A stretch of DNA of 64,000 nucleotides from Owenia fusiformis (Eukaryota > Annelida > Polychaeta > Sabellida > Oweniidae), in the NCBI GenBank assembly GCA_903813345.2, contig CAIIXF020000010.1:35203425-35267424 (forward strand), written 5' to 3'. The first letter of the stretch is position 1. Each line of letters opens with the position of its first letter. The notes under the pieces were generated by a model. That model was not told the DNA's origin, searched no databases, and was given only the letters and a program-made list of their open reading frames with translations. Made by a program: the position numbers and the translations under genes. This document shows positions 1 to 64,000 of this stretch, one piece after another.

Positions 1-1240
1 AAATAAAACACAAATGTCCATGTAATAATTAACTCTGAGTTGTCTTGTTGCTCTTCTCTTGTTTGCACTCTGCTCTACTTTTACTCTTCTTCACTCTGTT
101 CAGGGATTACTCTGCTTTACTCTTCTGTTCTCTACCCACATTTAATCTGCTTAAGTTTCACTCTGTTCTGCTCTGCTTACTCTTTATTCTGCTCTGGTTA
201 CTCTTTACTCCTTTCTGTTCTGCTCCGTTACTCTTTATTACTCATTTGTTCTGCTCTGCTTACTCTTTACTCCTTTCTGTTCTGGTTTACTCTGTTCTGC
301 TCTCTTTATTCCGCTCTGCTCTGCTTACTCTTCAATCTGCTCTGCTTACTCTTTACTCTGCACTACTCTGCTTACTCTTTACTCCTCGGTTCTGGTTACT
401 CAGGATTACTCTTCTTCAGCCCGGGTAACTCTTCTTTACTCTTCGCCGCTCTGCTCTACTCAGGGTTACTCTTCTTCAGCCTGGGTTACTCTTTACTCCT
501 TTCTGTTCTGCTCTGCTTACTCTTTACTCCTCTCTGCTCTGGTTTACTCTTTACTCCTTTCTGTTCTGCTCTGCTTACTCTTTACTCTGCTCTGCTTACT
601 CTTTAATCTGCTCTGTTTACTCTTTAATCTGCTCTGCTTACTCTTTACTCCTATCTGCCCTGCTTACTCAGGATTCTGCTCTGCTTACTCTTTACTCCTA
701 TTTGCTCTGCTCTGCTTACTCTTTACTCCTATCTGTCCTGCTTACTCAGGATTCTGCTCTGCTTACTCTTTACTCCTATCTGCCCTGCTCTGCTTACTCT
801 TTACTCCTACCTGCCCTGCTTACTCAGGATTCTGCTCTGGTTACTCTCTACTCCTATCTGCTCTGCTCTGCTTTACTCTGTTCTGCTCTGGTTATTCTTT
901 ATTCCGCTCTGCTCTGCTTTACTCTGTTCTACTCTTCTTCAGCCTGGGTTACTCTTCTTTACTCTTCGCCGCTCTGCTCTACTCAGGGTTACTCTTCTTC
1001 AGCCTGGGTTACTCTTCTTTACTCTTCGCCGCCCTGCTCTACTCTTTACTCTGTTCTGCTTACTCAGGACTGCTCTTCTTCAGCCTGGGTTACTCTTTTT
1101 TTACTCCGCTCGCCTCTACTCTGCGATGAGGACTCTGATTTACTCTTCCTTCGTCTGCTCTACTCAGGGTTACTCTTCTTCAGCCCAGGCTACTCCTCTT
1201 TTCTCTGGATTACTCCTCTTTACTCCTCTTGGCGAATAGA
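1..1240. repeat. CT-rich degenerate satellite
   Basis: Low-complexity DNA built from variants of TTACTC and CTCTGCT, with a higher-order block (TTCAGCCTGGGTTACTC and neighbours) repeated around 415, 475, 950, 1005 and 1080. The plus strand has few stop codons, so long Leu/Ser/Tyr-rich frames run through it, but they only mirror the repeat. A smaller patch of the same TTACTC repeat occurs at 2236-2345. Confidence 0.9.
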
Positions 1241-1560
1241 TTGGGAATATCGATCAAATTCTGAGATTAGACCCAACTATCAGCCCTCAAAGGAAATAAA
1301 GGAATCACCTCAGTCGGAATTCCTGTTGTTCCAAAAACACTCCTCCAGACGAGTAATTCGGGAATATCAATCAAATTATGAGATTAGACCCAAATTACCA
1401 GTCACATGGAAATAAATCTGCTACCCCACAAATAGACTTGCTCTTGGTGAGACTCAAGAATGTCAATCAAATTCTGAGATTAGACTTGAGCCACACATGA
1501 ACCGGAAGTCATCCAAGATGGCGGAATTACACGTGGACCGGAAGTCATCCAAGATGGCGG
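1241..1560. repeat. Interspersed short direct repeats after the satellite
   Basis: A unit of about 34 bp (GGAATATCRATCAAATTMTG and following AGATTAGAC) occurs at about 1241, 1358 and 1456. It is followed by two copies of ACCGGAAGTCATCCAAGATG at about 1501 and 1536. No coding signal is seen. Confidence 0.75.
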
Positions 1561-2840
1561 GCTTTCAAGGGATTGTGGGAACTGTATGATGCAACCGCCA
1601 ACATCAACGCTGAATTACAAAGAATCAAGTTAAAACCTTTCAATTCTATCACAAAAAGGAATTATAAAACTAGATTAACACTCACAAACTCTGACAAACG
1701 TCCTCTAAGCGCCTCTAGACTGCAATCTCCCTAGCAGCTCTCCCTGGACGCCAATAACATCTCTGGCCAAATGGCTAAATATCCACGTGTCACTGTCTGT
1801 TTCAGCCACAAACAGTGTGAAATAATCCAATAAACTCCGTCCGTCACTTGGTTAAACTCTATCCTCCTTTTGAGAGTTCAACACTCCTTGAATTGACATC
1901 AATTCCACCAGGAAAATCACAATCTTCCATCAACTTCTTGAGCCAGCTTCTGTAAAATGACACCACAGGTCCTTACACTTCAACTTCATAAGCTAGACTA
2001 ACATCAGGTGATCAGATCATGTGCTATCTCAACCCACTAATGAGATGCATAGGGAAGCGATCTGATTGGCTACATCTTGACTAAGCTGGTGTGTTTACTG
2101 CATTTGGTGATGCATTGTGGGAAATCACCATAGCAATGTCAATCAAGTAACCTCTAATTCCTGGTGACTCATAACCATGTGGCATATTTCTCCTATGGGT
2201 TGACCAATTCTAGGACAAGGGTTCCTGCACAAGCAAAGAGTAAGGTTACTCTTACTCTTACTCCCAACTTACTCCTTGAGTTTATGGTTACTCCTAAGTT
2301 ACTCTTTGAGATTTGCACTTACTCTTAGTTTACTCCTTAACTTACTAGCAGCACATGAAGTGTTAATTATGAATAAAAATGGCCTTAAAAATAACAAAAA
2401 GTGGGGAATTTCTAAATTTCCCACAATATTTATACATTATATGGTAAAATTTGGGACCTCAATTTTGATTGGTTCTTGAGATATGGTTGCTATGGTAACC
2501 AGAGTGGTGGGTTTTGGACAGTATACATCACAAAAGAACTTATCGTGTCACTTGTCTATTGTGATGTCAGAGAGACTATTAGAAAAATTGAAGAATTTAA
2601 AGAAAAATAGCCACCCAAAGACACTTACACCTGCTGATTGCCATTTTACAAAGAGTTTATTCAATCAAGAAAACTATTTGGAAAAAACGTAATTTCAACA
2701 AATTAAATCGCTGGATTTAATGCTCATAGTCATGCGCGAAAAACCGAACCTAAAAATGGAACCTCATGTAGATTGCCCTTAGCATATAGTGAACGCCACA
2801 TATACATTTTACTCGGCTTTGATCAATTTTTTTTCTTTCT
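1561..2840. other. No gene recognised
   Basis: A+T-rich sequence without a convincing exon. The only structure noticed is the TTACTC-type repeat patch at 2236-2345, related to the satellite at the window start. The short frames at 2276-2692 have no recognisable domain. Confidence 0.5.
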
Positions 2841-2990
2841 TTTTTCAATTCAATTCAATTCACTTTATTTCAAATGTTTCAAATACAGTATTTTACATTG
2901 ACATGAACAGACACCCCGAGGGGTGTATAAGTTTCATGTTTAACATACAATATAGCATTTATTAAATTAACAGTCAGGTTATATGGAAAC
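2840..2990 (-). mobile_element. 3' end of a LINE-like retrotransposon (relic)
   Basis: On the minus strand the sequence runs into TTTGAAATAAAGTGAATTG followed by a (AATTG)n tail, the kind of 3' end seen on many invertebrate non-LTR retrotransposons. The body upstream (higher coordinates) is too short to show coding sequence. The family cannot be assigned. Confidence 0.5.
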
Positions 2991-3224
2991 AAAAAAAAAT
3001 TCGTTTCCAAAGTAAAATGTTGTATCTATAATCTAAACAGATCATATTAATAATATAGACAGTTTGAAATATAAATCATCCCAGAGTTTGACAATTTGAA
3101 CTACATCAGTTAAAATAATTATATGAAATAAACAATTTTTGTTTTAGTGATTCAGTATGGAGTAGATATGGAACAGGATTTTATGGATGAACAAGTTGTC
3201 AACCTTAAAGCCACATACAGACAT

Positions 3225-3405
3225 TCTACATATGAAATCTACAGTAAAAACTCCCGTTTTTTCAAAATCTACCATAAAAACTCCAGTTTTTCAGAAATAT
3301 ACCGTAAGAACTCACTTTTCTTCAAAACCTACCGTAAAAACTCCTGTTTTTTCAAAACCTACCGCAAAAACTCCCGTTTTTCTGAAATCGTCCGTAAAAA
3401 AGTCA
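3225..3405. repeat. Tandem TACCGTAAAAACTCC-type repeats
   Basis: About six imperfect copies of a roughly 30-bp unit (CTACCGTAAAAACTCCYGTT then TTTTCAAAA). The same kind of unit fills the TIR element at 11096-12006, so this is probably a relic of that family. The overlapping 121- and 75-residue frames are repeat artefacts. Confidence 0.75.
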
Positions 3406-3409
3406 CGTG

Positions 3410-4587
3410 TTTGACGCTGCCGTTTTATATTGCCCCACCTTTCAATGAGGTCATCATGTTCCGAGTAGATCGGGGAATCCCTCGGTTTTTACAAACTGAC
3501 AACAAAAGCTAAAGGGTTAACAATAGATTGATTTCAAAATCAAAATATTTCTTTGGTTAATCACATTCTGGAAAACTAGATGAATTGCTGTCAATTTATT
3601 AAATTCCATGCGCTCGCGATTTAGTGAGAACATGACAAACGTATTGCAAGGTGAGAAAATACGGCAAAACGTTCAAAAAACTACTCACAGACTCACACCG
3701 GAATAACCCGACAACGGTAAAGTAAGATACCGTTGTCACAAATGGCGGACATAACCGTCGCTGCAATTAGATTTTCATTAACTGTATGTTTAATAGAGAC
3801 TAAATTCATTTGGAACAACAATTAATCAAATTGTACAGTTATCAATGTTCGAAATGAAGTCTTTAATTTAACCGAATAAAATGAGGTACGGGACATCGGA
3901 CACGGTATTACCATATGCCGTTGTCTTTGTAAATTATTTCAAATTCGGATTCCGTTGCCATTGGGAAGAAGCTATATTTTGGCGATTCACGACCCAATTT
4001 GATCGAAATTGGGATTACACCCATGAGCGTAGGGCTATATTTTGAGTTTGAGGGGGGAGGGATCCGGGGTTATGCTCCCTTGGGAAATTATTTTCCAAAG
4101 ACATTATTTGGTACAATCTGAGCGTCAACTTGAGATATAATGGTTCTATTCTGATAAAACGTAATGGTTAAATATACAAATACAGAATCATCAATAAATT
4201 TGCACACAAATTAATGCATTTTAACACTTTATTTTTTTCCAAATTCATTTGCTACGCACGGGCGTACTGTGCGTAACAGGCGCTACGTCAATGACACCTA
4301 CGTGTTTTGCGTACAAAAATATTCTAGAGTGTCCACCCCCTGGGAAAGTAATTTCTAATTTGTATAATCTATATAATTGTATATTCCAATTTGCATATAA
4401 TCAATAAACTCTTAATGATGTTGTTATTTTTTATGTTATCGTCTGTTTTGTTTTTAGAAAGAAGAAATGCTTACATGATTTCTTGTTAGTCCAATATATG
4501 ACCATAACAGTTGTATTTCCACTATTTCCAAAACGACTTCCTTTAATATCTTCTACCTTAGCTTAGAGGACGTCCTGATCTAGGACG
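3410..4587. other. 3' flank of gene A, no other gene seen
   Basis: A+T-rich DNA downstream of the gene A stop (minus strand). A minus-strand AATAAA (plus-strand TTTATT at about 4228) is a possible poly(A) signal, and a minus-strand ATTAAA at about 4541 is closer. A short hairpin, GACAACGGTA / TACCGTTGTC, lies at 3711-3738. Confidence 0.4.
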
Positions 4588-4828
4588 CTATGGGTCTTCC
4601 CCTACGAGGAATACGCGCATACGTTTACCCATAAAGTCCTGGCCATTAAGGTGAGTAACGGCACTTGCTGCCTCTTGGCTATTACTAAATCGAAATATTC
4701 CATACTTAGACCCGGTATTTTTGTCAAAACCAATTTGGACTCCCGTTATCCTGCCATAGCTACTAAGTCGTACATAAAGAGATTTATCGACGTCAATACT
4801 TAAGTTCTCTATTCGTATCTCATTCGCC
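4588..4828 (-). CDS. Gene A, exon 3: C-terminal RRM domain and stop
   Basis: This terminal exon encodes 79 residues plus TAG and forms an almost complete RRM fold. The RNP2-like strand is IRIENL, the RNP1-like strand is SKYGIFRF, and a second helix (FSNSQEAASAV) is followed by FMGKRMRVF. The minus-strand acceptor is TTTTATGTTACAG|G, phase 2: the first G completes the codon AC|G left by exon 2. Canonical RRMs carry aromatics at RNP2 position 2 and RNP1 position 5; here these are Arg and Ile, so ordinary RNA stacking is doubtful. The exon is clearly homologous to the gene B exon at 22226-22463 (EIRI-NL, FSNSQ-AA-AV-LN, FMG--M). Sequence similarity to gene B continues past the stop. The domain call is firm; membership in a secreted protein depends on the link to exon 1. 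Confidence 0.8.
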
Positions 4829-4942
4829 CTGTAACATAAAAGAACACACACCACTCTTTAAAAATTAAGTATTAGGTATTGTTAGTTCATTCGTTTTCAT
4901 CTATTCAATGAATCAAAAATCAAAAATTAAAACTATTCTTAC

Positions 4943-5248
4943 GTGGTTGACCCTGCATTATCCTTTTTGGGTTCAGGATCTTCAATTTGAGGTTTTTCAT
5001 GCGAGAGGGAAAAGTAAAGTGTTCGATCCCTATATGCCACTCTATCAAACGTATCAACAGCTCTCAGTGTGTCTCTTATGTCACTGTATTTAACCACAGC
5101 AAACTTCTCAGTCTGATACCTATCTGACCCAAATATCTTCACTGACGTTATCGTTTCCCCAAGTGGTGACAGTAATTTACGAAGAGCATTTTCAGTGATA
5201 TCAAAAGGTAAGTTCTCTATAAGTACAACTGCTGTCTTCGATAATTCC
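4943..5248 (-). CDS. Gene A, exon 2: first RRM domain
   Basis: This internal exon of 306 nt encodes an RRM: RNP2-like VLIENL, helix 1 (ENALRKLLSPLG), RNP1-like EKFAVVKYS, helix 2 (DTLRAVDTFD) and a last strand (YRDRTLYFSL), then an acidic/Lys tail (EDPEPKKDNAGS). Its acceptor is TTTTATATTACAG|G and its donor CCAC|GTAAGA on the minus strand. Both borders are phase 2, so the exon is symmetric and could be skipped without a frameshift. RNP2 position 2 is Leu and RNP1 position 5 is Val instead of aromatics. The intron just upstream (TGTAAACGGTGATATGTTAC) closely matches the one upstream of the gene B RRM exon. No copy of this exon was found near gene B. Confidence 0.8.
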
Positions 5249-5369
5249 CTGTAATATAAAAGTAACATATCACCGTTTACAAAGTTCCATCACAAATTAA
5301 ACAAGGCACAGACGTGAACAATATCGTACCTAAAACACAGCATTGTGGTCTTGTTGACCAAGAAAGCAA

Positions 5370-5960
5370 GATGGCCGCAGAAAAGTTAATCAGCTCTAGA
5401 AGTTATCACTGTGTAACATATGTAAAAATTTGAACGGTTTGGCTGGAAACCTGTAGACAAGTCTTGAAAGTGAAGATTTTAGGACGGAAAATCCAAAATG
5501 GCCACCTTAAAATTTACCCAGAATGCCCAAAAACTAATCAGTTCTTGACGTTGATATGTAGAAACATTCCTGAAAATTTCAGATGAATCCCTCAAATGGT
5601 TTGGCTGGAAACCTGTAGACAATCTTGAAGTGAAAATTTTAGGACGGAAAATCCAAAATGGCCACCTTAAGATTCATCCAGAATGCCTAAAAATTAATCA
5701 GTTCTTGACGTTGATATGTAGAAACATCCCTGAAAATTTCAGATGAATCCCTCAAATGGTTTGGCTGGAAACCTGTAGACAAGTCTTGAAAGTGAAGATT
5801 TTAGGACGGAAAATCCAAAATGGCCACCTTAAGATTTACCCAGAATGCCCAAAAACTAATCAGTTCTTGACGTTGATATGTAGAAAAACATCCCTGAAAA
5901 TTTCAGATGAATCCCTCAAATGGTTTGGCTGGAAACCTGTAGACAAGCTGAAAAGTGAGA
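5370..5960. repeat. Tandem array, ~160-bp unit, in gene A intron 1
   Basis: The motif GGTTTGGCTGGAAACCTG recurs at about 5437, 5598, 5758 and 5922. Between copies lie AAAATCCAAAATGGCCACCT and TCAGTTCTTGACGTTGATAT. The array has about 3.5 units and the first is diverged. It ends in a GC-rich CCGCCC/TTCCGCC stretch (5960-6000), very unlike the surrounding DNA. Confidence 0.9.
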
Positions 5961-6849
5961 CGCCGCCCGCCCTTCCGCCCTTCCGCCCGCCCGCCCGTCA
6001 AGCTGACTACAATATCGTACCTTTTGTTAGGTACGATAAAAATTAAAATTACTCTCACATGGCTGACAAGTAGGTCAACGAATAGGTCAAGTCGAGGTCA
6101 ACGTTACCCAGGGGACATTTTTTATGCTTTTTTCAAAAGGCAATTTTAGATGCAAATAAAGTGCATTGAAATCAATTGAACGTTTGATTGAAAAATCAAC
6201 TGTAACATGTAAAAGTGCCATTTATTCTGTTAAAGTGGAATCAAATTGGTGAATGATCTTGAGTTTTCATACTAAAGTTTGTTTTTGAGTTTTATTTTAT
6301 AGTTTTATGTATGTTTTATCAGACAGGGCCATTTTTCTAGAGCCCTTTTTAGAAAAATAATTGAGATTACAGAGGATACCTGTTATTTCTCACTACAATT
6401 TACCATAATGGAGAATGGGAGTTGAGCAACCAAACTTGGCGCAAAGTTGGACCCTGGGATGAGCTCTAATCTTATATTAGGGGTTTGATTTTTTGTGATA
6501 TCATATATTGGCCTAGCAACCGCATAGCAACCACCTAAAATAACATATTTTACCATATAAATCCACTAATATACGCTAGGATGCTATAAGACCATTACGA
6601 AAAATCTTCTTATCCTGAAATACAACAATTCAAACGTTAACATATTTGCAGTAGTGACATCATCATGTTGCATAGCAACAACATGGCAGCAGGTTACAAT
6701 GCCCATTTTGACATTTGGAGATCATATTTCCATTATATGCTCACTGGTATGCTTTTGGATCCCCTCCACTTAATTTATTTCTTAACAGAGCAATATTCAT
6801 CATATTGATACCACTAAGATAATACTTTATTTTGGTGTTTTGCTTCAAT

Positions 6850-8141
6850 TTCCTTTGCAGATGCATAGTTCGGTGCAGTAGAATGCACCACGGCATTTGC
6901 AGTTCCCTTATCAGGTACTTTTGGTGCATCCACATTTTATTTTGACTACATGCCTGCCTTGGATGCTTGGGCAGTATTGTCCATCTGGACACCCACAATC
7001 CTGATGCACTCCTAAACCATCCCAATATACTTGGTGAAGGAAGAACTGGATCCACTTTATACCATTGCCCCCATACACGTGCTCCTTGGAAAGTTATTCG
7101 CATGACAAGATAGAGTGCTGAATCGAAAGTTTTTGTCTCACTGTTTGTAGCCTGGTAAACCAGTACAGGTTGGGCCAAAAAAACGCCACTATTTTTCAAG
7201 ACACTACAACTTTTTCATTTTTCAACCTACATACCCCAAATTTTGCAGTTATATAGTGCCAGGAGTTCTTAGTTATAAAATAATGTAACAAGTCCTTCAA
7301 CTTGAATTATATTTGATCTAAAAGAGGAGTTCAATTGGTCCGTCACCCTATTTAATGATATATTTTAGTTTTGGTCTCCTTGCTGATACAGCAGTATCAA
7401 TGAAATGTTAACTAAGTTTTTTTTCAATCTGTCTTAATTGCCAGCTTTAGTAGAGCAATTTTCTAGATTGGGTGCCTTCATACAATCTCCTGGAGACCTT
7501 CCAATACCCTCTACTCACTGGGGTTTGCATCAGGGCTATTAGCTTGGCGATCACCAGGCCGTATCAGTTCAGGAACATTTTGCAAATTATGCTTATTCCT
7601 CATGGCACACCACATGTTTAAGTGAGACGCTGGTAACATATTTTATTCAGGTAAAAGTGTATAATTCATGATCCACGGGTAGATAAAAACCTGAAGTTTC
7701 ATTTGGTATGCAAATGATTTTGTATCAAAAATTAAAAAAGTTATATCATTTTGAAAAAAGTGGCGTTTTTTGGCCCACCCTATAATGAAATTCTAATTGT
7801 GACCATAACTTCGGTTGTTATGGTTGATGGGCAATCTGCTAGAGTCAAAATATCATTACACAAGTTCTATTGCTATGATGGTAAAATCCAGATGTGGTAT
7901 CAGTTCCAGTGGAACGTTGGCAGCGCACGTCTTGTGATCCTAGTCACAAGTGGTCCTTATGCTCTAGCAATCTCATGAACTTGAATGTAGCGTTACTTTT
8001 GCCTTTTGAAAATGCTCCATAGATATCAATCTTTAGCTCAGAGGCACAGGCTAGGGCTATCACAAGGACATCAGCGTCCACTGATTTTATCATAAATTTC
8101 CTGCACCCTATTCTAACACCATTAGACACATGTAAAAACAT
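6850..8141 (-). pseudogene. CXC-domain protein relic in the left arm of the foldback
   Basis: Reading the minus strand, about 8085-7990 encodes DADVLVIALACASEL followed by IYGAFSKGK. After a gap and a MITE insertion, about 7105-6860 encodes VWGQWYKVDPVLPSPS, then SRWTILPKHPRQAC, then a frameshifted Cys-rich tail (KCGCTKS, then GNCKCRGAFYCTELC). This order (a D-D/A-DVLVLA block, a VWGQ...LPSPS...W-TLP block, then C-x-C-type cysteines) matches an uncharacterised family repeated many times in invertebrate genomes. The copy is broken by at least one frameshift and by the inserted MITE. I do not know the function of the family. Confidence 0.55.
7166..7782. mobile_element. mariner-like MITE inside the foldback
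   Basis: The ends are inverted repeats of about 25 bp: CAGGTTGGGCCAAAAAAACG at 7166 against the complement of CGTTTTTTGGCCCACCCTA ending at 7782. TA dinucleotides flank both ends. Length is 617 bp with no transposase frame, so it is non-autonomous. The TIR style and TA target fit the Tc1/mariner superfamily. Confidence 0.8.
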
Positions 8142-8239
8142 ACGTGTATCTGCATCTTTCTAGGAGCAGGGACTCTTAGAGGATATGTCATAATAAGCAG
8201 GATTACTGATGTACTCTCCAAGGAAGAGGCAGATACACG

Positions 8240-8640
8240 TATTTTTTGCATGTGTCTTATGATGTCGGAAAAGGTGCAAGGTATTTATTGTAAGATCAGT
8301 GGACAGTAGTGTTGTTGCGATAGCCTTAGCATGTGCCTCTGAGCTACAGATTGAGATCTATGTAGCATTTTCAAAAGGCAAATATAACACTTGGGGGCAA
8401 TGGTGGATCCAATCTTCGTTCTTCAAGTCTATGAGGATGGTTTAGGAGTGCATCAGGATTGTGGGTGGCCAGATGGACAATACTACCGCAAGCATCCGAG
8501 GCATGTAAAGTCATTATTAAATGTGTATGCACCAAAAGTGACTGCAAAGAGAACTGCAAATGCCATGGTGCATTCTACTGCACCGTAACTAATGCAACTG
8601 CAAAGGAAATTGTAGCAATTAACCACAAAAAAATTATTAT
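8240..8640 (+). pseudogene. Second copy of the CXC-protein relic in the right arm
   Basis: This is the mirror image of the fragment at 6850-8141. About 8300-8380 encodes VDSSVVAIALACASELQIEI followed by AFSKGK. It then runs directly into WGQWW, with the ~270-bp spacer of the left arm deleted. About 8450-8600 in other frames encodes ARWTILPQASEACK and CVCTKSDCKENCKCHGAFYC. The Cys pattern resembles tesmin/TSO1-type CXC motifs. Several frameshifts show it is not functional. Confidence 0.55.
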
Positions 8641-8851
8641 CTTAGGGGAATCAATGCTGAAAAATGTAACAAGGATCAATACAGAAATATTTTGTGTTTA
8701 CTTCATCTCAGAACTGAAACATAAATTGCAGGACTTTTGCAATTTGATATACATAAGACAAGAAATGCCCTATCGTGCTTTACACAAGAGACTACGGATT
8801 TTTAAGTATGCGGCTATAAAGATTTATAAATTAAAAGACATTTATTATATA

Positions 8852-9218
8852 TATCAGATGTCCCAAAAAATGAGCCACTTTTTGACAAGTATTTTCTCAG
8901 CAACTGATTAATTAAATTCAATGAAAATTTGCATGAAGTAGCCTAAGCGTATTATTAACAAGTTGTAAAAATATAAAAAATGAATATTCTGTGAGAACTA
9001 ACAAATTAAAAATAGCATGTCAAATATTCCCATATCGGAGTTCTGATATGATACTTCTATAGTCTTTGTACCAGCTATCATCTACGCACGCTTGGTCTTC
9101 ACTGCGTTCGATGGGAGTCGAGTGATGTCTGATAAATTCTTTTCATTCATCCCAAATATCCAAAATCCAATTCATTCTCAAATTCATTGGAGGTGATATT
9201 TTTTGGGGACACCCGATA
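8852..9218. mobile_element. mariner-like MITE in the right arm
   Basis: The left end CAGATGTCCCAAAAAATGAG (about 8855) is an imperfect inverted match to the right end ATATTTTTTGGGGACACCCG (to about 9215), with TA-rich flanks. It is about 365 bp, absent from the left arm, and has no coding capacity. Boundaries are accurate to a few bases. Confidence 0.65.
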
Positions 9219-9975
9219 TATTGATTTTCTTCAAGTACATATAGTGGATATATACTGATATTTTCATGAGAAACATTGCTATTTTAAGCTGTTGCTAGGT
9301 CGTTGCTAGGTAGTTGCTAGGGAAAATGGTCAGACATAACTGCATCAATTATGCTTAAATACAATTGCTATATGTTGAGAAATAATGTGGAGGGGATCCA
9401 AAAGAATACAAGTGAGCAAATAATAGAAATATGGTGCGCATTGTAACCTGTTGTTGCCATGTTGTTGCTATGCAACATGGTAATGTCACTTTTGTAAATA
9501 TGTTTGAATTGTTGTATTTTAGGATAAGATGACTTGTTGTAATGGTCTTATGGCATCTTAGAATATATTAAGTGGATTTATATTGTAAATATGTTATTTT
9601 AGGTGGTTGCTATGTGGTTTCTAGGCAAATATATTATATCACAAAAATCAAACCCCTAAGATAAGAGCTCATTCCAGGGTCCAACTTTGTGCCAAGTTTG
9701 GTTGCTCAACTCCCATTTTCCATTGATAAATTATATTGAGATAAGGAGTTTGAAATTTTAATTTTCTATTTACATTGTTTATAAATAAAAACAGACATAA
9801 TGGGTATCCTCTGTAATCTAAATTATTTTTCTAAAAAGGGCTTTATAAAAAGGGCCCTGTCTCTAAAATGTCTTGAAATACATAGAAAAATTGGAAAAAA
9901 CTCCAAAACAAACCTCAGTACGAAAACGCAAGGTCCCTATGGGGGCCTTGCACCAATTGAGTCCAATATGACTCA

Positions 9976-11093
9976 AGCTAGAGAAATAACAGATACCCCA
10001 AAATCTTGCCATTTTGAACAAGTTTATCAATTCTGTGAAATAACACAACCACAACCACCGTCAAAAAAACGGAAACTATAACAGTTTGTCACCATTTTTT
10101 GGCGGTGATATAAAAACGTTGCAGTATGAGACTCACAATTCTTGATTTTCAAACACCTGGTAGGTTTAAAATTTAAATTAACGGTTTTACCCGGGGGTTT
10201 TACGTCCCGTATAAGTGGTACCGCGTGATTGGTTAAAGTTCCGAGCACTCATAAATATTTTTTTACTATTTTAAATGTGGTCAATTACACATCCATATAG
10301 GTATCGTGGCCACAAACCATCGCCATAAGAGAATAATAATGACCCAACTCACATTTTTGGGAAACTGAGAAATCAATTTTTGAAAGTTTGGGCATCTGTA
10401 ACTTCAATACTATCATCTGTCATTTGTGAAATTTTTAGATTCTTTTTATCATAAATCTATGTGTATACACTAGTAAATAGTTCATGAATTTTAAGATTTT
10501 CTCAGCCAATTTTTGAGCATATCAAAAACGGAGATAGGACAATTCAATTCCGAGTTTTTCCTAACATCGAAAGATAAAAGCTGGGCAATGTCCATTTTGC
10601 TATGTATTTTCAATGGACACAAATTTCGCTTTTTTAAAAATAAATTTAAAACTCACTTTAAAATTATAATATACAGTGAAATGTTTGGAACTACTTTAAA
10701 TCTAAAAAAATCTATCAAAGGACCATATTGAAACATTATACTGGTATGTAAAATTAGAAACATTTATACATGTCCTAACTTTTGTATATTTTATTTTGTT
10801 TTTAGTTTAGCTATCCCATGGCAACAACGAGACTTGGTTCCGTGGAGCACCAATGACAGTTATATGTTTAAAATGTGTGGCCATTGTAACAAGCTAGTGA
10901 TGTAATAGTGTCTATATTTGAATGAACTCATTCTGCTGTCAGTGTGATGTCATAACCCTTCGTCAAAATAGGCTCACTCTCTTCACTAAACTTTCGGTGG
11001 AGCAGGTGTTTCCAGACAGTGGAGCAAAATGGTGAATAAACTTATCAAAGAGCAGAGACTTTGAATTATTTAAGACTTAAAGAACACTATAAG
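9976..11093. other. Intron-1 DNA of gene A, nothing recognised
   Basis: A+T-rich sequence with no frame resembling a known domain and no clear repeat structure. Confidence 0.4.
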
Positions 11094-11094
11094 C

Positions 11095-12006
11095 ATACCT
11101 GCCAACCTATCGTATTTTAACTTTTTTACGGGAATCTGCCGTAAAAATATTCGTTTTCCGTAAAAAATGACAAAATACATTTTTTCCCGTTAAAACGACC
11201 GTAAAAAATCTACCGTAATTTTACCGAAATCTACCGTAAACTATTTTATTATTATTTGATTTTTTCTATAAGAACGGAAATAAATAGGTGTTAGCAGGTC
11301 TGTCGACAGTGGTTATTGCGTACTTAGTAGGTAACTAAGTAAGCTGGCATGTAATCAGTCAACACACTGGGAGTATCGTGATGCAAAAACACAGTGTTGA
11401 ACTACCACATGTTCTACTGTAGTTATAAAAACACTGACATGTTCAAATTGTTAGTCTGTTTATGAAAGAGTTCCATTAATACTGAGTTAGAAAAACATAC
11501 TTTATTATTTATTCATTGAAGTGTGTCAAAATCTACGCAAAATCAGTTTTATATTCTACCGCAAAAACTACCGCATTTTTTCAAAATGTTCCGCGAAAAC
11601 TACCGCATTTTTTAATCTACCGTAAAACTACCGCATTTTTCAAAAACTTCCGAAAAGAACATTTTTTCAAAAATCTTCCGTATTTTTTCAAAATCTACCG
11701 TGAAACAATTGTATTTTTCAAAATCTTCCGCAAATCAACCGTTTTTTTCTAAAATCTACCGCATAAACGAACGTATTTTTTCAAAATCTACTGGAAACTA
11801 CCGCATTTTACAAAATCTTCCGCAAACTACAGTTTTTTCAAAAATCGACCGCAAAAACCACCGAATTTTTCCAAATCTACCGTAAAACTACCGCATTTTT
11901 GTCGAAAAATACTGCAGAAACTACTGCATTTTGAAAAATTCTATCGCAAAAATACCGCAATTCAAAAAAACTACCGCAAATTTTTGGTCTTAGGTTGGCA
12001 GGTATG
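11095..12006. mobile_element. TIR element filled with TACCG-type repeats
   Basis: The ends are inverted: ATACCTGCCAACCT at 11096 and AGGTTGGCAGGTAT ending at 12006. Much of the interior (11500-11980) is an array of imperfect units of about 30 bp, CTACCGCAAAAACTACCGCA followed by TTTTTCAAAAT. The few open frames follow this periodicity and carry no domain. It is a likely non-autonomous DNA transposon; superfamily not assigned and target duplication not clear. Confidence 0.65.
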
Positions 12007-12058
12007 GTAAGAACATGTAAAGCAACATATGAAGGCACAATTGTTGTTCCTATCTAAT

Positions 12059-12350
12059 AAGAAGCTGGTTCAACAAGTTCAATAAAGGCATCTCAACAAT
12101 CGAAGATAAGCAAAGAAGTGGGCGAAAAAGGACAGCGATATTGAAAGGAAACATTGACTCAGTGAAGACAATAATGGAACAGGACAGTCGTTCTTCAATC
12201 AATGAGACTAGGGGCAAGATGCAGTTGAATGGAGAAAGAATCCTACTAAAGCAAAGCTCAATCTGAAAAAGGTAACTGCTAATAAGTGGATCCCCAACAA
12301 TGATAAGATAGGTGCATGGACTACACATTATGGTTGGATACATTAATTCT
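12059..12350 (+). pseudogene. mariner-type transposase relic (N-terminal HTH region)
   Basis: The plus strand encodes WFNKFNKGISTIEDKQRSGR followed, after KRT, by a helix-rich stretch with IMEQDSRSSINETR. This matches the helix-turn-helix region of mariner transposases (W-KKF--G---ED--RSGRP, then DRR-TI-E). A frameshift near 12260 then leads to KLNLKKVTANKWIPN, matching the LGL-KVSA-WVP segment that follows in that family. The catalytic DDD/DDE part is absent. It is a dead fragment beside the TIR element. Confidence 0.65.
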
Positions 12351-12412
12351 GACGTAAAAGTATCCTCATTCAAAATAATAATATATTACACGGTATAATT
12401 TTCACAGCTTAA

Positions 12413-12803
12413 GGTGCTATGGAAGTTAACAGGAAAATGACAAAACAGGAAGTGGTCGCCATTTTTGTTTAAGACAATTTTCTAAAATTTCAAACATTGT
12501 ACCAATTAGAGCATTATGTTGGGCACATTTTCTGAATAATTCAAAATATTCTGTTCATTGACCTTCCCTAGCTCCTACTTTTAGCTTTTTTTCAGTCACA
12601 CTTTCAAAGGGCTAAAATGGTTATTTCATCATGTTTAGGGTCATTCTGACCATGGACATTGTGATCCTGGTCATGTAAATGATATGTGGAAATAGTTAAA
12701 TTGACGTAGGTCAAACCAGAACTGTGTTATCTTTGTTCAAAAAATGTCTAAAAATGCAAAAAAAATTGTCACTTCCTGTTTCGTCATTTCCTTCTAGGGC
12801 ACC
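12413..12803. mobile_element. TTAA-flanked MITE
   Basis: TTAA lies at 12409-12412 and 12804-12807. The inverted ends are GGTGCTATGGAAG and the complement of CTTCTAGGGCACC, and the similarity continues inward (GACAAAACAGGAAGTG against CACTTCCTGTTTCGTC). It is 391 bp with no coding sequence. The TTAA target is typical of piggyBac-type elements. Confidence 0.75.
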
Positions 12804-12807
12804 TTAA

Positions 12808-13429
12808 TAATAAATAATCAAACTATACATCCTGCAAATTTTGTCTTGTTCTGATCATTCCTGGACAGGTATTTTTAGAGCAAAGAAAAGCGAATTTTTC
12901 AAATGCCCTTCATATATAACTCTATGAAATATACAAAAGTTGGGACTTAAACATGTTTTGTTTTTTCATACACTGTTGCAATATATAGTCATTAATTGAT
13001 TATTTATTTTTAAATTCCAAGTAGTTCCAAAACATTAAAAATTTTACTGTTATAATTCTTAGCCACATGGTGTTATTCAAACAATTTGATTGGTTAAAGT
13101 GATACATAGAACAAAGTTAAATTGTATTTTGAATTTTTTTCGACAATTTGACACTGAAAAGCAGGCTATTGAGAAGAGATAAGGGTGTAAGGGAATATCA
13201 CAGTAAGAAAGAGGATGATTTAAAAAGTGAAAATATGTGAAGTTCTAATTTTTTTCAAAAATGGCACTTGGGACTTCATTATTGTCATACGACAATTTGG
13301 TTTTAATGATATTAATAAATACATATACCGTATATATATTTCACGTCAAATATCTAAATAAGAATAATAAATTTTTGATAAAAGTATAAGTATTAAGCTG
13401 AAAAATATTGAGTATACGCATACCTATAC
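12808..13429. other. Gene A intron 1, proximal part; nothing recognised
   Basis: A+T-rich DNA immediately downstream of the signal-peptide exon on the minus strand. No further exon could be supported. Confidence 0.4.
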
Positions 13430-13527
13430 CTATCCTCCGACAACATATTATAGGGGGACGGTCCTTCTTGAGCAGTACAGAGACATACAGCTGCAACTCC
13501 TAGACATATTATAGCCAGAGACTGCAT
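13430..13527 (-). CDS. Gene A, exon 1: signal peptide
   Basis: A minus-strand ATG opens a 32-codon exon beginning MQSLAIICLGVAAVCLCTA, a textbook secretory signal peptide (short N-region, 14-residue hydrophobic core, Ala before the likely cleavage site), then QEGPSPYNMLSED. The exon ends at AG|GTATAG (phase 2). A second donor AG|GTATGC lies 6 nt further on, in the same phase, and would add two residues. The next matching acceptors on this strand are the RRM exons at 5248 and 4828, also phase 2; the join makes an Arg codon. The implied product is about 214 residues: signal peptide plus two RRMs. The gene B exon at 25227-25336 is nearly identical through the signal peptide, and about 20 bases upstream of the ATG are also similar. 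The bases before ATG (GCTTCAG) could themselves be an acceptor. The exon call is good; the link to RRM exons 8 kb away is inference. Confidence 0.65.
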
Positions 13528-13564
13528 CTGAAGCATTTAGCAATGTTTGGTGAGCAATTACACG

Positions 13565-13645
13565 GTCCACATCCCGCTCCGTATGATATGGTCCGTTCGT
13601 GTGCACAAGATCCGACCATACCGCCTCTATAGGGAGGAAATTCGG
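13565..13645. repeat. Inverted copy pair of gene A upstream sequence (left member)
   Basis: CTCCGTATGATATGGTCCGT at about 13577 is repeated in reverse complement at about 15550-15575. The similarity extends over about 75 bp on either side. It lies just upstream of the gene A signal exon, in its presumed 5' region. Confidence 0.7.
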
Positions 13646-15510
13646 AGGTGAGTTGCATTATTAGAGTATTCTTTGATTTTACATTCATACTGAGCGATTT
13701 AAATTGATAAATATATGAATATTAAACTGAAAAAAAGTTGTCTAAGTATTTGAATGCTCAAAAACATTCGATTTATTTGTGGTGACGACATACATGCTGA
13801 GAGAGTGAGTTTCTGCTTCCTTATCGTCATTTACGTGTCAAATATACCACATTGTGGTATATTATGTAAATCAAATGAAGCCTTTGTATATAATGATCGA
13901 TGAAATCACGCCAATTGAATGTTTCTTAGTATATACTGATTTTAAAATGATCAAAAGCAAATTAGAAGAGGATCCAACTCTGCAGGTTAAATTTTGAGAA
14001 TGGATCAGACCCACGCGCGTTTCTCTTCCGATCCTACCGTGTTTCATTTTCGACCCTACCGTGTTTTCAGCTCCATATTTTCGTGTTCTGAACCAATAAC
14101 TCAAAGGTGCTAGAAATATCGGGAGTTAATATATCTATTACACTAGAGGCAGTGTATTCAAGCTCAATAGCGGTATATGTAATCAGTATATTATGGTTGT
14201 TTATCTTTTCTAAATGTCGGTAAAAGTGCCTATACAGAATACCTGGTACCAGATTCAAGCTTTCAAGAAGACAATTATTTAGACGAAAATAAAAATGAAC
14301 TACCATCGACATCCACACCCAAAAGTCCACTTATTCTCATGAATTATCCAATCGTCCAAACAGACCAGTTCATTTTGAAACGGATCGCATATACAAAAAT
14401 AAATTATATGATACAATAATCGTATATATGCATGCCAATTTGAATATATATTTTTGGTAAAACACAAATTGGTCGAATTTTTTCACACGATAAGATTGTT
14501 TTCAGTTCATTATACATTTCAATTATGTTGCAGTAAAAACGTTACACAGGTCGCTGCCTAGCGCAATGTGTATACATAAATCAAATTAATAAACATTAGA
14601 AGCAATATAATGTACTTTATTGTTTCAATTGCCTCAGGGAATTTTCCTGTCTACATAATTGGGGATTTTAGAAAATGATCAATCCTCTCATTTGGTTTTT
14701 GGTCACATACATGTGACTTCACATGCAATTTCTTTTATTCTAAACTTTCCACCAAGAAGGAGGTCTAGGAAGGTACAGTGACAAGTTTTATTTTGACTTC
14801 CCTCCCACCTCCCTGTATCACACACTTAACCTAGTGTATATATTATGTAGTGCGCACTTAAGTTTTCAAGAGAACGTGAACTTATGTGATTCAAAATAGA
14901 GTCCGCATCTAATTCTGTTTAAGGTAATTTCTTGTTTTCGAGAAAGATTGAGTTTAGAAGTTGTATTGAAGTCATTAAACTTTGAAGATTTGTTTTTGAT
15001 TTTACATTTGAACATAGAGATGGTGGGAGTAGATCTCTTGTGTAGATAACATATTCCATTCAGAGATCAATCTTAGCACTGGTGAATTAATAAGTCGTGC
15101 GCTTGATTTAACCAGTATTTGGAAAGAACACGAAAAGATGGAACTATTAACAGGACATGGTCGGAGTCCCCAAATTATTCTCACACGACTTGGTTGGATC
15201 CTAGCTTAGGATCCTTCTATTCGAGTTTTAAACCAAATTTGCATGTACTTTTGTGATGTATTACGTTACGTTTGTTTTTCAGTGGCACGCTTTAATGCAT
15301 TTATAAATTGCACGAAATTAGATATGCATACCGTAATTTAAAAGAATTATTGCAATTGAAGTGTATTCTTTCGTGAAAAGTCTATGTTCGACCTGTTTTC
15401 ACCAATGAAGCCTTGTTTTTTTGGTAACTATATCGCCTATAGTTAACCATTTACAAAATATCAAAATTCGCTCCGTTTCCTACCTTTTCCTGACATTTTA
15501 TCAATTTTGG
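13646..15510. other. Upstream of gene A, no gene recognised
   Basis: A+T-rich sequence. The frames at 13871-14330 and 15002-15184 show no domain I can support. Confidence 0.4.
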
Positions 15511-15590
15511 CCTCTTTGTCTCACGAAGGGATCGTATTCTAGCACACGAACGGACCATATCATACGGAGAGGGGTGTGGACTGTGAATTA
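15511..15590. repeat. Inverted copy pair of gene A upstream sequence (right member)
   Basis: This is the reverse complement of the stretch at 13565-13645 (CACACGAACGGACCATATCA is shared). No signal-peptide exon follows it, so only the 5' flank is present. Confidence 0.65.
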
Positions 15591-15727
15591 CAAGGTCTCC
15601 ATCTAAATCATGTTCCAATTTATGCATATCACTAAAAATAACCTACCGTCAAAATATCTTCTCTTGCTAAGTCAAACCATTAAACTGTTCCGTGAATGGA
15701 GTATCATGCTTCTGTAACAATTTTCGC

Positions 15728-15872
15728 TATGCCTTGGTCACATTTGCTCCGATTTTCGCAACGGCGCCCGGCCCATTGAGTATTTTGTTCAAAACTGAGT
15801 ACAATTTTGAACAGATACTCAATCGGCCGGATGCCGGCCGACGAGGCGAGGCAAATGTGCCCCAGGCATTAC
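15728..15872. mobile_element. Short MITE, ATGCCTKGGTCACA family
   Basis: The ends TATGCCTTGGTCACATTTGC and AAATGTGCCCCAGGCATTA are inverted. The GC-rich centre contains GGCGCCCGGC and CGGCCGG. It belongs with the longer element at 35344-35864 and the partial copy at 18377-18531. Confidence 0.75.
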
Positions 15873-16225
15873 AAAGTTTTTTTTTACAAAATTCCTTAAT
15901 TGTAAGAAGCAGTTCAACTCAACATTTTCCTACAGTAAGATTAAACATTATTATATCACTATCTAGCTAGCGACAGTATGATTGGTCAAAACCGGGTCAC
16001 ATGTCGTGGGATATCTGGTGATATTCAATGGCAATGCTAATCAGATAAGACAACCGTGAGATATCTAGCGATATCCCACGCTCCCGGGAATTTTCAAAGA
16101 ATTTGTTTTCGTTCAGGGTAAATAATTTAGTTCAGTGTAAGTCAAAATGGCAGACGAACCGAGTAGATTCAATGTATTTCAATGTTAACCTATGACTTAA
16201 TAATATTAGGGATGTTTAGCTAGAC

Positions 16226-16386
16226 AGTGATATAATAAAACAAATATTTCACTCTATTTTCGGTGAATACCTGTAGCACTTTCACAAGGTGATATTCCAC
16301 TTGCCCTTCGGGCTTCGTGGAATATCACTTGTGAAAGATGTACAGGTATTCACCTCAATAGAGTGAAATATTTGTTCAATATCACA
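16226..16386. mobile_element. Palindromic foldback MITE
   Basis: The two arms of about 70 bp are near-perfect reverse complements (ACAAATATTTCACTCTATT at 16240 against AATAGAGTGAAATATTTGT ending at 16375). They face each other across GCCCTTCGGGC. No coding capacity. Confidence 0.85.
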
Positions 16387-16689
16387 TATGACATTGAAAT
16401 ACTCCCTAATAATTAACCTAATCAAACTGCATCAGTTCGCTGTCGAACCGGAAAACCTACTTATTTTGTTTATACAATGGTACGTTACATTTACAAAGTT
16501 GTGCCAAATGGCGTGCCAGTTTATTGATCGCTTTTGTTTTAAAACAGTTTTCATTTAATATGAACTCTTTTGAAAGGCAAAAGTTGTGTCCTGGCTTCTC
16601 TCGTCACCCTCTTTCAACTTAAATGACCTTATAAGGAATTTTAATTGTCCATTTCTACAATGCACAGATAATTTGAACTACACAGGCAG

Positions 16690-16975
16690 ATATGCCGAGT
16701 ACTAAGATAGTACTCATGGCATTTTAGCACTAATTGAGTACTCATTTCAGTAAATATTAGCACTAAATGAGCACAGATGACATGATTTATTGCATGTTTT
16801 AGTATTAAAGAGATATTCCTATGATGAATGATAAAAAAACACTAATTTTTCTCATTACTCAATGAGCACTCCCACTATGACGACTGATTAGTGCATGTTT
16901 TAGTTTTATACTTAATGAGCACACTCAAACTGTGAGCACTTAGTGTATGTTTTAGTCTCAATGAGTACATATCAT
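16690..16975. repeat. Degenerate short repeats, TAGCACTAA-TGAGCAC type
   Basis: Variants of TGAGTACT/TGAGCACT and TTTTAGTMYTAA recur about every 30-60 bp. The repeat is imperfect and non-coding. Confidence 0.55.
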
Positions 16976-17017
16976 GAGGGATGAAATGGCACCATCAATC
17001 TTTCGCTCTATACTTAA

Positions 17018-18011
17018 GGTAACAGTAAAGTTAATCAAAAGTACAAAAAAATGGCAGCCATATTTTTTGATTAAGAGTCACAAGATTTTGTATCTGTTTT
17101 CCTTGTATGTGAATACATTTCCTAACTAAAGAGATATGTCAAAGAAATCATATTTAAACATATTTTTCATAACTATGAATTGGAGGTATATGGGTCCCTT
17201 AAGCTAGCATGGAGACCGTGAAGTGAGGCTAATTTTTGAAAGTTTCAAGGAGTAGCCTTGCAACAGTCAAACATTTGCAAGAATCCAAAATTTCCACAAA
17301 TCATCTTACCTTACCAAGGAACATCGAAGGAGCATGAAAATGTCCATTTTTGCATTGTTAGAGTATAATAAAGCTAAAACCATAGTTTCTTATAAATATT
17401 TCATGTCCACCATTTTGTTTGCTGGACCTACTTCTACACTTTCTGATTAATCCTCATACAAGTTTTGTGACTTCATCAAGTGACATGGCTTATCACTAGT
17501 ATATTTTATCTATTACATATATTTATCATGATAGATAATTCAGACTTTATAAATTATAAACATACTTGAATGAAGATTACTCTGGACTTAAAAATAGTCC
17601 AAGCAAACAAAATGGTGGACATAAAATATTTAGAATTCACAATGGTTTGAGCTTTATTATTCTCTAACAATGCAAGAAGTACACATTTTCACGCTCCTTC
17701 GATGTTCGTTGGTAAGGTAAGATCATTTGTGAAAATTTTGGAGTCTTTCAAATGTGTCTCCGTTGCAATCCTACTCCTTGAAATTTGAAAAAGTTATCCT
17801 CACTTCACTGTCTCTATGCTAGCTTTAGGGACCCATGCACCTCCAATTCATAGTTATAAAAATTGTGTTTAAATGTGAAGTTTTCTTTGACATGTATCTT
17901 TAGTCAGTCAGTGCATTCACTATGAGGAAAACAGAAATACAAAATCTTGTGACTTTATCAAAAAAATATGGCTGCCATGTTTTTGTACTTTTGATTTACT
18001 TTAGCGTTACC
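17018..18011. mobile_element. 1-kb TTAA-flanked foldback element
   Basis: TTAA lies at 17014-17017 and 18012-18015. The arms begin GGTAACAGTAAAGTTAATCA (left) and GGTAACGCTAAAGTAAATCA (complement of the right end). They remain similar for about 450 bp each, meeting around 17520. The pairing includes AGTCACAAGATTTTGTAT and CATGTCCACCATTTTGTTTG. The 70-residue frame at 17922 is incidental. Confidence 0.85.
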
Positions 18012-18376
18012 TTAAAATTTCTGAACATACATAATCTAATAGTTATATGGTATTTTAACAGAACAGTGAACTTACTTTGTTTTTATGATATCAGTTCCTA
18101 TATGCCCGTTCCTAAATTAAAGTATGGAAAATGAAATGGTAGTGGGTCGTATACAGTCTAAAGTAGTTGAAGTGCCCTGAAAAGTTTCGATACTGCGCAT
18201 GCGTTTCGACTTGGATGACCTTATGAGTGAATATTTAAATTGATCCTGTAAAAGTGGCTTTACACAGTTGACCAATTGTTTCGCTCTGTGCAGTCAGCTA
18301 CCGTGATAATTCGACTTCCATTTACTCAGGGTCCCACTTACGACCATTTATTTGAATTTTTGACTTACAGCATAAT

Positions 18377-18531
18377 GTACAATTTTGAACAAAATACTCA
18401 ATCGTCCAGGCGCCGGCCGATGAATCGATGAATTTTTCGTGATACCTGCTGGCAAGACTGTGCATTAAGTGCTACGCGAGCGAATTAATTATTGCGTCCT
18501 CTGCATACGAAAATGCAGCCCAAGTCATTAC
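18377..18531. mobile_element. Partial copy of the ATGCCTGGGTCACA MITE family
   Basis: Contains CAGGCGCCGGCCGATGAATC and a decayed end (CCCAAGTCATTAC), as in the complete element at 35344-35864. The left end is missing. Confidence 0.6.
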
Positions 18532-18875
18532 AAGATGTATAGATGTTTAACCGGCTTGGTACATGTATGTTCATGTTGTGTTTTGTACTATACATTATAA
18601 AGGGCTAGCTGGTTATATACTTCGATGCCAAGTAATGTATATGCTATTTGCATACAGCTGAGCTCACTGCCTGGAAAGTTTTCCTGGTTTCCCGGGATTT
18701 CATCAACGAGTCATAGGATAGAAAGTATTTAAAAAAGGATAATGAAAATTTAAAAAGTCACATTAGCAGCCAGTAAAAACATTACCAGCCATAAAATTAA
18801 TTTACTTTCTGAGTAAAATTGTTTCCCGAAATAAACAAAAGTAATGCCTCGGGCGTAGCCTATTCCTAAACTTAG

Positions 18876-20260
18876 CAGTCATGCTACGCATTCGTGCAAA
18901 CATCTTTGCGGATTCATAATCACACACTACCCTCGGAGTGAATCAATATTGCTATTCGCTGAACTTCAGTGGTGTAATAGTGAAGTCCATGTTCCAAGTT
19001 ATATGATAGTTGAAGAAAGAATGTAAATAATATCGTTTTAAATTTTAAAATATTTGATATGTCTTAGTACACGGTACACAGTTGCAAAAGTTGATCAATA
19101 CAGGGTACAAGGAATGTAAATTGTTCAATAGTACAAGGAGCGAGAAAGTAAGCTGGTTATACAGACATACTATGTCCCATATCTCATGTACATTTACGTT
19201 GCAAACAGCGAAAATAATGCTAAAAAGGCCGTCTGTTGATGCTTTGAGGTTTCATCAATATGTTATTTAATCCAAATAAAGTAAACATTATTTTGTAGAT
19301 TTAGACACGGGCTTTCAGGTCGTATATGCATTTTAGTCATTCAATTAACAAGAACGCTAGATTTGCGTGTTACTCAAATTGAAATAAAATAACAAAATTA
19401 AATATGAACACGTTGATGAATGACTATCCGCTATCAGTATTAATGACCATCCGCTATTCAGAATAATTAAAATTGCCTGAACTACACGTGAAGAATCTTT
19501 CTATATAACCCCTTGAATGGTTTAATTCACCACCGTCCTAAAAAACTGATCATTTAAAATGTGTTGCTCAAAACTTGAGAGCATTTTGTTCTTCACGATT
19601 TGCTGTAGCGCTGATATGACGTCGTATTTCTCTATTATTGTAAAAAAACAATACCATATATATCGATGTATGTCTTATATGACGTGTTGAATGCCAGATG
19701 TTTTTGGATGGTATCTGCTCAAGTGATTTTGCATTTAATCATGAAACGCTCATCACAAGACACCTCGAAACTAACACTATCCTCTTTGTGACAAGAGGAA
19801 AAATGTTTCGCAATATGTTATGCCTTACGGCAAAGTCAAGATACATTTCTGGGACGACTTTTTATGCATCGTAAGATTTTAGAAAAACAATTAATTCACA
19901 AAAATACATTTGAATAACATACTAGAAAACGTATCCACATATAACACGATGACACGCAGTTTAAATAACAGTTAACTGTTTTTTTTTGTTACATATCAAT
20001 GTAACATTTTCGAAGGGAAACTTACATGCTCCCTGTACGTTGATAGATTTACTGAAATGTATCGTGTATTGCATTTGAGTTTTGCTTCACTGCGCCGACT
20101 ATTAGCTATCTTTGCCTATAATGTTTTTTTGCCAACAATATTCTACAAACTGGTTGATGAATCAATTCTATGTCTGGTAGAACACTAGAAATAAATGTAA
20201 AATGTATTTTACGTTCAGAAATATGGAATTAAACCCACGTCCTCCATTTGCAACTTACCC
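18876..20260. other. No gene recognised (also in copy 2)
   Basis: Non-coding in appearance. The 62-residue frame at 19082-19270 has no domain and no codon signal. Its copy in the second unit is identical, so it offers no independent support. Confidence 0.4.
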
Positions 20261-20261
20261 C

Positions 20262-21066
20262 CCTATCACACCAAACTAGTTCTTACCCGTTCTTGCCAGT
20301 CCTACGAAAACATCGTAAACGGGCTCAATCTGGCTGTGGTCGGGAAATATGTCTGAAATAATTAGCTGCTTCGTTCTTAAACAGTCCTCAATACGTCCAT
20401 CTCGTTCGCAGTTCGTTAAGGTCGCACCACGTCGGTGTGCAACGTCGTAGAACGCATCCCTTAGTCTAGAAGGTCAACATGACCTGATTACAGAACGGTA
20501 TGGTCGCCATCGAATTTTGAATCGATTCAAAATTCTAAAATCACATTCCCGTCTGAGAACGTTCATAAAGTTCGTAAATAGACCTTAGAAAGTTGCAGCT
20601 ACGTTCATTCCGTTCGCACACAGTTTAAAACCAGTTTTGAAGAACGCAGTGGCAACTTATTTGGTGTGATAGCTATATTTTTGCTAACTCGTTCATAAGC
20701 AGTGTTAAATACGTTCTTAATCAGTTTAAACCCGTTTGCAATTAGTTCTACCTCGTTCTCAACACGCCCTCAGACAGTTCAACTCGTTGTTAAAACGTCC
20801 CTAGTAGGATTGAAGTACGACGGTTCCGTTCGTAGTACGTCCAGCTCGTCGTTAGTACGTTGTCACTCGTTCTAATTGTAGAACGTGACGACCACGAGAA
20901 CATTTTGAGCATATTCTAAGTTCAAGAGGACCTACCCGTTCGAGTACGTTCGATGAAGTTTGTAAATAGATCCCAAACAGTTCTTAGTAGGTCCAGTCCG
21001 TTCGTACACAGTTGAAGCCCGTTTTCGAGAACGTAGTGAGAACTAGTTTGGTGTGATAGTAGGGTT
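20262..21066. mobile_element. TATCACACC element, copy in duplication unit 1
   Basis: The inverted ends are CCTATCACACCAAACTAGTT and the complement of AACTAGTTTGGTGTGATAGT. The interior is unusually rich in CGTTC/GAACG words. It contains a 24-bp perfect palindrome at 20512-20535 (GAATTTTGAATC and its complement). The twin is at 28168-28972, and an inverted dispersed copy is at 38019-38738. No coding capacity. Three-base TTA/TAA flanks are suggestive only. Confidence 0.8.
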
Positions 21067-21129
21067 AGCTGTACCCTGTTTCCCTTTTAAACGTGGTCAC
21101 GTGGTAGGGTAGTGTGAATCAGTCTACGA

Positions 21130-21605
21130 TGCACTGAATCCAGGGAGTAAATCCTTAGCCCTAGAAGCCCTTGAGTAGAAAAGTCACGCGAACGCGTAAG
21201 GGTCAAAAGGACCCCCACTTGTAAAATCTTTATTAGTAAAACTTGGATGTGCAAGCTTTTCCCAGATATACTGTACTTCATTCAATTATCTACGATATGG
21301 TATAATAACTTTAGAAGTATGATGAAGTAAGATTGCATAATTTTATTCTAAAGACAACACGTATGGAAAAATTAGTGCTAGCTTTTTCCGAATTTGCTAT
21401 TGGAGCTGATGCTTACATCATAATAAATTAATCACCCTATGTACAAATCTGCTTTTTAAGAAAACATTTGTTGTATCTGTAGCTCCAGCTACTGAGAATT
21501 TGAAGATCCTACCTGATGCCTATGAAATGTTTCAGAGAAAAAACTTAGCTTGGGGACCTTAGGGCTTCTAGGGTTAAGCCAATCCTCCCTGGCCCTGAAT
21601 ACAGT
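21130..21605. repeat. Inverted repeat pair around CCTAGAAGCCCT
   Basis: CCAGGGAGTAAATCCTTAGC followed by CCTAGAAGCCCTT (from about 21137) is matched in reverse near 21560-21595 (AGGGCTTCTAGGG, then CCTCCCTGG). This could be a non-autonomous element of about 470 bp with short TIRs. The copy in unit 2 is at 29036-29511. Confidence 0.5.
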
Positions 21606-21837
21606 AACCTATACAATTTGTCACCCAGCACTGGACGAAAATATTATGAACATTGTGAACGGATTGAACTTTGGGGAATTTTAGAGAATTTCGCGGCTAT
21701 AACATTACGCGAATTATTACCATGGGAATGATGCGGCTATTATATTTCATGAATTTACCAAAACTCGCAATAAGCGCGAAATGTAGTACCACGGGAAATT
21801 TACCAGTGGTACAGTACATAGAAACTCGTTTTTGGGA

Positions 21838-21885
21838 AGCGTACACCCATTTCGATAGGATATCCTATCGAAATGGGTGTACGCT
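21838..21885. repeat. 48-bp perfect palindrome
   Basis: The half-site AGCGTACACCCATTTCGATA plus GGAT is followed immediately by its exact complement, with no spacer. A partial third copy of the half (ATGGGTGTACACT) follows at about 21901. The twin is at 29744-29791. Confidence 0.95.
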
Positions 21886-22225
21886 AGTGATATAGTGATA
21901 TATGGGTGTACACTATAGTGATATTTGTATTAATTTGAGAACATTTTTGATATTTTTTGCATAATTAATATATTCATTCCAAGTAGATCAATAATTGTAT
22001 ATAAATGGTGTTGCTAACATTGCTCTTATCATTGTATAATAATCTTAAACGTCAAGAAATGTTCGACGTGATCACTTGTCCATTGAAGTCCTATATATTG
22101 TTGATGTTGTGTTTCCACTATTGCCGCAACGACTTCCTTAGCTTCTATATCTTCTTCGACTACCTCTGTTATATTTTCTTCTGCTCCTCCCAACCTCTTC
22201 TTTTAGAGCTTCCAAGAGGTTTCCT

Positions 22226-22463
22226 CTAATAGACGCTTATGACCATAGGCTGACCCATAAACATTGCTCTATTAAGGTCAGCAACAGCATCTGCTGCGTC
22301 TTGGCTGTTACTGAATTTAACTTGTGCATACTTGAATTGGGTACCGCTATCATCGTATACCTTAAATGACGTAATTGTTCCATATAATTCCAGTAGACTA
22401 CGAAGAGAATCTTCATTGAAGTCCGAAACTAAGTTCTTTATACGTATCTCCTCTCCTAATGCC
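22226..22463 (-). CDS. Gene B1, exon 2: RRM domain and stop
   Basis: This terminal exon encodes 78 residues and TAG. It shows RNP2-like IRIKNL, helix 1 (NEDSLRSLLELYG), RNP1-like FKYAQVKF, helix 2 (NSQDAADAVADLN) and a last strand (FMGQPMVISVY). The acceptor is TTTTGTGTTATAG|G, phase 2, which fits the AG left by the signal exon at 25227. The coding sequence is closest to gene A exon 3, but the intron end (TGTAAATAGCGATACGTTGC) is closest to the one before gene A exon 2. Gene B may therefore have lost an exon by recombination between homologous exons. RNP2 position 2 is Arg and RNP1 position 5 is Gln, not aromatic. Sequence after the stop still aligns with gene A (GGAAGTCGTT...AATAGTGGAAA). 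Confidence 0.8.
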
Positions 22464-22859
22464 CTATAACACAAAAGCAACGTATCGCTATTTACAAGGT
22501 AAGCACTGTTAGTTACTATTTTTATCCATTCCCTCAAAAATTAAGATTAAAAGTCATTATTATATACCTCAAATGTATTCTAGATGCTCATTGGCTTATT
22601 CATGGTCACATGACATGGAATAGATGAACTAATTCCCTGGAAAGTCCTTAATCCCTGCTTTCAGGGAAGATGGATTGTACTAATCACCAGTTAGGTCATG
22701 TGACCAGTCAATAGTACGTTTTATCTTCCCCCAAATCTGAGATTATAGGAGTTGAAAGGTAGAATGCCTTTAAATGCCAATAAGAACCTGTGAACATTTG
22801 ATATTGAAATGAAAAGACTTCTCATTTTGTTTTTGTTTACAGAGTACTTATCACAGAGC

Positions 22860-23000
22860 TGTCAAGTGTCCCGCGAATGGCGGGATTATCCCGAGAATTC
22901 GATCAAAATTAGGCTAATTCGCGTGTCCCGCAATGTCCCGCGAAGTCCCGCAAATGTGACTTTCGACCTCGAAGTTTTTGCACTTTTTGCACTAAAGTTT
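22860..23000. repeat. CCCGCGAAT-type short repeats, left block
   Basis: TGTCCCGCGAATGGCGGGAT and variants (GTCCCGCAATGTCCCGCGAA) recur. The same words return at 24340-24650 on the other side of the GGGTACC foldback. Possibly one TIR-like element interrupted by the foldback. It lies in gene B intron 1. Confidence 0.65.
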
Positions 23001-23199
23001 ACCTAATTTTAAGTACCTAGCATGCTGTTGTTTGGTATCAAAATGAAGAGGAAGGGTTCAACTTTCATTTTAATTACGACAATAGGGATGTAGGTCACAA
23101 TTAGTTCCAACGTTGGCCTTTTTACTATCCGTGTGGCCTTCATCTCAGAACTGAGCAAATGATAGCAAACGCGAGTTACAATAAATGGACGCTGATATC

Positions 23200-23995
23200 T
23201 AGAAAGGGTTTGTAGAAAAAACCGGGTACCGGGTAGTAAATCCTCCATGCTGGGTTCAAACTTGGTACCCGGTACCCGGTCAAAAAACGGGTACCCAAAA
23301 AATGAAAAATACGAATATACGAGTATAACATAATTAGATTATCAGAAAACGTGTAAGATTTGTTTTGAATTTACAAAAATGTATGTAACATCCTTCAAAA
23401 TTGAGCTAGAAGCTTCAAATAAAAAGCATATTTTAAGGCTCTTTTCTTCCTCTATCGTCATGACCATATTTTCATTGGTTATGTTCACGTACCAACATAC
23501 GAACTCATTGAAAATAGGGTAAAATTGATTTGTCTTGTTATTCAAATCGTCTTACAATGTCATTGGCGTAGCCAGGAGAGTGTCTGATGGTGCGATCGCA
23601 CCCCCTCCCCCTTCATTACCAATGGAAATATGACCATGATGATAGAGGAAGAAAAGAGGCTTAAAATGCTTTTTATTTGAAGCTTCTAGCTCAATTTTGA
23701 AGGAAGTTACATTTTTGTAAATTCAAAACAAATCTTACACGTTTTCGAATGATCTAATTATGTTGTATATTCGTATATTTCGTTTTTTGGGTACCCGGTT
23801 TTTCGACCGGGTACCAAGTTTGTCTACGTAAATTTTATTTATATTATTAATTGCATTACATTTACATGTACATATTTATATTTACATTTACATGTACATA
23901 AATAAGAATGAAGGAATAAAAAAAAAAAAAAGTTTGAACCCAGCATGGAAGATTTACTACCCGGTACCCGGTTTTTTCTACAAACCCTATCTAGA
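23200..23995. mobile_element. GGGTACC foldback element in gene B intron
   Basis: The left arm begins GGGTTTGTAGAAAAAACCGG at about 23205. The right arm ends with the complement at about 23988. Arms of about 330 bp include repeated GGTACCCGG, GCTAGAAGCTTCAAATAAAA and CTTCCTCTATCGTCATGACC. The right arm carries an extra 110 bp (23822-23930) of ACATTTACATGTACAT repeats and an A-run. The centre contains GGCGTAGCCAGGAG, also seen in the element at 58672. The twin is at 31106-31901. Confidence 0.85.
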
Positions 23996-24046
23996 AAAGT
24001 AACCTCATTCCCTATAATTTGATGTAGATTAATCGAACCCCTATAT

Positions 24047-24072
24047 CATGGGCTTTCAATTGAAAGCCCATG
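24047..24072. repeat. 26-bp perfect palindrome
   Basis: CATGGGCTTTCAA is followed directly by TTGAAAGCCCATG, with no spacer. The twin is at 31953-31978. No surrounding TIR element was recognised. Confidence 0.9.
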
Positions 24073-24339
24073 CCTACAGTATGGTAGTAGTTGGTCACGA
24101 CGCCAGAAGCAGAGGAGTGCAAAGTATTGTTCCAAATATTATGATACTCACACCTCGAGCATGGTTTTTGTTTTTGATAAATTACAATAAAGTTTAAATA
24201 ATATTTCTATGCGTATTTTGTGAAATTATGTTGACGTTTATTTAAGTTACAATGTAACGGTGCATTATATTTGATTAATCAGTATCTGAAAGTTTGATTC
24301 AAGTACTTTTACACGCTTCTACATTAGTCCAAATCACGC

Positions 24340-24655
24340 AAATCCCTTGAATGTCCCGGGACATCCTGCAAATTTAGGTGGATGTCCCGCGAAATCCCGC
24401 AAATTTAGGGCACTTTTTCTAGAAAATCTGTCCCTCTATGAAGTTTTTGCTGGTAAACCTGTTAACTGTCCCGCAATTAGGGTGTTTGTCCCTCGAATGG
24501 TCCCGCGAATTTGATAAAAAAATTGGCCTATAAGCGCAATCACGCAAATCCCTTAAATGTCCCGCGAAATCCCGCGAATTTAGTAGATGTCCCGCAAAAT
24601 CCCGCGAATTTTGGGCACTGGGTCTAAAAAATCTGTCCCGCGAGAAAATCTTTGG
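24340..24655. repeat. CCCGCGAAAT-type short repeats, right block
   Basis: TGTCCCGCGAAATCCCGCGA and close variants occur about ten times at 20-60 bp spacing, matching the block at 22860-23000. The twin is at 32246-32561. Confidence 0.75.
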
Positions 24656-24679
24656 CGGTTGACAGTACTGTTATCAGGT

Positions 24680-24872
24680 ATATAATAAAACAAATAGTGA
24701 CTGCCACATTTTCGGGAAATAGTGTAAAAATTTTCCTCTCGGGAATATCCTGTCCACTGACTTGTTCCCTCGGCCTGCAGCCTCGGGAACATGTCAGTGG
24801 ACAGGATATTCCCTTGAGGAAAATATTTTGCACTATTTCCCTCAATGGCAGCCACTATTTGTACACTATCAC
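24680..24872. mobile_element. Palindromic foldback MITE
   Basis: ACAAATAGTGACTGCCA at about 24690 pairs with TGGCAGCCACTATTTGT ending at about 24862. The inner pair GGAATATCCTGTCCACTGAC faces its complement across CGGCCTGCAGCC. Short frames on both strands are artefacts. The twin is at 32586-32778. Confidence 0.85.
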
Positions 24873-24881
24873 ATGGCTTTT

Positions 24882-24992
24882 AGTGGCGGATCCAGAAATC
24901 AACAAAGGAGGGGGGGATTTTGAGAAAGTTCCTGCCCCTAAAACTCAAAATTGGGCCCAAATTTTGAAATATTGAGTCCCGAATCCGCCACT
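24882..24992. mobile_element. AGTGGCGGATC MITE
   Basis: The ends AGTGGCGGATCC and GAATCCGCCACT are inverted and enclose a G-run and TTGGGCCC. A related element lies at 25541-25737. The twin is at 32788-32898. Confidence 0.7.
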
Positions 24993-25226
24993 GGCTTAAC
25001 CTTCATTTTCCTTTCTGGCCTCATTTCTGAGGCAGCTGATATCATCTGAATATGCAACCTATCTCTTTCCTATTTGTATAATTTGCTAATCGGATCTTTA
25101 TAGACATTTTTAACATTTAGTAATCAATTGTTGTGAAAATAATTGTCAAAGACAGTCCGTTAGCAGGTTTATATCAAGGGACACACATACGCCTATATGT
25201 TAATTATGAAATAGGTTTTTACATAC

Positions 25227-25336
25227 CTTTCCAAAATATCCACCACTAATTGATCAATATCGGTGGGCGATCCTCTTTGAGCAGTGCAGAGACATACAAC
25301 TGCAACTCCGAGGCATATTATCGCTATAGACTGCAT
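25227..25336 (-). CDS. Gene B1, exon 1: signal peptide
   Basis: The minus-strand ATG begins MQSIAIICLGVAVVCLCTA, a clear secretory signal peptide differing from gene A by two conservative changes, then QRGSPTDIDQLVVDILE. The exon ends GAAAG|GTATGT (phase 2), and the next compatible acceptor is the RRM exon at 22463, giving Arg at the join. The product would have about 115 residues: signal, an 18-residue spacer and one RRM. The conserved signal with a diverged spacer argues for selection on secretion, though the family link between signal and RRM remains inferred from order, strand and phase in two genes. The upstream bases (CATTTCTTAATGCTTCAG) are shared with gene A and could be 5' UTR or an acceptor. 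Confidence 0.65.
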
Positions 25337-25540
25337 CTGAAGCATTAAGAAATGTTTTGATCATCGGTGATCATTGATTGATCTACATCTAAATCAACAT
25401 TATCAAATTCTAAAGCCAGTCATTAATGGTTGAGAAATAGGGATCAAACCAGTCATAATTTTCTCTTGATGACTATAATAGACCATTGTGATTTATCTAT
25501 GGATTACGGCGACGGCTTTGCGAATGGATGATGACCCTTT

Positions 25541-25737
25541 GCACTGGCGGATCTGGGGGGGGGGGCTCCCCCCTTAGGTGGGCCCAAAAGAATTTTGGGC
25601 CAAGAAAATGGGCCTCGAAATTTGAATATTTGGGCCCACTTTTAGGTTTAAGGGGCCCACATTTTTTTCCCAAAGTCTTTTTCTCTGACCTGATATTTGC
25701 CCCCTCTCCTTGTTGGTTCCAAGATCCGCCCCTGGTT
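25541..25737. mobile_element. CACTGGCGGATC MITE
   Basis: The ends ACTGGCGGATCTGG and AGATCCGCCCCTGG are inverted around a G-run, TGGGCCC words and a C-rich end. Related to 24882-24992. The 70-residue frame here is a by-product. The twin is at 33447-33643. Confidence 0.7.
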
Positions 25738-25739
25738 TG

Positions 25740-26775
25740 AAACGCCGATGGACTTTGAGATTGGATTTTGTATAACTCGCATCATTTGAGACTGGATATT
25801 GTTCTTTCTTGTATAAGCACTTATATTAACTATTTTGATGTCATATATTGGCTATCAATTTCTATGTTTTTCTTTAACATTTATCGTAATTACTTCAGTA
25901 TAATGCAATGTCCCTTGGTCTTCTGGTCTTGAATTGTGATATTGGTTCTCATAGATATGATAACATAATAGGGGAAATCGGGTATTAGACATTGGTTCTT
26001 TTCACGCTAGATCATGATTTTGGGATATATGGGGTTTGTTTTTCATATGATTTGTGTACACTTCAGTTACAGTTTGTTTTTCTTGCGGGGCTGATACAAC
26101 TTTTTGTCCTTTCCCTTTGACACTTGTGGTTAGATATTCATGTACATTATTATCATTAACCTGTCGTCAAATATATTGTGTGGTTCCGTCAAAAGTATAG
26201 GGTTAAGTTGCTTCATGATTAAGGATTTTATTGCCTCTGTAACACCTCAAAAACCTTTAATTACGAAACTTTTATCAAATTTATTTCAACTGACAACATT
26301 TTCCTGGGATTACTTCCAAAAACATTCACCTCATACGACTACCCCAGTTCGCTGTAAACCGGTTTATGATTATACTTGTCCTTTGTGCAATGGTACATTA
26401 CCATTGCGAGGAAATAGTGGTGCGCGACTAAAGATTTTACGTTCGCGATGTGAGAATCGTGGTTCGAGTGCAAGGAACGTAGTTCGCAATGTCAGAACTG
26501 ATGTTCGCGTTGATGGACGTCTAGGAGGCCTGGACATACAGTACTGACTTTCGATTATGCAACGAAGTGTTCACAAAATGTGACATAGAGAAATGCGTAT
26601 CCAGGGAGATGTATGTATCTTAAAAAAATAAAAATGTTTACTCTCCGGAACCAACAAAGCCCAATTACGGCGTGTCACGTACTGGAAAGACTCCCATGAA
26701 TTTTTCAACAAGACGCAACTTACTTTAACAATTATTCCACACATGCACGCATGCTTGGTAACTTCAACGCCCATG
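25740..26775. other. Upstream of gene B1, no gene recognised
   Basis: The 135-residue frame at 26140-26547 contains DYTCPLCNGTLPLRG but no full zinc-binding motif, splice support or family I know. Confidence 0.35.
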
Positions 26776-29700
26776 ACTTAGCAGTCATGCTACGCATTCG
26801 TGCAAACATCTTTGCGGATTCATAATCACACACTACCCTCGGAGTGAATCAATATTGCTATTCGCTGAACTTCAGTGGTGTAATAGTGAAGTCCATGTTC
26901 CAAGTTATATGATAGTTGAAGAAAGAATGTAAATAATATCGTTTTAAATTTTAAAATATTTGATATGTCTTAGTACACGGTACACAGTTGCAAAAGTTGA
27001 TCAATACAGGGTACAAGGAATGTAAATTGTTCAATAGTACAAGGAGCGAGAAAGTAAGCTGGTTATACAGACATACTATGTCCCATATCTCATGTACATT
27101 TACGTTGCAAACAGCGAAAATAATGCTAAAAAGGCCGTCTGTTGATGCTTTGAGGTTTCATCAATATGTTATTTAATCCAAATAAAGTAAACATTATTTT
27201 GTAGATTTAGACACGGGCTTTCAGGTCGTATATGCATTTTAGTCATTCAATTAACAAGAACGCTAGATTTGCGTGTTACTCAAATTGAAATAAAATAACA
27301 AAATTAAATATGAACACGTTGATGAATGACTATCCGCTATCAGTATTAATGACCATCCGCTATTCAGAATAATTAAAATTGCCTGAACTACACGTGAAGA
27401 ATCTTTCTATATAACCCCTTGAATGGTTTAATTCACCACCGTCCTAAAAAACTGATCATTTAAAATGTGTTGCTCAAAACTTGAGAGCATTTTGTTCTTC
27501 ACGATTTGCTGTAGCGCTGATATGACGTCGTATTTCTCTATTATTGTAAAAAAACAATACCATATATATCGATGTATGTCTTATATGACGTGTTGAATGC
27601 CAGATGTTTTTGGATGGTATCTGCTCAAGTGATTTTGCATTTAATCATGAAACGCTCATCACAAGACACCTCGAAACTAACACTATCCTCTTTGTGACAA
27701 GAGGAAAAATGTTTCGCAATATGTTATGCCTTACGGCAAAGTCAAGATACATTTCTGGGACGACTTTTTATGCATCGTAAGATTTTAGAAAAACAATTAA
27801 TTCACAAAAATACATTTGAATAACATACTAGAAAACGTATCCACATATAACACGATGACACGCAGTTTAAATAACAGTTAACTGTTTTTTTTTGTTACAT
27901 ATCAATGTAACATTTTCGAAGGGAAACTTACATGCTCCCTGTACGTTGATAGATTTACTGAAATGTATCGTGTATTGCATTTGAGTTTTGCTTCACTGCG
28001 CCGACTATTAGCTATCTTTGCCTATAATGTTTTTTTGCCAACAATATTCTACAAACTGGTTGATGAATCAATTCTATGTCTGGTAGAACACTAGAAATAA
28101 ATGTAAAATGTATTTTACGTTCAGAAATATGGAATTAAACCCACGTCCTCCATTTGCAACTTACCCCCCTATCACACCAAACTAGTTCTTACCCGTTCTT
28201 GCCAGTCCTACGAAAACATCGTAAACGGGCTCAATCTGGCTGTGGTCGGGAAATATGTCTGAAATAATTAGCTGCTTCGTTCTTAAACAGTCCTCAATAC
28301 GTCCATCTCGTTCGCAGTTCGTTAAGGTCGCACCACGTCGGTGTGCAACGTCGTAGAACGCATCCCTTAGTCTAGAAGGTCAACATGACCTGATTACAGA
28401 ACGGTATGGTCGCCATCGAATTTTGAATCGATTCAAAATTCTAAAATCACATTCCCGTCTGAGAACGTTCATAAAGTTCGTAAATAGACCTTAGAAAGTT
28501 GCAGCTACGTTCATTCCGTTCGCACACAGTTTAAAACCAGTTTTGAAGAACGCAGTGGCAACTTATTTGGTGTGATAGCTATATTTTTGCTAACTCGTTC
28601 ATAAGCAGTGTTAAATACGTTCTTAATCAGTTTAAACCCGTTTGCAATTAGTTCTACCTCGTTCTCAACACGCCCTCAGACAGTTCAACTCGTTGTTAAA
28701 ACGTCCCTAGTAGGATTGAAGTACGACGGTTCCGTTCGTAGTACGTCCAGCTCGTCGTTAGTACGTTGTCACTCGTTCTAATTGTAGAACGTGACGACCA
28801 CGAGAACATTTTGAGCATATTCTAAGTTCAAGAGGACCTACCCGTTCGAGTACGTTCGATGAAGTTTGTAAATAGATCCCAAACAGTTCTTAGTAGGTCC
28901 AGTCCGTTCGTACACAGTTGAAGCCCGTTTTCGAGAACGTAGTGAGAACTAGTTTGGTGTGATAGTAGGGTTAGCTGTACCCTGTTTCCCTTTTAAACGT
29001 GGTCACGTGGTAGGGTAGTGTGAATCAGTCTACGATGCACTGAATCCAGGGAGTAAATCCTTAGCCCTAGAAGCCCTTGAGTAGAAAAGTCACGCGAACG
29101 CGTAAGGGTCAAAAGGACCCCCACTTGTAAAATCTTTATTAGTAAAACTTGGATGTGCAAGCTTTTCCCAGATATACTGTACTTCATTCAATTATCTACG
29201 ATATGGTATAATAACTTTAGAAGTATGATGAAGTAAGATTGCATAATTTTATTCTAAAGACAACACGTATGGAAAAATTAGTGCTAGCTTTTTCCGAATT
29301 TGCTATTGGAGCTGATGCTTACATCATAATAAATTAATCACCCTATGTACAAATCTGCTTTTTAAGAAAACATTTGTTGTATCTGTAGCTCCAGCTACTG
29401 AGAATTTGAAGATCCTACCTGATGCCTATGAAATGTTTCAGAGAAAAAACTTAGCTTGGGGACCTTAGGGCTTCTAGGGTTAAGCCAATCCTCCCTGGCC
29501 CTGAATACAGTAACCTATACAATTTGTCACCCAGCACTGGACGAAAATATTATGAACATTGTGAACGGATTGAACTTTGGGGAATTTTAGAGAATTTCGC
29601 GGCTATAACATTACGCGAATTATTACCATGGGAATGATGCGGCTATTATATTTCATGAATTTACCAAAACTCGCAATAAGCGCGAAATGTAGTACCACGG

Positions 29701-30131
29701 GAAATTTACCAGTGGTACAGTACATAGAAACTCGTTTTTGGGAAGCGTACACCCATTTCGATAGGATATCCTATCGAAATGGGTGTACGCTAGTGATATA
29801 GTGATATATGGGTGTACACTATAGTGATATTTGTATTAATTTGAGAACATTTTTGATATTTTTTGCATAATTAATATATTCATTCCAAGTAGATCAATAA
29901 TTGTATATAAATGGTGTTGCTAACATTGCTCTTATCATTGTATAATAATCTTAAACGTCAAGAAATGTTCGACGTGATCACTTGTCCATTGAAGTCCTAT
30001 ATATTGTTGATGTTGTGTTTCCACTATTGCCGCAACGACTTCCTTAGCTTCTATATCTTCTTCGACTACCTCTGTTATATTTTCTTCTGCTCCTCCCAAC
30101 CTCTTCTTTTAGAGCTTCCAAGAGGTTTCCT

Positions 30132-30369
30132 CTAATAGACGCTTATGACCATAGGCTGACCCATAAACATTGCTCTATTAAGGTCAGCAACAGCATCTGC
30201 TGCGTCTTGGCTGTTACTGAATTTAACTTGTGCATACTTGAATTGGGTACCGCTATCATCGTATACCTTAAATGACGTAATTGTTCCATATAATTCCAGT
30301 AGACTACGAAGAGAATCTTCATTGAAGTCCGAAACTAAGTTCTTTATACGTATCTCCTCTCCTAATGCC
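30132..30369 (-). CDS. Gene B2, exon 2: RRM domain and stop
   Basis: Identical to gene B1 exon 2 at 22226-22463: acceptor phase 2, RNP2-like IRIKNL, RNP1-like FKYAQVKF, terminal FMGQPMVISVY and TAG. If the duplication is real, this is a second, so far undiverged gene with its own complete intron and upstream region. If it is an assembly duplicate, it is the same gene. Confidence 0.75.
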
Positions 30370-33132
30370 CTATAACACAAAAGCAACGTATCGCTATTTA
30401 CAAGGTAAGCACTGTTAGTTACTATTTTTATCCATTCCCTCAAAAATTAAGATTAAAAGTCATTATTATATACCTCAAATGTATTCTAGATGCTCATTGG
30501 CTTATTCATGGTCACATGACATGGAATAGATGAACTAATTCCCTGGAAAGTCCTTAATCCCTGCTTTCAGGGAAGATGGATTGTACTAATCACCAGTTAG
30601 GTCATGTGACCAGTCAATAGTACGTTTTATCTTCCCCCAAATCTGAGATTATAGGAGTTGAAAGGTAGAATGCCTTTAAATGCCAATAAGAACCTGTGAA
30701 CATTTGATATTGAAATGAAAAGACTTCTCATTTTGTTTTTGTTTACAGAGTACTTATCACAGAGCTGTCAAGTGTCCCGCGAATGGCGGGATTATCCCGA
30801 GAATTCGATCAAAATTAGGCTAATTCGCGTGTCCCGCAATGTCCCGCGAAGTCCCGCAAATGTGACTTTCGACCTCGAAGTTTTTGCACTTTTTGCACTA
30901 AAGTTTACCTAATTTTAAGTACCTAGCATGCTGTTGTTTGGTATCAAAATGAAGAGGAAGGGTTCAACTTTCATTTTAATTACGACAATAGGGATGTAGG
31001 TCACAATTAGTTCCAACGTTGGCCTTTTTACTATCCGTGTGGCCTTCATCTCAGAACTGAGCAAATGATAGCAAACGCGAGTTACAATAAATGGACGCTG
31101 ATATCTAGAAAGGGTTTGTAGAAAAAACCGGGTACCGGGTAGTAAATCCTCCATGCTGGGTTCAAACTTGGTACCCGGTACCCGGTCAAAAAACGGGTAC
31201 CCAAAAAATGAAAAATACGAATATACGAGTATAACATAATTAGATTATCAGAAAACGTGTAAGATTTGTTTTGAATTTACAAAAATGTATGTAACATCCT
31301 TCAAAATTGAGCTAGAAGCTTCAAATAAAAAGCATATTTTAAGGCTCTTTTCTTCCTCTATCGTCATGACCATATTTTCATTGGTTATGTTCACGTACCA
31401 ACATACGAACTCATTGAAAATAGGGTAAAATTGATTTGTCTTGTTATTCAAATCGTCTTACAATGTCATTGGCGTAGCCAGGAGAGTGTCTGATGGTGCG
31501 ATCGCACCCCCTCCCCCTTCATTACCAATGGAAATATGACCATGATGATAGAGGAAGAAAAGAGGCTTAAAATGCTTTTTATTTGAAGCTTCTAGCTCAA
31601 TTTTGAAGGAAGTTACATTTTTGTAAATTCAAAACAAATCTTACACGTTTTCGAATGATCTAATTATGTTGTATATTCGTATATTTCGTTTTTTGGGTAC
31701 CCGGTTTTTCGACCGGGTACCAAGTTTGTCTACGTAAATTTTATTTATATTATTAATTGCATTACATTTACATGTACATATTTATATTTACATTTACATG
31801 TACATAAATAAGAATGAAGGAATAAAAAAAAAAAAAAGTTTGAACCCAGCATGGAAGATTTACTACCCGGTACCCGGTTTTTTCTACAAACCCTATCTAG
31901 AAAAGTAACCTCATTCCCTATAATTTGATGTAGATTAATCGAACCCCTATATCATGGGCTTTCAATTGAAAGCCCATGCCTACAGTATGGTAGTAGTTGG
32001 TCACGACGCCAGAAGCAGAGGAGTGCAAAGTATTGTTCCAAATATTATGATACTCACACCTCGAGCATGGTTTTTGTTTTTGATAAATTACAATAAAGTT
32101 TAAATAATATTTCTATGCGTATTTTGTGAAATTATGTTGACGTTTATTTAAGTTACAATGTAACGGTGCATTATATTTGATTAATCAGTATCTGAAAGTT
32201 TGATTCAAGTACTTTTACACGCTTCTACATTAGTCCAAATCACGCAAATCCCTTGAATGTCCCGGGACATCCTGCAAATTTAGGTGGATGTCCCGCGAAA
32301 TCCCGCAAATTTAGGGCACTTTTTCTAGAAAATCTGTCCCTCTATGAAGTTTTTGCTGGTAAACCTGTTAACTGTCCCGCAATTAGGGTGTTTGTCCCTC
32401 GAATGGTCCCGCGAATTTGATAAAAAAATTGGCCTATAAGCGCAATCACGCAAATCCCTTAAATGTCCCGCGAAATCCCGCGAATTTAGTAGATGTCCCG
32501 CAAAATCCCGCGAATTTTGGGCACTGGGTCTAAAAAATCTGTCCCGCGAGAAAATCTTTGGCGGTTGACAGTACTGTTATCAGGTATATAATAAAACAAA
32601 TAGTGACTGCCACATTTTCGGGAAATAGTGTAAAAATTTTCCTCTCGGGAATATCCTGTCCACTGACTTGTTCCCTCGGCCTGCAGCCTCGGGAACATGT
32701 CAGTGGACAGGATATTCCCTTGAGGAAAATATTTTGCACTATTTCCCTCAATGGCAGCCACTATTTGTACACTATCACATGGCTTTTAGTGGCGGATCCA
32801 GAAATCAACAAAGGAGGGGGGGATTTTGAGAAAGTTCCTGCCCCTAAAACTCAAAATTGGGCCCAAATTTTGAAATATTGAGTCCCGAATCCGCCACTGG
32901 CTTAACCTTCATTTTCCTTTCTGGCCTCATTTCTGAGGCAGCTGATATCATCTGAATATGCAACCTATCTCTTTCCTATTTGTATAATTTGCTAATCGGA
33001 TCTTTATAGACATTTTTAACATTTAGTAATCAATTGTTGTGAAAATAATTGTCAAAGACAGTCCGTTAGCAGGTTTATATCAAGGGACACACATACGCCT
33101 ATATGTTAATTATGAAATAGGTTTTTACATAC

Positions 33133-33242
33133 CTTTCCAAAATATCCACCACTAATTGATCAATATCGGTGGGCGATCCTCTTTGAGCAGTGCAGAGACA
33201 TACAACTGCAACTCCGAGGCATATTATCGCTATAGACTGCAT
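33133..33242 (-). CDS. Gene B2, exon 1: signal peptide
   Basis: Identical to gene B1 exon 1 at 25227-25336 (signal peptide, short spacer, donor GAAAG|GTATGT). About 1.4 kb of the same upstream DNA is included before the duplication ends, so any proximal promoter is probably copied too. Beyond 34681 the upstream sequence differs from that of B1. Confidence 0.6.
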
Positions 33243-34685
33243 CTGAAGCATTAAGAAATGTTTTGATCATCGGTGATCATTGATTGATCTACATCTAAAT
33301 CAACATTATCAAATTCTAAAGCCAGTCATTAATGGTTGAGAAATAGGGATCAAACCAGTCATAATTTTCTCTTGATGACTATAATAGACCATTGTGATTT
33401 ATCTATGGATTACGGCGACGGCTTTGCGAATGGATGATGACCCTTTGCACTGGCGGATCTGGGGGGGGGGGCTCCCCCCTTAGGTGGGCCCAAAAGAATT
33501 TTGGGCCAAGAAAATGGGCCTCGAAATTTGAATATTTGGGCCCACTTTTAGGTTTAAGGGGCCCACATTTTTTTCCCAAAGTCTTTTTCTCTGACCTGAT
33601 ATTTGCCCCCTCTCCTTGTTGGTTCCAAGATCCGCCCCTGGTTTGAAACGCCGATGGACTTTGAGATTGGATTTTGTATAACTCGCATCATTTGAGACTG
33701 GATATTGTTCTTTCTTGTATAAGCACTTATATTAACTATTTTGATGTCATATATTGGCTATCAATTTCTATGTTTTTCTTTAACATTTATCGTAATTACT
33801 TCAGTATAATGCAATGTCCCTTGGTCTTCTGGTCTTGAATTGTGATATTGGTTCTCATAGATATGATAACATAATAGGGGAAATCGGGTATTAGACATTG
33901 GTTCTTTTCACGCTAGATCATGATTTTGGGATATATGGGGTTTGTTTTTCATATGATTTGTGTACACTTCAGTTACAGTTTGTTTTTCTTGCGGGGCTGA
34001 TACAACTTTTTGTCCTTTCCCTTTGACACTTGTGGTTAGATATTCATGTACATTATTATCATTAACCTGTCGTCAAATATATTGTGTGGTTCCGTCAAAA
34101 GTATAGGGTTAAGTTGCTTCATGATTAAGGATTTTATTGCCTCTGTAACACCTCAAAAACCTTTAATTACGAAACTTTTATCAAATTTATTTCAACTGAC
34201 AACATTTTCCTGGGATTACTTCCAAAAACATTCACCTCATACGACTACCCCAGTTCGCTGTAAACCGGTTTATGATTATACTTGTCCTTTGTGCAATGGT
34301 ACATTACCATTGCGAGGAAATAGTGGTGCGCGACTAAAGATTTTACGTTCGCGATGTGAGAATCGTGGTTCGAGTGCAAGGAACGTAGTTCGCAATGTCA
34401 GAACTGATGTTCGCGTTGATGGACGTCTAGGAGGCCTGGACATACAGTACTGACTTTCGATTATGCAACGAAGTGTTCACAAAATGTGACATAGAGAAAT
34501 GCGTATCCAGGGAGATGTATGTATCTTAAAAAAATTAAAATGTTTACTCTCCGGAACCAACAAAGCCCAATTACGGCGTGTCACGTACTGGAAAGACTCC
34601 CATGAATTTTTCAACAAGACGCAACTTACTTTAACAATTATTCCACACATGCACGCATGCTTGGTAACTTCAACGCCCATGACTT

Positions 34686-35343
34686 TTCACCATACATAAC
34701 AATACAATCCGACATAATCGAGGAGTCTATATCTATAAATCGATATTTTGAATTGAAATCGATATTTTGAATTGTTTGCGTAAAACTAGAAATACATTTC
34801 ACTTTAATGGTTATTTTAACAATACACTAAAACCTTACCTTGATTTCACGACGTCTGCTCAATAGTACGGACAATACAATTGACGTTGGCACAAGTTTAG
34901 AAGTTGAAGTGTCCGAAAAAGTGTAAGAACAGTACATGTATACTGCGCCTGCGTCCCAGCGTGAATACTAAAAAGAAAATCCCTCGGCTACTTTCCGTGT
35001 ACCTTCATGACATGAATGCACATGAACGGCTTGTTATATTCACTCTGTGTTTTGTGTTTTAAGGGCCCTGGCTGATTTTGTTTTTGATGCCAAGTACACC
35101 ATGAAAACTATTGTATAAAAATTGAAATATCACCTTATATTATATGATACGATTTTGGTCTTAAGTTGTTATTGACTCGGAAATTTTGGGAAAAAGGTTT
35201 GAAATAGCAACGTGCTAACCATTCAATTGGAACTATGGTTGAAAATATTTCGTACAGTTACTTCAAACAGTTACAAGATCTCTCGAAAAGTACATAAATG
35301 ATGGTTTCTTAGAAAAAAGTAGCCTTGACGAATACCATTGACT
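34686..35343. other. Single-copy DNA right of the duplication
   Basis: No gene seen. Two short stretches resemble the left flank of the duplication: about 34890-34950 versus 18165-18210 (TTGAAGTG...ACTGCGC-TGCGT), and about 35044-35093 versus 18575-18635 (TGTGTTTTGT...GATGCCAAGTA). Confidence 0.45.
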
Positions 35344-35864
35344 TATGCCTGGGTCACATTTGCTCCGATTCATCGGCCGGCGCCCGGAAGATTGAGTATC
35401 CTATTCAGTCAAAGCGATGTTATATTTGAAATCTACATGTAAAAGTGCATCTAGAAATATGGTTTCGAAAATTGTTTATCAAGTTTGAAAATTTGATTAT
35501 TTTTGAAAGTGTGACTTCAAGTTCGGGTTGATTCTCCATAGAGCCCATGTTACAAAATCACAAAAAGTAAAATATATTTTCTTGTATTGGTCAGATAACA
35601 TTTTCATTTACTGGACATATTTTGATTTGCATAACTATTAGATACATAAGGGTTATATGAAAAGTGAACCACTAAAACAGATGTAATTTAAGTTAAAGGG
35701 AACTTTCTACTATACCCGCCATGCTATCTGACCCGAGTGAGCCACCTGGTGGTGAAACTGGTAACTACCTACTCGCATCTGCGTTATTGTATTCAGTTTC
35801 GAACAGAATACTCAAATGGCCAAGCGCCGGCCGATGAATCGTAGCAAGTGTGACCCAGGCATTA
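35344..35864. mobile_element. ATGCCTGGGTCACA MITE, full-length copy
   Basis: The ends TATGCCTGGGTCACATTTGC and the complement of AAGTGTGACCCAGGCATTA are inverted. The pairing extends through GATTCATCGGCCGGCGC. It is about 520 bp with no coding sequence. Shorter relatives lie at 15728-15872 and 18377-18531. Confidence 0.85.
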
Positions 35865-36507
35865 ATCTGATCCCCAAAAGGGTTAGAAAAAATTAACCTT
35901 TTTAAAGATGATTTCCAGTTGCCACGCATAACATTTTTAGCACGTCGTGTCGATTAGTTTACTCTTAACTCAGAGAAATTCAAATGGAAAAATCTTAACC
36001 CATCGATTTTACCATATTGTGAAGAGTGCCCAGACAAAATCGAACCCAGCACAGACTTTTTGAATGCCCTTCTTATGAAACGGCTAGAAACACCTTTAAT
36101 TCGGGAATGCAAAATCAAGACCCCAGTCCAGTTTCGGAAGCATACTTTGAATCGATACAAGCAATGAATTAAATGGGTAATGGGCGACGAGGATTCTGGG
36201 TGGAAATTATAGATTAAACAAATTATTAGGAGGCCCCTACAGAAATTCTTTCGAAATCATGCAGTTTTTCACAATTCTTCGCATGATTTTTAGCCAAAAT
36301 TGTGAAAAAAGCTTCCCCCCTGGAAAAATGCTCCCCCTCCTGTTAAAAGCTGATTTTCTCAAAATTGGTGACTACAAATCAATATTTTTTGATGAGAGTA
36401 TATATCTTCCTCTAAAGGTTCTATACATATTAGAAATTGATTATCTGTTCAGATTTTGCACCAATTTGGAAATATTAGAGCTCAAATAAACAAGGAGTTT
36501 TAATTTT
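35865..36507. other. No gene recognised
   Basis: Contains (about 36242-36350) a stretch shared with 40418-40510 (ATCATGCAGTTTTTCAC, AAAATTGTGAAAAA, AGCTTCCCC), part of the CCCGTAGCCAG repeat family. The frames at 35954-36160 and 36259-36489 are not supported as genes. Confidence 0.45.
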
Positions 36508-36967
36508 TGACGAGAGCATCCTCCGAACACAGGCCTCCAGAACTCGTGCCTCCTTCTAACACTAACAGGGGGCAGGAACGCGTCCAGTATTTTCGTCTGG
36601 TACAACTGGAAATACTGGACGCAGACCTCCGTTTTTGATCCAGAGAGAGGTAGGTGTAATTTTACTCGGTAGCCTGTGATCGTTTTACAGTGTGTCCTTA
36701 CCTAAAGACAGGCTCATCAGATTCCAAGTACATTGGGGAACATCCAATTCTTCTATAAAATTACGAACTATCCATCGACTTTTTCTGTAATGTGGGATTT
36801 AGGCACAGAAATATTTTTATTTTTTCAGGAAATACACAAATCGAGTAATATTTATATTAATTTACCATTTCATTGACATGATATGCAATTTTCTTGTGTA
36901 TGAACTAACAATACACATGATACAGTCTTAGTAGTGGATGACGTCTGGAACCCTGCGTTCGGAGGAT
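36508..36967. mobile_element. Candidate MITE with CATCCTCCGAAC ends
   Basis: CATCCTCCGAACACAGG at 36508 and CTGCGTTCGGAGGATG ending at about 36967 are inverted, with TCCAGA following inward in both. A hairpin inside (36573-36622) has arms GCGTCCAGTATTT and AAATACTGGACGC. Confidence 0.6.
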
Positions 36968-37739
36968 GGACGACGATAGACGCAACCATTAAATTGCTGA
37001 GAGTGCCAATGGTACAAATAGTGTAGTGTCTAAATAAATAATAAAAATGGGTAAGTAAAAATATCAGAGTTACCCTCCGATGATCTCTCTGCACTCGTGA
37101 GCTACTTTTCCCAAATTTTGGCCGAAAAAAATCGGGAGTCTTAGATTACAATATACCATTGGAAAGTTGAGGGTCGAACCTCTGTTTACAATTTTGAAGC
37201 TCTGAAATATTATCTGAACTTTAGTATCACCCATCTTAATTGTGTATTACATTAACTGCTTAAACAAGACACATAAAATTGGCAAGCATTTTTCAAAATG
37301 GCTGCCTATTTATCAAAGTGTCATTAGACAGTGAGCTATACTTATGAGTATTCATCAAATATAATCTAAATCACTCCACTACTTTTCCAGTTACAGCAAA
37401 AATCGTTAAATATTATGTGTGACGGCCACCATTTTTCAAGATGGCCGCCTTTTAAAAAATTGATTGAATTAATATCCTCTATAATTTTTTGTATTTTGTA
37501 ACATATTAGTATTAGTTTTATATGTTGTACCCAAAACATTATAAAACACGAGCTAGAATGAAATATGCTATCGAAATATCTGGGTCACTCATTGAATCAT
37601 TAGATATAATTCTTCAGTCTGATATCACCTCTAATAAGGTGTCTTATTAAACATTAGATCGACACAATCATCATTCCTAAATAGTTGAAAACAAATAAAA
37701 TTAAAAACATTCAAATGTGTCTCAGACAATAGAAAGATT
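36968..37739. other. No gene recognised
   Basis: A+T-rich DNA with GGCCGCC/ATGGCGG-type words (AGATGGCCGCCTTTT near 37440) that recur in the other repeats of this window. The frame at 36870-37094 is not supported. Confidence 0.4.
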
Positions 37740-39215
37740 TCGCAACTCACTAATGTTTATTATTCTCGTATAATGGATACTGGTAACTTATGAAGTGTTT
37801 GATTACGTCATCATTTATAACGCAACTCTACACATCCATAAATGTGATATTCTTGAGCATGTTTTGGGGTCAACTTATGAGAATGGAGAGGTTAAGCTTT
37901 GCATATATAATCGAAACTGAACCTGTACGTATCACTCGACCATATACAAATTCATGTAGCCTTCTCATATAAATAGCCGTTCAAATCCAGTGTTTGTTTA
38001 GACTACACCATAGCGTGTAACCCTACTATCACACCAAACTAGTTCTCACTACGTTCTCGAAAACGGGCTTCAATTGTGTACGAACGGACTGGACCTACTA
38101 AGAACCGTTTGGGATCTATTTACAAACTGCATCGAACGTACTCGAACGGGTAGGTCCCCTAGAACTTAGACAATGCTCAAAATGTTTTCTCGACGATTTA
38201 ACAACGAGTTGAACTGTCTGAGGACGTGTTGAGAATGAGGTAGAACTAATTGCAAACGGGTTTAAACTGATTAAGAACGTATTTAACACTGCTTATCTAC
38301 GAGTTAGCAAAAAGATAGCTGTCACACCAAACAAGTTGCCACTGCGTTCTTCAAAACTGGTTTTAAACTGTGTGTGAGCGGAATGAACGTAGCTGCAACT
38401 TTCTAAGGTCTATTTACGAACTTTATGAACGTTCTCAGACGGGAATGTGATTTTAGAATTTTGAATCGATTCAAAATTCGATAGCGACCATTCCGTTTTG
38501 TGATCAGGTCATGTTGACCTTCTAGACTAAGGGACGCGTTCTACGACGTTGCACACCGGCGTGGTGCGACCTGAACGAACTGCGAACGAGATGGACGTAT
38601 TGAAGACTGTTCAAGAACGAAGAAGCTAATTATTTCAGACATATTTCCCGACCACAGCCAGATTGAGCCCGTTTTACGACGTTTTCGTAGGACTGGCAAG
38701 AACGGGTAAGAACTAGTTTGGTGTGATAGGGGGGTTATGATTCTATAGTATGTCATTGATGCGGTTTTATAGCTGGTTTTCTAATACATATTTTAAACGA
38801 GCTCGTAAGATTTTTGGCGCTAAATCATGCATGACATACATCATCGTGTTCAGCAAGAATTCAACTGTGCATCGAAATCAAAATTGACAGCATAGTGTTC
38901 AATAGACACGAGTAAAATGGTTCCCGTTGACCCAACGTCAAATTTCAAATCTCCCGTTCTAAACCCGAAACTCTGAAGCTGAAAGAGTATCTGAAGTAGA
39001 CTAAGCGCGCATAAAACTATGAGCGCTCGATACATTCCTTTGTTAATTTTTGTACTTTGCGTTCACGGTTACGTTGTGAAAAACATCGTTAGCTTAACAT
39101 CTCCAATATCACACTCAGAACCCCTGATCACATTTATGGGCGTAGAGATTCGCAATAAATGATGACGTAATCAAATGCTTCATAAGTTATACAGGAATAA
39201 TAAACATGCTCTCTA
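37740..39215. repeat. Inverted repeat pair enclosing a TATCACACC element
   Basis: TTATGAAGTGTTTGATTACG followed by TCATCATTTAT (about 37787) is repeated in reverse at about 39151-39190 (AAATGATGACGTAATCAAAT, then GCTTCATAAGTTA). Outer AATGTTTATTATTC (37752) pairs with AATAATAAACAT (39196). Arms are about 75 bp and the span 1.47 kb. It could be a TE with another inserted inside. Confidence 0.7.
38019..38738. mobile_element. TATCACACC element, dispersed inverted copy
   Basis: Runs opposite to the copy at 20262-21066. It opens ACTATCACACCAAACTAGTT and closes AACTAGTTTGGTGTGATAGG. It shares the 24-bp GAATTTTGAATC palindrome and the CGTTC-rich interior but is about 85 bp shorter. Confidence 0.85.
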
Positions 39216-39256
39216 TTGTGGGATCAACAGTCTCTACCATTCCTTGCTTTAGACCC

Positions 39257-41310
39257 GGTTATAATGAAAACACGCGCTACGCGCTAACGCGCCACGCGCC
39301 AATGCGCTAATAGAAAATGATCCTTCCCCCACGATGTGTGCGCATGTTTTAAGCGCATGTTTATGATTGGTCAATACCCTTGGCCCAGGGACATGTATAA
39401 TTAGGGTTATGACTCCCTGGGAACTTGTCAAAACATTGACACTTCAAAGACTGTATAAATCACCGCTAACCTGTCAATCAGACTTTGATGTGAACTTTGC
39501 GGCCGCAGGAAATAAACAAAGCCTCTCGAAATCTACACTTTTCAAGTTACGATTTCTCTAAAAATATAAGACCAATTAAGATGTTCTTCACACCGTTAAA
39601 AAACAGAATTCGACTTCAATTTAGGAAATAATTCCAAAACTAAATGAACGTGTACTTTTCTCTGTATTTGACCTGAAAGAACATGAGTAACTTAGAATTA
39701 ATAAATATTTACGGCCAATTACCGGACAATGATAAAACACGCTGGTCGGGTTTACATTACTTTTTAAATCGTCTCTTATTTAAAGCTTTAATTCCAAATG
39801 AAATACAATCCTGTTTTCAACAATATTCCTGGTAAAATAGGTAATACAATTCACTGGGACTGACGTAATTCAAAACTTTTTAAATCTAAAATCAAATTGA
39901 GAAAAACGAAAGCAAACATGAAAGGGGGGTTCATAGGGGTCTTGGAAATCCATATACACTATTTTTCACAAGCCCCTCACAGTCTTATACCATTTACAGC
40001 ATTTTTCACCCCTTTTACATGTATAACATACAGTGTATGCAATCGGGTAAATAATATATCTGTACGATAATTTTGAAATTACCGTTGAGAAAAGTTTGGA
40101 TAATATTCAGAAGGAAATAACATAATGCAAGAATCCACGTAGTACCAAATGTATAATCATACGGCAAATAGGCAGTACACAGCCCCGAAGCCAGGGAGGG
40201 GGGGGGGGGTTCGGAGGGTGACTTTGGAATTTTTGAAAAAGTGACCCCCCCCCCCTGGGAAATCCTGGTTACTGTCCTGGCATATGGCATATAGAGACTA
40301 CTATATAGAGATCTGGATTACCCCCATAAATGTGGGACTGATTTTTCAAATCACCCCCACAACCAGGCCCGTAGCCAGAGGGGGAGCTGGGGGAGCGGAG
40401 CTCCCCCTCTGGCCAGAGATTCTTTCAAAATCATGCAGTTTTTCACCATTCTGAGAATTTTTTTCATGATTATTAGCCAAAATTGTGAAAAAGCTTCCCC
40501 TGGAAAAAAGCTGGCTACGGGCAAGCCCCCACAACTACTTGTGTATTGAAATCCAAAATTTATGGGGATAAGCTGGATCTGCAGTATTCGTTCAAACTGC
40601 CTTTAAATTTCATAATAGGTTTCTTTAATTCTTTTAAAACATATGTTTATTTAACTTATACGATGCCATATACGATAAATGTTGCCCCCTCTTATGCGGC
40701 CATACACAATAGATTTTCACCCTCCTCTTATACGATAACCCTATACACCCCCCCCCCCCATGAAAGCGAAAGAGAGTAACCGGGCACGAAAAGAAAAATG
40801 GAAAAATATAAATGCGACGCCTGAATTATCCCAACGTTTGGTAAGTCATGTGAGATATAACTTGAAATACAAAGAGTAAAGATATATAAAACATCCATGA
40901 CTTGATATTAAGAGGTAACATGCGACAAGTAAACATTATATTAAGTCATTAATAGTCAAGTAGTCGGGCCCCCTGCTCAGATTTCGAAACGGGATTTTTC
41001 TCGCCGATGGATGGACGCAAATAATGCAATGAAATAGGGAGCATATTCGCATATCTGCGACCATTCATCTTGTAAGGTGCTACTTTCTATCTTCCTTTTA
41101 AATCAGATAAAACACACTAACAATCGATAATCTTTGCACAGTTAACGATCAAACATTGGGCTTCTTCATACTTCTGCTTTCTGATGAGCCACCTAATCTC
41201 TTCACTCACTCGATTTTTATACATGTTCCCGGGCCTGTGGGAACGATCATTCTGAACAGTGCGTTAGTGCGCTAGCGCGTTAGCGCGTAGCGCGTGTTTT
41301 CATTATAACC
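39257..41310. mobile_element. 2,054-bp TIR element with 9-bp target duplication
   Basis: TTTAGACCC stands immediately before 39257 and immediately after 41310, a 9-bp target duplication. The ends GGTTATAATGAAAACACGCG and its complement run on as imperfect TIRs of about 40 bp built from GCGC/CGCG words. A 9-bp duplication is typical of Mutator-like elements. No transposase is present, so the copy is non-autonomous. Smaller repeats are nested inside it. Confidence 0.85.
40190..40525. mobile_element. Nested G/C-run repeats inside the TIR element
   Basis: 40190-40262 is a small palindromic unit (GAAGCCAGGGAGGGGGGGG and its C-rich complement). 40366-40520 is a MITE with ends GGCCCGTAGCCAG and CTGGCTACGGGC around GGAGCTCCCCCTCTGGCCAG. 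Both are non-coding. Confidence 0.7.
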
Positions 41311-41396
41311 TTTAGACCCAGTCTCTACCCTAAGACACTAAAATATGTCTTGCTATTTGAGCCTAATTTGGAGCTGATTCGTGCATTTAACAAGGT

Positions 41397-42351
41397 ATGG
41401 GCCAGGGCTTCAATCCAAACCCCGTTATGGGCCAGGGGCCGGTATTCCATCAAGGAATACAAAACCAGGGAATGTTTGGCCAAGGGATAAATCCCATGGG
41501 ACAGTGGCCGGGACAGGATCAAGGACAAGGCATCGGGCAGAACCTTGGCATGGGCCAAGGCAATGTCCCAGTTCAGAACTGGGTAGGAGGCCTACTTCAA
41601 CCAGGCCCGTGGAGACCAGATCAGCTAGGGATGGTTACACAAGGTAACACAAATTTCCTCATGTTTACGGGAAATCAGCTTGATACTCATATTTCAGATT
41701 CGGTACGCCAAAAAATTATTAAAAATGAGTATGTTGACCTGAAAACACTGTTGGTGAAAACTGACTCAAATCAGGAATTTAAGTATGTGACTGAAAATGA
41801 GGAAGGGGAAGAAAGATTGGTTCTCAAACCTATTGAAGCAAAAGCAAAAATAGCATCAATAAGTGATTGGCAAGCAGCGTTCTATGTCTTCATGACTGTA
41901 TGTTAGGCATCAACCTTATGAAGCTATCAACTTGATCAAGTATGCAAGCCACATACTATCTTTAAGCAAAACGCCGAATGCAAATTGGCAACAATATGAT
42001 GAGGATTTTAGGAGAAATAAATTATTAGCTGGGCTCAGGTGGGAGGTTATTAACCACGAATTGTTATTAGCAGCTACTATTATAAAGCCAAACTTGACAT
42101 ATGCAACCAAAGGGGCTCAAAAAGGTGCTAGTCAGAAAGCAGGGAAAGCTTCTTTTCGAGAACTGCCCATATGTTTTCGCTGGAATAATGGGGAATTCTG
42201 CCAGTTCTCTTCCTGCAAGTATAGGCACGTTTGCAAATTTTGCAATGAAAAACACAGAGAGAATAATTGTAAACAAGGAAAGTTTCAAAAGTCAGGACCT
42301 TTTGGCCAGCAAAATAAAAATTCCACCAGATTTGTCAAAAAATCAAAGTAA
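41397..42351 (+). pseudogene. DIRS-like retrotransposon: gag-like ORF (frameshifted)
   Basis: The first part (41397-41906) starts with Gly/Gln/Pro-rich repeats (GQGINPMGQWPGQDQGQG), then a globular part with VRQKIIKNEYVDLKTLL and FYVFM. A frameshift near 41900 moves to a second frame through 42351 with LIKYASHI, NWQQYDEDFRR and RWEVINHELL. It ends in a Cys/His motif (CFRWNNGEFC, CKYRHVCKFC, H, C) and a Lys-rich tail. The KY...W-YDE-FR...W---L layout and the C-W-NG-C...C-Y-HVC--C pattern are those of DIRS-type gag proteins. The frame overlaps the start of the RT frame, as is usual in these elements. Decayed copy. Confidence 0.8.
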
Positions 42352-43991
42352 TCCCTTGTGCAAATTGATCGAAGAAAATAGGGATTCAATTGATATAGTT
42401 GTAGAGGCGTCTATTCCTACTCCTGTACAACCAAACGTGTTACATGAATTTTTGGGGGGTTACGATCCCGAAATAAGAAATTTTCTCAGGGAAGGTTTTA
42501 AATTTGGTTTCAAAATCCCGTATGCTGGAAATTTGCCAAAATCGACGATGCGTAATTTACCCTCTGCTTATGAACATCCAAAAGAACTGTTGGAAAAAAT
42601 ACAGAAAGAAGTAGCTTTGGGTAGAATATCAGGTCCTCTGCCAGAAAAACCATTCAATCATTTCGTAGTTTCCCCAACGGGAGTGGTACCCAAAAGCGCA
42701 CCGGGGAAATTTAGAAGAATCCACCACTTGTCACATCCAAAAGGGTTCTCTGTTAATGATGGCATAATTGAAGAATTCTCGACAGTCAAATATCAAACAA
42801 TATATCAGGCAATAGATAAATTATTAGACGTTGGGTCTGGGGCATATATGGCGAAATTTGATATTGAATCGGCTTACCGAAAAGTTCCGATCCACCCAGA
42901 TTTTCATTTTCAAAGTAGGGGAAGATTGGTACTATGACAAGGTTCTTCCGATGGGGTTATCTCACTCATGCCAATTATTTGAAATTTTCAGCTCATCAAT
43001 ACAGTGGATAGCAGAGAATAAATTGGGTATACGAGATATTCTTCATTTGCTCGACGATTTTTTAATTATTAGCCAAAGTAAATCGGAATGTGCAGAGCAA
43101 TTAGACGCTTTCCTAAATTGTTGCAAATTACTGGGGGTACCACTTGCGCCAGAGAAAACATTAGGTCCTAGTCAAGTGATGACATTTGTCGGTTTTGAAT
43201 TAGATGCTTTAAAAAGAGAAGCGAGATTACCCTTAGATAAAATTGAAAAGTACACAAAACTAATTGAAGACAATGTTAAAAAAAAAAAGATTACCCTGGA
43301 AACCCTTCAACAAATACATGGGTCGTTGAATTTTTGTTGTATCATTATTCCGGGGGGTAGGGGTTTTCTTCGGAGATTGTCAGATTTATCAAAAGGGGTC
43401 TCTCAGGCATGGCATCGGCTACGTCTAAATCGAGAAATACGTGAAGATTTATCCCTGTGGCTTCAATTTTTGAAAGATTTTAATGGTAAAGCATTCATTC
43501 ATGATTCTAATTGGGAAGACCCAGAAACACAAGTCATATTCACTGATGCTGCGGGCATGATTGGTTTTGGGGCCGTTTATAACAACTCTTGGATTCAAGG
43601 GACATGGGCCTTGAATCACCAGGGATTAAATATTGCGGTGCTGGAACTATACCCGATTCTAGCGGCAATGATGACATGGGAATCAAACTTTGCGAACAGG
43701 AAATTGGTGATTCGTACAGATAATGAAGCTTTGGTATATGTTTTAAATAAGTGTACTGCCAAAGACAAGCAAATCATGAAACTGTTAATGCCATTGATAC
43801 TTATAGCAATGAAGAACAATATTATATTTAAAGCTATACATATTAGAGGGGTTGACAATATAGCAAGCGATGCACTTTCACGTGATAATATACCATTGTT
43901 CCTTCAGGTTCATGGGTCAGCGGACACGGAACGGACTTGTTTACCAGAGGAAGCCTTACCGGACAACTTATTAAAGGGCGTGATTCTTTAG
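42245..43991 (+). pseudogene. DIRS-like retrotransposon: reverse transcriptase-RNase H (frameshifted)
   Basis: The likely start is the ATG at 42245, inside the gag frame. The RT domain shows GRISGPLPEKPF, VPKSAPGKFRRIHHLS, the catalytic-Asp strand AKFDIESAY, LPMGLSHS and the LDDF box (HLLDDFLII). A frameshift near 42915 separates the AKFDIESAY part from the rest. RNase H follows with IFTDAAGMIGFGAVY, an ELYPILAAM helix, IRTDNEALVYVL and HIRGVDNIASDALSR, so its acidic residues are present. No methyltransferase domain was seen. The element copies RNA to DNA and integrates through its recombinase rather than an integrase. Confidence 0.9.
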
Positions 43992-44844
43992 TTTGTAAGG
44001 CCAAAAAGGCCAGTACATGGAAAACGTATAATAAAATAGATGCGCTTCTATTAGATTTTTGGCAAACGCATAACTTGAACGCTTACCCAGCAGTTGGGCC
44101 CTTGACGTCCTTGTTTGTTGCTTTTCTTGGACAGAAATATTCACCAGCTTCGGTACGAACATTTGTTTCGGCGTTGGCGTACAAATATAAGTTAGCAGGC
44201 CTTCCAGACCCAACTAAACATTTTATAGTGTCTGAAACGTTACAAGGCTTAACTGTTCAGAGACCTCCGCAGAACTCACGTTTACCCATTACGCAAACAT
44301 TGTTACAAAACTTAATTGCGGCATGTCAGAGGAATTGTACTTATTATGAAGGAGTGCTATATTCGGCAATGTATACTTCAGCGTTTTACGCTCTACTACG
44401 GGTAGGGGAAATGGTGAATGAAGGTACGGGACACACCATCTTGTGGAAAAATGTTAATTACGATAATGTGAGAAATACCATTCATATACAGATGGATTCT
44501 TATAAACATTCCAAGCCTGGCATGGGTCAGGTGCTTACTATCTACCCTCAGTTAACTAGAAATGTATCGTGTCCGGTGCAAACACTGCTTACATATTTAC
44601 AAAATCGCCCTAATGGGGGGAGGAGCTTTTCGTACAAGCGTCTGGAAAATCAGTTTCAAGAAAAGAATTTACAACGGTGTTATATACCCTACAATCAACA
44701 TGCAATATAAACATAGATCAATACAAAGGACATTCTTTCCGTATTGGAGGGGCCACATATGCGGCATCCCTTGGATATTCAGATGCACAGATTAGAAAGT
44801 TAGGAAGATGGAAAACAGACGCATTCAAGAAATATTTGAGGTGA
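43937..44844 (+). pseudogene. DIRS-like retrotransposon: tyrosine recombinase (frameshifted)
   Basis: Overlaps the end of the RT-RNase H frame in another frame. The N-terminal SAM-like part (KASTWKTYNKIDALLLDFWQ, SPASVRTFVSALAYKY) leads to the catalytic domain with the first Arg in FYALLRVGEMV. After a frameshift near 44700 the remainder lies in another frame: GHSFRIGGATYAASLG supplies the H-x-x-R box, and GRWKTDAFKKYLR holds the nucleophile Tyr just before the stop at 44844. All catalytic positions are visible, but the gene is split. It would integrate circular cDNA without a target duplication. It confirms the DIRS order. Confidence 0.88.
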
Positions 44845-45840
44845 TATACAAATGAAGCTGGTTGAAAGTTTTTAATAAATAGAGACAATGATCTGATCAG
44901 AGAGAAACTTTCTGAACTTTTGATGATGGAAAGTTTGTAAAAGAGATGTTATATAAATCTTTTTTGGTAAAACTAGTCTCAAGATGATCTGGTCATTTTT
45001 ACAAGTTACGACTAATCTGGGGGATATCAGGAAATCCCAAAAAGATTTTTAACTAGAAATAGTAGTAGTGTAAATAGTATTAAAAACAGTGAAAAGCGTG
45101 ATCAGATACCTTAGTGGCATAGAGTGGTCAATTAAACATACTCATTATTTTGAAAAGTTCTTAGTGATAAGCTTCAACCTTGTTTGGGTTTTAACATAGA
45201 AACATTCAGGCGCATTGATATGGGGTAATAATTCCCTTATGTTGAGAAACAAAACACATTTTTGAAAGTTGAAAAGGACAGTTTGTGAATTTGAGATACA
45301 AAGGTGCTAAAGAATTGCCATTTACAGAGTTTTTTATAATAAATTTATATATAAAAATTAATCCTAGTTTTCAAGATTTTTGGTATATGTTGAATAGTCA
45401 TTGGTTGGGCCAACGAGAACCCAATGGGTCTCGTTTTGATGGCTTTTTATATGTCCCAACTAATTAATATTTGTTGACCACAACAGTAATGAATTTTCAG
45501 GTTAGGAAAATGTAAGATTTTGCTTTGGAATAAGCCAAAGACAATAAGGTTAGACTCCCATTTCCCATAAACTTTATAAAAGTATCTGTGGTAACTACAA
45601 TTATTAATTACGTAGCAATGTCTATTAGATAAAGGTCTTTACTCAAAAAAGCTCAATATACTGCGAATTGAATAACCTTTCTAATGGTATCAATCTAATA
45701 CACCCTCCTACAATTATTCATTTCCAAGATTATGCACCCGATATTTGGTGTAATTCTCTATAGCCTAACCGTTTTAAGGTTAAAAACAAACAAAAAAACA
45801 TTTTTACAAGTATAAAATATATTTAAATAATTGTATACAA
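44845..45840. other. 3' flank of the DIRS element
   Basis: No gene seen. DIRS elements end in inverted or split direct repeats, but I could not identify the matching partner, so the 3' border is undefined. The small frames at 45285-45467 are not supported. Confidence 0.4.
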
Positions 45841-45846
45841 TAAGTA

Positions 45847-45948
45847 CCATGATTGTACAATCATATCATGGTACAATACCACCATGAAACAATCACATCG
45901 TGGTACAATACCACCGTAGTACAATACCACCATGATACAATGACAATT
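45847..45948. repeat. TGGTACAATACCACCATG minisatellite
   Basis: Four to five imperfect copies of a unit of about 18-30 bp containing GTACAATACCACC and ATGATACAAT. Confidence 0.75.
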
Positions 45949-46127
45949 ACATTTAAGAAAACAATACGTTCCGGCAGTGTTTAATGTGAGATAGTTGGGT
46001 TAACAATATTTATCTGTCTTGTCTATGACAAAAATTTAAAATAAAAAAAAGTTAACATATGGGACTAAGATACAACAAAATTGAAGACGAAATCTGAGTA
46101 GCATTTAACACCAACCATTGACATACA

Positions 46128-46336
46128 TACTGTATAAGTGGTATTTAATCCGAGTGGTTAATTTTCCGATTGGTCAAATTTCATCATTTTCCTAATTTTA
46201 ATTTTCCTAATGACAAGAAACCTCCCATTGGATAACATTATAAAGACAATATTTCCGACATTTAATTTTCCAAACCTGGCAAAAATTAGGAAATAGGCAA
46301 ATTAAATGATTAGGCAAAATTACCACTTATACAGTA
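46128..46336. mobile_element. TA-flanked MITE with ACTGTATAAGTGGT ends
   Basis: TACTGTATAAGTGGTA at 46128 and TACCACTTATACAGTA ending at 46336 are exact inverted ends. The interior has TTAATTTTCC and related words repeated in both orientations. It is about 208 bp and non-coding. Confidence 0.85.
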
Positions 46337-48095
<1,759 letters not shown>

Positions 48096-48615
48096 GAATT
48101 TGAATATTGTACCTACATATTTTAATATTGTACCTGGATATTTTAATATTGTATTGTACCTGGATATTTTAATATTGTATTTTAATATTGTACCTACATA
48201 TTTTAATATTGTATTGTACCTGCATATTGTAATATTGTACCTACATATTTTAATATTGTACCTCCATATTTTGATATTGTACTGTACCTACATATTTTAT
48301 TTAATATTGTATTGTACCTGCATATTTTGATATTGTATTGTACCTGCATATTGTAATATTGTACCTACATATTCTAATATTGTATTGTATCTGCATATTC
48401 TAATATTGTATTGTACCTACCTGCATATTGTAATATTGTACCTACATATTTTAATATTGTACCTCCATATTTTAATATTGTATTGTACCTACATATTTTA
48501 ATATTGTACCTACATATTTTAATATTGTATTGTACCTACATATTTCAATCTTGTACCTACATATTTTAATATTGTATTGTGCCTACATATTTTAATATTG
48601 TACCTACATATTTTC
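48096..48615. repeat. TACCTACATATTTTAATATTG minisatellite
   Basis: About 20 copies of ATTTTAATATTGTACCTACA and variants, some with a duplicated GTATT. Unit lengths mix 21, 26 and 29 bp. The 76-residue frame here reflects the repeat. Confidence 0.9.
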
Positions 48616-48821
48616 AAATAACTTCTACACCTCTTTCCAAGTAAAACATGATCAAATGTTACTTCTAGCTAAAATAACAATTAAATTGGAGAAATTGTCT
48701 GTCTGCTTATTTCACTCATTTCTCTCGAATTCACTTTATTCCTTGCTAATTCCACTCTTTTATGACATTCCTCTACTTATCATATGTTGGAATGTCATCA
48801 GATAACCAGAGGTCTATGATG

Positions 48822-48872
48822 TCACAATTACATGTCACAATTACATGTCACAATTACATGTTGCACTTATGT
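48822..48872. repeat. Short tandem repeat ATGTCACAATTAC
   Basis: Three consecutive 13-bp units. Confidence 0.85.
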
Positions 48873-51764
48873 ATTACATAAGTTATAATCTACCCACACA
48901 CATAGTTTACCAGAATTAATGAAATTGTACGAAATTTTTGTAACATGAGTTAGGATATTTATCAAAAAATAATTAATATACTGAACTTTATAAATTGTAA
49001 TTGTAATTAATGTACTCTATTTAATAAATTGTACTTGATGGCTTAATGTCTTTGATTCAAATACAATAGGTCCACACTTTTCACAGTGCATACAATTACA
49101 AATATACAAATACAATACATAGCATGAGATATTTATTTAAAAAAAACAAAATATTTTGTTTAGAACAGAGTTAATCAAAAGTTTCTGAAGTAAAAACATA
49201 TGCACAATGTCTCTAACAACAATAAAAATTTATCAAAGACTTGTGACGTAAACTAAAAATAATGATCCCTGATATGTAATTTAACTTAAAGTTTATAGTA
49301 AGAACTTTATTGAATGCTTAATTCATGCTAGTTTAATAAATCATAAATATTATTCCATGAACTTAATATGAACTCAAATCTCCAGGCTGCTTGCCAAAAT
49401 AATTCTCAGGTCTTTGGCCTTCGTTGTTAGTTGATATTTGTTTCACCTCATACTCATGTAAAACAATGAAATCAAACCGAATGCATAACAACAGTTAACA
49501 ATTTACATCATTTTGAGGTCATATAAGGTCTGACCTTAATTTCTATAATCCAAGAATACAGTATACCCTTGAAAAGATCATTTGTTGAATCCACCCTCTG
49601 TAAATATAAGATGATTCATCTCTGGCCAATTATAACACCAATCAGATACGTAGTATGAACATTCTACAAAAAGCCCTGAATCATTTCATATTCTTATAAA
49701 ATACAACATTTGAGTCCATTAAGATCTGCTGATTACCAAGTGGTTCTGAAATACAAGATTTCCTGGAATAATCAGAGTGAATTTTGTTATTTTTAGCAAT
49801 TTGGGACAAATGGGGATCTAAGGATCCCTGCCAAATATCTTACTTATTTATTTATTTGTATCTTAGCTACATAAAGGGCATGTGCAGGCTCATCCTTATA
49901 ATCCCATACATCAAGTTATAAAAGATTTGGGAGATTGCCAACCCGCTTTTTCAACATTCATTTTTTGTTTGTTTTGCGTTGTAGAATTCTGTAGTATTTA
50001 TGTGAGCAACAGGTACTAGAAAACAACAATACAAGTTCAGAAATGTCAGTTTTTGCACCGTTAAATATTTCTAAAAAGTCAATGTCATGTTCGACTATTC
50101 AAAATAATATTTATATTTTTTACATTTCACAAAGGTTTTCAATCAGTTTTCTCTTGGATTTTATAAATTCTTTATATAATGTGTTACTATTATATAGCAT
50201 TTGCACTGGCTGCCCTAACTTTTTTACTTACCAAAAATTTCTGAAAAGAAAACATCCGTCCGCTCATGCTTATTTCACTCGATTTCTCTCTAAAATTTAA
50301 TCAAAATATCTGATTTTCCTAGATTTCTATTCAATTGAGTTTCATACCTGTTTACTTTTTTCCTTGCTAATTCCACTCTACTTTCTATTTTCAGCAAAAA
50401 TGTGTGACATGAACACTTTCCATTGATACATAAAATAAGAGTACAATAATATGTCCCCATATTATATATACGCATAAATATATTAAATCAATTAAATTAT
50501 TTATTTATAAATATAATCATTCAAAGCTAGGTCAATTATCAAATGATTCTCGTGTCATTCCTTAATTGAGCAAATTATTTGATTAGACAAAATTCCACAA
50601 CAAAATACCTCGCCATAATTACTTGATAAATAGGTTACAGCAAAATGAGTGCAAAAATATGCTCAAAAAAGTATAATCATCATCTCATAGGAGTCTAGGT
50701 AGAGAGTAAAAATGTTGAATATTCAAATATTTATTAATTTTCCTATTACTACATCTTAGATTTGAATAAATAATTGAAATTGTTGACTTCATGCCGGTAT
50801 TCTCAGTTCTTTTCCCAAATCAAGCAAGGGTGAATCTGAGAATTTGATCTTACTTTTTGAAAATCTTGCTGGCCTACCTACCCCCAACAGTGAGGATTTT
50901 TGAGGGAACACAAAATTGTAATCCATCAAGGGATATTTTAACAGTGCTAGTTATTACATTTCACTTCATGATTCCTCTATCATGTTTTATGATTGACACA
51001 TGTCAAAGTGGGAAGGGTTAAATCATATGGAAGGAGTTAAAGAGTCATTTATTACTTAATTCCACCCTCTTTCACATCATTTCTCAGTAATCTATTTGGA
51101 TCAAACTGAAACTAGGTGCTCACCCACTTGAGATATTTCAAAAACAGACAAACACCCACTTGAAAACACAGTTACCTCACTGAAGAAAATACTGTTTCTT
51201 TTAAACAGCCTATTTTTATCATTTCAATACAACACTAACTCCAACGATACCTCTCTTGATAAAATCTGCTCATTTTCATACTTATTTCACTTTTTTTATT
51301 TCATTTCTCTCTAATACTTGAATGAACAGTCTCTAGCATTTTTATACAATTTAGAGTGTTAACTACATGCCTGTTTACTTTATTCCTTGCTGATTTCACT
51401 CTTTTCTACTCTTTTCTACATAAACCACGAATGACTCCATAACATTCCGTTTCACAGGTACATCGTTCCAATTCTAAATAATGTATGCAAAAATACTGCA
51501 TTGTATTTTCAAATATATATTCTGATAAATGCATTTTATTGTTGTTCAGCATAGCTTGATTACATACCAGAAAATGCATTTACAATTCAAAACAATGTAA
51601 AATGCATTTCTGGCATGTATCATGCTATAACATTCTTCATTCTTCACGTCCAATTCTTCAGGTGACGAGCGGTGTTTATAATTCATCCATTTTTCATAAT
51701 GCACAAGGAGGAGTGACTTAGACTACCCCTAGGATACTGGGCTTACGTAAGTGAATTTAGTACA

Positions 51765-52150
51765 CAAAGGGTGATATGATATTGACCGAGGGAGCGCAGC
51801 GACCGAGTGTCAATATCATATTTCCCAAGGTCAATATCATATTTTCCGAGGAATGAAACCCATATTCAATCCCGACCAGAAATAACCTATTTATTCCATA
51901 ATACATTCCTCTAAAATGTCACATTTTGAAAATGCTTTTATCAATTAGCTAAAAATAACAGGAAAACCAAAAATAGGTTAATATTTTCCAATACGATTTT
52001 TTCCCCGGGGACAATACGATTTTTTCATGTAATACGCTCCAATACGATTTTCTTCCCGAGGACAATACGATTTTTTCATGTAATACGATTCAATACGATT
52101 TTTATTCCTTCATATTTCCCTGGGAAAACAGTAGTATTATGGAATAAATA
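51765..52150. mobile_element. Palindromic element with AATACGATTTT repeats
   Basis: A hairpin at 51769-51825 pairs ATATGATATTGAC with GTCAATATCATAT around GAGCGCAGCGACCGAG. Then TATTTATTCCATAATAC at about 51889 is inverted at about 52132 (GTATTATGGAATAAATA). Between them a ~60-bp unit with CAATACGATTTTTTC and CATGTAATACG repeats about twice. Possibly one foldback-type element; borders uncertain. Confidence 0.55.
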
Positions 52151-52605
52151 AAGATATCTCCCCTCAGGCACTGATTTTGCAGCTGCCCATTTATTTTGTA
52201 TAGAGTCCACTCCTAAAGTTTCCTGAAAGTTGACATATTGGAAATTCTACAAATAAAACTAGAAAATTCTGAAATTTAAAAAAGGCCAATTCTGTGAATT
52301 CCATGGGATTTTTCTGATCATTCAACATACAAATGATAAAAATTACCAATTTGGCAGAAACTGATCAAAATTCTAGATTCTCCCAACAGAAAACAGAGAG
52401 GAGTAATATGACATAATAACTAATTTCTGTAAGTAGCATAACACATACCAGTAGATGCATTTGCAACTATATCACTGTAAATGTACCTTCTGATATGAGT
52501 CATACAACTCATCATCTTTGATCACATCCTAGTCAGCAAGACAAACAGTTAAAACAGCAATATAAGCATGTCAGCCAGCTACTCCTCAAAAAGCAAACTC
52601 CTCAG

Positions 52606-52662
52606 GCAATACCAAATACTTATGTAATATCAAATACTTATGTAATATCAAATACTTATGTA
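52606..52662. repeat. 18-bp tandem repeat
   Basis: Three copies of ATCAAATACTTATGTAAT. Confidence 0.85.
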
Positions 52663-53104
52663 ACTTGTAGAGAAGGCTTATGCAACCTCAAAAATATGAC
52701 GTAGACACTTCATAATATTTGTTTTGTGACCCTAACACAAAAATGCATTAATAACAAGACCAAATCACATAAAAATGACTTGAAGCTTTAAACAATATAA
52801 TAGAATTTATCTCGTAAATTGAATAATTCTTGCTGAGGTATATTTTTATGTTTACATACAGCTTTTGTTTGTAGGTAGGTCATTTTTTTAAATTAGAGAT
52901 ACTACATTGATTTAGCCTTTATCATAGAATTCCTCCTGAAATTGAAATCAAAAAATCATGACAATATATTTTCTGCCAGTAAGCAGTCCAGATTCATTCC
53001 AGGTTTACAGCTCCATTAGAGACCATTAAGATTAAGATCTCATGAGAAAGGAACCTTGATCTCTGATCACATTAATTTCGTATAGTATTGTCTTTTAACT
53101 AGAT

Positions 53105-53885
53105 AACGGCAACTCCGCGGAGTAGCAAATCCCAACGAACAAAATATCAACAATTACCGAATTCAATTACCGAATTCCAATCAATTATACTCATTACTTT
53201 GGTTAAAATTGAAAAAATTAGATTTTAGAATTGCGAATTCCTGCAAAGCAGCCATTTTGAATTTTCTGAGGTACAAATCTGAAAAATAATACCATAATTG
53301 TGATCTACTCCAAAAATCCTTCAATTTGAGTATAATATAGCCATACTTTGAAGGGATCGAAAAATTATTGCGAAATCGTACATTAGACGGCCATTTTGAA
53401 TTTTACGAGGCTCGAATCAGAAAAACGATACATTATTTGCAATCTACTCTTAATTGCCTTTCATTTGAGTATAATAAAGCTATACTTCAGAAAGATCTAA
53501 AAATTAGCCAAAATTTCTGTTTTCCTGACCCCCCATACACGGCCCCTGGGGGTCAGGATGAAAAACACGGAATATATGCGAAATAGATAAATGTTGTGAA
53601 TATACTACCAAAATTTCAAACAATAATATTAATTACTTTGGTTTAGAATGAAAAATTTATGATTTTTGCAAAAAAGTCCCGTCATTTTTAAAGCGGCTGC
53701 CATCTTGAAAAAAAATTTTTTTGTGTAAAACTATTCACCAATATACATCTTTCCACTAAATATGAAGAAAATCCGTCTTCTAGTATTCGAGTTATCTTCC
53801 GGACAGACAGACGGACGGACGGACTGACGGACTGACGGACGGAGGGCTTCACTATATCCCTACCGAACTTCGTTCATTGGGATAA
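53105..53885. repeat. Interspersed repeat ending in a GGAC microsatellite
   Basis: A block with repeated GGCCATTTTGAATTTT and TTGAGTATAATA words. It ends in CTTCCGGACAGACAGACGGA and further (GGAC/TGAC)n. It is bounded by ATCCCAACGAAC (53130) and its inverted partner GTTCATTGGGAT (53872). The style resembles the array at 5370-6000, which also couples ATGGCC words to a GC-rich run. The frame at 53368-53586 is not supported. Confidence 0.6.
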
Positions 53886-56125
53886 TAATCGATCTTTCTT
53901 ACATATCTGTATAACACAGATATTTTGGAAGGACGAGAGAAAAACATGTACTGTTAAACAAACATATAATTAACAAGGGCCTTTTATTTGATCATCATAG
54001 GGAAATGAATCATAAGGATTACTCAGTGCAATTACCACTAAATGTATGCACAATGTATGTCATGTCCAGACATGCCTTTTGCAATACCCTGGGGTACAGA
54101 CGATTTACTTACTTTAATTACTAAACTCTCTAAAAGGCCAATAGAGAATCAGGATCAATCTCTTGAAAAGGCCATGTGTAGAGTGGTAAGTCAACTTTGT
54201 TTGAGTGCCTAGAAATTATCTAGGGCCTGTTTACTAGTAACTCTTTGAAAGAGTAAGGACTTATACATTCTTATGAATAAAGAGACAATTTTAGTAGATA
54301 TCTAATCAAACTCAGAAAGTCCTGACTTTACAATTTATGTATATAAAATTCATTCCATCTTTGAACGCCTATAAATAACCATGAAAGCTCCATTAAGGAT
54401 TGGTAAGATCTAGTGAGATATAAGGTCAATAACATCGTCAGAGGGTGGTGTTTCTAACAGATTGGGACCAGGGTACCCTAATAGTACTCCATATAATTCA
54501 TTTGCAATGAAGCATTTTTATATTTCTATATAATTTAGTATTTCTAAACAATTTAGAGTGTTGGGTGACATGCCTGTTTATTTTATTTCTTGCTAATTCC
54601 ACTTTTGTCAACTCTATTTTGCATTTGACAACATGAACATCATCATTGTATTCTTCTTAGCTTTAGCTTGTGATCAATTTGCTTTCAAATCAACTGTAGG
54701 TTCAGTTAAACCTGTCTTAGTGAACACTCGGCCTGGTGAACACCTGTGTCTGGTGAACACCTGTGTCTGGTGAACACCTGTATCTGGTGAACACCTGTGT
54801 CTATTGAACTGAACACCCCTTCTCAGCAAACCACTGATTTCTGTTTAAAATTGCATCACTGTAGTAAACACTTACCTATAACTTTAGTGAACACATATTT
54901 GTGGCTCCATAAGTGTTTACTGTACACAGGTTTTACTGTATATTGAAAATATTAACTGTATAGTATCAGGTTACCCTAAATCCTATCCAAAGAATTCCCA
55001 ATAATAAAATAGCAAGTTGGTCTTATATATTAAGAAATGAATAATGACTAAGAAATGGTTCACTGAGGTCTAAAATAAACAGGCATATAAGAAACATTGG
55101 ATATTTATATGAAACTCAGAAAAATAGAACTTGTTGATTCATTAATAGAAACGGTTTATAAAAACAAATACATGTAGAATCAAGTTTGATTTCAGAGTCT
55201 CAAATGCTGTTCAACGATTATCACTTAGTTGTTTATTTGTAACTACATGTAGTTAGTGAGATAAGGTGATGTCATAATAATATGTCATGTATATATAAAG
55301 TGGCACATAAGCTATGTCTAGCTGTCTCCTAATAGAGAAGCCTCTAAGCCTGTTTAATTGTCCTTCAGTCAAAGGGCTTCATTTATATTTCAATTCAGGA
55401 ATGAGGTGAAATACCCTTGGGCAAATGATATTCAGGGCCTTAAGCCTCTTAAGTTTTGAGGATTTTAAACCCCAATTTGCAAATAAATGACTGATTCTTA
55501 TGATACTGTACAAAAGTATGAGGTGTGTCATTTTGTACCTAATACTGATTTCAGTTTCATAGCAGGTTTAATTGCTTTGTTACATTAGACATTTGATAAA
55601 AAAAAGTTTCATAACAAAGGACTTCTGAGGTGTTACACAGACACAAAATCATTTGTTACAAAATCTTTTTGTGAAAATGCTTCTTTACAATGCAATTCAA
55701 CCCTGCTGTATTACAGGTAACATTGTAGGGGTTTAATACCTAATAAATATTTTCTGTTGTCTTATACCCTGTGATAATAACCCCTCTCCTTTAGCTATGA
55801 CTTGAAAAGTAAACTCTAAGTGCATACCAGTCAAGAAAAACAAACCCCATATAGCCTAAAACAAGAAAGAAACATACTCATAACCTCAAATATGTTTTTA
55901 TCTACTTTAGCACTTCCATCTTCTTTATTAACATATCATGGGGAGGTGTATAATGGGAGGGCTCACGAGGGTTTGTAGCTAGACTATAAATAAGGGTTGT
56001 TTCAGGTCATGGAAGTATCATGTCATCGCAGTATTGTGTGCTTAAGTATTATGTCATTATAGTATTGTGTGTATTTATAATGAATGAGGAGATCAATATA
56101 TCAATGAATTCTACCAAATGCAAAG
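53886..56125. other. No gene recognised
   Basis: A+T-rich DNA. The only repeat noted is the minisatellite at 54722-54815. Confidence 0.4.
54722..54815. repeat. 18-bp minisatellite GGTGAACACCTGTGTCT
   Basis: Five imperfect copies in tandem. Single related GTGAACAC words follow at about 54890. Confidence 0.85.
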
Positions 56126-56126
56126 T

Positions 56127-57240
56127 TCTGGCTTATGGGCCATGTAAACCAGCACAGAATATGCAAATTAGATAGATACATATATGTATACATACATATA
56201 TCTATATATGCCAGCACAGAATATGCAAATTAGATAGATACATACATTATTATATGTATTTATATATATGTATGATATATATACAAGCATGGAATATGTT
56301 AATTAGATAGACTAGATACATATATAGAACTACAGTAGATAGATAACAATTAATTTATTAGTTGGCAGAGAATTAAATAACAATAATTCATGATATTTAT
56401 ATATGCTTTAATTTATGAGATATGTGTGTATTGTATACATGTTATATATGTATGTATTTGTATATATCTTCTAAGCTGGTCCCCAGTCCCCAGTTCCCAG
56501 TTTGAGATATCTATATTATAATATGTATGTATTTGTATGTATCTTTTAAGAAGGTCCCCAGTCCCCAGTTCCCAGTTTGAGATATCTATATGCTATATAT
56601 AATATGTATGTATGTATTTGTATGTATCTTCTAAGCTGGTCCCCAGTCCCCAGATCCCAGTTTGAGATATCTATTTAGAGGTTATGTCACTATGACGTGA
56701 AATATGCCTGAGTTCTCCCAATATAGGCCGACCTTGGGAGGCTCTATATTTGGGCAAGAACGAAGGCATATTTCACGTCATAGTGACATAACTGATGTAT
56801 TACATGCCTTTGTTCCCATGGTTACTTTGTATCAATGACGTGACGTCATGATATTATCATGGTTATTAAAGAAATCTAATATCAAAACGAGGTAAGCGGG
56901 CTATATCGGGGTAATCGGGCAATATCGGTGGATATAGCTCGCTAACTTTCCCATTGACTTCCATACAAATGCTTCGCTAGGTATGTAATACATTGTTATA
57001 TATATTATGTATGTATTTGTATGTATCTTGTAAGCTGGTCCCCAGTCCCCAGTTCCCAGTTTGAGATATCTATATGCTATATATAATATGTATGTATTTG
57101 TATGTATCTTTTAAGAAGGTCCCCAGTCCCCAGTTCCTAGTTTGAGATATCTATGTTTGTGTATATATGTATTTGTATCAACTATGTATCTTCTAAGCTG
57201 GTCCCCAGTCCCCAGTTCCCATTTCGAGATCTCTATGTTA
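56127..57240. repeat. Left arm of a 6.8-kb inverted repeat
   Basis: It begins GGCTTATGGGCCATGTAAAC and continues with CAGAATATGCAAATTAGATA blocks. It then holds six tandem-like copies of GGTCCCCAGTCCCCAGTTCC + CAGTTTGAGATATCTAT with A/T-rich spacers. All of this recurs in reverse order and orientation at 61575-62877. A foldback MITE at 56682-56995 interrupts it. Confidence 0.9.
56682..56995. mobile_element. Two palindromic insertions in the left arm
   Basis: 56682-56792 has exact arms: GTTATGTCACTATGACGTGA + AATATGCCT and its complement. 56795-56995 is bracketed by GATGTATTACATGCCT and AGGTATGTAATACAT. Neither occurs in the right arm, so they are later insertions. Confidence 0.8.
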
Positions 57241-58671
57241 AAGTATGTAAACTATTTTAAAGTAAATTTTAATCATTCAAGATTCATATTGATCCATTCT
57301 CTTTTATGAGTTGATAGCAATATACACTGAGGATGAATTCTATATAAAACCTCATTTAGATGTGATTTCTTCAAAATTTGAGACAGAGAATAGATTATGG
57401 CATCAACCTTTTTCTACAACATGTGATATGATAATATGAGTCTATTCATGCAAGTATTAAGGAAAATATAGCCTGTTGCAGGGGTTCACTTTTTTGGACC
57501 ACCCTGTATATTAACTTCTCTTATTGCATGTTTAATGGTATAGACTGGACTGGTGTAGGTGGAAGAGTCATCTAATAGTCATTAAGTTATCATCTTTACA
57601 TAACACTTTAAAATCCAAGAACAGCCAGATTTTATTTAGGCAGAACTTCAATGTCTATCTCATATATAACAAAATATGTGAAAATTAGAAAGATTGACCT
57701 TTTTATTATCCTAGTCACAAGTTTAACCTTTCCATATAGACTGAAGAGTTGACATCCTGGATATTTAGGAGAACCTGTAAAGGATTGGTATTGATATGGT
57801 GAACTTTTTGAACACACTTTTCTCTTAAATCAGTCATCAAAAATTTCTAAAAATTACATATCGTCAATTTAATGGTCATCTTTTGAATGGTAACAATATA
57901 ATTTGAAAAAATGTATATACTTTTCTCTATATTGTTTTAGAAAACACATCAAACACTTCTTTTGCTTCTGGTATCATATGCTCAGAATGAAATGAAACAT
58001 CTTTCCGAACCTGTTTTGAACAAAATGACATATACACAACATGTTTAAGTCTCTCAATATTGTAATTGTACAAAGGAAATTTTGGTTGATTTTAAAAAAG
58101 TATCTTGTTGATGAAATAAAAGGTTTATCTTGATTTTTATCTATTTTTGGTTTTTTTTAACTTTTTTCTAATTTTGCTTCAATATATTGAAAAGGTAGAG
58201 AATTCATAATACATTGCAATACATTAGACTGAAAGCTTCTGAAATTGACTCTCTATTTAAATTCAGTATCAAGATAAGACATAAAATGATCCATCTTAAG
58301 TAGACACATATGTTTGGATAACTAACAGCTTATCAGCTTTATCATTTTATAGTGCTTCATATAACTGTATAATTCTTTTCCAATCTGGAGACAGATTATT
58401 TAAGTTATGTAAGTTATGGGTTGGTCTCATTACTGTAGTCTTGACTGGATTAACTGTTTTCCTCTAGAAGATAGGTTTCAGGCTGATTCAATGTATAATT
58501 CAAAGACAATTTTAAAGAGTTCTTTAAAGTTACAGTTCTGTTAAGTCTGGAATAAAATTTCTATAATGAAATATGAAGTTTAAAATATCTACATTGGAAT
58601 CACTTATATTTTTAGACATACTATGACCATTGCCGCTTACCATTTTTGACCTATATACCTATCATAGGCGT
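57241..58671. other. Spacer inside the large inverted repeat
   Basis: No gene seen. At 57485-57512 the sequence CACTTTTTTGGACCACCCTG + TATA looks like a Tc1/mariner terminus, but no partner end was found nearby. A similar start (CAGGGTGTCCTGAAAAC) stands at 60829, in an orientation that does not pair with it. Confidence 0.4.
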
Positions 58672-58805
58672 AGCCAGGAGGGGGGGGGGGGGGGGGCGAT
58701 GACCAATAAAAATAAGAGCTTTAAAATGTATTTTGTTTGAAGCTTCTAGCTAATAGCAAAAATTTGGCAATCGTGCCCCCCCCCTGGTCTGCTGGTTGCG
58801 CTAAT
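58672..58805. mobile_element. GGCGTAGCCAGGAGGGG repeat
   Basis: A G-run following GGCGTAGCCAGGAG, then AGCTTCTAGCTAATAGCAAA and a C-run with GTGCCCCCCCCCTGG. The same words occur in the foldback at 23200-23995. Homopolymer runs make the length uncertain. Confidence 0.65.
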
Positions 58806-59695
58806 GTCTTTTATTTCCACATATAGGGTAACTCAGTGAACTTAAATATAAAAGTTTAATGTTAAACGTTGCTCTAAAGTTTGTGTAACTGATATCTACC
58901 TGGTGTGCTCATGTGGCCAGTATTAGATCAGATAGAGAAAAAATATAAGACCTTCATTATGAACTAGCAGCTCAAACCCAAACAGAAGAATAAAAATCTG
59001 TACAAATTGATTGATGCTATATGTCAAAAAATAGGTTTTAAAATGCTCATAAATATTAGATAACTTAAACATGCAATATACTGGAGTAATACTACTCAGA
59101 TAACATTTCGGTTATTTTACCTTGATATTTGAAGACAATTGTTAAATACATAAATATTAGATTTACAATTGTACTTTTTTGTTACAATGTTATTCACCTT
59201 TCCACAAAGTCAGCTCATGAATATTATAATGAGCTGCTTAGAAATCTGTGACGTCAATGAGAGAAACTTTTTCCCGCGATAAACAAATGCAATTGAGTTT
59301 ACATGTACATCCTCGGTTGATTGCTGTAAGTTTTACCTCTTCAAATGTGCAAGTACATGTAATCAGTAAATTATTGACGGATTTTTATTGAACATCAAAT
59401 TGGCATTTATTTACGCCTTCTAAGCGATTGAAATATTAAATTTCTGTTCATAATGAGTAAATAATTTGAAGAGAATTACTCCGGTCAGTTTTCAATCATG
59501 ATTGGAACTGGATGTGAACAGGTGAAATTATCATAATCATTAGTTCACTAACATTATAACATGTATCTCATGCATATAAATAAATAGATAGACAATCTAT
59601 TTTAAGTTAATCAACTAAACGATTACTTCCTATTTATTTCTGCAAGTCATATCAGATCATATCTTTAAAATATTATACTTGAAAACATCAGGATA

Positions 59696-60180
59696 TATAG
59701 AGATTATCCTATATGAGGTTCAGGATATTACGGCCCTCGGGCAGATATATTATATTGGCCAAGGGATAATCCAAATATCCTGAACCGACTATAGGATGAT
59801 TTGTTTATCCCATACCAATCACATTGTTCAATTGGCCAAAGTTCAGAAACTTTGCAACCAACTGTAGAATTATTTTAAAATGTCCAGTTTTGTATGCTTG
59901 TTTCTTTTCCTGTTCAAATCTTTGATTATTAATGGGGTATACTGCTCCTTCCCTTCTTTAACGCATCAAACAGATCGCGATTGTCTGTGTTTTTCTCAAT
60001 TGTGGTTTACAGTATGCGAACGTTACAAAAAAGAACCAATACGGGAACAGCGATTATGATGTAGCGGGCAGATATACTATATCTGACCGCTCGGAGCGGG
60101 CTATATCTGCCCGCTGATGAAAATATAAGTTTTTACAAACCGGCTTTATGTACCCGTAACACGTCCAAGTATGGGATAAA
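59696..60180. mobile_element. AGAGATTATCCTATATG palindromic element, copy 1
   Basis: The first part is a palindrome (ATCCTATATGAGGTTCAGGA against TCCTGAACCGACTATAGGAT). Near the end lies a second hairpin (CAGATATACTATATCTGACC, CGCTCGGAGCG). The last bases are CCAAGTATGGGATAAA. Non-coding. Confidence 0.8.
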
Positions 60181-60206
60181 GAATTGATATCTTGGAGGAG
60201 CGTGAC

Positions 60207-60595
60207 ATATATAGAGATTATCCTATATGATGTTCAGTTCATTTATATTGGGATTGTCCCGAGGTAAATATAATATATCTGTCCGAGGGCCGCAGCTTGG
60301 TCCAGAGGGAAAATATATTATATTGGCCAAGGATAATCCCAATATCCTGAACCAACTATAGGATAATATGTTTATCCCATACCAATCTTGGTCATCTGGT
60401 TCACATTGTTCAATCGTGGAAATATTTTAGAATATTCATGTCCAGTTTTGTTTTCTTGGCCTTGGGCGGATTTTCCTGTTCTCTCAAATATTCCCACATC
60501 TATTTTCTCGAATTTTTGATTGATAAGTGGATGCTCCTTCCCTTTTTTAAACCTTCAAACAGATCCCGTAATATATACCTGTAACACATCCAAGT
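60207..60595. mobile_element. AGAGATTATCCTATATG palindromic element, copy 2 (deleted)
   Basis: Has the full first palindrome and TTTATCCCATACCAATCTTG, but lacks the GCGGGCAGATATACTATATC hairpin block present in copies 1 and 3. It joins CAGATCCCG directly to ACCTGTAACAC. Confidence 0.75.
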
Positions 60596-61574
60596 AAACA
60601 TGTATATATATTCCAATGTATATTTCCCGCTGCGTATCTCCCGATCCAAATATTCCCGGGAAAATGTTTTTTATTCAGTGTAGAAACAGTCAATTTGTAA
60701 AAGTATCTTGCTAAAGCAAAACTGTCAAAATAGATCCAGCAGACCGTAGAATTTTTCTTAACCAAAATGATGATGGATTTCTTGAAAATAATGAGAATGA
60801 GAACGCTTAATAAAAAAAAACTGGATATGCAGGGTGTCCTGAAAACTTCACTTGTAAAACCTCACTTTTCAAAGGATTTAGTTATGTGATGATCAGTTTT
60901 GAATAATGATCACTGGGAAAAGATTTCAGAGAAAGAGCGTATATCATACAATGTTTATTGATGATATGTTGACATTGCTGATCATTATTGACATCGCTGA
61001 TGGAGAATAAGTACCAAAATGTAACGCTTTGTGCGAATGTTACTCATGGTGAATTTCTGATGGAATTTCTTACTATGGCATAGTAACAGGATATTGTATG
61101 ACCACTATCAAATAATTTAATCAAGTCGTTTTTAACTTCTCAATTTACATTTTTTGTTTACAATCACACGAGACATGTGAGCCCTGGTATGTGAAGCTGA
61201 TCTGAGAAGTCTTAATAAACAATAGCTCTGTAAAAAAAATGATTAAATTAAATTACATAAGATTCGGAATGAAAGTGCCCCGTAAATATTTAGTGCATTG
61301 GGCAAATAGAATCCTTTTTATTGCATTTAATTCAAAATATTCCTATGCTGGCTGTACTAATTCTTCAAAACTTTCAGGCATTGACATCATTGATTTGACT
61401 CATTTGCAACCAATCAGCGCGCCGGAAATTATCGATTTTCTTTACTTTGTGGAAAGGTGAATATTAATTTCATATTCTGTCAATGTTTAATACACGTAAA
61501 TATTAGATTTACAATTGTACTTTTTTGTTACAATGTTATATTCATTTCATATTCTGTCAATGTTTAATACAAAT
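60596..61574. other. No gene recognised
   Basis: Includes a direct repeat of about 80 bp: TTTCATATTCTGTCAATGTT + TAATAC at about 61470 and 61549. The 73-residue frame at 61239-61460 has no known domain. Confidence 0.4.
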
Positions 61575-62877
61575 ACCTACATATAGATATCTCAAACTGG
61601 GAACTGGGGACTGGGGACCAGCTTAGAAGATACATACATACATATAACATAGATATCTCAAAATGTGAACTGGGGACTGGGGACCAACTTATAAGATACA
61701 TACAAATACATAAATATACACAAACATAGATATCTCAAACTGGAAACTGGGGACTGGGGACCTTCTTAAAAAGATACATACAAATACATACATATTATAT
61801 ATAGCATATAAATATCTCAAACTGGGAACTGGGGACTGGGGACCTTCTTAAAATATACATACAAATACATACATATTATATATAGCATATAGATATCTCA
61901 AACTGGGAACTGGGGACTGGGGACCAGCTAAGAAGATATATACAAATACATACATATATAACATGTATACAATTCACATATATCTCATAAATTAAAGCAT
62001 ATTCATAGATATCTCAATGTAAGATATTCATGAATTATTGTTATTTAATTAACATATGCTATGCCAACTAATAAATTAATTGTTCTGTATCTAGTTCTAT
62101 ATAGAGATTATCCTATATGAGGTTCAGGATATTGGGATTATCCCGAGGCCAATATAATATATTTGCCCGAGGGCCGCAGGTCCCGAGGGAAAATATATTA
62201 TATTGGCCAAGGGATAATCCCAATATCCTGAACCGACTATAGGATAATATGTTTATCCCATACCAATCTTGGTCATCTGGTTAACATTGTTCAATCATGG
62301 AAATATTTTAGAATACTCATGTCCTTGTTTTCTTGGCCGTGGGCGGATTTTCCTGTTCTCTCAAATATTCCCATATTTATTTTCTCTAATTTTTGATTGA
62401 TTAAGTGGATGCTCCTTCCCTTTTTAAGCCATCAAACAGATCCCGATAGTCTGTGTTTTCTCCATTGCCGTTTACAGTCATTACGCGAACGTTACAAATT
62501 ATGAACAAATATGCGAGCTGCGATTATGACGTAGCGGGCAGATATACTATATCTGCCCGCTCGGAGCGGGACGTAAAGCTATATCTGCCCGCTGATGAAA
62601 ATATAAGTTTTTACAAACCGGCTTTATGTACCTGTAACACGTCCAAGTATGGGATAAATATGTATCTAGTCTATCTAATTAACATATTCCATGCTTGTAT
62701 ATATATCATACATATATATGAATACATATAATGATGTATGTATCTATCTAATTTGCATATTCTGTGCTGGCATATAATATATATATGCATGAATACATAG
62801 ATATATGTATGTATACATATATGTATCTATCTAATTTGCATATTCTATGCTGGTTTACATGGCCCATAAGCCAAAGT
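61575..62877. repeat. Right arm of the 6.8-kb inverted repeat
   Basis: Reverse complement of 56127-57240, with five copies of the GGGGACTGGGGACC unit followed by the A/T-rich and CTAATTTGCATATTC blocks. It ends GGTTTACATGGCCCATAAGC. It is interrupted by element copy 3 at 62097-62659. Confidence 0.9.
62097..62659. mobile_element. AGAGATTATCCTATATG palindromic element, copy 3 (longest)
   Basis: It contains both hairpins (the first centred on GGCCGCAGGTCCCGAG, the second GCGGGCAGATATACTATATC) and the CCAAGTATGGGATAAA end. Inserted in the right arm of the large inverted repeat; the left arm has the empty site near 56330. The 92-residue frame at 62453 is incidental. Confidence 0.85.
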
Positions 62878-62929
62878 TCATTACATCTTGCTGGTAAATA
62901 TTCTATATAGCCAATCTCCAAAGATACCA

Positions 62930-63300
62930 TACGGTACTGTTTTGGATATGGTACCATATGGTACTGTTTTGGATATGGTACCATATGGTATTGTTTTGGA
63001 TATGGTACCATATGGTACTGTTTTGGATATGGTACCATATGATACTGTTTTGGATATGGTATCATATGGTACTGTTTGGATATGGTACCATATGGTACTG
63101 TTTTGGATATGGTACCATATGGTACTGTTTTGGATATGGTACCATATGATACTGTTTTGGATATGGTACCATATGGTACTGTTGTGGATATGGTACCACA
63201 TGGTACTGTTTTGGATATGGTACCATATGGTACTGTTTTGGATATGGTACCATATGGTACTGTTTTGGATATGGTACCATGTGGTACTGTGAAATATGGT
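62930..63300. repeat. 27-bp satellite, GGTACCATATGGTACTG unit
   Basis: About 13 near-identical copies of GGTACCATATGGTACTGTTT + TGGATAT. The unit length is a multiple of three and free of stops in several frames on both strands. The array therefore creates frames of up to 207 residues reading MVPYGTVLD or VPYPKQYHM. I see no evidence that any is a gene. Loose copies of the ATACCATATGGTACCAT core continue to about 63400. Confidence 0.95.
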
Positions 63301-63400
63301 ACGGTATAAAACCATGAAATGTGGAGGTGTATGACCCCATACTTTGACAGTATCATACCATATGGTACCATACTCTAAATGTACCATATGGTACTATGAT

Positions 63401-64000
63401 TTAAGAATGGGGAATGGGATGAATATGAATATTAATTCTTGAAAGCAAGTTTCATTTAATTTGAAATCAATTAACAATTATTTCATAAAAGAGCAATTTT
63501 GGCAAATAATTGGTAATTTTTGGTTAATAGCTAGGACTGGGATTAACATGACGGCAGAATAATTATTTCAAAATATTTTTTGGAAAAACTATGACTCACA
63601 CCTCAAACACCTGCCAAACCCTTAGTCCAAACAATAATATACATAAATAAACATTTAGAAAATGACATACTTATTTAAAAAGTTAATGTATTGTGTTGTG
63701 AAATAAAAGTTTAGGAAAGTTTGTGTTTGAAGAAGTACCCCGATTTATTGAATATTGTAATCTTGCATCAACTCATGATGACCCCCCTCAAAGAAACATT
63801 TTAAAAAAATTCTGAAAAAATAATACTGATGAGGTTAAATTGGAAAATTAAGTAAGATATCTTCTAAAGATGTCCTTCAAGATACATATTTGTATTTTGC
63901 TGAATTAATATATTTTCCCTCACATTCAGTTTTGAGAATAACCTATAGAAATGACTCTTCATTTAGTAATATAGAGTTGTGATGTAGATTGAATCTTCAG
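63401..64000. other. No gene recognised
   Basis: A+T-rich DNA to the window end, with no repeat or coding signal noticed. Confidence 0.4.

Follow-up and report, generated by a model that had tools for sequence, protein, structure and literature searches.

Two genes of Owenia fusiformis predicted to join a signal-peptide exon to RRM exons

The RRM, one of the commonest RNA-binding domains, is regarded as intracellular, and well-known RRM proteins such as PABP, TIA-1, IMP3 and HuR have the RNP aromatics and are without a signal peptide. Here, we describe two genes, A and B, in a 64,000-nucleotide stretch of Owenia fusiformis DNA (hereafter the window). Their predicted products have the fold and the Pfam family in common with these intracellular proteins but differ from them in that a signal peptide is present and both main RNP aromatics are lost.

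Kuchler, Kreil and Sures reportedly described, in 1989, frog skin peptide genes having a homologous "export exon". As in the present case, one signal-peptide exon there serves genes with different products; by contrast, the frog cargoes are short peptides, whereas here they are folded and usually intracellular domains (the RRM and the calcyphosin EF-hand), and common descent is unsupported. To our knowledge, solved calcyphosin has no signal peptide, and SARP-19 of Littorina has no relation to RRMs. Calcyphosin-like proteins (PDB 3e3r, 11yj) enter the comparison in that sibling genes at C2a, C5 and other loci of this genome have a first exon in common with the window genes and match calcyphosin, whereas genes A and B are without an EF-hand exon. 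SARP-19, having 168 aa and two EF-hands, is set beside A and B by its description in the available part of PMC2699829. In frog AMP precursors, purifying selection acts on the signal peptide, and it is the mature region that diversifies (PMC3731216). The Hessian fly SSGP-11 superfamily resembles A and B in its conserved signal peptide and intron phase, diverged mature part and clustered genes, whereas, as far as the available text of PMC2990301 goes, it is without an RRM and the calcyphosine gene there is an unrelated control. Molluscan vdg3 was considered as a known secreted RRM protein and set aside, no RRM being given in the available parts of PMC4203926, PMC4938671 and PMC5549309. In coccoliths of C. 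braarudii an RRM-superfamily protein is among the acidic proteins, with a signal peptide unmentioned in the available part of that account (PMC11685980). It is noted that this limited literature search does not establish secreted RRM proteins as unreported.

Gene models at the two loci

The features of gene A are as follows.

13430..13527, minus strand: first coding exon, signal peptide plus linker (MQSLAIICLGVAAVCLCTAQ...SEDR), with acceptor CAG|ATG and a phase-2 donor; E 1.6e-9 with a profile built from 14 exons outside the window
13424, minus strand: alternative possible donor of the first exon, 6 nt further on
4943..5248, minus strand: RRM1 exon with its splice sites; Pfam RRM_1 E 5e-10
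4588..4828, minus strand: RRM2 exon including the stop, with its splice site; Pfam RRM_1 E 9e-8
4510..4543, minus strand: 34-bp block 3' of the stop, with 88% identity to 22106-22139

The features of gene B and its copy are as follows.

25227..25336, minus strand: first coding exon of B, signal peptide plus linker, with acceptor CAG|ATG and phase-2 donor AAG|GTATGT; profile E 5e-11
22226..22463, minus strand: RRM exon of B including the stop; Pfam RRM_1 E 1e-12, model pLDDT 93.4
22106..22139, minus strand: partner 34-bp block 3' of the stop of B, the blastn match to 4510..4543
33133..33242, minus strand: first coding exon of the copy, the joined product being the same as that of B
30132..30369, minus strand: RRM exon of the copy; Pfam RRM_1 E 1e-12, joined product again the same as that of B
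18870..34685 (18870-26779 and 26776-34685), no strand: head-to-tail 7.9-kb tandem copies with gene B, one mismatch in 7,910

With the window spliced by script, gene A gives an intact product of 214 aa with a signal peptide and two RRMs (216 aa if the second possible donor is used), and gene B and its copy each give an intact product of 115 aa with a signal peptide and one RRM, in agreement with the 115-214 residues stated in the first-pass annotation. The borders are GT-AG and all phase 2, and the joins are in frame as claimed there; the accompanying claim that each join creates Arg fails for one of the three distinct joins: in both A and B the signal exon meets the RRM exon as AG|G (Arg), and the RRM1 and RRM2 exons of A meet as AC|G (Thr). 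The doubling of locus B, which had also been reported, stands, and is either very recent or else an assembly artefact.

The likeness of the A and B loci goes beyond chance. Compared by blastn (window 1-18500 against 18870-26779, E<=1e-3), they match in five places, of which four are collinear and on the minus strand, namely the signal exon (85% over 100 bp), a piece in the RRM1 exon of A (69% over 153), a piece in the RRM2 exon of A (74% over 92) and the after-stop block (34 bp, 88%); the fifth, of 30 bp on the opposite strand, is unrelated. No further same-strand conserved block lies between the signal exon and the RRM exons in this comparison. Moreover, the RRM exon of gene B has an open frame with no in-frame Met ahead of the RRM, and this, together with the collinearity, counts for a signal-RRM gene.

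It could be argued that two unrelated transcripts are concerned, with the signal exon belonging to an unseen gene or left over from a former EF-hand gene, and with a different first exon for the RRM exons. The joins are predicted from genomic DNA; the first intron in the model of gene A is 8.2 kb; and elsewhere the signal exon fronts EF-hands, while at 7 of 13 loci its cargo is unrecognised (see below), so that the signal exon of the window could serve some unseen exon. Against this, signal and RRM exons are collinear in both loci and match in phase, and ten EF-hand exon queries found no convincing EF-hand exon in the window, the best match having E 0.05 across 12 residues. We consider two separate transcripts rather unlikely.

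Note also that the after-stop block reads, in another frame, GSR(F/C)GNSGNTT in A and B, possibly a lost Gly-rich tail. As an extra coding exon the block was rejected, because by eye it is without a pyrimidine-rich acceptor, and because its sole frame with mostly silent changes differs from the RRM frame.

The signal exon inside and outside the window

Residues 4-19 of the A and B N-termini have hydropathies of 2.65 and 2.84, respectively, and residues 1-20 are uncharged. On the hydropathy criterion A and B are predicted to be secreted, having an N-terminal signal peptide and, with no later hydrophobic span in either product, no membrane span.

Homologues of the signal exon outside the window have the acceptor at the ATG, the hydrophobic core and the phase-2 donor, and all four of the first weak matches proved to be real exons. 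Two pattern searches gave 6 matches (1 accepted) and 17 matches (10 accepted), with 1 and 4 matches in the corresponding reversed-pattern controls. With the profile from the 14 outside exons, the three window copies come top of 1,558 window ORFs, at E 5e-11, 5e-11 and 1.6e-9 against 1.6 for the next ORF, and with either A or B shuffled 5,000 times no shuffle attains the real score. All 14 outside exons end in a dibasic KR; the exon of B ends in ER and that of A in DR. In total, the export exon is present at 13 fetched loci and in genes A and B, over seven contigs (six large).

Downstream of it, calcyphosin-like EF-hand exons are present at 6 of the 13 fetched loci, an EF-hand product there matching calcyphosin at 2e-12 (PDB 3e3r, 11yj), and the first intron is in phase 2 in the EF-hand genes at C2a and C5 too. 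At none of the 13 was an RRM found downstream, and at 7 no nameable cargo was recognised. At C9, splice enumeration gave no full EF-hand gene model, the exon bounds probably being too tight. In a third group, at C2e and C7a, the next exon is a short one, KR|CxxGC..., a candidate cargo; scanning for this motif found it at 2 of 7 loci, an exact match under C2d being the same DNA as C2e. The signal exon of A scores 24.5 bits with the EF-hand profile against 23.0 with the third-group profile, which is no better fit. Judged by this homology, the signal exon is not exclusive to RRM genes and is common to calcyphosin-like EF-hand genes, a point absent from the first-pass annotation, and the RRM genes look like chimeras built with a pre-existing export exon.

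RRM fold, RNA-contact residues and rate of evolution

All four RRM exons score above the curated cut-off of Pfam RRM_1 (PF00076), at 32-48 bits against 20.7. Gene B, which alone was modelled, has a pLDDT of 93.4 with the elements in beta-alpha-beta-beta-alpha-beta order, and the best 50 of its 1,899 Foldseek matches, at TMq 0.71-0.89, are presumably RRM-bearing, as judged partly from their titles. By profile and predicted fold, the RRM domains of A and B are real. The signal peptide plus RRM architecture proposed for two diverged loci is supported by the intact products, the RRM_1 assignments and blastn.

The best sequence match of a window RRM, and nearest solved relative, is PABP (E 9e-17). 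No RRM donor gene was found in the genome, the nearest RRMs of which are 32-34% identical at E 0.2-0.5. Searching the genome with A and B (19 and 10 candidates scored) gave no further significant RRM member, the next RRM match having E 0.2, and no large family of secreted RRMs was found in this way. The clustered family of the first-pass annotation amounts here to two genes and a near-identical copy, and the word "expanding" is weakened, since the duplication behind it could be artefactual.

The main RNA-stacking aromatics, which we take to be the canonical RNA contact, are at RNP2 position 2 and RNP1 position 5, and they served as the criterion for canonical RNA binding, separately from RRM_1 membership. 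Neither position is aromatic in any of the three window RRMs, while 27 of 28 control RRMs of the same genome have an aromatic at one or both and only 1 of the 28 lacks both. It is therefore probable, going by these residues, that the window RRM proteins have lost the RNA-binding surface. (Acidic pI was rejected as a mark of such loss, control RRMs overlapping the window RRMs.) The same comparison bears on the suggestion, already made from the sequence, that these secreted proteins act on extracellular RNA; RNA binding at mucosal surfaces or against viruses would be one form of this. The high-confidence RRM fold, the aromatic kept at RNP1 position 3 in all three RRMs and the tandem pair of RRMs in gene A would be in keeping with that role, but the loss of both main stacking aromatics disfavours it, and we regard it as improbable.

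For the window RRM pairs dN/dS is 0.77-0.86, with bootstrap intervals including 1. The controls are 0.23 for the EF-hand and 0.20 for a control RRM pair, three RRM exons at C9:9.19-9.21 Mb being left out of them since, in two or more of these, the frame taken, the longest, was not the right one; the signal exon has 0.39 with a wide interval, 0.04-1.85. These rates are alignment-dependent, since for B versus A RRM1 one alignment gives dN 0.66 over dS 0.52 and another gives 0.86. The RRMs evolve fast, for which relaxed constraint may be an alternative cause. In the extreme case A and B would be decaying relics with weak or absent constraint, as the dN/dS values, with their intervals spanning 1, and the possibly lost Gly-rich tail after the stop would allow; moreover, 3-8% of the neutral simulations for each RRM pair acquire no stop, so that neutrality, taken pair by pair, is still compatible with the data. 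By contrast, the reading frame is open in all three RRM exons (78, 79 and 101 codons) and their indels preserve it, the splice sites are canonical and the fold is predicted with high confidence, so that decay has, in our view, only a small chance of being the explanation.

Proposed origin and implications

We propose, with a probability of roughly 0.55, that genes A and B are secretory chimeras encoding secreted RRM-fold proteins that are likely scaffolds and not RNA binders. A ready-made export exon, which comprises signal peptide and short linker and has its acceptor at the ATG and its donor in phase 2, would have been joined to RRM exons, this direction of capture being one that we infer; one or two RRM exons would be spliced on via the compatible phase-2 introns. 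The product would enter the ER and the signal peptide would be cut off near CTAQ, leaving a mature RRM-fold protein without cysteines, about 95 residues long for B and 194 for A, to be secreted. Outside the cell a protein- or ligand-binding scaffold would be the most likely role, given that neither main stacking aromatic is left on the sheet and that the domain changes quickly; our guess is a diversifying secretion of the gut, of mucus or for defence.

More tentatively, and at somewhat less than even odds, a portable export exon may front unrelated cargoes and so give rise to new secreted proteins, the RRM branch being an extracellular, non-RNA-binding and fast-diversifying scaffold. The cargoes of such an exon would include two normally cytosolic folds, the RRM and the calcyphosin EF-hand, and one or more further classes.

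If an RRM is indeed exported by a captured exon, with its RNA-contact residues lost and its evolution fast, this would show how a long-established intracellular fold can gain a second life. It would also be a testable case of exon shuffling, with the exon family, the border phase and the recipient all visible in one genome. A and B would also serve as a warning that annotation as an RRM does not by itself imply RNA binding.

Exon structure of the two RRM genes

The window lies at C10:35203425-35267424 of the 498-Mb host genome (525 contigs), and the coding exons of genes A and B, both on the minus strand, are as follows.

13527-13430, minus strand, first coding exon of gene A (signal peptide and linker)
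5248-4943, minus strand, RRM1 exon of gene A
4828-4588, minus strand, RRM2 exon of gene A
25336-25227, first coding exon of gene B
22463-22226, RRM exon of gene B

Scripted splicing of the window gives products with no internal stop, of 214 aa for A and 115 aa for B, all the exon borders being GT-AG and of phase 2; an alternative donor for the signal exon of A is present at 13424, 6 nt on, which would add 2 residues. It was proposed in the first-pass annotation that each join creates Arg, which holds for the signal-RRM joins but not for the RRM1-RRM2 join of A, where Thr (AC|G) is created. Pfam RRM_1 matches all four of the RRM exons tested, including that in the copy of B (E 1e-12 to 9e-8), and the RRM of B, modelled with AlphaFold2 from an alignment with both A RRMs, has the beta-alpha-beta-beta-alpha-beta order at pLDDT 93.4. 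With this model and a limit of E<=10, Foldseek gave 1,899 matches; we take the best 50 of these (query TM 0.71-0.89), in part by title, to be RRM-bearing structures. It is noted that B lies in a 7.9-kb segment duplicated head to tail, the two copies differing at one of 7,910 bases; the duplication is either a recent event or an assembly artefact.

When the A side (18.5 kb) is compared with the B side (7.9 kb) by blastn, the conserved blocks are collinear and on the same strand though the loci have diverged: the signal exons match at 85% over 100 bp, and pieces of the RRM1 and RRM2 exons of A match successive halves of the RRM exon of B at 69% and 74%. A 34-bp block past the stop codons (A 4510-4543, B 22106-22139, minus strand; 88%) reads in another frame as GSR(F/C)GNSGNTT and is perhaps the relic of a Gly-rich tail; the sole further match is of 30 bp on the opposite strand. 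At the protein level the signal exons agree at 83% over 23 codons, with dN of 0.08-0.12 and dS of about 0.3, the dN/dS interval of 0.04-1.85 being too wide to prove constraint. Since the RRM exon of B has no in-frame Met before the RRM, an upstream exon is needed there; the RRM1 exon of A has an in-frame Met ahead of the RRM, within the acceptor stretch. Together with the matching phases, which we also counted for the joining, the sequence comparison points to the signal exon and RRM exons forming one predicted gene in each of A and B.

Other features were also observed. At 41391-44707 (plus strand) open frames resemble, by eye, a retroelement (reverse transcriptase, RNase H and a tyrosine-recombinase-like frame); self-similar repeats (about 72-80% between copies) occupy 1-1206, inside the strongly skewed first 2 kb; and a unit of about 27 bp is repeated in tandem at 62925-63302. 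On another contig, C9:34156394-34334412 contains six partial RRM matches across 180 kb that may belong to a further RRM family in a cluster.

Homologous signal exons and their cargo

Four weak genome matches of the first exon of B were inspected and all four are homologous exons; these and the exons from further genome searches, on other contigs of the same genome (C2, C5 and so on), are listed below.

C5:2453916, homologous signal exon with acceptor at ATG, hydrophobic core and phase-2 donor
C2:7329415, homologous signal exon with the same three features
C9:35454213, homologous signal exon with the same three features
C2:7671797, homologous signal exon with the same three features
C2:7648476, homologous signal exon, further searches
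C11:4004744 and C11:4009333, two homologous signal exons, further searches
C218:6858 and C2:1210992, homologous signal exons, further searches
C2:1.02-1.26 Mb, C7:7.86 Mb, C7:38.36 Mb and C9:38.11 Mb, third group of the signal exon, further searches

The search for the third group listed 32 matches, including tandem partial copies and already known exons, of which some were inspected. An exon of this group, ending in KR, is present at C2:1019174-1261552, C7:7859990-7860934, C7:38359651, C9:38114949 and C218:6858, with at least 8 tandem copies (period about 116 bp) at C7:7.86 Mb.

In the aligned outside exons KR precedes the phase-2 GT in 14/14, and AG lies immediately 5' of ATG in 13/14, locus C9b having one intervening base. 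When a profile of these 14 exons is run against every window ORF of at least 25 aa (1,558 in total), the three window copies rank top (E 5e-11, 5e-11 and 1.6e-9; next ORF E 1.6), and the real profile score was reached by none of 5,000 shuffled controls of A and none of 5,000 of B. A profile from the seven exons of EF-hand loci alone gives B 44.2 bits and A 24.5 bits, and one from the seven other exons alone gives 19.5 and 23.0 bits, so that the exon of B most resembles that of the EF-hand genes and A does not discriminate.

Downstream DNA was read at 13 loci outside the window, the two exons on C11 being counted once. Same-strand EF-hand exons follow in six (C5, C2a, C2b, C2c, C9 and C11); in the other seven (C218, C2d, C2e, C2f, C7a, C7b and C9b) no EF-hand or RRM was found at E<=0.05 within 8-20 kb, the best chance match having E 0.13. 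An RRM follows the signal exon in 0/13 outside loci (best E 0.16), and none of ten EF-hand exon queries had a convincing match in the window, the best having E 0.05 over 12 residues. The exons of the C2a gene splice in frame, the first intron being of phase 2 there as well as in the C5 gene, and the C2a protein, typed from its exons, has matches to EF-hand_1 (9e-17) and to calcyphosin 3e3r (2e-12). Thus, among the loci inspected, RRMs are preceded by a homologous first exon only in the window, and calcyphosin-like EF-hands are so at several places. Because the EF-hand form is wider spread, we infer that the exon was captured from an EF-hand gene by an RRM gene. Note also that a short exon KR|CxxGC (22-25 aa) lies downstream in C2e and C7a, and it may encode a mature peptide.

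RNA-contact residues, rates and predicted secretion

The main RNA-stacking positions of an RRM are RNP2 position 2 and RNP1 position 5. Both are non-aromatic in all three window RRMs (Leu/Val, Arg/Ile, Arg/Gln). With His scored as aromatic and two alignment gaps at RNP2-2 as non-aromatic, 28 near-full-length control RRMs of this genome, picked by eye, are aromatic at RNP2-2 in 23 and at RNP1-5 in 27, only one being aromatic at neither. If the domains were independent, the probability of 3/3 versus 1/28 would be 4 in 4,495, but the window domains are related and the controls are skewed to high-scoring RRMs. RNP1-3 is aromatic in 3/3 window RRMs and 20/28 controls. The mature proteins contain no cysteine, and their pI (B 4.4, A 5.5) is within or at the edge of the control range of 4.5-10.0.

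The rates were calculated as NG86 dN/dS with bootstrap intervals. The three RRM pairs give 0.84 (0.42-1.58), 0.86 (0.52-1.46) and 0.77 (0.39-1.29), the three-way alignment giving dN 0.66 and dS 0.52 for B versus RRM1 of A; neutral simulations remain stop-free in 3-8% per pair. As controls, with a third set left out, EF-hand exons 2-5 of C2a versus C5 give 0.23 (0.14-0.38) and two triple-RRM genes of C6, presumably ELAV-like, give 0.20 (0-0.31) when compared with each other. The combination of a fast mature domain and a similar signal peptide is consistent with a secreted protein that diversifies, but with only three sequences relaxed constraint and positive selection are indistinguishable.

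It is predicted that the signal peptide would direct the product to the ER, where cleavage would be followed by secretion, as judged from the hydropathy of residues 4-19 (2.65 and 2.84; no charge in residues 1-20) and from hydropathy finding no later hydrophobic span in either product. The secreted small RRM fold would then bind a protein or other ligand rather than RNA, and A and B are most likely such scaffolds. By analogy with proteins such as SARP-19 (PMC2699829) and SSGP-11 (PMC2990301), our guess is that they may act in gut, mucus or defence.

PMC11685980 names an RRM-superfamily protein in algal coccoliths. A limited literature search found no animal case of a secreted RRM protein. Kuchler et al. 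in 1989, cited in PMC3731216, reportedly described an export exon shared among frog skin peptide genes. The sharing of an export exon is already known, and what we rate as new here is that usually cytosolic folds are the predicted cargo.
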